Part shown: in pieces, positions 1 through 36,931 of the stretch | Layout of the letters: each line of letters opens with the position of its first letter | Numbering within the stretch: the first letter of the stretch is position 1 | IMG/VR virus record: IMGVR_UViG_3300032236_000637 | Span: 1-36,931 of that record | Length of the DNA: 36,931 bases | Source of the DNA: a virus | Reading direction: 5' to 3' (one strand) | The notes under the pieces: model-generated | Told to the model about the DNA's origin: nothing | Seen by the model: the letters and a program-made list of their open reading frames with translations, nothing else | The model's database searches: none | Program-made: the position numbers and the translations under genes

Positions 1-3
1 ACC

Positions 4-123
4 ATGTACAAACTATCGAGCCGCAAATTGCTAAACGATCAGTATTTTCACACAAGAGTCGAAGCCGAAACACGGGCGCGACACTTGGGATTGAAACGGT
101 TCAGCATCAAACCAGTTCACTAA
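4..123 (+). CDS. Small hypothetical protein, possibly 5'-truncated
   Basis: A 39-residue basic protein beginning MYKLSSRKLL and ending FSIKPVH. The frame is also open in the three bases before this ATG, so the true start may lie off the window and the gene may be partial. The stop codon TAA overlaps an ATG (TAATG). A basic, arginine-rich middle (TRVEAETRARHLGLKR) is the only visible property. I recognise no family. It is the first of a long run of tiny rightward genes. Confidence 0.45.
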   Translation: MYKLSSRKLLNDQYFHTRVEAETRARHLGLKRFSIKPVH

Positions 124-134
124 TGGGACACATT

Positions 135-344
135 ATGAGTAAGTACAAACTTGACGTGGCTCGTGACGTTGACGTGGATGGATATGGCGACGAAGCCGGA
201 TACATCCTCAATCTACCTTACGGATTCCGCTTTGACGACGACTTGGTTCACGTGCGTGGCTATGACACCATGCGCGAGTTGCGTCGAGCCGCCAAACAAG
301 ACGTGATCCCGTGTGCATGCGAGTCATGCGTGAACCGCCAGTGA
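135..344 (+). CDS. Small acidic hypothetical protein
   Basis: A 69-residue protein starting MSKYKLDVARDVDVDG. I prefer the ATG at 135 over the one at 123 because GGGACA lies just upstream of it, as in the neighbouring GGTGACACA-ATG starts. The N-terminal half is acidic and ends in YGFRFDDDLVHVRGYDTMRE. Three cysteines sit near the C-terminus (CACESC), a possible metal site. No family recognised. It is separated by 9 nt from the next gene, in the same transcription unit. Confidence 0.6.
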   Translation: MSKYKLDVARDVDVDGYGDEAGYILNLPYGFRFDDDLVHVRGYDTMRELRRAAKQDVIPCACESCVNRQ

Positions 345-353
345 GGTGACACA

Positions 354-515
354 ATGCTTTATCAACTGTTCGATAACCAATTCAAGCAATTGGGTAATGG
401 CTTTGTGCAGATCGATGCACCGTTCGAGAAATATGGAAAGCTACTGAGCGGCAAACGCGAAAACGGCACTTTCCTGATTCGCGGAATCGGCAACAAAAAA
501 CCAAGCATTTATTAA
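354..515 (+). CDS. Small hypothetical protein
   Basis: A 53-residue protein, MLYQLFDNQF to NKKPSIY, preceded by GAGGTGACACA, a start context reused by several neighbours. The composition is mixed and globular with no membrane segment. The tail is lysine-rich. No family recognised. Only spacing, start context and same-strand packing support it. Confidence 0.55.
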   Translation: MLYQLFDNQFKQLGNGFVQIDAPFEKYGKLLSGKRENGTFLIRGIGNKKPSIY

Positions 516-524
516 GGCGACACA

Positions 525-701
525 ATGACAAATCAACTCAAGCCTTGCCCTGCATGCCAAGGTACGGGAGCAGACCCCGTAAAGACGGCGGAGCGGCGTA
601 AAGAATTTCCCACGGGCGTTGTGCGTTGCTGGACTTGCAATGGTTCAGGCATTGACGAAGCAGACTATTTTTATCGGTTGATCAACAATGACAAATCATA
701 A
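525..701 (+). CDS. DnaJ-type zinc-finger-like small protein
   Basis: A 58-residue protein carrying two CxxCxGxG motifs, CPACQGTG (residues 8-15) and CWTCNGSG (35-42), separated by a basic linker. This is the signature of the cysteine-rich zinc-binding module of DnaJ chaperones, but there is no J-domain and only one zinc site's worth of cysteines. Free-standing copies of this motif are common among small phage proteins; a role in binding protein or nucleic acid is inference. Start context is AAGGCGACACA-ATG. Its end overlaps the next gene by 14 nt. Confidence 0.7.
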   Translation: MTNQLKPCPACQGTGADPVKTAERRKEFPTGVVRCWTCNGSGIDEADYFYRLINNDKS

Positions 702-909
702 AATCGTGATCGTGACGCACCTTGCCAGTGGCGTTCAGTGGTCTGAACCAATCACCGAATTGGGTGCACGGTTCATCCGCGTACCCGAATCGTGTGCGCA
801 TGGCGGCTTTACATCAGAGCAAGCATACGCGCTGATTCGCTACCTCAACAACGCACAAACCAACCACTTGGGCGAAGTGCGCTACTCACTACCCCCAATT
901 GACCATTGA
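688..909 (+). CDS. Small hypothetical protein
   Basis: A 73-residue protein, MTNHKIVIVTHLASGVQ to LPPIDH. The beginning looks like a beta strand, followed by a helical part (SEQAYALIRYLNNAQ). It starts inside the last 14 nt of the preceding zinc-finger-like gene, suggesting translational coupling. No family recognised. Confidence 0.6.
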   Translation: MTNHKIVIVTHLASGVQWSEPITELGARFIRVPESCAHGGFTSEQAYALIRYLNNAQTNHLGEVRYSLPPIDH

Positions 910-918
910 GGTATCAAC

Positions 919-1395
919 ATGAGGACAATCCAAACCACCATTTACTATTTTGACGAACTCAACGACACCGCCAAAGAACGTGCAATATCGATTGTGCGTA
1001 AGGGCATGGACTATCCTTGGTTCGACGAAGCCAAGGACAGCATCAAAGCATTTTGCAAACACTTCGGGCGCGAGATGGTGGGCTGGTCGTTGGGTGACAC
1101 TCGCGGATTCGCCAACACAAAGGCAGTGAACAACAAATTGTCAACCGTCACCCCCAATGAGGTTCAACGCGACACCATGCCAACGGGGTATTACTTGGAC
1201 AACGTGCTTTTTGGGACATTTTGCGATGCTTTCAAAAACACGGGCGATCCAGAATTCTCTTTTCAGTCTGCGCTCAACGCGGCAGTGCAGTCGGTTGCAG
1301 AAGATGTGGACTACTACTGCACCGACAAAGCCGTGCAAGATCACATCGAGGTGAATGGTATAGAATTCCATTCCAACGGCACAATCTACCAATAA
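919..1395 (+). CDS. Conserved phage protein with FDELxxxAKxxA motif
   Basis: A 158-residue protein whose N-terminus, YYFDELNDTAKERA (residues 9-22), matches a motif I know from uncharacterised phage proteins written as FDEL-S/N-D-xAKExA. A second block, WFDEAKDSIKAFCKHFG, follows at about 34-50, then a tyrosine-rich part near 125-145. No catalytic motif is evident. Long for this neighbourhood, with a GAGG site 9 nt upstream of the ATG. Function unknown; family resemblance is from memory, not a search. Confidence 0.75.
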   Translation: MRTIQTTIYYFDELNDTAKERAISIVRKGMDYPWFDEAKDSIKAFCKHFGREMVGWSLGDTRGFANTKAVNNKLSTVTPNEVQRDTMPTGYYLDNVLFGTFCDAFKNTGDPEFSFQSALNAAVQSVAEDVDYYCTDKAVQDHIEVNGIEFHSNGTIYQ

Positions 1396-1405
1396 AGGAA
1401 AAACC

Positions 1406-1486
1406 ATGAACAACCATGAACTTGCAGACCGTGTGATTTACGTGCTGGGCTTTATTGCCCTGATCGTCGTGTGGCTAACTTTGTGA
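1406..1486 (+). CDS. Membrane microprotein (26 aa)
   Basis: A 26-residue protein: a short polar N-terminus (MNNHELADR) followed by one hydrophobic segment of about 17 residues (VIYVLGFIALIVVWLTL) that would span the inner membrane. AAAGGAAA lies 4-11 nt upstream of the ATG, and the stop is followed at once by the next gene's site. The size is small for confident calling, but the strong site and the clean membrane helix argue that it is translated. Role unknown. Confidence 0.55.
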   Translation: MNNHELADRVIYVLGFIALIVVWLTL

Positions 1487-1495
1487 GGTGACAAA

Positions 1496-1648
1496 ATGCA
1501 AACCCTTCTCGGATTTTGGGTGTTTGAAGTGCCCAGCTACTACATTTCACGCACAAGCCTTGTGTGCTGTGCGGATGACGGATTTGGCAACCTCGTACCA
1601 ATCCCAACCCAATCTTTTCCTTCTCACCTGATCAAGGACGCGCCATGA
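1496..1648 (+). CDS. Small hypothetical protein
   Basis: A 50-residue protein, MQTLLGFWVFEVPSYY to HLIKDAP, with GAGGTGACAAA upstream of its ATG, nearly the same start context as the genes at 354 and 525. Its stop overlaps the next start (ATGA). There is a cysteine pair (VCCADDG) but no complete metal-binding motif. No family recognised. Confidence 0.5.
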   Translation: MQTLLGFWVFEVPSYYISRTSLVCCADDGFGNLVPIPTQSFPSHLIKDAP

Positions 1649-1878
1649 ACCTGCAATTCTTCGACCAATCCCAGCACATCACACTCGCTGCCGCATCGGA
1701 TGCTGGTGCAGTGCGAACCATCTTTCTGCCGGACACAGCCAATCCCAAGCTCACAATGGGGCAAGCAGCGGACACGGTGCTTGCGATCAAGAAAACTGCC
1801 GTCATGCTCACCGGAACGGATTTCAATTTGCGCTTTGTGCTGACCGACGACAGTGGCTTTTTACTCGACATTGAATGA
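1645..1878 (+). CDS. Small hypothetical protein
   Basis: A 77-residue protein, MNLQFFDQSQHITLAAAS to FLLDIE, coupled to the preceding gene by a 4-nt ATGA overlap. Alternating hydrophobic residues suggest a beta-rich fold. No membrane segment or motif. An antisense frame of similar length exists but lacks a start context and is treated as a shadow. Confidence 0.6.
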   Translation: MNLQFFDQSQHITLAAASDAGAVRTIFLPDTANPKLTMGQAADTVLAIKKTAVMLTGTDFNLRFVLTDDSGFLLDIE

Positions 1879-1890
1879 AAGGGGCACACC

Positions 1891-2136
1891 ATGAAACCAA
1901 ATACACGACGAGCACTTGACGCACGAGACCACCTTGACGAGATGGTGGTTGCCGAGGATGGTTTGGGCGTTGCGATCATTGACCTTTTAACCAACCTGAG
2001 ACACCTTGCTGCCTTGGAAGGGTTGAATTGGGACGAACTGAGCGCCACCGCAGCATACCACCAACGTGAGGAGTCGATTCATGGCGAACACAAACGAAAA
2101 ACTGGTGCAAGCAGCCGAACATTTTGCACTGAATGA
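1891..2136 (+). CDS. Small hypothetical helical protein
   Basis: An 81-residue protein with a helical N-terminal two-thirds (RRALDARDHLDEMVVAEDG, then IIDLLTNLRHLAALEG). AAAGGGG precedes the ATG. Its last 56 nt overlap the next gene in another frame, so the polar C-terminus (HGEHKRKTGASSR) may be a less constrained tail. No family recognised. Confidence 0.6.
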   Translation: MKPNTRRALDARDHLDEMVVAEDGLGVAIIDLLTNLRHLAALEGLNWDELSATAAYHQREESIHGEHKRKTGASSRTFCTE

Positions 2137-2335
2137 ATGGATGTGTGAATGGCCTGCTTCTATGAGCTATGACGAGGTGATCATGGCCTTGGAAAGCGGC
2201 GCATACGTGCCCGAGATTGAGTTGTGGGAGTTGACCGAGAAAGCCCAGCCCGTACACACAGCGGCTGAGCTCATTGAAACAACCAAATGCCACTACATTC
2301 GATCAGTCACCGAACTTTTGGAGGAATTGAAATGA
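2081..2335 (+). CDS. Small acidic hypothetical protein
   Basis: An 84-residue acidic protein, MANTNEKLVQAAEHFAL to ELLEELK. The ATG at 2081 is chosen over an in-frame GTG at 2066 because GAGGAG lies 7 nt ahead of the ATG. It overlaps the preceding gene by 56 nt and the next by 4 nt (ATGA). Predicted helical; tryptophan-rich middle (NEWMCEWPASM). No family recognised. Confidence 0.6.
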   Translation: MANTNEKLVQAAEHFALNEWMCEWPASMSYDEVIMALESGAYVPEIELWELTEKAQPVHTAAELIETTKCHYIRSVTELLEELK

Positions 2336-2511
2336 CAACCGTGATCTGTATTTTGGAAGATGGTTCAGTCCATCCTTATGTGTTTGAAACAGCCGAGGAA
2401 GCGCAAGAATTTGCGGACGATGTGCGTGAACACTCAGACGAAATTTGGGTGGAGGTGCTGGACACCATCACAACCCGCAAACAAGCATTGAGCGACCTTT
2501 TAGGAGTATGA
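2332..2511 (+). CDS. Small acidic hypothetical protein
   Basis: A 59-residue protein, MTTVICILEDGSVHPY to SDLLGV, with GGAGGAATTGAA upstream of its ATG; a longer frame starting at 2287 lacks such a site. The sequence suggests a beta-beta-alpha arrangement with an acidic helix (ETAEEAQEFADDVREHSDE). No family recognised. Confidence 0.6.
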   Translation: MTTVICILEDGSVHPYVFETAEEAQEFADDVREHSDEIWVEVLDTITTRKQALSDLLGV

Positions 2512-2513
2512 CC

Positions 2514-2711
2514 ATGAAAACACTTTACCTTGTTGACGCCAACCTCACAATGGTGGACTGGGAATGCAAAGACAGCGCACAAGAAACACGCGTCCGCGTT
2601 GCAGCTAAAATGCACGGTGTGGATGTGTTCGACACCAAAACCGATGCGCTCACAGCCATCGAGTTGTGCCGCGATCAAGCACGTAAAAACCAAAGCAGGG
2701 AGTTGACATGA
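2514..2711 (+). CDS. Small hypothetical protein
   Basis: A 65-residue protein, MKTLYLVDANLTMVDWE to NQSRELT. TAGGAG ends 7 nt before the chosen ATG; a second ATG at 2508 would be too close to that site. It starts like a beta strand and ends in a basic helix (AIELCRDQARKNQ). It overlaps the next gene by 4 nt (ATGA). No family recognised. Confidence 0.6.
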   Translation: MKTLYLVDANLTMVDWECKDSAQETRVRVAAKMHGVDVFDTKTDALTAIELCRDQARKNQSRELT

Positions 2712-2950
2712 GCACCAAAACAGTAGAGGTAACTACTACCGTGCAAGGGAGTCTGGACGAAAGTAAATTCATGCAAGAATTCCGTGACTCATTTTACGGT
2801 TTTCACACAATCATTGATCATTACGAACACTTGGCTTATATGTTTGCTCAGTGGTTTTGCAACAATTACTCATTCATTGAAGGATATGGCAACCCCAAAG
2901 ACATGGGCATCCGATTTGAAATTGTTCACTCTGAAACGAAAACCCTATGA
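2708..2950 (+). CDS. Small hypothetical protein
   Basis: An 80-residue aromatic-rich protein (FYGFHTIIDHYEHLAYMFAQWF in the middle, written here as a description of its key residues). It is not hydrophobic enough for a membrane span. GGGAG lies 5 nt upstream and the ATG overlaps the preceding stop; its own stop overlaps the next start. No family recognised. Confidence 0.6.
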   Translation: MSTKTVEVTTTVQGSLDESKFMQEFRDSFYGFHTIIDHYEHLAYMFAQWFCNNYSFIEGYGNPKDMGIRFEIVHSETKTL

Positions 2951-3486
2951 CAATCAACAAACACAAAGTGTTCGAGCCCAAAACGAGCAGCGACGAAACA
3001 AAACTCTTGCGGTATGGCTTGCCTTGGAGCAGTTCAGAATTTGAAACTCTCGAATTGTTGTGGGGGACTAAAGGCTATGCCTTGGACGCCATTTCAACAA
3101 AGATGCAGCGGCCTATTGCGGGCATCTTGGCTAAACTGCGAGACTTGGGGTTTGTTGTGCGTGACACCGTAGATTGTTGTCACTACTGCTTCTACGACAC
3201 ATCAACTAATTGTTGTGTGAAAAATCTATCTCTTGCTGCCCCAAAAACCACTCAACCAACACAGGAAACAACCATCATGGCAAACATCGAAATCAAAACA
3301 TTCATTGACAACCAAGACGCATCACGCTTGTCAGACGACGAGATTTTCAGTAAAATCGCGGCGCTTGAATTGCAGATCAACCAACTGAGCGCGATCAGCC
3401 GCAAGCCCAAAAAGCTGGATGAAAAAATCCAAAAACTTCAACAAGACATTGAGGCACTGGTAGAATATGTTGACAACCGCAAATGA
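2947..3486 (+). CDS. Two-part protein or two in-frame products (179 aa; internal start at 3277)
   Basis: The frame encodes 179 residues. Residues 28-75 (PWSSSEFETLELLWGTKGY, then a segment ending LAKLRDLGF) read like a small helix-turn-helix of the kind that follows 'W-T-x-E-E-xxL'. A cysteine cluster (CCHYCF) follows. After a linker rich in T/P/Q, a fresh start MANIEIKTFID at 3277 is preceded by AGGAAACAACC, so a separate 69-residue product from 3277 is likely; it has a coiled-coil tail. Absence of a stop between the two could be a fusion or a lost stop. Neither half has an assigned function. Confidence 0.6.
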   Translation: MTINKHKVFEPKTSSDETKLLRYGLPWSSSEFETLELLWGTKGYALDAISTKMQRPIAGILAKLRDLGFVVRDTVDCCHYCFYDTSTNCCVKNLSLAAPKTTQPTQETTIMANIEIKTFIDNQDASRLSDDEIFSKIAALELQINQLSAISRKPKKLDEKIQKLQQDIEALVEYVDNRK

Positions 3487-3592
3487 TTGGCCTTTCCCCA
3501 CGAAGGAAAACCCGCTGACACCTTGGACACCCGCGCAAGTGCGGGAGTACAAGCAAAAACAACTCGACCAAGCACCACAGTCACCAATGTAA
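3467..3592 (+). CDS. Small proline-rich hypothetical protein
   Basis: A 41-residue protein, MLTTANDWPFPTKENP to QAPQSPM, overlapping the end of the preceding gene by 20 nt in another frame. It fills the only gap between 3486 and 3608. The middle (TPWTPAQVREYKQKQ) looks like a real amphipathic helix start. There is no strong ribosome-binding site, only GGTAG upstream, so translation would depend on coupling. Moderate to low certainty. Confidence 0.45.
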   Translation: MLTTANDWPFPTKENPLTPWTPAQVREYKQKQLDQAPQSPM

Positions 3593-3607
3593 CAAAGGAA
3601 ACACATC

Positions 3608-3871
3608 ATGGATTCAAGAGCACTAGCCACATTGATTGCCGAGTCAAACGGCAAAATCGTTAATGTCACATTCATCAAGAAGGATGGCACACACCGAGTG
3701 ATGACCTGCCGCCTTGGTGTCACCAAACACCTCAAAGGTGGTGAGTCCACGCTGGACGCGGATCAATACCTCACGGTGTTTGACATGGCGAAGAAAGCAT
3801 ACCGCGCGATCAACAAAGACACCATCGTGTCGTTGAAAGCCTCGGGTGTGCAATTTGACGTGGAGGCATGA
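3608..3871 (+). CDS. Conserved small phage protein, SH3-like barrel type
   Basis: An 87-residue protein that matches, from memory, a widespread phage family: an N-terminal helix, then ESNGKIVNVTFIKKDG and MTCRLGVTKHLKGG, then YLTVFDMAKKAYRAINKDTI. Homologues are usually annotated as SH3 beta-barrel fold-containing or hypothetical proteins of about this length. The pattern KxVNVTFxKKDGTxR...RLGVxKHLKGG is the diagnostic part. AAAGGAAACACATC precedes the ATG. The function is unknown; a nucleic-acid-binding role is only a suggestion from the fold. Confidence 0.8.
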   Translation: MDSRALATLIAESNGKIVNVTFIKKDGTHRVMTCRLGVTKHLKGGESTLDADQYLTVFDMAKKAYRAINKDTIVSLKASGVQFDVEA

Positions 3872-3872
3872 C

Positions 3873-4178
3873 ATGAAAGCCAGTGAACTCTTGATCCTCA
3901 CACGGGAAAATTACGCATCACCTAAGCGCAAATCGTCGTATATTTGTTCTGTTGTGGATCGCGTGTGCCCGAACAACAAGAAAGCACAATGCGCGCGTGA
4001 CAAAGTTGTAAACCACATTCAGCGTTTGTTGGGCAGACACTACACTCTAGGCCGGTGGTTGCAGGAAAAAGGTTTTGTTCCACCCAACAACATTGACAAC
4101 TACGACCCACGCATGATCGCCACACGCCTTGCATGGCTGGACGACATGATCCAGTATTTTGAAACAAAAGGGGATTGA
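3873..4178 (+). CDS. Conserved small hypothetical protein
   Basis: A 101-residue basic protein. GGAGG sits 6 nt upstream of the ATG; a GTG 27 nt earlier has no such site. Residues 30-60 (RVCPNNKKAQCARDKVVNHI and QRLLGRHYTL) suggest a helical, positively charged surface. The C-terminus (RMIATRLAWLDDMIQYFE) is a clear amphipathic helix. I recognise no named family. Confidence 0.65.
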   Translation: MKASELLILTRENYASPKRKSSYICSVVDRVCPNNKKAQCARDKVVNHIQRLLGRHYTLGRWLQEKGFVPPNNIDNYDPRMIATRLAWLDDMIQYFETKGD

Positions 4179-4179
4179 C

Positions 4180-4371
4180 ATGACAAAAGAAGTTTGTCAC
4201 TACTGCGAGACAGTGATCCACAGCAACTACACCATTGACGAGATACTGGCGGGCGAACGCGAGTGTCCGAATTGTGGTGAGACAATCCCGACACGCAAGT
4301 CAGTTGCTGATTTGCTGACCGAGTTCGACCAACGCCTCACACTCTTGGAGAAACAACATGAAATTTCTTAA
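4180..4371 (+). CDS. Zinc-ribbon small protein
   Basis: A 63-residue protein with CHYC (residues 6-9) and CPNC (29-32), spaced as in a zinc ribbon, followed by a helical tail (SVADLLTEFDQRLTLLEKQ) suited to dimerisation. GGGGATTGAC precedes the ATG. Zinc ribbons of this sort bind nucleic acid or protein; no partner can be named. Its end overlaps the next gene by 14 nt. Confidence 0.65.
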   Translation: MTKEVCHYCETVIHSNYTIDEILAGERECPNCGETIPTRKSVADLLTEFDQRLTLLEKQHEIS

Positions 4372-4516
4372 GGCCACATTGGTGTTCAACCCCGCCGACA
4401 ACGAGTGGGCTTTGCACATTCGCAAAGGCAAGAGCTGCTTTGCACAAACTCGCACAGACGTGATTGATGCAGCGATCAAGGGTCTGCCCCAAGGCTTCAC
4501 TTTGAGGTTGCTATGA
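4358..4516 (+). CDS. Small hypothetical protein
   Basis: A 52-residue protein, MKFLKATLVFNPADNEW to FTLRLL, starting inside the zinc-ribbon gene. TTGGAG lies 7 nt upstream. The pattern of alternating hydrophobic residues suggests beta strands (KATLVFN, EWALHIRKG, FTLRLL) around one helix. Its stop overlaps the next start. No family recognised. Confidence 0.55.
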   Translation: MKFLKATLVFNPADNEWALHIRKGKSCFAQTRTDVIDAAIKGLPQGFTLRLL

Positions 4517-4821
4517 TGCTGGACTTTCCATACACTTGCCCAACAATTGACAAACACATAAATAAAGCGGAGGAAACAATCAAATACGAAGTGCAAGAAA
4601 TTTTCGACCTCTACGCTGAAGACATTCCCCCGCAACGGGTCAGAGATTTGGTTGAGCGTTACGTCTCAATTATGTCGGAAGTTGTGCGAGATGGTTTTGA
4701 AAACGTCCGAAGCTGCAACGAAAAGCTCCGCGTACAAGCCGAAAAACAAATTGAAGAGCTGCAAGACCAGATCGATGATTTAAATGGTGAAATCGCCGCA
4801 CTAGGGGAACTGCATGAATAA
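4513..4821 (+). CDS. Coiled-coil hypothetical protein
   Basis: A 102-residue protein beginning MMLDFPYTCPTIDKH. From about residue 60 to the end it is a heptad-patterned coiled coil (AEKQIEELQDQIDDLNGE), which suggests oligomerisation. The N-terminal part is helical and acidic. It is coupled on both sides by short overlaps. No family recognised. Confidence 0.65.
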   Translation: MMLDFPYTCPTIDKHINKAEETIKYEVQEIFDLYAEDIPPQRVRDLVERYVSIMSEVVRDGFENVRSCNEKLRVQAEKQIEELQDQIDDLNGEIAALGELHE

Positions 4822-5233
4822 CGCACTTGAAGCAATCCAGAAATACGCCGATCAACTGCGCAAGTATGCGGATGATATCGTCGATATTGCCCCGCAGGCA
4901 ATCAAGCTGCAACCCACGTTGGACATGCTGGCGCGATACCATCAAATTCATCTGACGGCGACAATTGGCAAAATAACACTCAACGTCAAGGTCAAGAAAT
5001 CCCTTGCTGAAATGCTGCCACTCCTTGAAACCATCGAAGCCGCCACGGGCGCGGAGTTTGACAAGACGGAAGATTGGGGTGAATACGCCATGCGTGATTT
5101 CAAAAGCAGCAAAGCACCGTGGCTGGAAATCTCCGCCACAGTGCCAACCAGCGGTGAACAATGTCGCACTGAAATTGTGGGCTACAAGGAAGTCCCCATT
5201 TACGAAATCAAATGTGAAGGAGAAGAACCATGA
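4814..5233 (+). CDS. Hypothetical protein
   Basis: A 139-residue protein. The N-terminal 40 residues are helical (AIQKYADQLRKYADDIV), followed by a mixed alpha/beta region (LTATIGKITLNVKVKKSL). It overlaps the coiled-coil gene by 8 nt and the next by 4 nt. No motif, membrane segment or signal peptide is seen. An antisense frame of 163 codons is a shadow. Confidence 0.65.
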   Translation: MNNALEAIQKYADQLRKYADDIVDIAPQAIKLQPTLDMLARYHQIHLTATIGKITLNVKVKKSLAEMLPLLETIEAATGAEFDKTEDWGEYAMRDFKSSKAPWLEISATVPTSGEQCRTEIVGYKEVPIYEIKCEGEEP

Positions 5234-5589
5234 ACGAAGAACTGCAATCGAGAATCACTGACATTTTGACGGCGTTGCAAAACGCCACATCCAAGGCGGC
5301 TGACTTCGCAGGAGAACAACTGCCCGACACAGCACAAAGCTATATCATGTACGGGCGTGTTTCGGCAACGGTCTGGCTTGCGTTGAGCATTGCCGCGCTG
5401 TGGGTCATCTGGCGCCGCGTAGCACCTAAAGTAGAAAAAGACGCAGATGCGGGGGCTGGGCTTTTGATCGGTTGCGCACTGTCTATTGCCCCCTCAGTGG
5501 TGTTTATCGAGGGGCTTCAACGCGCCATGATGGCTTGGTGCGCACCAAAGGTCTGGCTATTGCTTCAAATCAAGGACATGATCAAATGA
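5230..5589 (+). CDS. Two-span membrane protein
   Basis: A 119-residue protein with an amphipathic N-terminus and two hydrophobic segments, at about residues 47-64 (VWLALSIAALWVIW) and 78-95 (GLLIGCALSIAPSVVFI), separated by a charged loop (RRVAPKVEKDAD). GAAGGAGAAGAACC precedes the ATG. Two-helix membrane proteins of this size include phage holins, but nothing next to it looks like an endolysin, so holin is only a possibility. Confidence 0.7.
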   Translation: MNEELQSRITDILTALQNATSKAADFAGEQLPDTAQSYIMYGRVSATVWLALSIAALWVIWRRVAPKVEKDADAGAGLLIGCALSIAPSVVFIEGLQRAMMAWCAPKVWLLLQIKDMIK

Positions 5590-5792
5590 AAAACAAACCG
5601 GCATTCCCCTGCTATGAAAGAGGCGCAATAACAGGCTTCGACTTGACGGACACAGGCATGACCCTGCGCGATTACTTTGCTGCCCACGCGCCTGAGCCAC
5701 CAGATTGGTGGCGAGGTGGTGATAAAAATGTGGGTGATGTGGTTGCTTGGAAATGGAGATATGCAGACGCAATGCTGGAGGCGCGCGAATGA
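5586..5792 (+). CDS. Conserved small phage protein with MTLRDYFAA motif
   Basis: A 68-residue protein carrying GMTLRDYFAAHA (about residues 25-36), a motif I know from very common uncharacterised phage and prophage proteins (G-M-S/T-L-R-D-Y-F-A-A). The C-terminus (WKWRYADAMLEARE) also fits that family. It overlaps the preceding membrane protein gene by 4 nt. Function unknown. Confidence 0.75.
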   Translation: MKNKPAFPCYERGAITGFDLTDTGMTLRDYFAAHAPEPPDWWRGGDKNVGDVVAWKWRYADAMLEARE

Positions 5793-6043
5793 ACTTCTAC
5801 CACGTGACAGCCTACGAAGGCGACAAGGGCAACTGGTTTCCCACCCTGACCACCGCGCACAAGCATGCCAAAAGCAAGCCCAACCGCATTGACGTGCAGA
5901 TTGACCTCTTTGATGTGCAGGTCGATAAGACGGGTGTGCTTGAATTGTTGAGCGGGTACATCCAGAAAAAGCACGTCAAATCGTGGAGACTTTCAACCCG
6001 AGGAGGATTGATTGAATGCAGCCCATCCCAGCAATCGGATTGA
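5789..6043 (+). CDS. Small hypothetical protein
   Basis: An 84-residue protein, MNFYHVTAYEGDKGNWF to SPSQQSD. The start resembles ADP-ribosyl or toxin-like 'FYHVT' folds only superficially, so I make no functional claim. GGAGG and GCGCGCGA lie upstream and the ATG overlaps the preceding stop. An AGGAGG inside its last codons is the site for the next gene. Confidence 0.6.
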   Translation: MNFYHVTAYEGDKGNWFPTLTTAHKHAKSKPNRIDVQIDLFDVQVDKTGVLELLSGYIQKKHVKSWRLSTRGGLIECSPSQQSD

Positions 6044-6138
6044 TTGTCGCTCTCTACTTTTGGGCAATCGACCGATCCAAGTTTGCATTCATCACCATCT
6101 TGGTGACGTGCATCATTGACTCGGTGCTTAATTTTTGA
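6016..6138 (+). CDS. Membrane microprotein (40 aa)
   Basis: A 40-residue protein with two hydrophobic stretches (AIGLIVALYFWAI and FAFITILVTCIIDSVL) separated by DRSK. AGGAGG lies 9 nt upstream, within the preceding gene. It is the last gene before a 238-nt non-coding region. Probably an inner-membrane hairpin; role unknown. Confidence 0.6.
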   Translation: MQPIPAIGLIVALYFWAIDRSKFAFITILVTCIIDSVLNF

Positions 6139-6376
6139 GCAATACTTTAGTTATCAGCCCTGATTTGTGTTGTGGTCAAGCAACACAGCCCAACAAGCTG
6201 GTAAACTAAAGTTATACCTTCAACCCAGACCAGTATCGGATGTGCAGGATGTTCAAGTGTTTTAACTCTTCTTTATTTTTTCACACACAAAACAAAAAAT
6301 AAAATAAAGAGTCAAACAACCTGAACATCCATCCTACCCTGAACATTATCCACAACTGGCTTAACGAAAGTTCTAA
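6139..6376 (+). other. A+T-rich intergenic region: candidate replication origin or control region
   Basis: No reading frame fits here. The region holds (a) an extended stem-loop at about 6144-6214 in which CTTTAGTTATCAGC pairs with GCTGGTAAACTAAAG around an inner GTGTTG/CAACAC hairpin; (b) a second long imperfect inverted repeat at 6247-6330, arms GGATGTTCAAGTGTTTT and a matching copy ending CTGAACATCC, with an A+T-rich core; (c) TTATCCACA at 6346-6354, the consensus DnaA box. An A+T-rich stretch beside a DnaA box is what an origin looks like. A promoter region is the main alternative; no convincing -35/-10 pair was found. Confidence 0.5.
6346..6354 (+). promoter_or_regulatory. DnaA-box-like 9-mer TTATCCACA
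   Basis: An exact match to the bacterial DnaA-box consensus TTATnCACA, 16 nt after the A+T-rich inverted repeat and 22 nt before the next start codon. A single box is weak evidence for origin function, and chance occurrence is possible, but its location in the largest non-coding gap of the left half supports it. Confidence 0.45.
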
Positions 6377-6658
6377 ATGCAAATGAAAACACCCTACGCC
6401 TGCAAGTTTTGCTCCAAGCCTATTAACTTTGTGAACAGGGTTGCGCTAAACCCAGACGGATCAAAACATCTTTGCCGCAACGCCAGCCAAGACTCGGAAG
6501 AAGTTGAATACAGAGATGACATTGCGAGGCTTGTGCTTGAATGCGAACTCAAAAAGTTGTCCTATGGGGAAGGACTTAATCCTGAAACAACCAAGTATTG
6601 TTTTGAAGTCGCAGATTGGATGCTTTCGGCGCGCAGAAACTTAGACCCCAGAGATTAA
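6377..6658 (+). CDS. Small protein with cysteine pair
   Basis: A 93-residue protein with CKFC (residues 9-12) and HLC (31-33), a likely zinc site. The start may be the ATG at 6377 or the one at 6383; neither has a strong upstream site. The rest is acidic and helical (EVEYRDDIARLVLECELKK). It is the first gene after the putative origin region. No family recognised. Confidence 0.6.
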   Translation: MQMKTPYACKFCSKPINFVNRVALNPDGSKHLCRNASQDSEEVEYRDDIARLVLECELKKLSYGEGLNPETTKYCFEVADWMLSARRNLDPRD

Positions 6659-6667
6659 GGAAAACAC

Positions 6668-6961
6668 ATGAAAGCAATCTATAAAGCGCGATACCTCAAC
6701 GCGTTAAAACGGGCTGCAAGGGTCAATCGATACCTCAAGCAGGGGTACATCGTGCTCCATGACGGTCAGCGCCTTCAAGGCCGTTTTGTGCTGGAGGGGG
6801 ACGATCTTTGCCTGCGGCTGAGTCCTTCATTTTTAACGGTGTATTTCACCAAAAGCCCATTGTTCGACCACGGGTGGTACACACCAATCAAAAAGTGGAA
6901 TGTTGAATTCGACAGCGCGTTCGAGGTCTACGCGCCAAAAGCAAAGGTGGTTTTTCCATGA
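6668..6961 (+). CDS. Hypothetical protein
   Basis: A 97-residue protein with a very basic N-terminal 25 residues (KARYLNALKRAARVNRYLK) and a beta-rich remainder (LQGRFVLEGDDLCLRLSP). AAGGAAAACAC precedes the ATG. The basic N-terminus could contact nucleic acid. It overlaps the next gene by 4 nt. No family recognised. Confidence 0.6.
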   Translation: MKAIYKARYLNALKRAARVNRYLKQGYIVLHDGQRLQGRFVLEGDDLCLRLSPSFLTVYFTKSPLFDHGWYTPIKKWNVEFDSAFEVYAPKAKVVFP

Positions 6962-7470
6962 CGCAAACAACCGACTCACACATCAGCGAACAAGTAGTGG
7001 ATGCGTATTGTCTCGCGTGGTTCAGGTCATACAACCAAGCAAACCCCTTTGACGCTGACGTTAAGCTGACAGAGGAGTTGAAAGCGCACATCAAAGCGGG
7101 TTTGCAGGCGGCTTTCAAGGTACAGCAGGGAGAGCCCGTGGGCGAAACGTACCTATGCGATTGCTGCTTGACGCCTTTCGATGGCGGTTATGAATGCCCG
7201 TCATGTGGGTACAACGGCGCAACAAAAAAGCCTGTCTACACCCAACCACAACCCAAACAAGAGCCCGTGGGTGAGGGACTTGTTGTCGTACACAGGGCGA
7301 TTCTAAAAACTCTGGGCATAGCCGACCCAGTTATTGACACCATCGCACGACCAGCACCACAACCCCGCACATGGGTTGGGCTAACACCAGAAATGCGGGA
7401 TGAAATCTGCTTAGGAGATGAAAGCATCGCCCGAGCCGTTGAAGCAAAACTCAAGGAGCTGAACACATGA
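6958..7470 (+). CDS. Zinc-ribbon phage protein with RTWVGLT motif
   Basis: A 170-residue protein. Residues 67-83 hold CDCC and CPSC, a zinc ribbon. After a linker rich in Q and P comes PRTWVGLTPEMRDEI (about 136-150). The short motif RTWVGL is common in uncharacterised phage proteins and reappears in the next gene, so the two share an exchanged module. Function unknown. It overlaps both neighbours by 4 nt. Confidence 0.65.
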   Translation: MTQTTDSHISEQVVDAYCLAWFRSYNQANPFDADVKLTEELKAHIKAGLQAAFKVQQGEPVGETYLCDCCLTPFDGGYECPSCGYNGATKKPVYTQPQPKQEPVGEGLVVVHRAILKTLGIADPVIDTIARPAPQPRTWVGLTPEMRDEICLGDESIARAVEAKLKELNT

Positions 7471-7715
7471 CTACATATGATCCTAATGCTTGGCGTGAAA
7501 ATGCTAGTGACTATGAGCGTGGCTTCATTGACGGGATGCAAAAGCAAATGCAATCAAGCGTGGATAAAGCAATCAATGCAATTCCACAGCGCACATGGGT
7601 TGGGCTGATGCGTGGTGTGCGCGTTGAAGGCGACACCGTGGTCATCAGCGTCAAAGGTGGCAACGATGCCGCACGAGAACTGTGTGGCGCATTGATTGAG
7701 GAGATGAACACATGA
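7467..7715 (+). CDS. Small hypothetical protein with RTWVGL motif
   Basis: An 82-residue protein. The N-terminus (RENASDYERGFIDGMQKQM) is typical of small phage proteins of the 'Y-x-R-G-F-x-D-G' type, and PQRTWVGLM occurs at about residues 40-48, as in the preceding gene. The end (CGALIEEMNT) resembles its neighbour's LKELNT terminus. Coupled by 4-nt overlaps. Confidence 0.6.
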   Translation: MTTYDPNAWRENASDYERGFIDGMQKQMQSSVDKAINAIPQRTWVGLMRGVRVEGDTVVISVKGGNDAARELCGALIEEMNT

Positions 7716-7903
7716 GCGAACCAATTTTGGGTTACGACAAGGACGGTCAACCAATTCACGAAACCAAACGAGGTCACGTCTACACGGCTGCTTGTATTTC
7801 GTGTAGCAAGTGCAGAACAATTATTCGAGGCAGCGGCGGTCCGAGAAACGGAAGTTTGTGCGTCCCTTGTTACGAAACCAAACTCAAGGAGAAAAACACA
7901 TGA
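7712..7903 (+). CDS. Zinc-binding small protein
   Basis: A 63-residue protein with CSKC (residues 31-34) and CVPC (50-53), a two-knuckle zinc site with a glycine-rich loop between. The N-terminus (PILGYDKDGQPIHETKRGH) is polar. Basic overall, so nucleic-acid contact is possible. Its terminal codons sit in the site for the next gene. Confidence 0.6.
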   Translation: MSEPILGYDKDGQPIHETKRGHVYTAACISCSKCRTIIRGSGGPRNGSLCVPCYETKLKEKNT

Positions 7904-8130
7904 GCTTCACAAAGCGGCAAATTGATTTGATTGCTTTTTGTAAAAGCGCAGGACATGGCTGGAAAAGGTTTGCTGAAAGCGTTGAACACAGGGGGAAATG
8001 CTCACCAAAACAAGAAGATACACTTTGCATAATGAAACAGCGAATCGAGTTGGCTAAAGTCAAGTTTAAAAATCAAAGAAAACACAACATAAACGAATGT
8101 GAAATCATGTCGTTTGGTTTGTACATTTAA
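7900..8130 (+). CDS. Small basic hypothetical protein
   Basis: A 76-residue protein, MSFTKRQIDLIAFCKSAG to MSFGLYI. CAAGGAGAAAAACACATG at its start is repeated exactly at the next gene. It is lysine-rich (ELAKVKFKNQRKHN). A+T content looks higher than in the flanks. No family recognised. Confidence 0.55.
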   Translation: MSFTKRQIDLIAFCKSAGHGWKRFAESVEHRGKCSPKQEDTLCIMKQRIELAKVKFKNQRKHNINECEIMSFGLYI

Positions 8131-8147
8131 TGCAAGGAGAAAAACAC

Positions 8148-8315
8148 ATGGCAACTTTAATTTTATTGGTGGTTGTGGGCTATGTCTGCACATTGATCAC
8201 TGTAAGCACTCGTCTGGCAAACAACACAGGAAGTCTAGCCGTAGGCATCATCGTGCTTTTTTTGGGGCTTTTTCTGCCTATTACAATCATGGCTGATTTG
8301 GGGGTGATTCGATGA
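8148..8315 (+). CDS. Two-span membrane protein (55 aa)
   Basis: A 55-residue protein composed of two hydrophobic helices (TLILLVVVGYVCTLITV and VGIIVLFLGLFLPITIM) joined by a short polar loop (STRLANNTGSLA). The ATG at 8148 is chosen because CAAGGAGAAAAACAC precedes it; an in-frame ATG at 8130 overlaps that site. Role unknown; small membrane proteins recur through this region. Confidence 0.65.
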   Translation: MATLILLVVVGYVCTLITVSTRLANNTGSLAVGIIVLFLGLFLPITIMADLGVIR

Positions 8316-8485
8316 TTTACATCATGGCAAAAACAAAAGCAACGGGCATCGTTGAACCAATGGCGATGTTTGGTGATGACGAAATGAAGCAGGCGGTTGT
8401 TCAGTTGTTGCGTGACCGCAAGAAATACACACGCCGATTCTTGTACATTGAAAAAGGCAAAAGTGGCAGAGGCAAAAGGACATGA
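8312..8485 (+). CDS. Small basic hypothetical protein
   Basis: A 57-residue protein, MIYIMAKTKATGIVEP to SGRGKRT, whose ATG overlaps the preceding stop and whose stop overlaps the next start. The second half is strongly basic (RDRKKYTRRFLYIEKGKSG). GGGGTGATTCG provides a weak site. Nucleic-acid binding is possible. No family recognised. Confidence 0.55.
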   Translation: MIYIMAKTKATGIVEPMAMFGDDEMKQAVVQLLRDRKKYTRRFLYIEKGKSGRGKRT

Positions 8486-9279
8486 AAACATCACGCAACA
8501 TACTGATCGGCTCACGCGCGTTGGCTTATTGGTCGAAGGGCTTCAAACTGCGCGACGATGCAGATTGGGACATCATCAGTCAAGAACCCATCGAGGGTGC
8601 TGAGTGGCACAGACTTGATCACCTGAACAATGACCAAGTGTACAAGTGGACAAACGAGAGGTACACCACCGAGTTCGCCGGTCAAAAAGTCTATGTTGCT
8701 TTAAAGCCCATGTTGGCGGCGATCAAACGCTCTCACTTGTGGCGTGACCTCAGCTTTCAAAAGCACATCACCATGTACCACAGGTATTTAGCGAAGCGGA
8801 GCAGTCCGCGCCTCATTGACTTCTTAAGAGAGCGCACACGGTTGACGCATGAAGCCTATCCACAAGGCAACCCCAATTTGATGCAGACCAAGGAAGCGTT
8901 CTTTGATGATGCAGTCAAGAAGAAATGCGACCATGACCACTTGCATGAGTTGGTGGCCTATTACGACAAGCCCCTGTACACCCGCTTACAACCATTTCCA
9001 GAAATGGCATGGTGCAGCAGGTACTTGTGGTACAATTTAATGCACGAGGATAAAATCAAGTGCATCGCCGAAGAGGCGCACGTAATTGCAATGGAGCGAA
9101 TGATGATACCTAATGAGTGGGAATACCCAGCTAAAAAGGCATACATCAAGGCCGTAGACAAGGTGTGTACTACACTTTGTTCAGGCTGGTTTCGTGACTA
9201 TGCAATCGACCATTACCCCGAGGTGATGAGTCATTTTGACCAAAGCAAATTCAACCACGTTAAAAAGGAACTGAAATGA
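8482..9279 (+). CDS. Nucleotidyltransferase-like phage protein
   Basis: A 265-residue protein whose N-terminus, LIGSRALAYW (residues 8-17) followed by DDADWDII (25-32), has the G-S-R/x...D-x-D pattern of the nucleotidyltransferase fold (polymerase-beta superfamily). The spacing between GS and DxD is typical. The C-terminal 150 residues are helical with many histidines, giving a possible accessory domain. Phage proteins of this type are known, but their substrate is not. Enzyme activity is inferred from the motif alone. It overlaps the next gene by 4 nt. Confidence 0.6.
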   Translation: MKTSRNILIGSRALAYWSKGFKLRDDADWDIISQEPIEGAEWHRLDHLNNDQVYKWTNERYTTEFAGQKVYVALKPMLAAIKRSHLWRDLSFQKHITMYHRYLAKRSSPRLIDFLRERTRLTHEAYPQGNPNLMQTKEAFFDDAVKKKCDHDHLHELVAYYDKPLYTRLQPFPEMAWCSRYLWYNLMHEDKIKCIAEEAHVIAMERMMIPNEWEYPAKKAYIKAVDKVCTTLCSGWFRDYAIDHYPEVMSHFDQSKFNHVKKELK

Positions 9280-9620
9280 AAGACACAATCGAAGCCATCT
9301 TGGATGCAGCACCAGAAGGAATGATCAACAACACCTTTTTTGAGGGTTGGTTTAATCCGGAAATCGAAAAGTATGACGACGATGAAGTGGTTGAATTTAA
9401 AAAATCACTCATGGACTTCACGGTGGAGCTTGAAAAACAACATGGCGGTGAAGTTGAAGGCGAAGATTACTGGTCGGTGTACAAATTCAGCCAAAACGGC
9501 CAAGATGTTTACGTCAAATTCCAAGGCTGGTATGCTTCATACGCGGGCTCCGAGTTTTCCGAATGGTTTTTTGTCGAACCCAAACAAGTCGTGGTAACAC
9601 AATTCGAGAAAACAGAATGA
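9276..9620 (+). CDS. Acidic hypothetical protein
   Basis: A 114-residue acidic protein with many aromatics (YWSVYKFSQNGQDVYVKFQ, then GWYASYAGSEFSEWFFVEP). The second half is predicted beta-rich and the acidic N-terminus helical. The composition is compatible with a DNA-mimic or inhibitor protein, but nothing specific supports that. AAAGGAACTGAA precedes the ATG. Confidence 0.65.
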   Translation: MKDTIEAILDAAPEGMINNTFFEGWFNPEIEKYDDDEVVEFKKSLMDFTVELEKQHGGEVEGEDYWSVYKFSQNGQDVYVKFQGWYASYAGSEFSEWFFVEPKQVVVTQFEKTE

Positions 9621-9799
9621 TCGTCATCCCGAAAGAAATGGAAGATTGTCCCCGTAAGTTCTGCACTATGCAGTACCAAGGAGACGATCCTGAGTCGGGC
9701 ACAGGGGAAACACTGTGTACCTATTGTGGCAAGCGCTGGTCTTACGTTTTGGAAAACGGCAAACCAGTATTCAAGGAGATTCCTGATGTCAGCAGTTGA
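9617..9799 (+). CDS. Zinc-ribbon small protein
   Basis: A 60-residue protein with cysteines at 11, 16, 34 and 37 (CPRKFC and CTYC), a probable zinc ribbon, followed by a short beta-rich tail (GKRWSYVLENGKPVF). It is coupled to the preceding gene by a 4-nt overlap and carries the next gene's AAGGAG site in its final codons. No family recognised. Confidence 0.6.
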   Translation: MIVIPKEMEDCPRKFCTMQYQGDDPESGTGETLCTYCGKRWSYVLENGKPVFKEIPDVSS

Positions 9800-9974
9800 A
9801 AAAATCATCGCCGTTGTGGTGGCTTGGTTGATCTTTTTGTGCGGTGCGCAGTTCGGCGACAACCAAGCGCAAAATCATGCGGTGGCGCACTGCTACAAAG
9901 CGTTTGAAGACCAACCACTTTTGGAAGTGCGCAAGTTCTGCGCTAAAACAGTTCTTGGAAAGGATGCAGTATGA
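9786..9974 (+). CDS. Membrane-anchored small protein
   Basis: A 62-residue protein with one N-terminal hydrophobic segment (EKIIAVVVAWLIFLCGAQF, about residues 5-23) and a C-terminal part of 39 residues with two cysteines that could form a disulfide outside the membrane. AAGGAG lies 8 nt upstream. It is most likely a signal-anchor protein facing the periplasm. Role unknown. Confidence 0.6.
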   Translation: MSAVEKIIAVVVAWLIFLCGAQFGDNQAQNHAVAHCYKAFEDQPLLEVRKFCAKTVLGKDAV

Positions 9975-10264
9975 GCAAACCACACACACACGCCGATTTG
10001 ATCAAAGCATGGGCTGACGGCGAAGCAATTCAATTTGCTTACGATCCCGAAGGAACATGGAAAGACATTGAAACACCCGCGTGGGCTGCGGATGTCTATT
10101 ACCGCATCAAACCAGAACCCAAGCCCGATATTGTTTTGCTTGGTTGGGTGCAAGCTGACGGTTCTACCAGCAGGTTTGTTGAATGGTCAATCACAAGCGA
10201 CAACCTGAAACTCACCTTCGATGGTGAAACAAGCAAACTCAAATCAGCGGAGGTACTTGCATGA
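9971..10264 (+). CDS. Conserved phage protein, tandem paralogue A
   Basis: A 97-residue protein with HADLIKAWADGEAIQF (residues 7-22), then a tryptophan pair and YYRIKPEPKP (about 43-52), a pattern I know from common phage proteins of this length. The C-terminal block NLKLTFDGET is nearly identical in the next gene, making the two a tandem duplication. Function unknown. Confidence 0.75.
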   Translation: MSKPHTHADLIKAWADGEAIQFAYDPEGTWKDIETPAWAADVYYRIKPEPKPDIVLLGWVQADGSTSRFVEWSITSDNLKLTFDGETSKLKSAEVLA

Positions 10265-10548
10265 AAAAACCACACAAACACGCCGAAGTCATCAAAGCAT
10301 GGGCTGACGGCGAAGCAATTCAATTATGCGACAACGGGCGTTGGTTTGACGTGACGGGACCATCTTGGTCGTTGAGCACTGAATACCGAATCAAACCGCA
10401 ACCTAAGCTCGACACGATTTTGTTTGGCAGGATAGCTTCCGATGGCAAAACTAGCCAATTTCTAAATTGGCGAATTCCAAGGGACAACCTGAAACTCACC
10501 TTCGATGGTGAAACTGGCAAACTCAAATCGGCGGAGGTGCTTAATTGA
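10261..10548 (+). CDS. Conserved phage protein, tandem paralogue B
   Basis: A 95-residue protein that aligns end to end with the preceding gene: HAEVIKAWADGEAIQL, a tryptophan-containing middle, EYRIKPQPK, and NLKLTFDGET near the end. The DNA shares two exact runs (35 and 32 nt) with its partner, so duplication or gene conversion is recent. Middle parts have diverged. Its stop TGA overlaps the TTG start of the sigma-like gene. Function unknown. Confidence 0.75.
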   Translation: MKKPHKHAEVIKAWADGEAIQLCDNGRWFDVTGPSWSLSTEYRIKPQPKLDTILFGRIASDGKTSQFLNWRIPRDNLKLTFDGETGKLKSAEVLN

Positions 10549-11081
10549 GCAAGAAGACACCAAGGCTCACCGCCGAGGAAGAAATTGAACTGGCTCGACG
10601 CATTAAAGAGCATGGGGACGAGGACGCATTCACCCAACTGGTGTTGGCTAACCTTGGCCTCGTGGTCTTTGTGGTGCAGAAGTTGCCAGCGTGGAATCTC
10701 GACAGCAGCCTAGACCGCGACGACTTGGTGCAAGAGGGCAACATTGCCCTGATGCGCGCTGCGCGCACGTGGGAACCAAAGAATCGGTTTGCAACCTACG
10801 CGCGCAAACTGATCTACAGTCAAGTCATGCGCGCCATCGAGAACACAGGACTCATCATCCATGTGCCCATCCCCGTGCAAGAAAGCATTCGTAAAATCAA
10901 AAAGGCCGAGAACCAACTCACCCAAGAGTTGTGCCGTGAGCCCAACATTTACGAGATTGCCGAACGCACGGGTTTGTCTGTTGAGGTGGTGCGTGACCGC
11001 TACACAATCATGCAGCGTCAACCCATCAGCCTCGATGCTTTTAACCGCGATCAACTCGCAGAGGAGCAAGAATATGAATAA
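10545..11081 (+). CDS. Sigma-70-like protein lacking region 4
   Basis: A 178-residue sigma factor homologue that would direct host RNA polymerase to phage promoters. In order: region 1.2 (LTAEEEIELARRIKEHGD, 8-25); region 2 core (NLGLVVFVVQKL, then DLVQEGNIALMRAARTWEP, 60-78); regions 2.3-2.4 (NRFATYARKLIYSQVMRAI, 80-98, and HVPIP); region 3 (VQESIRKIKKAENQL through TGLSVEVVRDRY and QPISLDA, 111-165). It then stops after an acidic tail, so the -35-reading region 4 is absent. The start is TTG with GGAGG 7 nt upstream; no ATG fits. Region 4 might be supplied by the gene at 19353. Confidence 0.85.
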   Translation: MSKKTPRLTAEEEIELARRIKEHGDEDAFTQLVLANLGLVVFVVQKLPAWNLDSSLDRDDLVQEGNIALMRAARTWEPKNRFATYARKLIYSQVMRAIENTGLIIHVPIPVQESIRKIKKAENQLTQELCREPNIYEIAERTGLSVEVVRDRYTIMQRQPISLDAFNRDQLAEEQEYE

Positions 11082-11412
11082 AAAACCAGTGTGCCAAGTT
11101 GGTGATTTGGCAATCATCATTAAGTCGCCACTGCACCCAGAAAACATTGGGAAAATTGTCAAAGTGGTGCGCGAAGCAGTGCTCAATGAAATTTACACAG
11201 CAATTGACGGTCGGAAAGTCGCTTATAAAGAACAAATGCAAGACCTTGTGTGGGAAATTGAATCAGAAGGCTCTCCCTTACTGTTGCACACAAAGGAAGG
11301 CGTAAAACTCCTAGTTTTGAAACGAGCCTACGCTGATTTTTGCCTGTTCCCCATTCGGGACAAACAACCAGCGGCATCTTCAACCAATCAACGTGAAAAG
11401 GAAACAACATGA
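11074..11412 (+). CDS. Conserved phage protein with VGDLAIII motif
   Basis: A 112-residue protein beginning MNKKPVCQVGDLAIIIKS, then ENIGKIVKVVRE (about 25-36). This 'VGDLA-x-hh...N-h-G-K-h-V-x-V-V' pattern belongs to a common family of small phage proteins and resembles KOW/SH3-like barrels. The ATG is preceded by GAGGAG inside the sigma gene, with an 8-nt overlap. Function unknown; the barrel fold is inference. Confidence 0.7.
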   Translation: MNKKPVCQVGDLAIIIKSPLHPENIGKIVKVVREAVLNEIYTAIDGRKVAYKEQMQDLVWEIESEGSPLLLHTKEGVKLLVLKRAYADFCLFPIRDKQPAASSTNQREKETT

Positions 11413-11735
11413 TCCGCACGATCACAGAGGGAATCATTCTCATCATGGCTATGGTGGCCTTGGTCTTTGGCTTGAACTTCGGGGGCTACGCGCTGTACAG
11501 CTACTTCGCCCCCATGTATCGAGCCACGGACTACAAGACGTTCAAGGAATCTGAGCAATACAACGATGGCATGGTGCGCGATTTGGAAAACCTCCAAATG
11601 GAGTACAATAACGCCGATGCGGAACACAAACAAGCGTTACGAGCCATCGTGCTTCACCGCTTCTCTGTGTACCCTGAAGACCGCATGCCACCAAACTTGC
11701 GTAATTTTTACAACCAACTGAAAGCAGGACAATGA
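11409..11735 (+). CDS. Membrane-anchored hypothetical protein
   Basis: A 108-residue protein with one N-terminal membrane segment (GIILIMAMVALVFGLNFGG, about residues 8-26) followed by a soluble helical part (NDGMVRDLENLQMEYNNAD). It sits directly before a lipoprotein gene and is coupled to it by a 4-nt overlap, so both products probably act at the cell envelope. Confidence 0.65.
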   Translation: MIRTITEGIILIMAMVALVFGLNFGGYALYSYFAPMYRATDYKTFKESEQYNDGMVRDLENLQMEYNNADAEHKQALRAIVLHRFSVYPEDRMPPNLRNFYNQLKAGQ

Positions 11736-12232
11736 AAACCATTTTGAAAACTCTCCTCATCGCTGTCACCATCCTCTTGGCTGCATGTGACGCGCCGCAC
11801 CCAACATCAAATCAAATCGAACGCGCCAAACAAGAAGAGTTGAGCTTGAATGCAGTCCATCAGGTGGGCATGCCCGCCATCGTAAACTTTGCCGAAAAGC
11901 GCATGATGAAAGATATTCTGGAACTGCGCGACAAGAGTGTGGCGACCACGACCTACATTGTGGACATGAACGGCGGCTTGCACAAGGTGTGCGACTCGGT
12001 GGGCTATGGATTACCCTATGCAACGCAGTACACCAATCCTCAACGAGTGGCGCGCAGGAACGAAACCCCCGAGCACGGCAACGTCACCTTGCCTCAAGCC
12101 GACCCCAATGGTTTGTACAGCCCTGCCAGCGCGGACGGCACATGGGTGCTGTGTGTTGACCACAAGACAGGCAAGGCACAACCCCTGTACATTGAGCCCC
12201 GCGTCATTGTGAGCCCCTTCGCGCTCAACTAA
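11732..12232 (+). CDS. Conserved phage lipoprotein
   Basis: A 166-residue protein with a lipoprotein signal peptide: positive start (MKTILK), hydrophobic core, lipobox LLAAC with Cys19 as the acylated residue. The mature part contains VGMPAIVNFAEKRMMKDILELRD (described by its key parts MPAIVNF and KRMMKDILEL) and SVGYGLPYATQYTNPQ, both of which match a conserved family of phage lipoproteins I recall as uncharacterised. No Asp at +2 after Cys19 except D20, which in Gram-negatives favours inner-membrane retention. A role in superinfection exclusion is possible but unproven. Confidence 0.75.
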   Translation: MKTILKTLLIAVTILLAACDAPHPTSNQIERAKQEELSLNAVHQVGMPAIVNFAEKRMMKDILELRDKSVATTTYIVDMNGGLHKVCDSVGYGLPYATQYTNPQRVARRNETPEHGNVTLPQADPNGLYSPASADGTWVLCVDHKTGKAQPLYIEPRVIVSPFALN

Positions 12233-12241
12233 GGACAACCC

Positions 12242-13141
12242 ATGAGTGGCTTTCAAAAGTACATGCACGTTGAGAAGTTTGGCACCGCAGAAGTTGAGGG
12301 AATTGAAATTGGCACATGCTACATTTTCCCTAAACTCGACGGCACAAATGCCTCAATGTGGAAGGACGACAACGGCGTTCTCTGTGCGGGCTCTCGCAAC
12401 CGTGAACTCAGCGCGGAAGAAGACAACGCGGGCTTTCACGCGCACATGCGCGAAGACCCAAGATACGAAAAGTTTTTTGAAAATTGCCCCGACGCCATTT
12501 TGTATGGCGAATGGCTTGTGCCGCACACACTCAAAACATACCGCGATGATGCTTGGCGCAAGTTCTACGTCTTTGACGTGGTGAGCCGCCGCACAGGAGA
12601 ATTTTACGAGTATGATGATTATGTGGGCACCTTGATCGATCATGGAATCGATTACCTTGCTCCAATCCAAACCATCAAAAACGGCAGCCATGAGATGTTC
12701 GGCAAAAGTATCGAATTCAATAAGGTGCTGATTAAAGATGGGCATGGCGTTGGGGAAGGAGTTGTCATCAAAAACTACGACTTCGTAAACAAATACGGCC
12801 GAACAGTTTGGGCGAAAATTGTCACCAATGAATTCAAAGAACGCCACGTCAAAGAAATGGGCGCGACTGAAATTGTTGGCGACATCATTGAGGCTCGGAT
12901 TGCTGAAAAATTTGTGACCCAACACCTCGTTGATAAGGTTCACGCCAAAATCATCAACGAGACGGGTGACGGATGGCACAGCAAAATGATTCCTCGATTG
13001 CTGCACACGGTATACTATGACATCATCACAGAAGAGATGTGGGAAATCTTGAAGGCGTTCAAGAACCCAACAATCAATTTCCGGTTGTTGAGTGGTTATG
13101 TGACAGCGCGAATCAAGGAACTCAAACGCGAGTTGTTCTGA
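12242..13141 (+). CDS. RNA ligase (Rnl2-like nucleotidyltransferase)
   Basis: A 299-residue ATP-dependent ligase that would seal RNA ends via a lysyl-AMP intermediate. The five superfamily motifs are visible: I KLDGTN with Lys31 as the adenylated residue, Ia SRNREL (51-56), III LYGEWL (87-92), IV EGVVIK (172-177) and V WAKIV with Lys192. The C-terminal 100 residues are helical, as in Rnl2-type enzymes. There is no polynucleotide kinase/phosphatase gene nearby to heal ends. AAGGACAACCC precedes the ATG. RNA rather than DNA specificity is inferred from the KLDGTN signature and length. Confidence 0.88.
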   Translation: MSGFQKYMHVEKFGTAEVEGIEIGTCYIFPKLDGTNASMWKDDNGVLCAGSRNRELSAEEDNAGFHAHMREDPRYEKFFENCPDAILYGEWLVPHTLKTYRDDAWRKFYVFDVVSRRTGEFYEYDDYVGTLIDHGIDYLAPIQTIKNGSHEMFGKSIEFNKVLIKDGHGVGEGVVIKNYDFVNKYGRTVWAKIVTNEFKERHVKEMGATEIVGDIIEARIAEKFVTQHLVDKVHAKIINETGDGWHSKMIPRLLHTVYYDIITEEMWEILKAFKNPTINFRLLSGYVTARIKELKRELF

Positions 13142-13284
13142 TGAGTGGCAATCTAATCATCCTCACTGGTTTGATCTATGCCTATGTGGCCGTGGAGCAA
13201 TTCACCAAAGGCAACATGGGCGTGGCGCTGATGTACATCAGCTACGCGATGGCCAATGTCGGCCTGTACATGACTGTTAAATAA
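13141..13284 (+). CDS. Membrane microprotein (47 aa)
   Basis: A 47-residue protein with two hydrophobic stretches (LIILTGLIYAYVAV and VALMYISYAMANVGLYM) around a short loop (EQFTKGNMG). Its ATG overlaps the ligase stop (TGATG), so it is translationally coupled. Probably an inner-membrane hairpin. Role unknown. Confidence 0.6.
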   Translation: MSGNLIILTGLIYAYVAVEQFTKGNMGVALMYISYAMANVGLYMTVK

Positions 13285-13293
13285 GGAAACACA

Positions 13294-13458
13294 ATGAAAG
13301 AATTACTTGAAGAATTTTTTGATTTGATCAAAACACACAAAGACTTGACAATGGACGAGCTTGTGGGCGCAGTGGCCGCTTTGCGACTCCACGTTGAAAT
13401 GGGGTTTGTGCATGTGGTACGCACACACCAAGAGCAGGAGGAGAAAAATGATCAGTGA
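13294..13458 (+). CDS. Small hypothetical protein
   Basis: A 54-residue acidic helical protein, MKELLEEFFDLIKTHKD to QEEKNDQ. AAGGAAACACA precedes the ATG. The block MDELVGAVAALRLHVEMG recalls small phage proteins of the type 'DELVGA-x-xxLxLH', but I cannot name a family. It overlaps the next gene by 11 nt. Confidence 0.6.
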   Translation: MKELLEEFFDLIKTHKDLTMDELVGAVAALRLHVEMGFVHVVRTHQEQEEKNDQ

Positions 13459-13642
13459 TGTGGACATTGACGACTGGGACAAAGACATCCAAGTAAGGTA
13501 CATCAACGACAACCCAGATGGGTCGGCGGATGTGGTCTTGCACCTGTCACACAGAGGTGTTGCGGCGATGATTCAAGTTGGGTTTTTGGCGATTTTAAAA
13601 GAGAGGATCAAGGATGACACCACAGGAAAAACGGGACTTTGA
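13448..13642 (+). CDS. Small acidic hypothetical protein
   Basis: A 64-residue protein, MISDVDIDDWDKDIQVR to TTGKTGL, preceded by GAGGAG at a good distance. The middle (GSADVVLHLSHRGVAAM) suggests a beta strand and helix. It overlaps both neighbours. No family recognised. Confidence 0.6.
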   Translation: MISDVDIDDWDKDIQVRYINDNPDGSADVVLHLSHRGVAAMIQVGFLAILKERIKDDTTGKTGL

Positions 13643-13955
13643 AACTCGCGCGGCGTGGTTGCCGCCAGAGCATGCCGCCCAGTGGACATATCCTGTCCGC
13701 GAAACGTGGTTGGCTATGCGCAAAGCCTACAAGGCTTGGCAGCTGTCCGGCACGGCGCCGGACGTGTTCTGTGGCTCAATCAAGCACGATGGCGACCTGA
13801 CCCCAGTGTTCATTGTCAATGAACCCTTTGTGAAGTACGAAGAACTCAAGGCGGCATGGCGCGTTGTCGAGCCAAAGTACATCTACGAAAACCGTGCGCG
13901 CATGTCAAACGGCGACTTTGGTGAAGCCGATGACTGGACACAGGAGGAAAAATGA
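13614..13955 (+). CDS. Conserved small hypothetical protein
   Basis: A 113-residue protein starting MTPQEKRDFETRAAWLP. Tryptophan-rich (TYPVRETWLAMRKAYKAWQ). No membrane segment or metal motif. AGAGG lies upstream and the start overlaps the preceding gene by 29 nt. Its last codons contain the AGGAGG that precedes a micro-frame at 13952. Function unknown. Confidence 0.6.
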   Translation: MTPQEKRDFETRAAWLPPEHAAQWTYPVRETWLAMRKAYKAWQLSGTAPDVFCGSIKHDGDLTPVFIVNEPFVKYEELKAAWRVVEPKYIYENRARMSNGDFGEADDWTQEEK

Positions 13956-14008
13956 AAAACCACATTGTGAAAAATGGGTTATTGCGTGAACAGAAAGGTC
14001 AACAATGA
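13952..14008 (+). CDS. Possible leader micro-ORF (18 aa)
   Basis: An 18-codon frame, MKNHIVKNGLLREQKGQQ, with AGGAGG 5 nt upstream and a stop that overlaps the next gene's ATG. It bridges the otherwise unused space between two genes and could serve as a coupling or leader peptide. It also contains the sequence AAAAATGGGTTATT, close to an element repeated elsewhere in the window. Too short to support by composition. Confidence 0.3.
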   Translation: MKNHIVKNGLLREQKGQQ

Positions 14009-14391
14009 GAACAATTCTTTACGTGGCGTATTTGATCGGGGCAATCATCACGATTGTCTGCGATACGTTTTTGGAACCCGCGCAAACACTGCCCATCGTC
14101 GTGTTCAGCCCTTTGGTCATTTTCATGTTGTTGGAGTTCACAGGCATTGTGCAATTCCGCACAGTCCGCGCGCCAAAGGAAGAAGACTTTTCACCATTGA
14201 TCAGTCAGGCAACATCGGAAGACCTGACCGACGAGCAAGCCGCAGCCAAGTATGGGTGGGCGCTTGTCATTGAAATGGACAACATCATCAGTCGCTTGGA
14301 AGGCGTGGGTGTTGAATTGATGAACAAGATCAAAGACACCAAGGAACGCCGCGACCAGTTCGCACAAATCGTGAAAGGGATCAAGAAATGA
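14005..14391 (+). CDS. Two-span membrane protein with cytoplasmic coiled tail
   Basis: A 128-residue protein with two N-terminal membrane segments (LYVAYLIGAIITIVC and IVVFSPLVIFMLLEFTGIV) and a charged, helical C-terminal half (LEGVGVELMNKIKDTKERR). The AACAATG start overlaps a micro-ORF stop. It precedes the replication genes. Role unknown; a membrane anchor for a phage complex is only a guess. Confidence 0.65.
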   Translation: MRTILYVAYLIGAIITIVCDTFLEPAQTLPIVVFSPLVIFMLLEFTGIVQFRTVRAPKEEDFSPLISQATSEDLTDEQAAAKYGWALVIEMDNIISRLEGVGVELMNKIKDTKERRDQFAQIVKGIKK

Positions 14392-14741
14392 AAATCCACG
14401 TGATTCGACTCACCCCGAAAGGGGAGCACGTGCTTCAAGAATACCCCAGCGTGAAGCAATGCGCTGAGGAACTGGAATGCAATCCGCGCCACATCGGGGC
14501 GATGCTCAAGGGCATCCGCCCATTCATCGACACCCCTTATGGATCAATTGTTAAGGTAACGACCATTTATGACCAAGCCATCAGTGCTGCCAGTGCAATT
14601 CGAGAACATTCCAATCGCACTCAAGAAAATTCCTCGCTGGGTGCTTTGGCGTTTGGTCGAGGTTGGAGCCGACTCAAACAAGCGTTGGAGCAAACTGCCT
14701 TTACAATCGTCGGGCACTTCGGCAAGCTCTTCAAATCCTGA
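14388..14741 (+). CDS. Small HTH-like protein with long overlap into the primase gene
   Basis: A 117-residue frame. Residues 20-60 (YPSVKQCAEELECNPRHIG, then AMLKGIRPFIDTPYG) look like the NUMOD1-type DNA-binding helix-turn-helix found in homing endonucleases and small phage regulators. The last 57 residues are read out of frame with the start of the primase and look unconstrained, so the functional part is probably the first 60. The 173-nt overlap is unusual for this tightly packed genome. Confidence 0.6.
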   Translation: MKIHVIRLTPKGEHVLQEYPSVKQCAEELECNPRHIGAMLKGIRPFIDTPYGSIVKVTTIYDQAISAASAIREHSNRTQENSSLGALAFGRGWSRLKQALEQTAFTIVGHFGKLFKS

Positions 14742-16875
14742 CACTTGGACGGACTTTTTACATGCACAAGAAGCCTACGAAACTGGCCGCTTTGACGGCG
14801 TTGGTTTTGTCTTTGACGGTAGCGACGGCATTCTGGGCATCGACTTGGACGACTGCATTGAACCAAATGGTTCTCTCAGTGCAGAAGCGGAAAAGATCGT
14901 CCAGCAAATCCAAGGCTACTGCGAAGTAAGTCCATCAGGCACAGGGGTCAAAATCTTCACCCGCGCACAGCTTAATGCAGCGCACGTAGACCACGATAAA
15001 GGTCTGGAGATTTACCCCAAAGGCCGATACTTTACCGTCACAGGGCACACCCGAGGCGGTTTCATTCCCGACGAAGAGCAAGACGTTCAGGCCATCGTAC
15101 CTGAGCGCCAAAGCTACCGCTCGGGCGATGATTTTGCTGACTACAGCCCGCCCATTGAGGACTGGGATTTGGCGCGCGTCGAAGCCGAGTTGCTGCCATA
15201 CCTTGACCCCGAGTGCGGGTACAATGACTGGTTGCAGGTCGGCATGGCGCTGCACCACCAATTCGGTGGTGACGTGGAGGCGCTGGACTTGTGGGATCGT
15301 TGGTCGGACAACGATGGCAACTGTTCCGCCTACGCGGCGGGCGAGTGCTCCAAGAAGTGGGATTCATTCCACGGCTCGTCGGGCACCACCTTGCGCACGT
15401 TGGTGTTCAAGGTCAACAAGCTCAAGGAAGCAGAGGTCATCGCCAACGGGGAGAAAGTCCTCACTGGGGGGCCTCTGAACCACGCCAAAGAGTTTTTGAA
15501 CTGCGAATTCAACTGTGAAGAGGGCTTCACGTTGACCAGCTACGGCGGCGATATGTTCCAGTTCAAGGGGACGCATTACGAGGACATTGAAGCGGCCACC
15601 GTGCGCGCGCACCTGTACAACTTTTTGGACAAGTGCAAGAAGTACGACCGCAAGATGAACCTCATTCCGTTCAACCCCAACGCCTCGTCGGTCAGCGGCA
15701 TCTTGGATGCCATTCAGGCTGCCACGCACTTGCCCAACACCGCCAACACGCGCCCGCCTGTTTGGTTGGACGGGTACGGGCGCGACAAGCCTGATCCATC
15801 CAAGCTGGTGTCGTTGCAAAACGGTTTGTTCCACACGGAAGAAAATGTGATGATCCCCCATTCATTGGGGTTCTTCACGTTGAACAGCCTGCCGTTTGCC
15901 TACGACCCCAACGCCACATGCCCAACGTGGTTGACCTTTTTGAATGACTTGTGGGGTGATGACCCAGAGAGTATCACCACGCTGCAAGAGATGTTTGGTT
16001 ACATCTTGAGCGGTGACTCAAGCCAACAAAAATTCTTCAACCTGATCGGTCCTCGCCGCTCTGGCAAGGGCACAATCAACAAGGTGCTGGTGTCGTTGCT
16101 GGGGCAGCACAACACCGTGGCACCGCAGCTGGAGGAGTTATGCGATACGTTTGGTTTGCAACCTTGGATCGGCAAGCTGTTGGCTTCATTCACCGATGCT
16201 CGTGCGCCAGAACGCAACCGAGGCGCGGTCGTAAGTCAGCTTCTGAGGATCGTCGGCGGCGACACAGTTACAGTGAACCGCAAGAACAAGGAGGCATGGA
16301 GCGGCTACCTACCAACTCGTATTGTGATCTACTCCAACGAGGCTTTACAACTGACCGAGAACTCGAACGCATTGACTGGGCGTATGATCGTCTTGAAGAT
16401 GTCCAATTCCTTTTACGGCAAGGAAGACACGCTTCTGGCGGATAAGTTGGCCAAAGAACTGCCCGGGATTTTCAACTGGGCAATCGAAGGCCAGCAGCGC
16501 CGCATGTCGCGCACAGGCCAGCGTTTCATCCAGCCCGAGTCAGGCAAAGAGCTGTTGGAGTTGATGGAAGAGTTGGGCAACCCCATTGGCGCGTTTGTGG
16601 CTGATGCGTTGGAATACGACCCACTGGCCGAGTGCAACAAAGATGACGTGTTTTTGTGCTGGAAGAAATGGGCTTTGGCGAAAAACATTCCGCCGGGCAG
16701 TGATCTGGCATTCAAGCGCCGATTCTTGGCTGCAACCCAAGACCATCGCGTATTGGCAGACCGCGCGCGCATTGAGGGAGAGCTACAGAACATTTATCGC
16801 GGTGTTCGACTCAACTCAAAAGCGCAACGGTACGTAGATACAACACGGTTTGACACACAGGAGATATTCGGATGA
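14569..16875 (+). CDS. Primase-polymerase / superfamily 3 (D5-like) helicase
   Basis: A 768-residue bifunctional replication enzyme that would synthesise primers and unwind the fork. The N-terminal prim-pol domain has PRWVLW (22-27), the metal-binding IDLDD (D92, D94), SPSGTGVKI (121-129) and YFTVTGH (His160). A PriCT-like linker follows at about 205-260 (YNDWLQVGMALHHQFGG and WDRWS). The C-terminal helicase has Walker A GPRRSGKGT (494-502, Lys500) and a later RIVIYSNE block. The ATG at 14569 gives the family-typical start (FENIPIALKKIPRWVLW). Its site is weak (AAGG, 12 nt upstream). Confidence 0.9.
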   Translation: MTKPSVLPVQFENIPIALKKIPRWVLWRLVEVGADSNKRWSKLPLQSSGTSASSSNPDTWTDFLHAQEAYETGRFDGVGFVFDGSDGILGIDLDDCIEPNGSLSAEAEKIVQQIQGYCEVSPSGTGVKIFTRAQLNAAHVDHDKGLEIYPKGRYFTVTGHTRGGFIPDEEQDVQAIVPERQSYRSGDDFADYSPPIEDWDLARVEAELLPYLDPECGYNDWLQVGMALHHQFGGDVEALDLWDRWSDNDGNCSAYAAGECSKKWDSFHGSSGTTLRTLVFKVNKLKEAEVIANGEKVLTGGPLNHAKEFLNCEFNCEEGFTLTSYGGDMFQFKGTHYEDIEAATVRAHLYNFLDKCKKYDRKMNLIPFNPNASSVSGILDAIQAATHLPNTANTRPPVWLDGYGRDKPDPSKLVSLQNGLFHTEENVMIPHSLGFFTLNSLPFAYDPNATCPTWLTFLNDLWGDDPESITTLQEMFGYILSGDSSQQKFFNLIGPRRSGKGTINKVLVSLLGQHNTVAPQLEELCDTFGLQPWIGKLLASFTDARAPERNRGAVVSQLLRIVGGDTVTVNRKNKEAWSGYLPTRIVIYSNEALQLTENSNALTGRMIVLKMSNSFYGKEDTLLADKLAKELPGIFNWAIEGQQRRMSRTGQRFIQPESGKELLELMEELGNPIGAFVADALEYDPLAECNKDDVFLCWKKWALAKNIPPGSDLAFKRRFLAATQDHRVLADRARIEGELQNIYRGVRLNSKAQRYVDTTRFDTQEIFG

Positions 16876-17522
16876 AATTGAGATACTACGACATTGATAT
16901 TGGCCTGTATCCCACGCACGTCAAACTCTGTTTTGATGAAAAGGGGTTCAACCAAATCCTCAAGGACTTTGAAGTGCCCGAGCACTTGGTTACACCACCT
17001 TTGAATGGTTCCGTTGCAGAAACGCACACCATTGTCAAGAGTGGGCAGTGCTTGGTGATTTTGATCGTTGACATTCAGGCGCGCGCCGACGATGCTGCCT
17101 CCCTTGCGGGCACAGTTGCGCACGAGACATGCCACGTGGTTGACAGCATTCTTGAGCACATCGGTGAGCCTCGTGAGCAATTCGGTCCTGAAAGCCGCGC
17201 GTACCTCACGCAGCACATCGTCGAGCAAGTGTTTTACCAGTGTATTGTGGAGTGCGTCAATGCAGAACGAAAAAGGGCTAGAGCAGCAGCTCGTAAAGAA
17301 AGTAAAGGCAAAGGGGGGACTGTGCCTAAAGTGGACAAGCCCGGGGACGACGGGGGTGCCAGATCGGTTGGTGATCTACCAGTCAAAGATAATTCCCGTG
17401 GAGATGAAAGACCCAAAGGGGAAGCTGTCAGCCCGCCAAGAGTACATGATACGGCAGCTTCAACAGTGCGGCATCGTAGTCCACGTCTTATCGACGCCCG
17501 AAATGGTGCAGCAGTTCATTGA
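16872..17522 (+). CDS. HExxH metallopeptidase-like protein with overprinted C-terminus
   Basis: A 216-residue frame. Residues 83-88 (AHETCH) give an HExxH zinc site (His84, Glu85, His88), and E107 downstream (FGPESRAYLTQHIV) could be the third ligand; this layout matches small phage metallopeptidase-like proteins seen near replication genes. From about residue 130 onward the sequence becomes low-complexity and basic and lies out of frame over the whole VRR-NUC gene. The real domain therefore ends near residue 130 and the tail is either overprinted or a lost stop. GGAGATATTCGG precedes the ATG. Confidence 0.7.
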   Translation: MKLRYYDIDIGLYPTHVKLCFDEKGFNQILKDFEVPEHLVTPPLNGSVAETHTIVKSGQCLVILIVDIQARADDAASLAGTVAHETCHVVDSILEHIGEPREQFGPESRAYLTQHIVEQVFYQCIVECVNAERKRARAAARKESKGKGGTVPKVDKPGDDGGARSVGDLPVKDNSRGDERPKGEAVSPPRVHDTAASTVRHRSPRLIDARNGAAVH

Positions 17523-17538
17523 GCAGCTAGATGACTGA
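17260..17538 (+). CDS. VRR-NUC domain nuclease
   Basis: A 92-residue PD-(D/E)xK-type nuclease of the VRR-NUC family. Visible motifs: an N-terminal helix (GLEQQLVKKVKAKGG), GVPDRLVIY with the catalytic Asp, PVEMKDPKGKLSARQ containing ExK and the conserved Gln, and a C-terminal strand (GIVVHVLSTPE). This matches the short, stand-alone phage form (the domain is about 90 residues; it is fused in FAN1 nucleases). It would cut branched or flapped DNA in replication and recombination. The ATG at 17260 is chosen because the frame upstream is non-domain sequence. It overlaps the HNH gene by 8 nt. Confidence 0.88.
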   Translation: MQNEKGLEQQLVKKVKAKGGLCLKWTSPGTTGVPDRLVIYQSKIIPVEMKDPKGKLSARQEYMIRQLQQCGIVVHVLSTPEMVQQFIEQLDD

Positions 17539-18016
17539 AGATGAAAAACTTTGGATTCGAGCGAAACGAGAGCACATCAGCAAAATGATGTACACAATCC
17601 GTAATCGCGCAAAAGAAGATGGCGTCGAGTTCAATCTCGACCACAAATTTCTTTGCGCCATCGCTCCTGATCTATGCCCCATTTTTAAAGTGCCTCTTCT
17701 TTGGGGTTACGGCAAAGGGGCTGTCAATGGGCATGCGTCACCAAACTCACCCAGCCTTGACCGAATCATCCCGGAACGCGGGTATGTCAAAGGCAACGTA
17801 GCTTGGATGTCGCACAGGGCAAACGGTATCAAAAACAACGCCGATGAAGAAGAGCTACGGCTCATAGCTGATTGGCTTCAAACCAAAAGAAAGGAAGTGC
17901 TCAATGGAGGTGCTAGACCGCCCGCATTTGATGATCCTGCAAATACCTACCTCATCCTTCCCGCGCATACTCGGATTGTTGCAGCGAGAGATGAAGCAAA
18001 GGGAGGAAGCAACTGA
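17531..18016 (+). CDS. HNH-type (homing) endonuclease
   Basis: A 161-residue protein with DLCPIFKVPL (about 47-56), SLDRIIPERGYVKGNVAWMS (described as SLDRI ... GYVKGNVAWMS, about 74-94) and a closing helix (EEELRLIADWL). This is the C-P-I-x-G/xxx...SLDRI...KGNV pattern of free-standing phage HNH nucleases; a second copy lies at 25801. It splits the VRR-NUC and SNF2 genes that are usually adjacent, as a homing insertion would. The last 37 residues overlap another frame and may not be conserved. Homing activity is inferred. Confidence 0.75.
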   Translation: MTEDEKLWIRAKREHISKMMYTIRNRAKEDGVEFNLDHKFLCAIAPDLCPIFKVPLLWGYGKGAVNGHASPNSPSLDRIIPERGYVKGNVAWMSHRANGIKNNADEEELRLIADWLQTKRKEVLNGGARPPAFDDPANTYLILPAHTRIVAARDEAKGGSN

Positions 18017-19356
18017 TGTTACGCCGCGACCAATTGCACGGGTATCAACGCATGATGGAGAGCAAGTCCAAGACGACCCCGCACATGGGATTGTTCATGG
18101 ACATGGGGCTGGGCAAGACGGCCACCATGCTGACCATCTTGGTGGAAATCAAGGGTAAGACGCTGCTAATCGCGCCCAAGGCAGTGGCTAAAAATGTATG
18201 GCGACAAGAGGCTAAAAAATGGGAACACACGAGCGAAATGAAGTTCGCCCTTCTGGTCGGAACGCCGCAAGAAAGGTTAGCAGCCTTGCGCAGCAATGCC
18301 GACATCTACTTGATCAATCCCGAGAATGTGCCGTGGCTCTTCGAGCAGAAGACGTTACCATCATGGGACAACCTTGTAGTGGACGAATCGAGCAGGTTCA
18401 AAAATCCATCGTCCAAACGCTGGAAATCATTGAAGAACTCTCTAAAGACGTTTTTGCACAGGTACATTCTTACGGGGACGCCGACTCCAAAATCGTATCT
18501 CGATCTGTGGACGCAGCTGGGCATCCTCGACTTGGGGCAACGACTCGGGAAATCGATGACTTCTTACAAGGACAGGTTCTTCCTGCCGGACGCAAGGGAT
18601 CGTCGAACAGGCGTGGTGTGGAGTTGGAAACTGAAACCCGGAGCCAAGGAAGAGATAGACTCTCTGGTTGGTGATATTTGTTTTTCTTTGCGCGCAGAAG
18701 ACTTTTTAAGCATGCCGCAAAGACAAGACATTTATCACAAAATTGAGTGGGACAAAAAGGGACGCGCGCTGTACAACCAACTCAAGAAGGACATGGTTGT
18801 TGAGATTGGTGATGCAGACATCACAGCACCTAGCGCGGGCACACTCAGCGGCAAGCTGTTGCAGATGTGTTCGGGCTCTGTGTATGACGAGTTCAAAAAT
18901 GTTCTGCCAGTTCACGAGGAGAAGATCAACTACATCCAAGACCTGCTTGATGACGACACACCCACATTGATCTTTTACAACTTCCATCACTCGTTGGCTA
19001 AACTGCAAGCTGCATTCCCAGATGCAAAAGTGCTTGACCCTGATGACGATATGATGCAAGGTCAGTGGAGGCAAGGCAAGATCACTCGATTGCTGTGTCA
19101 TCCGAAGAGCGTAGGTATTGGGTTGAATTTGCAATGCAACGTGGGCGCCACCGCGCAAATCATTTGGTTTGACATCACATGGAACAGCGAGGACTTTTTA
19201 CAAGCGAACGCGCGGTTGTTCAGGCAAGGACAAACCAAACCTGTTGTGCTTCATTACTTGTTGATGGAGAACAGCATGGACGAGCAAGCGATGAGCGTTT
19301 GTGAAGGCAAGGTTAGTGTACAGGAGGCGCTGATGAATGCGTTGAAAATAAAATGA
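18016..19356 (+). CDS. SNF2-family DNA helicase/translocase
   Basis: A 446-residue superfamily 2 ATPase. Motif I is MGLGKT (30-35, Lys34), motif Ia LLIAPKAV (50-57), motif II DESS (123-126), motif III TGTP (153-156), and the C-terminal lobe ends with QANARLFRQGQ (396-406, arginine finger). These are the SNF2-type motifs; the length is typical of phage stand-alone forms paired with VRR-NUC. It would translocate along or remodel DNA during replication or recombination. Its ATG overlaps the HNH stop (TGATG). Confidence 0.9.
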   Translation: MLRRDQLHGYQRMMESKSKTTPHMGLFMDMGLGKTATMLTILVEIKGKTLLIAPKAVAKNVWRQEAKKWEHTSEMKFALLVGTPQERLAALRSNADIYLINPENVPWLFEQKTLPSWDNLVVDESSRFKNPSSKRWKSLKNSLKTFLHRYILTGTPTPKSYLDLWTQLGILDLGQRLGKSMTSYKDRFFLPDARDRRTGVVWSWKLKPGAKEEIDSLVGDICFSLRAEDFLSMPQRQDIYHKIEWDKKGRALYNQLKKDMVVEIGDADITAPSAGTLSGKLLQMCSGSVYDEFKNVLPVHEEKINYIQDLLDDDTPTLIFYNFHHSLAKLQAAFPDAKVLDPDDDMMQGQWRQGKITRLLCHPKSVGIGLNLQCNVGATAQIIWFDITWNSEDFLQANARLFRQGQTKPVVLHYLLMENSMDEQAMSVCEGKVSVQEALMNALKIK

Positions 19357-19646
19357 AGGTAACAGTATTTGCAAGCATTAAACGGTTGTCTGATGAGGAG
19401 CCAGACCCGTTGGAAAACGAAGACCCAGCAGTCGAACCATCGACAATGGGTTGGGCTCCTTGGGGTCCTGAGACAATCCAAGATGTGTACAACATCATCT
19501 CGGACAAGCTCAACGACAAACAACGTGAAATCATCGAGGCGCACTTGATGGGATACAACCACAAAGACCTCGCTGTCTCGGAAAAATATTGGCGGTACTG
19601 GTATGCATCAGCCGTCAAGAAAATCAAAAAGGAATTGAAGTTATGA
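19353..19646 (+). CDS. Sigma region-4-like HTH protein
   Basis: A 97-residue protein. Residues 1-40 are acidic and proline-rich, possibly disordered. Residues 44-95 (IQDVYNIISDKLNDKQREI, then IEAHLMGYNHKDLAVSEKYW and YASAVKKIKKEL) read like sigma-70 region 4, the helix-turn-helix that reads the -35 element and ends in the R/K-rich helix. Similar stand-alone proteins act as phage late regulators. Because the sigma-like gene at 10545 lacks region 4, this could be its partner; that is inference. It overlaps the SNF2 gene by 4 nt. Confidence 0.65.
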   Translation: MKVTVFASIKRLSDEEPDPLENEDPAVEPSTMGWAPWGPETIQDVYNIISDKLNDKQREIIEAHLMGYNHKDLAVSEKYWRYWYASAVKKIKKELKL

Positions 19647-19852
19647 CGTTCGCAGAAGAAGTGGCCGCACTTGCAGCCAAGCACAAACTTGGCCAAGTGT
19701 CATCTCACATTTTCAACATCTGGGAAGTGCCTTTGCAGCCTTTCACAACAACTCAACTGATTGCGTTTGCGCAAGAGATTCACAACAACGCTTTTGAAGA
19801 AGGCTATGCTGTGGGCTTACTCCACGGTGTTCGCGCACCACAGGAGGAATGA
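19643..19852 (+). CDS. Small hypothetical protein
   Basis: A 69-residue protein, MTFAEEVAALAAKHKLG to VRAPQEE. GGAATTGAAG precedes the ATG and the start overlaps the preceding stop by 4 nt. Two helices (EEVAALAAKH and IAFAQEIHNNAFEEGYAVG) are predicted. The stop overlaps the next start. No family recognised. Confidence 0.6.
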   Translation: MTFAEEVAALAAKHKLGQVSSHIFNIWEVPLQPFTTTQLIAFAQEIHNNAFEEGYAVGLLHGVRAPQEE

Positions 19853-20094
19853 TGGAAAATGAAATTCTTGAATTGGCTAAAAAGACTGTACCCGCAGGGT
19901 GGACGGATGAGCGAATCAAATATCTTAAAGCCTTTGCAAAACTGGTAGAAGACGCAGCATTCAAACGGTGGGCAGCGCAAACCAAGCTGGCTGTTGAAAA
20001 TGAGCGTGAGGCGTGTGCAAAAGTATGCGAGGAAGGTGAATTTATGACCTTTGGGTGCGCCGCAGAAGCAATCCGAGCAAGGGGACACGCATGA
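19852..20094 (+). CDS. Small conserved hypothetical protein
   Basis: An 80-residue protein containing ENEREACAKVCEEG (about 48-61), a motif frequent in short phage proteins (E-R-E-A-C-A-K-V-C/A-E). The ATG at 19852 is 4 nt after AGGAGG; the alternative ATG at 19849 is too close. The rest is helical. Function unknown. Confidence 0.65.
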   Translation: MENEILELAKKTVPAGWTDERIKYLKAFAKLVEDAAFKRWAAQTKLAVENEREACAKVCEEGEFMTFGCAAEAIRARGHA

Positions 20095-20285
20095 ACGGTT
20101 TCATTGTGGAATACGTGACGAATGGTTGGGCGGACATTGAAATTCAATTGGGCGTCACCGAACCAGTGTTTGACAAAAACAAAGAAATTCTCGGCATCTG
20201 GGAATATCAAAGCGCAGCGGAGCGAGACACCATCTTGGATGAACTCACCGCTTTCAGATTGCAACAACTCAAGGAGAAAAAATGA
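20091..20285 (+). CDS. Small hypothetical protein
   Basis: A 64-residue protein, MNGFIVEYVTNGWADIE to QQLKEKK. The ATG overlaps the preceding stop (ATGA), with GGGGACACGC upstream. Beta-rich N-terminus and a helical end (ERDTILDELTAFRLQQLKE). No family recognised. Confidence 0.55.
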   Translation: MNGFIVEYVTNGWADIEIQLGVTEPVFDKNKEILGIWEYQSAAERDTILDELTAFRLQQLKEKK

Positions 20286-20476
20286 ACGAAGCACAACAAC
20301 TGATGGGCAGCTTGGGCGCCAAGTCGATTGAACAACGCCGCGCAGAACTGGCCGGCGCCATCACCCGCATGGTCTACAACCAAGCCGTGGCCGAGGCCAA
20401 ACAGCGCGCCGCCGTGCGTGATGCCAACCTAGCGCCAACCCCATCCACGGGCGAACAACCCTCACAAAATGGGTAA
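20282..20476 (+). CDS. Small helical hypothetical protein
   Basis: A 64-residue alanine-rich helical protein with a disordered tail (NLAPTPSTGEQPSQNG). AAGGAGAAAAA precedes the ATG. Its last codons (AAAATGGGTAA) form part of a repeated element and of the hairpin that covers the next start. No family recognised. Confidence 0.6.
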   Translation: MNEAQQLMGSLGAKSIEQRRAELAGAITRMVYNQAVAEAKQRAAVRDANLAPTPSTGEQPSQNG

Positions 20477-20501
20477 TTCCTAATAGAGGAGAATTACCCA
20501 T
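20469..20501 (+). promoter_or_regulatory. Inverted repeat covering the start codon of the small-terminase-like gene
   Basis: ATGGGTAATTC (20469-20479) and GAATTACCCAT (20491-20501) are perfect 11-nt complementary arms around an 11-nt loop. The loop carries most of AGAGGAG, the ribosome-binding site, and the right arm ends in the AT of the ATG. In RNA this would place the start codon in a stem. In DNA it would be a two-fold operator. The left arm belongs to the repeated element AAAATGGGTAATT. Either role is inference. Confidence 0.6.
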
Positions 20502-20907
20502 GACCGAAAAAAAACCTACAAAATCAAGGGCCAAATACCATTACAAGCCCGAAATGTGCGAGCAAATCATTGAACTAGGTAAACAAGGCGCGTCTCAAAA
20601 AGCCATGTTTAGTTCAATTGGAATTTCATCTAGCGCAGCGCAACGATTTAAAAAAGATCATCCGGATTTTGCGGAGGCTCTTGATCGCGCGGTGACAGAA
20701 AGCCAAGCATATTACGAACGACTGATGTTGGCCAACATTGGAAATAAAAACTTCAATTCCCGACTTGTCGAGCTGATTTTGAGGGGTCAATTTTCGGAAA
20801 CATATAGAGAAGATCGAACCCAGAAGGTTGATCTGAAAGCCGAAGTCACGGTGGATTTTTCTAGTGCGGTGAACGAATTGATTGCTCAATTAAAACAAAC
20901 ATCCTGA
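20500..20907 (+). CDS. Terminase small-subunit-like HTH protein
   Basis: A 135-residue protein: an N-terminal helix-turn-helix (CEQIIELGKQGASQKAMF and GISSSAAQRFKKDHPDF, about 19-57) followed by LDRAVTESQAYYERLMLANIG and a C-terminal TYREDRTQKVDL segment. This layout matches phage DNA-packaging small subunits that recognise the packaging site. No large subunit follows within the window, so it could instead be an orphan regulator. Its translation may be gated by the hairpin over its start. A terminator follows it by 18 nt. Confidence 0.65.
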   Translation: MTEKKPTKSRAKYHYKPEMCEQIIELGKQGASQKAMFSSIGISSSAAQRFKKDHPDFAEALDRAVTESQAYYERLMLANIGNKNFNSRLVELILRGQFSETYREDRTQKVDLKAEVTVDFSSAVNELIAQLKQTS

Positions 20908-20925
20908 TAGCTAAATTCAATAGGT

Positions 20926-20951
20926 AAATAGGCCCTTAGGGGCCTATTTTT
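20926..20951 (+). terminator. Rho-independent terminator
   Basis: AAATAGGCCC pairs perfectly with GGGCCTATTT around a 4-nt loop (TTAG) and is followed by a short T tract. It lies 18 nt after the small-terminase-like stop and ends a transcription unit. The A-rich left arm means it could also work on the other strand, but no leftward gene is nearby. Confidence 0.85.
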
Positions 20952-21048
20952 ATGGGTTATTTAATACACGGGGGAAAAGGTTTAGCGGCCCTGTTGATGC
21001 CTTCAACATCAGCTACCCCATCAATCATGCTTTGAAGGGGCACATCAA

Positions 21049-21573
21049 ATGAATCATTGCGTCTACATACATAGAAGAAATGATACCGGCCAAATTTTTT
21101 ACATAGGTGAGGGTTCGGTCAAATATAAAAGACCGTACCAGAAAAGTAAAAGAAACCCGCTTTGGACAAACATAACCAATAAACACGGATACACAGTAGA
21201 GATTTGGTCCTATTGGTCTAATCAAGATCAGGCATGGACGGAAGAAATAAAGCTCATCGCATTTTACCGCGCAATAGGGATTGAACTGTCCAATATGACC
21301 TCCGGAGGGGAAGGCCGGATGCACCATACTCCATCACCAGAAACCCGTAAAAAATTAAGTTTGGCCAGCAAAGGCAAACGAGTCGAACATTTAGAGCAGC
21401 CAGTAAGAGTTTGTTTCTTGAATGAGGAGCAAAAAGATTATATTTCTGTTTCAGAAGCGGCAAGACAATTAGGTGTCAGTCGCAGATTAATCAGAATGTG
21501 GGAAATAGGAATTGCAAGCCCAAAATACCACAACGTGAAATCAGTAACCAAAGTAAAAGGAAAAACGGAATGA
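21049..21573 (+). CDS. GIY-YIG homing endonuclease with NUMOD modules
   Basis: A 174-residue protein. The GIY-YIG signature appears as VYIHRR (5-10) and FYIGEG (17-22), with the expected basic segment and a later catalytic Glu candidate (WTEEIKLI). Downstream are a NUMOD3-like block (SPETRKKLSLASKGK) and a NUMOD1/HTH-like block (SVSEAARQLGVSRRLIRMW) that would read DNA. The gene is A+T-richer than its neighbours and follows a terminator, consistent with a mobile insertion. GAAGGGG precedes the ATG by 8 nt. It overlaps DUF2800 by 4 nt. Confidence 0.85.
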   Translation: MNHCVYIHRRNDTGQIFYIGEGSVKYKRPYQKSKRNPLWTNITNKHGYTVEIWSYWSNQDQAWTEEIKLIAFYRAIGIELSNMTSGGEGRMHHTPSPETRKKLSLASKGKRVEHLEQPVRVCFLNEEQKDYISVSEAARQLGVSRRLIRMWEIGIASPKYHNVKSVTKVKGKTE

Positions 21574-22700
21574 CAGCACACGCACTTTTGGGCGCCAGTT
21601 CATCATCAAGATGGCTTGCTTGCCCACCATCTGCCCGATTAGGGGAGATGTTCCCCGAGCGAAAAAAACCTAAAGGGCAGTTCGACGCCGCCAGTGAAGG
21701 CACAATGGGGCATCAGCTTGCAGAAGCCCAATTAAAGCGTCACTACAGGCAAATATCGGCACCAGAATACAATAAGCTAGTTCAAGAAGTTAAAGACAGC
21801 ATTTATTATTCTGATGAATTTCAGCGCGATGTAGACACATATTGCCTTTATGTTCGATCACAAGTCGGCGATGGTGATGAAGTGTTTTTTGAGCAGCGTG
21901 TGGATTATTCCGAGTGGGTTAATTCGGGCTTCGGTACGTCTGATGTGATCATCATCAACCCCACTAAAATCAGGATCATTGATGCTAAGTTTGGGCGAAA
22001 TTTGGTTTTAGCTAAAGATAATTCGCAGCTACGACTTTACTGTGTTGGTGCGTATGCAAAATTCAAAGAGAAATACCCACATATTCGACAAGCAGAATAT
22101 ACGGTAATGCAACCTCGTTTGGACAACATCAGCACAGAAGAGACAACGATTGAGGAGCTGATAAACTGGGTTGAAGATTTTGTTCGTCCGCGCGCGTTGC
22201 TGGCATGGGAAGGCAAAGGTGAGTTTGCCCCTAGCGATGATGCTTGCATGTATTGCCGAGCTAAAACCCACTGCCGTGCGCGCAGTGATTTTAACGACAT
22301 GGAAGCCATCAAGGATTTCAGGCAACCCGAAACTTTATCCGACAGCGAATTGACTGAAGTTTTTGTTCGAGCATCATCCATCAAGAAATGGCTGGCAGAT
22401 GTTGAGCAATACATCTTGGACCGAGCCACGGATGACGGCGTGGTGCCCGAGGGCTACGAGCTGGGCCGCAGCAAGACCAACCGCAAGATCGAAGACGTTG
22501 AGGCCGCGCGCGCCAAGCTGATCAAGGCCGGGTTCAAAGAGGAAGACATCTTTGCGCCGCCAACACTCAAGTCAATCGCCCAGCTTGAGAAGCTGGACAA
22601 GGAAGGCGTGAACGCCGCTTTGGGCGATTTGATCGTGCGACCAGAGGGCGAAGTCAAACTGGTTCCAGCCAAGAAATCCGCCAAGGCTGATTTCACATAA
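21570..22700 (+). CDS. DUF2800 family nuclease (Cas4/RecB-like)
   Basis: A 376-residue protein beginning MTAHALLGASSSSRWLACPP, the standard DUF2800 start. It carries a PD-(D/E)xK core: Asp125 (GFGTSDVIII) and Asp138-Ala-Lys140 (IIDAKFG). A cysteine cluster (C226, C229, C235 in CMYCRAKTHC) could hold an iron-sulfur centre, as in Cas4/RecB nucleases. It likely trims DNA ends in phage recombination. The start at 21570 is preferred over a longer frame because the family begins there. In related phages it is linked to DUF2815 and polymerase A, as here. Confidence 0.9.
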   Translation: MTAHALLGASSSSRWLACPPSARLGEMFPERKKPKGQFDAASEGTMGHQLAEAQLKRHYRQISAPEYNKLVQEVKDSIYYSDEFQRDVDTYCLYVRSQVGDGDEVFFEQRVDYSEWVNSGFGTSDVIIINPTKIRIIDAKFGRNLVLAKDNSQLRLYCVGAYAKFKEKYPHIRQAEYTVMQPRLDNISTEETTIEELINWVEDFVRPRALLAWEGKGEFAPSDDACMYCRAKTHCRARSDFNDMEAIKDFRQPETLSDSELTEVFVRASSIKKWLADVEQYILDRATDDGVVPEGYELGRSKTNRKIEDVEAARAKLIKAGFKEEDIFAPPTLKSIAQLEKLDKEGVNAALGDLIVRPEGEVKLVPAKKSAKADFT

Positions 22701-22702
22701 CG

Positions 22703-22716
22703 AAAAATGGGTAATT
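22703..22716 (+). promoter_or_regulatory. Repeated element AAAAATGGGTAATT
   Basis: This 14-mer contains AAAATGGGTAATT, also found at 20466-20478 and, on the minus strand, at 35406-35394. Here it is in the 83-nt gap between DUF2800 and DUF2815, 67 nt before the DUF2815 ATG, and is followed by a small hairpin (ACTGGC/GCCAGT, 22723-22745). It could be a promoter or operator of a phage regulator. Confidence 0.5.
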
Positions 22717-22783
22717 GAATTCACTGGCAAATGACAGCCGCCAGTTCTAAGTGCTGTCGATCAAGTATTGAAAGTCAAACAGT

Positions 22784-23299
22784 ATGTCAAAAGTGAATGA
22801 GCGCGTGGTTACAGGTAAAGTCCGTTTTTCTTATGCAAACGTGTTCAAGCCCGTTGCGCAAGAAGAAGGCAAAACACCCAAGTATTCTGTGTCGGTGATC
22901 ATCGACAAGAACGACAAAGAAACCATTGCCAAAATCAACGCGGCATTTGAAAAAGCCAAAGCAGCCAGCGCGGCGTTCTTTGGTGGCACAGTGCCCAAGG
23001 GCCTCAAAGGTGGTTTGCGTGACGGCGATGCCGAAAAAGATGATGCGGCCTATCAAGGTGCATTCTTCATCAACGCAAACTCAGTGCAAAAGCCCGGTGT
23101 CGTTGATGCCAACCTCGAACCAATCTTGGACGCTGATGAGTTCTACAGCGGTTGCTACGGTCGTGTGTCTCTGACATTCTACCCATACAACCAACAAGGC
23201 TCCAAAGGCATCGCATGTGGTTTGGGCAACCTCCAGAAATTGGAAGACGGTGAACGTCTGGGCGGCGGTAAGTCCGCAGCAGAAGACTTCGCAGTCTAA
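22784..23299 (+). CDS. DUF2815 family ssDNA-binding-like protein
   Basis: A 171-residue protein with the DUF2815 pattern: VVTGKVRFSYANVFKP (8-23), PKYSVSVIIDK, a glycine/lysine-rich GGTVPKGLKGGLRDGD loop, ANSVQKPGVVD and SGCYGRVSLTFYPYNQQGSKG near the end. The acidic C-terminus (SAAEDFAV) resembles the SSB tail used to recruit partners. The family is thought to bind single-stranded DNA with an OB fold. It sits beside DUF2800 and upstream of two tRNA genes. No strong Shine-Dalgarno is seen. Confidence 0.88.
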   Translation: MSKVNERVVTGKVRFSYANVFKPVAQEEGKTPKYSVSVIIDKNDKETIAKINAAFEKAKAASAAFFGGTVPKGLKGGLRDGDAEKDDAAYQGAFFINANSVQKPGVVDANLEPILDADEFYSGCYGRVSLTFYPYNQQGSKGIACGLGNLQKLEDGERLGGGKSAAEDFAV

Positions 23300-23308
23300 T
23301 CGGTTCAA

Positions 23309-23384
23309 TGCGGGATAGCTCAGTGGTAGAGCAGGGGACTCATAATCCCAAGGTCGCTGGTTCGAGTCCAGCTCTCCACAACCA
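23309..23384 (+). tRNA. tRNA with CAT anticodon (Met or Ile2), imperfect acceptor stem
   Basis: D arm GCTC/GAGC, anticodon arm GGGGA-CTCATAA-TCCCA (anticodon CAT), and T arm GCTGG-TTCGAGT-CCAGC are all canonical, and CCA is encoded at the end. The variable and T arms resemble tRNA-Ile2 of enterobacteria, which is modified at C34 to read AUA. The acceptor arms (TGCGGGA and about CTCCACA) have a C-A mismatch and an A-C mismatch and one extra T, so the gene could be decaying. Met versus Ile cannot be decided by eye. Confidence 0.7.
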
Positions 23385-23388
23385 AATT

Positions 23389-23462
23389 CAGGGTGTATGA
23401 TAGTGGTAGTCGCCGAGGTTTGGAACCTTGTAGTGTAAGTTCGATTCTTACCACCCTGACCA
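23389..23462 (+). tRNA. tRNA-Pro(TGG)
   Basis: Acceptor arms CAGGGTG/CACCCTG pair perfectly, with C1-G72 and discriminator A73 as in bacterial tRNA-Pro, and CCA is encoded. The anticodon arm is CGAGG-TTTGGAA-CCTTG, giving anticodon TGG. The T arm is GTAAG-TTCGATT-CTTAC. The D stem uses two G-T wobble pairs. It begins 4 nt after the preceding tRNA, so both come from one transcript. Confidence 0.88.
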
Positions 23463-23475
23463 TAAAACTTTTTTG

Positions 23476-23655
23476 ATGGATTTCAAAATGTACACAATTT
23501 CATGCGGGACAGGACCTGCCCCAAGTCATACAGTGAACGTCGAATTGTCCGATGGCACACGAATTTCAATTCAATCACAAGACTTGCAAAAGTTTTTGGA
23601 TTTGCAAACAGCAATCGCTGAGGTCGAAGCTGCTTATGTAGAGGCCGACGAATGA
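23476..23655 (+). CDS. Small hypothetical protein
   Basis: A 59-residue protein. Start choice is uncertain: ATG at 23476 or the one at 23488 (MYTISCGTGP), neither with a Shine-Dalgarno. It has a beta-rich N-terminus (HTVNVELSDGTRISIQ) and a helical end (FLDLQTAIAEVEAAYVEA). It lies 13 nt after tRNA-Pro and overlaps the next gene by 4 nt. No family recognised. Confidence 0.55.
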   Translation: MDFKMYTISCGTGPAPSHTVNVELSDGTRISIQSQDLQKFLDLQTAIAEVEAAYVEADE

Positions 23656-23807
23656 TTGAATTGAAGCTGTCCATTCCCGATGTGAATGCGATTCTTGCCT
23701 CGTTGGGCCGCCAACCCTATGCAGAAGTGAACGATCTGATTGGTCGTATTGTTTCTCAGGCGATGCCCCAAACCAAACCGCAAGAACCTGAAACACAACC
23801 AGCCTAA
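23652..23807 (+). CDS. Conserved small phage protein (VNxILAxLGxxPY type)
   Basis: A 51-residue protein. DVNAILASLGRQPYAEVNDLIG is its core (key residues VN, LxxLG, PY and LI), the pattern of a very common small phage protein of unknown function. The tail is proline/glutamine-rich (MPQTKPQEPETQPA). It overlaps the preceding gene by 4 nt and is followed by a terminator. Confidence 0.7.
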   Translation: MIELKLSIPDVNAILASLGRQPYAEVNDLIGRIVSQAMPQTKPQEPETQPA

Positions 23808-23828
23808 TTAACACTTAGGCAACAAGCC

Positions 23829-23857
23829 GGCCCCGACTAACCCTCGGGGCCTTTTTT
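23829..23857 (+). terminator. Rho-independent terminator
   Basis: GGCCCCGA pairs perfectly with TCGGGGCC around a 7-nt loop and is followed by six T residues. It ends the DUF2815-tRNA unit, 21 nt after the preceding stop and 24 nt before the reductase ATG. No promoter is obvious between it and the reductase, so partial read-through is likely. Confidence 0.92.
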
Positions 23858-23881
23858 CCCTCTAGCACACCAAAAAGAAAA

Positions 23882-25792
23882 ATGACAAATATTCCATTCA
23901 GTACAGTAGGCTATCTCACATACAAACGCACATACTCGCGCCGCTTAAATGAAGCAGACCCCAACAGCCCCACTGAAGAATTTGAAGACACAATTGACCG
24001 GGTAATCAACGCAGCCAACAATCAATTAGGTGTTGGGTTTGATCTTGACGAGCAAGCTCGTTTGCGTGAGTACATGCTGCAACTCAAAGGCTCTGTTGCT
24101 GGCCGCTTTTTGTGGCAATTAGGCACAGATACAGTCAACAAACTTGGCTTATCTAGTCTGCAAAACTGTGCATTTCGTGTTGTCGATAAGCCCGTGGAAC
24201 CATTTACATGGGCGATGGATTTGCTCATGTTGGGTTCCGGCGTGGGCTACAACATCCAAAAAGCAAACGTGGACAAACTATCCCCTGTCAATGAAGCGTT
24301 TAAAACCCCAACACGCCAAGATGACGCTGGTGCCGATTTTATCGTGTCAGACAGTCGTGAAGGTTGGGTTGCTTTGCTGGGCAAAACATTGAAAGCAGCT
24401 TTTCTTGCTCACAAGAGTGGCAAACAAACTTTCACATACTCTACGCAGCTGATTCGCGGTAAAGGGGCCGCGATCAAAGGTTTCGGCGGTACTGCCAGCG
24501 GCCCAGAAGATTTGGTTTGGGGCATCAACAAAATCAGCGAAGTACTTGAGAAACGCGCGGGCCGTAAATTGCGCCCAATTGACGCATTGGACATCATGAA
24601 CATCATTGGCGCCGTTGTGGTGGCGGGCAACGTGCGCCGCAGCGCTCAGATTGCTATTGGGGATGCAGATGATGTTGAATATCTTCTTGCGAAACGCTGG
24701 GATATGGGCAATATTCCATCTTGGCGCGCCATGTCAAACAACTCAGTCGTGTGCAACAATATCAATGATCTGCATGAGTATTTTTGGGATGGATACGAGG
24801 GCAAGGGAGAGCCTTATGGGTTGATCAATTTGAACTTGTCTCGCAAGATTGGTCGGTTGGGAGAAACACAGTATCCTGATCCAGATGTGCAGGGGTACAA
24901 TCCCTGCGCAGAACAATCTTTGGCTGATGGAGAGACTTGCTGTTTGGCTGAAATTTTCTTGCCTAACATCAAATCCAAGGAAGAGTTGTTGGATGTTGCC
25001 ACGATGTTGTACCGCATCAACAAACATAGTTTGGCTTTGCCTTGCCATCTACCAATCACAGAAGAAATTGTTCATCGCAACATGCGAATGGGCATCGGTA
25101 TCACCGGCTTCTTGCAATCAACCGAAGAGCAAAAAAGTTGGCTGAAAGAGACGTATGAAAAATTGCGCAACTATGATGAATGGTATAGCGCCAAACACGG
25201 GTTCAGCAAGTCAATCAAGTTGACAACCGTTAAACCCTCTGGCACGTTGTCTTTGTTGCCCGGCGTGACCCCCGGTGCGCACCCTGCGTATGCTCGATAT
25301 ATGATCCGCCGCATTCGTATCAGTGCCAATCACAACTTAGTACAAGTGTGTCGTGACCATGGCTATCCTGTTGAATATCAACAAAACTTTGATGGCACAG
25401 AAGACCATAGCACAGTGGTTGTATCATTCCCTTTTAGCCACCCAGAACACGCTGTGTTGGCCAAAGATATGACCGCACTTGACCAGTTGGAAACTGTAAA
25501 ATGGCTTCAAGAAAACTGGAGCGACAATAGTGTCAGCTGCACGGTGTATTACCGCAAAGAAGAATTGCCAGAAATCCGCAAGTATCTGAAAAAGAACTAC
25601 AAAAATGGACATAAATCACTGTCTTTCTTGTTGCATTCGGATCACGGGTTTAAGCAAGCGCCCCTTGAGGAAATCACCAAAGAACAGTATGATGAGCTTG
25701 TGGCTAAAACACAGTTGATCACATCAATCAGTGAAGCAAACATCGGTTTGGATGACGCTGAATGCGCTAACGGCGCTTGTCCTATTCGTTGA
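23882..25792 (+). CDS. nrdJ: Class II (adenosylcobalamin-dependent) ribonucleotide reductase
   Basis: A 636-residue monomeric-type class II reductase that makes deoxynucleotides for phage DNA synthesis. NCAFR (95-99) carries the first active-site cysteine. NPCAEQ (340-345) holds the thiyl-radical Cys342 and Glu344. The C-terminal CANGACPIR (Cys628 and Cys633) matches the redox pair of the Lactobacillus RTPR type, which is reduced by thioredoxin. It is about 100 residues shorter than RTPR. No separate small subunit is needed or seen. A host supply of coenzyme B12 is implied. The start is preceded only by A-rich sequence. Confidence 0.92.
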   Translation: MTNIPFSTVGYLTYKRTYSRRLNEADPNSPTEEFEDTIDRVINAANNQLGVGFDLDEQARLREYMLQLKGSVAGRFLWQLGTDTVNKLGLSSLQNCAFRVVDKPVEPFTWAMDLLMLGSGVGYNIQKANVDKLSPVNEAFKTPTRQDDAGADFIVSDSREGWVALLGKTLKAAFLAHKSGKQTFTYSTQLIRGKGAAIKGFGGTASGPEDLVWGINKISEVLEKRAGRKLRPIDALDIMNIIGAVVVAGNVRRSAQIAIGDADDVEYLLAKRWDMGNIPSWRAMSNNSVVCNNINDLHEYFWDGYEGKGEPYGLINLNLSRKIGRLGETQYPDPDVQGYNPCAEQSLADGETCCLAEIFLPNIKSKEELLDVATMLYRINKHSLALPCHLPITEEIVHRNMRMGIGITGFLQSTEEQKSWLKETYEKLRNYDEWYSAKHGFSKSIKLTTVKPSGTLSLLPGVTPGAHPAYARYMIRRIRISANHNLVQVCRDHGYPVEYQQNFDGTEDHSTVVVSFPFSHPEHAVLAKDMTALDQLETVKWLQENWSDNSVSCTVYYRKEELPEIRKYLKKNYKNGHKSLSFLLHSDHGFKQAPLEEITKEQYDELVAKTQLITSISEANIGLDDAECANGACPIR

Positions 25793-25800
25793 GGCTACGC

Positions 25801-26247
25801 ATGAAAAGAAACAGGGAAGGGTGGTTGGTTTCAGAAACGCATAGAGAGTGTACCAAATGCGGTAACATCTTTATGAAGAAAAATAAAATGACCCTCTGCC
25901 CTGCATGCAATTCTTCTCGGGTAAAAGCGAGGACAACGCAGCAAAAAATGTGGGCGCGGGCAAAGTCTCGCGCCCAAACAAAAGGATTGGAGTTTGATTT
26001 AGTCGTGGAAGATATTGTGATTCCAACACATTGCCCAATAATGGGCGTTGCATTAGAAGTACACAAAGGCAAGTCTGGCGCGTATAAGTCATCCCCATCG
26101 TTAGATCGAATTGACAACTCGAAAGGATACACCAAAGATAATGTGTGGGTCATTTCTCAGTTGGCAAACGCGATGAAAGGGTCGGCAACACCTTCAGAAA
26201 TGGAGACGTTTGCTTTGTGGGTTTTAACAAGGAGCGAAAATGAGTGA
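25801..26247 (+). CDS. HNH-type endonuclease with N-terminal zinc ribbon
   Basis: A 148-residue protein. CTKCG and CPACN near residues 17-38 form a zinc ribbon. Then comes the HNH-like core CPIMGVAL, SPSLDRID (about 100-107) and GYTKDNVWVIS, as in the HNH protein at 17531. A C-terminal helix follows (SEMETFALWVL). It sits directly after the reductase, a favoured target of phage homing endonucleases. A+T-rich compared with the reductase. Start ATG at 25801 follows a weak GAGG. Confidence 0.78.
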   Translation: MKRNREGWLVSETHRECTKCGNIFMKKNKMTLCPACNSSRVKARTTQQKMWARAKSRAQTKGLEFDLVVEDIVIPTHCPIMGVALEVHKGKSGAYKSSPSLDRIDNSKGYTKDNVWVISQLANAMKGSATPSEMETFALWVLTRSENE

Positions 26248-26482
26248 ATTGACTTTTGGAGAAAAAGCATGTGGAGTTTCATTTAACCCCGGGGGCAACC
26301 CTGTGGTTGATGACATCAAGCGCAAATGCGCGGAACTGATCGATGGGCTCGAAACCCTGCGCCAGTTGTCCGCCAAAGAGAACACATCGGACGCAGAAGT
26401 ACGCCGCATGTTGAGCATTGCAATCACGGAAATCCAGACAGCTCAAATGTGGGCCGTCAAAGCAGTAACTTGGAGTCACTAA
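26240..26482 (+). CDS. Probable Acb2/Tad1-family anti-defence protein
   Basis: An 80-residue two-helix protein. FNPGGNPVVDDIKRKCAELID (key parts FNPxGNP and KxxCAELID) is followed by MLSIAITEIQTAQMWAVKA (about 57-75). This matches, from memory, the Acb2/Tad1 hairpin family of phage sponges that sequester cyclic nucleotides (CBASS) or cyclic ADP-ribose signals (Thoeris). The invariant-looking pattern is a polar 'hhAhTxhxxAxMWAhKA' second helix. The target signal cannot be told from sequence. It overlaps the HNH stop by 8 nt. Confidence 0.62.
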   Translation: MSELTFGEKACGVSFNPGGNPVVDDIKRKCAELIDGLETLRQLSAKENTSDAEVRRMLSIAITEIQTAQMWAVKAVTWSH

Positions 26483-26483
26483 C

Positions 26484-26663
26484 ATGGCACGTATTTTTCT
26501 TATCTTGGTCTTGGTCGCCGCGTGGATTGTTGCTGCCGTGGGCTGGGTCAACAATTTGGTCGCGTTGATCCACACAACAGACATGCAGATTACCACCATG
26601 TTTGTCTTGCGTATTGTGGGTTTGTTTCTTTTCCCCTTGGGCGCTGTTTTAGGGTACTACTGA
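26484..26663 (+). CDS. Two-span membrane protein (59 aa)
   Basis: A 59-residue protein with two hydrophobic segments (FLILVLVAAWIVAAVGWV and MFVLRIVGLFLFPLGAVLG) around a short loop (LIHTTDMQ). TGGAGTCACTAAC precedes the ATG and it directly follows the anti-defence-like gene. Role unknown. Confidence 0.6.
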   Translation: MARIFLILVLVAAWIVAAVGWVNNLVALIHTTDMQITTMFVLRIVGLFLFPLGAVLGYY

Positions 26664-26664
26664 T

Positions 26665-26787
26665 ATGAAGCTCGACATCATTGAAATTCTGGGTGGGTTG
26701 ACTTCTATTGCGGTCAGCTTGTGGTTTCTCTCCGTTTGTGCGGGCTTGATGATTCGCCTCACTCGCTTTGCTTGGAGCGCGTTCTAA
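26665..26787 (+). CDS. Membrane microprotein (40 aa)
   Basis: A 40-residue protein with one hydrophobic stretch (ILGGLTSIAVSLWFLSVCAG) and a basic end (MIRLTRFAWSAF). Its ATG follows the preceding stop by 1 nt, and its own stop overlaps the next ATG (TAATG). Role unknown. Confidence 0.5.
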   Translation: MKLDIIEILGGLTSIAVSLWFLSVCAGLMIRLTRFAWSAF

Positions 26788-26888
26788 TGAGCAAGGGGTC
26801 TAAGCCAAGACCCATCCCGGAGCCTGAAAAGTTCCGGGACAATTGGGACAAAATTTTCGGAAAGAAAAAAGATGACAAACCCTCTTGA
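26787..26888 (+). CDS. Conserved tiny phage protein (KGSKPRP...FGKKK)
   Basis: A 33-residue basic protein, MSKGSKPRPIPEPEKF then DNWDKIFGKKK. This matches a very common tiny phage protein with the frame KGSKPRP ... F-x-x-x-W-D-x-I-F-G-K. It starts on the overlapping TAATG of the preceding gene and is often found beside DUF3310, as here. Function unknown. Confidence 0.7.
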   Translation: MSKGSKPRPIPEPEKFRDNWDKIFGKKKDDKPS

Positions 26889-27087
26889 CGTTCAAGTAGC
26901 GGGCGACCACTACAAGAAACTGAAAATCCAACCCGTGGAGTACATCCACGCCAACAGCATACCCTTCATCGAAGGCTGCATCATCAAGTACGCCACGCGC
27001 TGGCGCGACAAAGGTGGCATCAAGGACTTGGAGAAGATCAAACACTTCGCCGAGTTGTTGATCGAACTGGAAACGAAAAAAGTGTGA
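26872..27087 (+). CDS. DUF3310 protein
   Basis: A 71-residue protein with the DUF3310 core: GDHYKKLKIQPVEYI (11-25), IPFIEGCIIKYATRW (30-44) and a DLEKIKHFAELLIELE helix. The family includes phage proteins such as T7 gp1.7-related nucleotide kinases in longer forms; the short form has no proven activity. GGAAAGAAAAAAG precedes the ATG and it overlaps the tiny protein gene by 17 nt. Confidence 0.88.
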   Translation: MTNPLDVQVAGDHYKKLKIQPVEYIHANSIPFIEGCIIKYATRWRDKGGIKDLEKIKHFAELLIELETKKV

Positions 27088-27093
27088 TATACT
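27085..27093 (+). promoter_or_regulatory. Possible extended -10 promoter (TGaTATACT)
   Basis: TG-A-TATACT is one mismatch from an extended -10 (TGnTATAAT) at the start of the 112-nt gap before the polymerase. No good -35 is visible 17 nt upstream, which extended -10 promoters can lack. It would start transcription near 27100. Confidence 0.4.
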
Positions 27094-27099
27094 GGAGTT

Positions 27100-27166
27100 G
27101 AGTTCATGGTGTGCGCCCAATGGTGGGCGCTTTATAGGGTGGGGCTCACGTCCCACCCTTTTTTTT
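27100..27166 (+). ncRNA. Candidate small RNA or attenuator leader before the polymerase
   Basis: If the promoter at 27085 is active, transcription would give an RNA of about 65 nt: a GCGCCC/GGGCGC hairpin (27113-27130) followed at once by a strong terminator (27136-27166). No reading frame fits. It could be a free small RNA, or a leader where partial termination sets the level of DNA polymerase. Supported only by structure and location. Confidence 0.4.
27136..27166 (+). terminator. Rho-independent terminator
   Basis: AGGGTGGG pairs with CCCACCCT around an 8-nt loop (GCTCACGT), then eight T residues. It is between DUF3310 and the polymerase gene and 33 nt before the polymerase ATG, so it would separate the two unless it is a regulated attenuator. 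Confidence 0.88.
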
Positions 27167-27199
27167 CAACGCGGATTCGTCCGCAGCCAAGGAGCAAAA

Positions 27200-29143
27200 A
27201 TGAAGATTTTGAGCATTGACTTTGAGACACGCAGCCGGATTGATTTGAAGGATCGTGGGCTTGATGTCTATTCCAACCACCCCAGCACGGAGATTGTTTG
27301 TTTGGCCGCCGGCTTTCGCGCCGAGCACACTGACGGTTGGTTCACCGACAACATTCCTGAGTGGGTACTCACTTACGTGGCCAAAGGCGGCCTGATTCGT
27401 GCTTGGAACGCGGCGTTCGAGTGGCACATCTGGAATCGGGTTGGCGCGCGGCTTGGTTGGCCTGAGCTTAAGCTCGAACAGTGCATTGACGCGATGGCCA
27501 TTGCAGCGGCCAACAACCTGCCACAGGACTTGGACACGGCTGGTGAAGTCACCAATGCCCAATTCCAAAAAGACAAGCGCGGCAAGAAGCTGATCCAGCT
27601 GTTGAGCAAGCCCCAAAAAGACGGCACGTTCAACACCGATCCAGCGTTGCTGGAAGAGTTCCGCCAGTACTGCATCCGTGACGTGCAGACCGAGATTGCC
27701 GTTGTTGAGCCCTTGCGTCCCCTTTCAGCACACGAGCAACGTGTCTGGGTGCTTACCCAGAAGATCAACCAGCGTGGCGTGGCCGTCGATCCACTGGAGC
27801 TGGCCCGCGTTGACGCCGTGGTTCAGCGTGAAATGGACTCAATCAACATGCAAATCATGGGGTTGACAGACGGCATCGAGGTGAGCAAGCGCGACCAGTT
27901 GAAAAACTGGTTCTACGACCATGGGTTGGACTTGCCCGATATGACCGCAGAAACCATCGAGAAGGCCGCCAAAGAGGGTCACGCAGATGAGACTGTCAAC
28001 CAAGTGCTCAAGTTGCGCATGGAGGGCGCCAAGACCTCTGTGACCAAGTTTGCCAAGATGGCTGAGATGCAGGTTGACGGACGCATCCGAAACGGTCTTG
28101 TTTACCACGGCGCGTCCACGGGCCGCTGGGCCAGTCGCGGGATCAACCTGCAAAACATTGCACGTCCGGCAATTTGGATGACGGACCAAGACATCAATGA
28201 CGCGGTTGAATTGGCTTTGGTGCTCGGGGACTATGAGGCTATGCGCGCGCGGTTTGGCGACAAGACAATGGAGGCATGCTCGTCGATTGTCCGCAACGCC
28301 ATCAAGGCGCCAGAGGGCTATGTGTTCGTCGATGCCGACTTGAGTTCCATCGAGAACCGCGTCTCTGCTTGGATGGCCAACCAAGTTGACAAGCTGGAGC
28401 TGTTCCGTTTGGGGTTGGACGAGTACAAAACCTTTGCATCAACCAGCCTGTACTACGTGCCCTATGAAGAGGTCACGAAGGATCAGCGCCAAGTCAGCAA
28501 GTCGGCGGTGCTTGGGTGCATGTTTGGACAAGGAGCCAAAGGGCTCGTTGCCTATGCGGAATCAATGGGGGTGATTTTGACCTTGGAACAGGCTGAAAAT
28601 GCCGTGAACGCCTATCGTTTGGCGTATGGTCGGGTGAAGAATTGCTGGTATCAAATGGGGCAAGCCGCCATTGACTGCATAAAAAATCCCGGACAACCAT
28701 TCAAGGCTGGCCGGGTCACGATGAAGGTGGCAAACAACGTGCTGTGGATGCAGTTGCCCTCTGGGCGCTTAATTTGCTGGCAAGCACCCGACATCCGTAA
28801 GGAGCTGACACCATGGGGAAAACCCGCCGATGTCATTTACGTCACCAGCCAAAACACCTTCACTCGCAAGTGGGGGCGCAATAAGCTGATCGGTAGCTCG
28901 ATCTTTCAAAGTAGCGTACAAGGAACAGCACGAGATTTCCTTGCTGAATCTGCGCTTGCTTTGGACGCTGAAGGTATACCTGTAGTCAACCTGATCCATG
29001 ATGAAAGCCTCACATTGAGTAAAGTGGAGGATGCCAAATACACAGAAGAGCGGCTTATGACTATTCTGACAACTCCGCCAAAGTGGGCACCTGATTTCCC
29101 TCTTGCGGCTGAGTCGTGGGTCGATACACGCTACAGAAAATAA
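27200..29143 (+). CDS. DNA polymerase, family A, with 3'-5' exonuclease
   Basis: A 647-residue replicative polymerase. The N-terminal proofreading domain has ILSIDFETRS (Asp7 and Glu9) and a later IRDVQTE block. The polymerase motifs are A VDADLSSIE (about 377-385), B RQVSKSAVLGCMFGQG and C HDE (600-602). There is no 5'-3' exonuclease domain. The ATG at 27200 with AAGGAG 5 nt upstream is preferred over a longer frame beginning in the terminator. It ends the rightward block and faces the virion operon across a bidirectional hairpin. Confidence 0.93.
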   Translation: MKILSIDFETRSRIDLKDRGLDVYSNHPSTEIVCLAAGFRAEHTDGWFTDNIPEWVLTYVAKGGLIRAWNAAFEWHIWNRVGARLGWPELKLEQCIDAMAIAAANNLPQDLDTAGEVTNAQFQKDKRGKKLIQLLSKPQKDGTFNTDPALLEEFRQYCIRDVQTEIAVVEPLRPLSAHEQRVWVLTQKINQRGVAVDPLELARVDAVVQREMDSINMQIMGLTDGIEVSKRDQLKNWFYDHGLDLPDMTAETIEKAAKEGHADETVNQVLKLRMEGAKTSVTKFAKMAEMQVDGRIRNGLVYHGASTGRWASRGINLQNIARPAIWMTDQDINDAVELALVLGDYEAMRARFGDKTMEACSSIVRNAIKAPEGYVFVDADLSSIENRVSAWMANQVDKLELFRLGLDEYKTFASTSLYYVPYEEVTKDQRQVSKSAVLGCMFGQGAKGLVAYAESMGVILTLEQAENAVNAYRLAYGRVKNCWYQMGQAAIDCIKNPGQPFKAGRVTMKVANNVLWMQLPSGRLICWQAPDIRKELTPWGKPADVIYVTSQNTFTRKWGRNKLIGSSIFQSSVQGTARDFLAESALALDAEGIPVVNLIHDESLTLSKVEDAKYTEERLMTILTTPPKWAPDFPLAAESWVDTRYRK

Positions 29144-29146
29144 AAG

Positions 29147-29185
29147 AGGCTGGAGGGCGGCTCAGGCCGCTCTTCTTCCAAGCCT
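29147..29185. terminator. Bidirectional terminator between convergent operons
   Basis: AGGCT (29147-29151) pairs with AGCCT (29181-29185); inside, GGA pairs with TCC and GGGCGGC pairs with GCCGCTC (one G-T pair) around a TCAG loop. This makes a stem of about 15 bp. On the minus strand the stem is followed by TCTTTTATTTT, a good T tract for the leftward virion operon. On the plus strand the T tract is weak. Confidence 0.75.
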
Positions 29186-29189
29186 AAAA

Positions 29190-30551
29190 TCACTGGCCCG
29201 CAGGTGGCTGCGGATTAATTTTGTTCATGATGTAGTCTTTGAGGTAGTCCGCACCTTTTGCGGCTACCGCAACACCAGCACCAATCGCTTTTGTTTTTGG
29301 GTTGTGAGAGTACGTTGCTGCGGCTGCGCCACCGGATGTCAGCGCGTCCAAGCCCGCCCGCAACCAATCGTTTTGTTGTGCCGCCAAAATAGCGTCTTTG
29401 GCTTGCTGACCCATGATGGCGCCAGTGCCCGCATTCAGCGCGCTACCAATCCGGCTGCCAGCCTCGATGTGGGGCACAGGCTGGGGAACTGGTGCGGTAG
29501 GGCGCAACAGTGGTTTGGGCATTGGGAAGTTTGGCACTTTGGGTGCTTGGGGCGCGGGCGCAGCGGGGCGTGTGGCCAAAACATCTTGGCCAAGCCACAA
29601 ACCAGTGGTTGGGTCGGGCGCGGCGCCGGGCATCATGGCTTGAGCTTGACGCACACGACCAACGCCTTGAGTGCCCGCTTGCTGGGCCTCTGCTTGGCTC
29701 AACACGTTGCGGCCTTCCACGTCAGCAATATCACCACCAAACTGGCCACGAATCCAATTGCGTGGGTCTTGGCCGGCGGCCTTTTGCGCGGTTTGGTCTG
29801 CGGCTTTTTGCACCGCAGCGGCATGCTCCATTGCTGCCTTGCGCAACTCAAGTGCGTATTTGTCTTGTCGGTCGAGGTTTTTCAGTTGCTCTTGGTGTTG
29901 CAACTGGGCCGCGCGGTTGGCATCGCGCACCGAATGCGCATTGGCTGTTTGCGCGCGCACGTTGGCTTCAGTGCGTTTGCGTTCAGCGCCGCCCATGGCG
30001 CCAGCAAGCGCGCCCGCGCTGCCGGACATGGCATCGGTGACATCCATGTCGCGGCCTTGATCCACGGTTTGTGTTGTGTCATTGATGCCAGACAAATCCA
30101 ACGGCTCAATGTCTTCAACGTCGGTGCTGAATTGTGTGCTAGTAGGGCCTGCCATATCAGCATATCCTTTTACTTTTTGAATGTGTGTTTTGGCTTCGGG
30201 ACTCATCTCGCCGCCTTTGAAATACGGGCTGTTGGGGCCATCATGGTAGGCCACCAAAGTTTTGTCCCAATCGCCATTGTGCTTGTCGAGCAACTGGCGC
30301 GCATAGCGCATGCCGCCGTCGATGTTTTCATCTTCGTCGTAGCGGTTGACGCCCATGTCTTTGGCGGCTTTACGACCAAGCATCATCACGCCCACAGGAC
30401 CCGTCTTCGAGTGTTTGTTTTGATCAAATCCACTCTCTTGCATTGCCATACCAAAAGCAAGTGTTTTGGGCACACCATACTTTTCAGCAGCGGCCATCAC
30501 CTTTTCAGCGGTGGCGCGCTGCTTTTCATTGAGCGAGTCAAACATTCCCAT
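29190..30551 (-). CDS. Virion protein with N-terminal lytic transglycosylase domain
   Basis: A 453-residue protein. The first 115 residues form an SLT-type transglycosylase domain: FGMAMQESGF with catalytic Glu39, GPVGVMMLG, then YARQLLDKHNGDW and LVAYHDGPN. The rest is helical (about 195-265), then alanine/proline-rich, ending with a glycine-rich stretch (SGGAAAAT) and a basic tail. Such proteins sit in the virion and cut peptidoglycan when DNA is injected. It is the last gene of the leftward operon; its ATG overlaps the preceding stop (TGATG). A GTG one codon upstream is an alternative start. Confidence 0.82.
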   Translation of the reverse strand: MGMFDSLNEKQRATAEKVMAAAEKYGVPKTLAFGMAMQESGFDQNKHSKTGPVGVMMLGRKAAKDMGVNRYDEDENIDGGMRYARQLLDKHNGDWDKTLVAYHDGPNSPYFKGGEMSPEAKTHIQKVKGYADMAGPTSTQFSTDVEDIEPLDLSGINDTTQTVDQGRDMDVTDAMSGSAGALAGAMGGAERKRTEANVRAQTANAHSVRDANRAAQLQHQEQLKNLDRQDKYALELRKAAMEHAAAVQKAADQTAQKAAGQDPRNWIRGQFGGDIADVEGRNVLSQAEAQQAGTQGVGRVRQAQAMMPGAAPDPTTGLWLGQDVLATRPAAPAPQAPKVPNFPMPKPLLRPTAPVPQPVPHIEAGSRIGSALNAGTGAIMGQQAKDAILAAQQNDWLRAGLDALTSGGAAAATYSHNPKTKAIGAGVAVAAKGADYLKDYIMNKINPQPPAGQ

Positions 30552-32134
30552 CACTGATCACCGGGGTATTTAGCATCCGCGCGGCCAAACACTTTGGCTG
30601 TGCGGTAGAACTGTTTCTTGCGCATGTCGGCCAGTTCAGGGCTGTCTTGGAATTCGCTCCAACGATGGCCAGCTTTCTTCATTTCTTTCCACAAGCGATC
30701 TTGCTCCACGCGGTTGCGGGCTTCGAGTTCAACACCTTTGGCCATTTGCATCAGCGAAGCAGGCGTCGAATGCGCGCGGTCGCCAATCACTTCTGCCATC
30801 AAGCGACGCTCGTTGTCAGAAACAGACCCTTGGCCCTTGAGCACTTTCTGGCTGTAGTCCAGTTGCATTTTTGTCAAGTCACGACCCAAACGAACGTATG
30901 CGTCCATGACATTTTTGTCTTTGGCCGCTGGGTCGAGTTTGACCAACGTGTCTTGCAGGCCGGGGATTTTGACAGCGCCGAACTCACCCAATTGAACGCC
31001 TTGGTCTACGAGACCCAAGAACGCGCTCATGGCGCCGGGCTTGGCCAACTTGCCCAACACGCCGTTTGAAGATTTGATGTCTTGCTGCATGCGTTGAGCC
31101 AATGCGGCATTGTCAGGAGCGTTCATCGCTTCTGTTTCATGTGCAGTTTGTTGCGCGGCATAGTTCTCGCCCACTTTGCGCGACTCAGCCTCCATGCCCG
31201 CAGCTTTTGATTTGGCTTCAGCCTCGCGGATTGCCAAGTCTTGTTTGGAGCCGGGGATAAATCCCGTTGACGTGGGAGCTGGCGCAGGTGCCGCAGGTTG
31301 AGCTGGGGCAACAGAAGGAGCCGAAGGCAGCGCGCCACTACGCGCAGCTGGCGCAGCTGGCGCCGCAGGCGCTGGGGCAGCTGGTAAAGCGCCAGATTGG
31401 GTTGTGGGCACAGCCTGCCATGGGGTTTGTTGGACCGTTCCACCGGGCACGTTCATTTCATGAGGCTGGAATGCGCCGGCGCCGGCGGCATGCAACACCA
31501 TGGCGCGGTTCCATGGGTCTGAGCCGGGCACAACACCAGCAGACACCAACTCGCGTTGTGTGTCGGTCAGCTTGCGCAATTCAATGGCTTTGGTGATTGC
31601 CGCTTGTGGATTGACGCGGTGCAGCGCGTAAAGTTGCAATTGTTGTTCTTGGGTCAGGGGCACTTGGCCGCCAAGGATCGGGGCCAAATCAGCTTGGGCT
31701 GATCCTTGGGTCGGCGCAGCTCCTCGCGCTTTCGCTTGAGGTTGCGCGGCGCCTGCGCCAATGATGCGGTTGAACACCGCTTGATCTTGTGCTTGTTGGG
31801 CTTGTTGTGAATCGATGTTGGCCATAGCAACACGAGCTTGTGTGATGTCGTTGTTGCGTTGCTCTTGTGTTTGGTTGTACGCTTGCTGTTGTGCAGCCCA
31901 ACCAGAGGTGGGGCCAGCAAACCGAGCCATGCTTTCTGTGAAGTTGCCCAACAAGCTGTTTTTCTCAGCCTCGCGTTGTTGGATGATCTTCATCAGCTGG
32001 TCTTTGACTTCTTGGCTTTGAGGACCACCAAGACTCACTTTCTTTTGGCCAGCAATACTCAAGCCACTGACCACAGGCGTGTCAGCGGCTTGATCAACTG
32101 CATCCAATCCACTTTGATTTTCTGTGTCTGCCAT
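30551..32134 (-). CDS. Probable internal virion / ejection protein
   Basis: A 527-residue protein with a glutamine-rich helical N-terminal part (about 85-115), an alanine/proline-rich linker (about 245-295) and a helical, charged C-terminal domain (QDIKSSNGVLGKLAKPGAM to the end). The composition is that of internal core or ejection proteins of phage capsids or tails. No enzyme motif is seen. It lies between a low-complexity structural protein and the transglycosylase-domain protein, which supports a shared ejection role. Confidence 0.6.
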   Translation of the reverse strand: MADTENQSGLDAVDQAADTPVVSGLSIAGQKKVSLGGPQSQEVKDQLMKIIQQREAEKNSLLGNFTESMARFAGPTSGWAAQQQAYNQTQEQRNNDITQARVAMANIDSQQAQQAQDQAVFNRIIGAGAAQPQAKARGAAPTQGSAQADLAPILGGQVPLTQEQQLQLYALHRVNPQAAITKAIELRKLTDTQRELVSAGVVPGSDPWNRAMVLHAAGAGAFQPHEMNVPGGTVQQTPWQAVPTTQSGALPAAPAPAAPAAPAARSGALPSAPSVAPAQPAAPAPAPTSTGFIPGSKQDLAIREAEAKSKAAGMEAESRKVGENYAAQQTAHETEAMNAPDNAALAQRMQQDIKSSNGVLGKLAKPGAMSAFLGLVDQGVQLGEFGAVKIPGLQDTLVKLDPAAKDKNVMDAYVRLGRDLTKMQLDYSQKVLKGQGSVSDNERRLMAEVIGDRAHSTPASLMQMAKGVELEARNRVEQDRLWKEMKKAGHRWSEFQDSPELADMRKKQFYRTAKVFGRADAKYPGDQ

Positions 32135-32142
32135 GTTTGTCC

Positions 32143-33060
32143 TTACTGGATGATTGGGTTGCCGCTTGCGTCAACCGCTGTGGCGTTGGTATCTGAACCA
32201 GTAGTGTACCCTGAATAGTTGCCGCCACCACCATACGAACTTGTGTCGATTGGTTGGTAGGTGCCAGTGTAAGTTGGTGTGTTGGATGGGGACAACAAGT
32301 TTGCCAACCAGCTTGGCAAGTTGGCTGATGTGCCCGTGCCTGTGAGTGCGTTCAAAGCACCTTGACCCAAGTTGCCCAAGTTGTTGACAAGATTGCCCGC
32401 TTGTGTCAAGTTGGCTGTCAAACCTTGGTTTGTCGATGTGGTTGTTGTCTTCGGCACAGTTTGACCAATGTTGCTCAATGCTGTGGCCGCTTGGTTGACC
32501 GCAGGCAGCGCGCCGAGCTGTTGGAAGTTGGCGGTGTTGATGCCCGTAGTGCCGTATTGTGATTCGAGGTTGCCAGCGCCAGCCTCTGCTTGGATGGCTT
32601 GAGTCAATGCGTTCTCAGCAGTCACGTTTTGGTTCGCTGCCAAGTTGGTCAACGCGCCGGCCTTGGCCGCGTCGATTGCTGTTTGATCACGCAAAGAGCC
32701 TGTTTGGCCAGAGCCAATGCCAGCGGCGCCCTGTGTTGCTGCAATGGTCGGCAGCATTTGGTTGAGCTGTGCGTTCTCGGAAGCAAACAGCCCGCCAAGG
32801 GTTGTGTTGGTGTTGGGTTGGCCGTTTGGCAGCCATGGGTTGGCGATGCCTGATGCAATGTTTTGCAATGTGGCAGTGCCTTGGGTGAAAGGGTTTGTGC
32901 CGGAACCCAGCGATTCAACCACTCCCTGAGCCACGGTGCTTTGGGGGTTGATCGCGTTGGACAGCGCGCCAGTGGCGGCCTGACCAATGTTTTGCTGTGC
33001 AGAAGTGAACCACGATGGCAGCGTGGTCGCTGATGTGGATGAACTGTCAAAAGCACTCAT
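32143..33060 (-). CDS. Virion structural protein (T/N/A/G-rich)
   Basis: A 305-residue protein low in charge and rich in T, N, A, Q and G. An N-terminal PSWFTSAQQNIGQAATGA block and a C-terminal PSWLANLLSP and YTGTYQPID block recur in structural phage proteins of this position. It overlaps the upstream 652-residue gene by 4 nt (ATGA on the minus strand). It may belong with the next two genes to an ejection complex. No membrane helix is certain. Confidence 0.6.
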   Translation of the reverse strand: MSAFDSSSTSATTLPSWFTSAQQNIGQAATGALSNAINPQSTVAQGVVESLGSGTNPFTQGTATLQNIASGIANPWLPNGQPNTNTTLGGLFASENAQLNQMLPTIAATQGAAGIGSGQTGSLRDQTAIDAAKAGALTNLAANQNVTAENALTQAIQAEAGAGNLESQYGTTGINTANFQQLGALPAVNQAATALSNIGQTVPKTTTTSTNQGLTANLTQAGNLVNNLGNLGQGALNALTGTGTSANLPSWLANLLSPSNTPTYTGTYQPIDTSSYGGGGNYSGYTTGSDTNATAVDASGNPIIQ

Positions 33061-35015
33061 GCTCTGTCCTTTTTCAAATAATCTAACGGCGACTGGTGCG
33101 CAGGAGGCGGCAGTTCGCTGGGGGAAGTTGAATGGGCGCGCGAACGGATCGCTTTCACCATTTCATCAAGTTTGGACGCGCCAGCGTCGGATGATCCGTT
33201 GCCCAACGTAGCCACCACGTCGGCGGGCAACACAAACTCGTCGCGCGCCACCATGGCTGGGATGCTGTCCGAAGTACCATCACCATCGCCTTTGACGTGC
33301 ATGTTGCCCAAACCCCCTTGTGAATGGAATTGGGGTTCGCCCGCTGGGTGTGCCATTGTCAATCCACCTTGCGCGTAGGATGCCAAAGGCTCCACGCTTT
33401 GGTTGGGATCAATGTAGTCGTTGCCCGTGGGGGCTGTGGCCACAATGGTGGGCGCATAGGCGCTTGTTGGGGTGTACGTTGGTGCTGTGGTCACATCGGC
33501 TTGCAAAGGAGCCAAATCGCCGTCACCCGCGCCATGGAAAATGGATGTTAAGAGAGACAAATCGCCGAAGTCCGCGGTTTTTGATCGTGGTGTTTGAAAC
33601 CCAGCCAAGGAGAACAGCAAAGGATTCAACGGGGCTGGCGCTGTGTCTGAAATCAGGGATGAGTTTTGTTGCGCGGGTTGCGCAACTTGCTGAACTGGCA
33701 TTGTTGCATTGCCTGATGACGATCCACCCAATTTGGGCAAGCCAGCAATCGCGCCGATAGGCAGCAAGTTTACCGACAGGCTTGGTGTTGGGGTTTTGGT
33801 CGATGTATCGGTTGGCGCAACCGGTGTGCCCGTCACGTTCGGGTTGTTGATGATCGAGCCCGGATCGCCCAGATTAGGAGACGCGCCCGTTGCTGTGGTG
33901 CCAATCGCGCTGGTTGTTCCATCGGTCGTGGGCACGGTGACACCTTGGCCGCCGTTCATGGAAGTCAGGTTGGGCGACTGCGAATATGTTGCGTTGCCTG
34001 TGTCGGCAGCCACTGGCGTGGTGTTCGCCAGATTGTAGGACATGCTTGTGTCCAGAGGTACTTGTGAGCCAGTCACAGGCGCCAATGAGGTGTTCAGCGG
34101 CGTTGTGTCCACCACGGGCGACACGGACTCGACAATACCAGTGTCGGCAGGCGGCGTGGCCGCAGGCACTTGCACGTTGGCCGCAGGGGTTGTGTCAACT
34201 GGCGCGGGCGTGACCGCAGAGGTTGTGTCAACTGGCGCGGATGTGACCGCAGGGGTCAGCGCCGTGGTCGGGCCGGTATCTACTGGCGCTTGAACGCCAG
34301 AGGTTGTGTCAACCGAAGGAGTCAGCGAAGTGTCCAGCGGTGGCACGTAGGTCGATGCTGCACTTGGGGTATCTGTTGGTGTTCCGCCAGACGCGCCGCC
34401 AGAGTTGACTGCGCTGTTAAGCGCGCCAGTGGCATAGTTTGAAGCTGCTGCGTTAAGCGCGCCAGCGATTGGGTTGCCACCAGTCAACGCCGCCTGTGTT
34501 GCGCCGGAGGCTGCCGCACTGGCTGCGTTTGCCAAATCAGGGGAGATTGCTGTTGATCCGTCCGCTGCGGGTGCACTCAATGCGCCGCCAACGTACTGGC
34601 CTGCTTGAATGCCTGCTTCGGAGACTGCGGCGCCGGTGAGTGCTTGACTCAAACTGCCGCCATGGGCAATTGTATCCGCCGCCGAGATAAGCGGCAGCAA
34701 CTCCACGTTGCCTGTGGCCACAGCGGCCACTTTGGCTACCGTCCCGATTGGGTCATTGGTCGCACTGGTAATAGCCTTATCAATTACGTTGCTTGCTACA
34801 TTGGCTACATTGGCTACAGAGCTTACAACATCCGCACCAGCACTAGCAACATTGGACAGTGCATTACCCACGGTATTAACAGCGGAACTTCCAACATCAC
34901 TTATCGCACTAACCGCTGAAGATACCGTCCCGAACAATTTGATTTTTCTATCCCCACAATGTTCGAACGCACCAAGGGGCAGATCAGGGATGTCTAAAAC
35001 ATAATGTTGCTTCAT
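33057..35015 (-). CDS. Large repetitive virion protein with conserved C-terminus
   Basis: A 652-residue protein. An alanine/valine-rich N-terminal third (SAVSAISDVGSSAVNTVG) could interact with membranes. The middle (about 215-420) is built of irregular repeats with PVDTT, and the DNA there has a 33-nt tandem repeat. The C-terminus (GDGDGTSDSIPAMVARDEFV and LPADVVATLGNGSSDAGA) is a conserved module seen in many phage structural proteins. It is probably an internal, tail or ejection protein; the exact place is not clear. Confidence 0.65.
   Translation of the reverse strand: MKQHYVLDIPDLPLGAFEHCGDRKIKLFGTVSSAVSAISDVGSSAVNTVGNALSNVASAGADVVSSVANVANVASNVIDKAITSATNDPIGTVAKVAAVATGNVELLPLISAADTIAHGGSLSQALTGAAVSEAGIQAGQYVGGALSAPAADGSTAISPDLANAASAAASGATQAALTGGNPIAGALNAAASNYATGALNSAVNSGGASGGTPTDTPSAASTYVPPLDTSLTPSVDTTSGVQAPVDTGPTTALTPAVTSAPVDTTSAVTPAPVDTTPAANVQVPAATPPADTGIVESVSPVVDTTPLNTSLAPVTGSQVPLDTSMSYNLANTTPVAADTGNATYSQSPNLTSMNGGQGVTVPTTDGTTSAIGTTATGASPNLGDPGSIINNPNVTGTPVAPTDTSTKTPTPSLSVNLLPIGAIAGLPKLGGSSSGNATMPVQQVAQPAQQNSSLISDTAPAPLNPLLFSLAGFQTPRSKTADFGDLSLLTSIFHGAGDGDLAPLQADVTTAPTYTPTSAYAPTIVATAPTGNDYIDPNQSVEPLASYAQGGLTMAHPAGEPQFHSQGGLGNMHVKGDGDGTSDSIPAMVARDEFVLPADVVATLGNGSSDAGASKLDEMVKAIRSRAHSTSPSELPPPAHQSPLDYLKKDRA
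34188..34253. repeat. 33-nt tandem repeat x2 in the virion gene
   Basis: Two adjacent 33-nt units (34188-34220 and 34221-34253) share all but three positions, both beginning GGTTGTGTCAACTGGCGCGG. On the coding (minus) strand they encode the VTxAPVDTT-type repeats of the 652-residue protein. The frame is kept, so unit number may vary between relatives. Confidence 0.8.
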
Positions 35016-35374
35016 ACTTTCGCCATCCAGTTATATTGGTGACGATCTGAATGTTCTACTTTGACGCCAAGACGTTTCAACATTTGAACAATTCCGGGGT
35101 TGTCCGCTTTGCCATAGACGCAGCGGATAGGTGTTTTGCGAATGACGCTGATGAAATAAGGCAAGCTCTTCACCAGCTGCATTGGAGAATCTTGAGTAAA
35201 AAGATGCAGTTCAGCATCTTTCTTGTCGATGTTTCGGACCAGCAGGACACTGTTGCCTGCTGACATGATGTGGCCTTTACCAGATTGGACCACAGAAGCG
35301 ACAAAAGCCAATACCTTTTGGGCATCGACTCCGTGTTGTTGGCAATCAGCGGTGATAATTTCTGAAGGTGTCAT
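35012..35374 (-). CDS. Hypothetical protein of the virion operon
   Basis: A 120-residue protein, MTPSEIITADCQQHGV to YNWMAKV. It has a helical N-terminus, a LHLFTQDSPMQLVKSLPYF block and a C-terminal CVYGKADNPGIVQMLKRLG block followed by EHSDRH. The latter recalls acetyltransferase-like folds of small phage proteins, but the coenzyme A loop is not evident. Function unknown. TAGGA lies 9 nt upstream and it overlaps the next gene by 4 nt. Confidence 0.65.
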   Translation of the reverse strand: MTPSEIITADCQQHGVDAQKVLAFVASVVQSGKGHIMSAGNSVLLVRNIDKKDAELHLFTQDSPMQLVKSLPYFISVIRKTPIRCVYGKADNPGIVQMLKRLGVKVEHSDRHQYNWMAKV

Positions 35375-35393
35375 GTGCGTATATCCTATAGAA

Positions 35394-35406
35394 AATTACC
35401 CATTTT
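35394..35406 (-). promoter_or_regulatory. Repeated element AAAATGGGTAATT (minus strand)
   Basis: Minus-strand copy of the element also found at 20466-20478 and 22703-22716. It begins on the stop codon of the 77-residue gene and ends 19 nt before the ATG of the 120-residue gene, so it sits in the only gap of the virion operon. TTTTCTATAGGATATAC follows, which could include a -10-like TATAGGATA. Role as promoter or operator is inference. Confidence 0.5.
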
Positions 35407-35638
35407 ACGGGCCGTTTACGGCCTGAGTCGCTGCTTTTGCCCATCCTTGCCAAGTGTCAAATTGATCCGGAACTGGGACGTTGAACTGGCTGAATACGCT
35501 GTTTGTCGCCATGAAGGAAGCAACCTGCTTCCAGTTCTCTTCGGTGACGTAGGGGAATTGTTGGTCGCCAAAGTAGAGGATCAGGTTGCCGTTCCACTGT
35601 TCCCAAGTGCTGAAGTCGGGCAAGAAATCGAGCTGCAT
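35405..35638 (-). CDS. Small virion-operon protein
   Basis: A 77-residue protein, MQLDFLPDFSTWEQWNG to TQAVNGP, with two related halves (STWEQWNGNLILYFGDQQ and DTWQGWAKAATQ) rich in tryptophan and glutamine. The internal similarity DTWxxWA suggests a duplication. Its start overlaps the upstream stop (TAATG on the minus strand). Found in the virion operon, so perhaps an assembly factor. Function unknown. Confidence 0.65.
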   Translation of the reverse strand: MQLDFLPDFSTWEQWNGNLILYFGDQQFPYVTEENWKQVASFMATNSVFSQFNVPVPDQFDTWQGWAKAATQAVNGP

Positions 35639-36931
35639 TATGGGCGCTCGTCGCCGAGTTCGGCGGTGATCATGATGCGGCCAAACTCAAAGTCGCCATC
35701 CACCACGTTACTGCGGAATTGCAGGTTGATCAAGCGGTGCTCGACACGCAAATCGATTTTGCCAGCGGTGTCTGGGAACACATAAGGCCCGTCAACTTGC
35801 TCGTCGCCTTGGGCAAATGGCCGACCCACAACGAACAGTTCCATGTCTCCGGCTTGGCGGAAGTCTGGTTCGATCCGCGTGATGTGCATGCGGCGGTTTG
35901 CTGTGATCGTCACGTCTTCGGCAGGTGTGCCCCCAACAAACGAGATGTCGCAAGTCTCTGCGTAGGATTCGATGGCGTAGACGCCGTTGTTGGTGATCTT
36001 GTTTTTGCCGTATTCGTGCTGCCAGATCGCATATCCGCCAAGGGTCTGCGTCACTGTGCGCGGGTTGCTGATCACTGGATTAGCAAACGTCATCACCGTG
36101 TAGCCACCAGACACGTCATCCGTGAATGTCGCGCCAGTGATTTGGTTCAGTGAGTCGTAGTCATAGTTCAAGTCATCATTGAACGTCATGTACGAGCCTG
36201 CGGGATTGGTTGTTTGGTCGCCCGCAAGCACAATCTGGTACGCGTTTGTCGATGGTGAACCTGAGTGGTTCGGGCCATAAATCACGTTGAGCGTGGCGCC
36301 AAAGTCGCCTGTGAATTCCCAACCACACCACACAGGGTAAGGGAACACTTCTGTCATGTAACCGCACGAACGGCGCGCACCTTCGGCCATGCCCGCGTCA
36401 TACCACACTTGATCTTTGACGTTGTACACAATCGCGTCGTTGCACTCAGTTGATGTGCCGCGCGGGTAAAAGAACCAAATCTCGTTGAAGCGGGGCACCT
36501 TGGTGGCCCACACTTTTTGACGCTGGCTGTAGTTCAGGTTGTCGAACAAGTAGTTCACGTTCTTGTCGTTTGGCAGAACTTGAACCACGCCGTTGTACAG
36601 GTAGAATCGGTCAACACCCATCCAGAAATAAACACCATCCATCTCGACCACCGAGTTGGACGACATGATCGAGGTGTTGTTTGAAAGGATGTCATATTTC
36701 CAGAAGTACGGCGTGGTCGATGTGAACGACACGCGCACCAAAGAATCTGTCGCCCAGAACAGGCCAGCGGGGGACAACGAGCCGCCACGCAGCGGCATGC
36801 CGCGAACAATCTTGCCCGAAGCCATGTTCACCTCGTTGGCCAAGGTGCCGTTCCAATCGCTGAAGGTTTGGACGTTGCCAGTCGGGGTGTTGAAAATGAC
36901 GTTGTTGTTGCGCAGCAAACCAAAGTTGCTG
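35638..36931 (-). CDS. Virion structural protein, 5'-truncated by window edge
   Basis: At least 430 residues; the frame is open to the window end (SNFGLLRNNN... is readable upstream of an internal TTG), so the N-terminus is missing. Repeated short blocks such as LFWATDSLVRVSF, YFWKYDILSN and DGVYFWMGVDRFYLYNG suggest a beta-propeller-like fold. This is the type of protein that closes or stabilises a short tail or connector, as P22 gp10-like or T7 gp12-like proteins do. That assignment is inference from fold pattern and position. It is the most upstream virion gene seen. Confidence 0.65.
   Translation of the reverse strand, partial: SNFGLLRNNNVIFNTPTGNVQTFSDWNGTLANEVNMASGKIVRGMPLRGGSLSPAGLFWATDSLVRVSFTSTTPYFWKYDILSNNTSIMSSNSVVEMDGVYFWMGVDRFYLYNGVVQVLPNDKNVNYLFDNLNYSQRQKVWATKVPRFNEIWFFYPRGTSTECNDAIVYNVKDQVWYDAGMAEGARRSCGYMTEVFPYPVWCGWEFTGDFGATLNVIYGPNHSGSPSTNAYQIVLAGDQTTNPAGSYMTFNDDLNYDYDSLNQITGATFTDDVSGGYTVMTFANPVISNPRTVTQTLGGYAIWQHEYGKNKITNNGVYAIESYAETCDISFVGGTPAEDVTITANRRMHITRIEPDFRQAGDMELFVVGRPFAQGDEQVDGPYVFPDTAGKIDLRVEHRLINLQFRSNVVDGDFEFGRIMITAELGDERP

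Follow-up and report, generated by a model that had tools for sequence, protein, structure and literature searches.

A repeated 13-mer, AAAATGGGTAATT, in the window (the whole analysed stretch of 36,931 nucleotides of viral DNA) forms the middle of a longer bipartite element, completed there only at the copies starting at 20466 on the plus strand and at 35406 on the minus strand. From its sequence and surroundings the element is very probably a promoter, and one that likely depends on a phage sigma factor. We favour, with some reserve, the interpretation that these are late promoters at which the host RNA polymerase (RNAP) carries a split phage sigma, made up of a 178-aa and a 97-aa protein; the assignment to these two proteins leans the same way, a shade less firmly. 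According to this mechanism the host RNAP would take up the two-protein sigma and then read the promoter, whose centre, from about −20 to −8, would be the 13-mer. The 178-aa protein, with sigma regions 1.2 to 3, would read the −10 part (TGnnTAAnT, and TATA before a G start), and the 97-aa region-4-like protein the −35 part, GGnCGnAA. From these promoters, located on both strands, expression of the genes for small terminase, packaging, capsid and tail would be turned on.

As an earlier note on this DNA had claimed, three exact copies of the 13-mer are found ahead of genes on both strands (20466-20478 and 22704-22716, plus strand; 35406-35394, minus strand), against no match in 100 dinucleotide-preserving shuffles. 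The near copy that it reported, AAAATGGGTTATT, is also there, with one mismatch, and the window holds no further copy at up to two mismatches (Table 1). A small ORF (20282-20476) comes before the element at 20466, which overlaps its stop codon; the 13-mer here ends about 21 nt upstream of the small terminase start; the 13-mers at 22704 and 35406 lie about 67-68 nt and about 19 nt upstream of their genes, the latter a virion-operon gene whose product found no family match in Pfam or PHROG. Upstream of the terminase start, AATTACCCAT is an inverted copy of ATGGGTAATT, the repeat spanning 20466-20501; it occurs neither at the other window sites nor in the near relative G001. The copies at 22704 and 13971 have no GGnCG upstream and no TATAG downstream and are for that reason regarded as non-canonical; the one at 13971 sits within a possible 18-codon ORF. 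Similar words occur at both of these places in G001, G005 and G007, and not in the other relatives checked.

Table 1. Features of the window; promoters, start positions and sigma roles are predictions
Feature	Position	Strand	Basis or remark
Phage sigma factor, 178 aa, regions 1.2, 2 and 3	10545..11081	+	Pfam and PHROG matches
97-aa protein, residues 36-97 with sigma-region-4-like fold	19353..19646	+	structural alignment
Candidate late promoter (canonical), small terminase	20449..20489	+	47.3 bits, full matrix; predicted start G 20486
Its parts: −35 block GGGCG; TG; −10 TAATTC	20449-20453; 20470-20471; 20474-20479	+	sequence read
Candidate late promoter (canonical), virion operon	35423-35383	−	46.5 bits; predicted start G 35386
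Its parts: −35 block GGCCG; TG; −10 TAATTT; TATA	35423-35419; 35402-35401; 35398-35393; 35390-35387	−	
Exact 13-mer (non-canonical) upstream of DUF2815/Enc34-type SSB gene	22704..22716	+	
One-mismatch copy (non-canonical) upstream of small gene at 14005	13971..13983	+	
Small terminase gene, downstream of first promoter	20500..20907	+	PHROG terminase small subunit, 9e-10
Gene downstream of second promoter, first virion gene read from it	35012..35374	−	ORF

The complete element extends over some 40 bases and consists of GGnCGnAA, then TG and TAATTC, then TATA and a G. In the relatives the 13-mer is followed by CTnTATAGGA, which gives AAAATGGGTAATTCTnTATAGGA. The GGnCGnAA block, which played no part in site selection, was found by aligning 34 and 24 non-redundant sites together with 40 nt upstream; GGnCG stands at a single offset in 25/34 and 17/24 of them, the mean at other offsets being 0.03. 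Taking the G after TATA as +1, the blocks begin at −37 (GGnCGnAA), −16 (TG), −12 (TAATTC) and −4 (TATA), with TG at −16/−15 and the −10 hexamer, TAATTC or TAAGTA, at −12 to −7. Two conserved blocks are therefore placed about 17-18 bp apart at −35/−10, in the manner of a bipartite promoter of the sigma70-family type, and the predicted −37/−12/+1 spacing is that of sigma-dependent promoters. Hexamers resembling TTGACA and TATAAT, as in a host sigma70 promoter, are not seen, their place being taken by GGnCGnAA and by TAATTC or TAAGTA; a simple scan for sigma70 consensus promoters and a terminator scan stayed at chance level. We infer the start at this G from the tRNA-Thr gene, which begins 3 nt past it in G013 and G012, and from a hairpin of varying sequence that begins directly after GGA in many terminase leaders; a start further downstream is unlikely because the tRNA-Thr would be cut. 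T7-type promoters more usually have such a strong TATA directly ahead of the start, and this counts against reading by a sigma factor.

Conservation of the element was followed in related phages, with the SSB protein as query, which gave 61 viral loci, larger contigs being fetched afterwards. Among about 60 related contigs, most of the closer ones have the 13-mer, upstream of the small terminase, and it gave 35 matches versus 2 for its reversed control (up to one mismatch, 752 kb). Most larger contigs of the window lineage carry 2-6 sites, oriented with the downstream gene, and these are located upstream of small and large terminase, capsid-region and tail-region genes. Canonical sites precede mainly late genes; the full motif also stands directly upstream of tRNA genes in relatives. 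The 20449-20489 site has syntenic copies in relatives, and that at 35383..35423 (minus strand) has matching sites in G001, G003, G005 and G013. Matrices of 41 and 40 columns found no match in Markov nulls or reversed sequences for the genomes tested. Above 25 bits, 49 sites were counted in 17 genomes, and 43 of them fall mostly outside ORFs of at least 100 aa, which fill about 70-94% of each genome. A sense-strand site occurs at 74/76 loci with the 97-aa gene, a figure that is outweighed by the clean controls, since the matrices were partly built from loci later scored and many sites are orthologous: no site was found at 31 loci whose sigma is distant (447 kb), nor at 11 loci whose DUF2815 protein is distant. 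Among candidate relatives, Caulobacter phage RW and MW202545 had to be rejected: their portal protein is related, but the motif and both sigma genes are missing. A near-identity search of phage records returned nothing useful. The group appears to consist of uncultured freshwater phages, freshwater being our own reading of it. A scan of bacterial genomes gave a single betaproteobacterial MAG contig, by which a betaproteobacterial host is only hinted.

These comparisons bear on the suggestion of the earlier note that the repeat is a phage-specific promoter or operator, perhaps read by sigma-like proteins. Equal frequency in coding DNA, which that note had named as an argument against its proposal, is not what we see, and the motif search in related phages that it called for has found the full motif kept at matching places across diverged genomes. 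By comparison the promoter part of the suggestion, with its tie to the sigma-like proteins, has good support at 20466 and 35406, the small-terminase and virion-operon sites; it does not extend to 22704 and 13971, which are without the −35 block and TATAG. An operator or a translational element is disfavoured because the motif directly precedes tRNA genes and because of the −35/−10 geometry.

The element is linked to the genes of both proteins, which are 8 kb apart and co-occur in genomes. The 178-aa protein (structure model with mean pLDDT 80.8) aligns to SigA/RpoD only as far as region 3 and has no region 4; it is thus a region 2 protein devoid of region 4, as expected of a split sigma. In sigma70 the residues W433, W434, Q437 and T440 read the −10, and their equivalents are replaced in the phage protein. 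The gene for the 97-aa protein and the end of an SNF2-type gene overlap. In a model of the protein from 12 sequences (mean pLDDT 70.5), residues 36-97 have their best structural alignment to sigma region 4, sigmaE first, with Z up to 8.6. Weak Sigma70_r4_2 Pfam matches are found in 5/12 members and Foldseek alone gave no significant E-value for the model, hence the assignment to region 4 is good but unproven. The gene is present in 16/17 genomes of the group examined, the other contig, G016, being partial; 467 contig stretches encode the protein, and none of 50,697 phage records gave a match to it. Because the window record is fragmentary, a further factor encoded outside it would escape view; the complete relatives are without one.

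A sister lineage, represented by G014, G015 and G016, has a related neighbourhood without sites of the window type, and at matching places carries TTTTTTGCATAAGTAGTTATAGG. This motif was found by reading upstream of the G015 small terminase, an automated all-pairs repeat search of that genome being swamped by terminal repeats; G015 has seven such sites at up to 3 mismatches. Both motif types have TGnnTAAnTnnnTATAGG in common, in register, the same −35 block and the same kinds of genes downstream; the sister −10, TGCATAAGTAG, is different. Across the set, identity of the 178-aa protein is 35-58%; the sister sigma has diverged (35-57% identity), and so has the −10. The putative recognition helix of the 97-aa protein, EKYWR, hardly varies in either lineage, and neither does the −35 block. 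Divergence of the first pair beside steadiness of the second supports, and does not prove, that the 178-aa protein reads the −10 and the 97-aa protein the −35. Five sister sites upstream of DUF2800 genes, two confirmed by ORF and three by the common start of the downstream gene, have the −10 and are without GGnCG; they hint at a second, −35-less promoter class near replication genes, which we put forward as a hypothesis. A two-step programme can be imagined, rather doubtfully, in which the 178-aa protein, alone or with weak help, would fire −35-less promoters, namely those of replication genes, of DUF2800 in the sister lineage and perhaps 22704 and 13971, and the region-4 subunit, on arrival, would then open the promoters with GGnCG, those of the packaging and virion genes. 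Within that same speculative programme, −10 and −35 readers could diverge separately because they are separate genes; from one lineage to the other the −10 would have changed together with its reader, whereas the −35 with its reader stayed as it was.

Comparable divisions of labour have been described. Late genes of SPO1 employ gp34 with gp33 and the bipartite promoter CGTTAGA-N17-19-GATATT (PMC3601020); two phage proteins and a bipartite −35/−10 late promoter would recur here, a likeness of arrangement, whereas the promoter sequences are other and SPO1 infects Bacillus. T4 late transcription relies on gp55, gp33 and the clamp gp45 on host RNAP, without −35 conservation (PMC7892883). It shares with our proposal a region-2-like sigma and a separate protein acting on host RNAP at late genes, but T4 has no conserved −35 block and its gp33 alone is not DNA-binding, while here the −35 block is conserved, the sigma has regions 1.2-3, and the T4-type pattern of a −10-like element only is not found. 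In Bacillus subtilis SigO-RsoA, sigma regions 2 and 4 reside in separate cooperating proteins (PMC8103513), as region 4 putatively does here; those proteins are cellular and encoded together, unlike the phage pair, with genes 8 kb apart and a predicted role at late genes. Promoters of the phiEco32 and 7-11 sigmas are few and conserved, precede structural genes, and fall into long late and short middle classes, with the motifs tAATGTAtA in phiEco32 and TGTGATGTTATA in 7-11 (PMC4331800). Scarcity, conservation and position before structural genes are common to both cases, but the published motifs are of 9-12 bp, without a −35 block, and are read by one sigma protein. T7-type promoters likewise have a contiguous block that ends in TATA, with a G start after it; they differ in the −35 block seen here, and no cognate polymerase was found. 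What is new is the predicted pairing of a region 1.2-3 sigma with a free region-4-like protein in uncultured phages, and no description of this phage group was found in the literature on two-subunit phage sigmas.

Other readings of the element share parts of this evidence. The 97-aa protein could be only a gp33-like co-activator on the beta flap, with the 178-aa sigma on host RNAP and GGnCG otherwise read or structural. T4 gp55/gp33 does work without −35 conservation (PMC7892883), and pairing of the −35 block with the spacer into a hairpin is frequent, exceeding what shuffled spacers give. Yet the sequence with which GGnCG would pair varies although GGnCG itself is constant, hairpins are missing from several sites, and an offset of −37 suits region 4, so we consider a pure co-activator unlikely. 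It is less probable still that the host sigma70 holoenzyme is activated by the 97-aa protein on GGnCG, the phage sigma serving other promoters. Although the modelled 97-aa protein resembles a DNA-binding helix-turn-helix fold and TG precedes a −10 beginning T-A, TAATTC and TAAGTA make poor −10 hexamers for sigma70, the place of GGnCG overlaps that of the −35 itself, and phage lineages differ in their −10, a change that reading by a host factor would not call for.

A promoter for a T7-like single-subunit RNAP, in which TATA and G come after a specificity block of 13 bp, seems very improbable, in spite of the strong resemblance of TATAGGA to T7-type start regions and of an upstream block that is lineage-specific. 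The −35 block at −37 is foreign to T7-type promoters. No gene for such a polymerase was found with the PF00940 profile in 22 records, and as this profile was silent in controls too, the argument is carried by the ORF inventory of G005, a genome with an exact 105-bp terminal repeat: its large ORFs are all identified or among the virion genes, and no large early ORF is left unassigned. We give equally little credit to an element that acts in translation or at the RNA level close to ribosome-binding sites, a start-codon hairpin at 20466-20501 for example. The inverted repeat in the window would suit it and TATAGGAG could double as a ribosome-binding site, but relatives and other sites are without the repeat, the motif precedes tRNA genes, and the −35 block keeps a fixed distance upstream; the repeat as a translational operator was dropped, no other site having one. 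That chance or a repeated-sequence artefact produced the element is hardly credible: the window has only two canonical copies, and two others misfit the full motif, but the motif is kept at matching places in many genomes and has a parallel in the sister lineage.

The split phage sigma acting on late promoters, if correct, would amount to a transcription programme that can be tested in a sizeable group of phages, uncultured and apparently from fresh water. With separate genes for the −10 and −35 readers, two lineages in which only one half of the promoter has changed would serve as a natural experiment on DNA reading by sigma domains, one that bears as well on the way phages redirect the host polymerase. 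Moreover, two small proteins with defined promoters may be of use in laboratory strains, as an orthogonal tool for expression.

At promoter sites of the related phages, the -35 block (GGnCGnAA) of the proposed late promoter is often the 5' arm of a hairpin that it forms with the spacer (GGGC..GCCC), and these hairpins exceed those of shuffled spacers in both lineages. A T-tract is added at some of the sites carrying the hairpin, and therefore promoter and terminator may overlap there.

In the three contigs listed, the promoter downstream of the major capsid gene is followed by leaders that look structured and have in common the words GGCTC/AGCTC and GAGAC; an Rfam search of the G005 stretch returned no match. 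After the promoter preceding the small terminase, a tRNA-Thr(TGT) gene begins 3 to about 8 nt downstream in three contigs, replacing the leader hairpin found in other relatives. The DUF2815 RNA, located in two viral loci ahead of the DUF2815 (Enc34-type SSB) gene, was below threshold at the matching place in the window.

Features at promoters, leaders and neighbouring genes (G, related phage contigs, G015 being of the sister lineage; L, viral loci)
Feature	Position	Strand	Remark
Possible 18-codon ORF (MKNHIVKNGLLREQKGQQ)	window 13951-14007	+	Shine-Dalgarno-like AGGAGG
tRNA-Thr(TGT)	G013 38499; G012 24034; G011 15569		after small-terminase promoter
Leaders	G002 41608; G003 11965; G005 41203		after promoter downstream of major capsid gene
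Example promoter sites with -35 hairpin	G002 47155; G013 66885; G003 11948; G015 49282, 40105		
DUF2815 RNA (RF03084)	L169 7444-7504; G015 18140-18205 (L093)		upstream of DUF2815 gene
abiF RNA (RF03085) match	L169 5603-5639		in leader after sister-type promoter (same -35, different -10)
Two tandem tRNA genes	window 23310-23380, 23389-23459	+	between DUF2815 and ribonucleotide reductase genes
B12-dependent ribonucleotide reductase	window 23882-25792	+	

The one-mismatch copy of the 13-mer at 13971 is overlapped by the possible small ORF, which ends at the start of the gene at 14005. In the 97-aa protein proposed to read the -35 block (window 19353-19646, +), residues 11-19 form an invariant N-terminal stretch, RLSDEE.DP, which falls in the predicted disordered part and is perhaps a short binding motif.

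Contigs G001, G005 and G013 have a 622-aa ribonucleotide reductase at the place matching that of the window's B12-dependent enzyme, which looks different from it. The locus may have undergone gene replacement between the window and these relatives.
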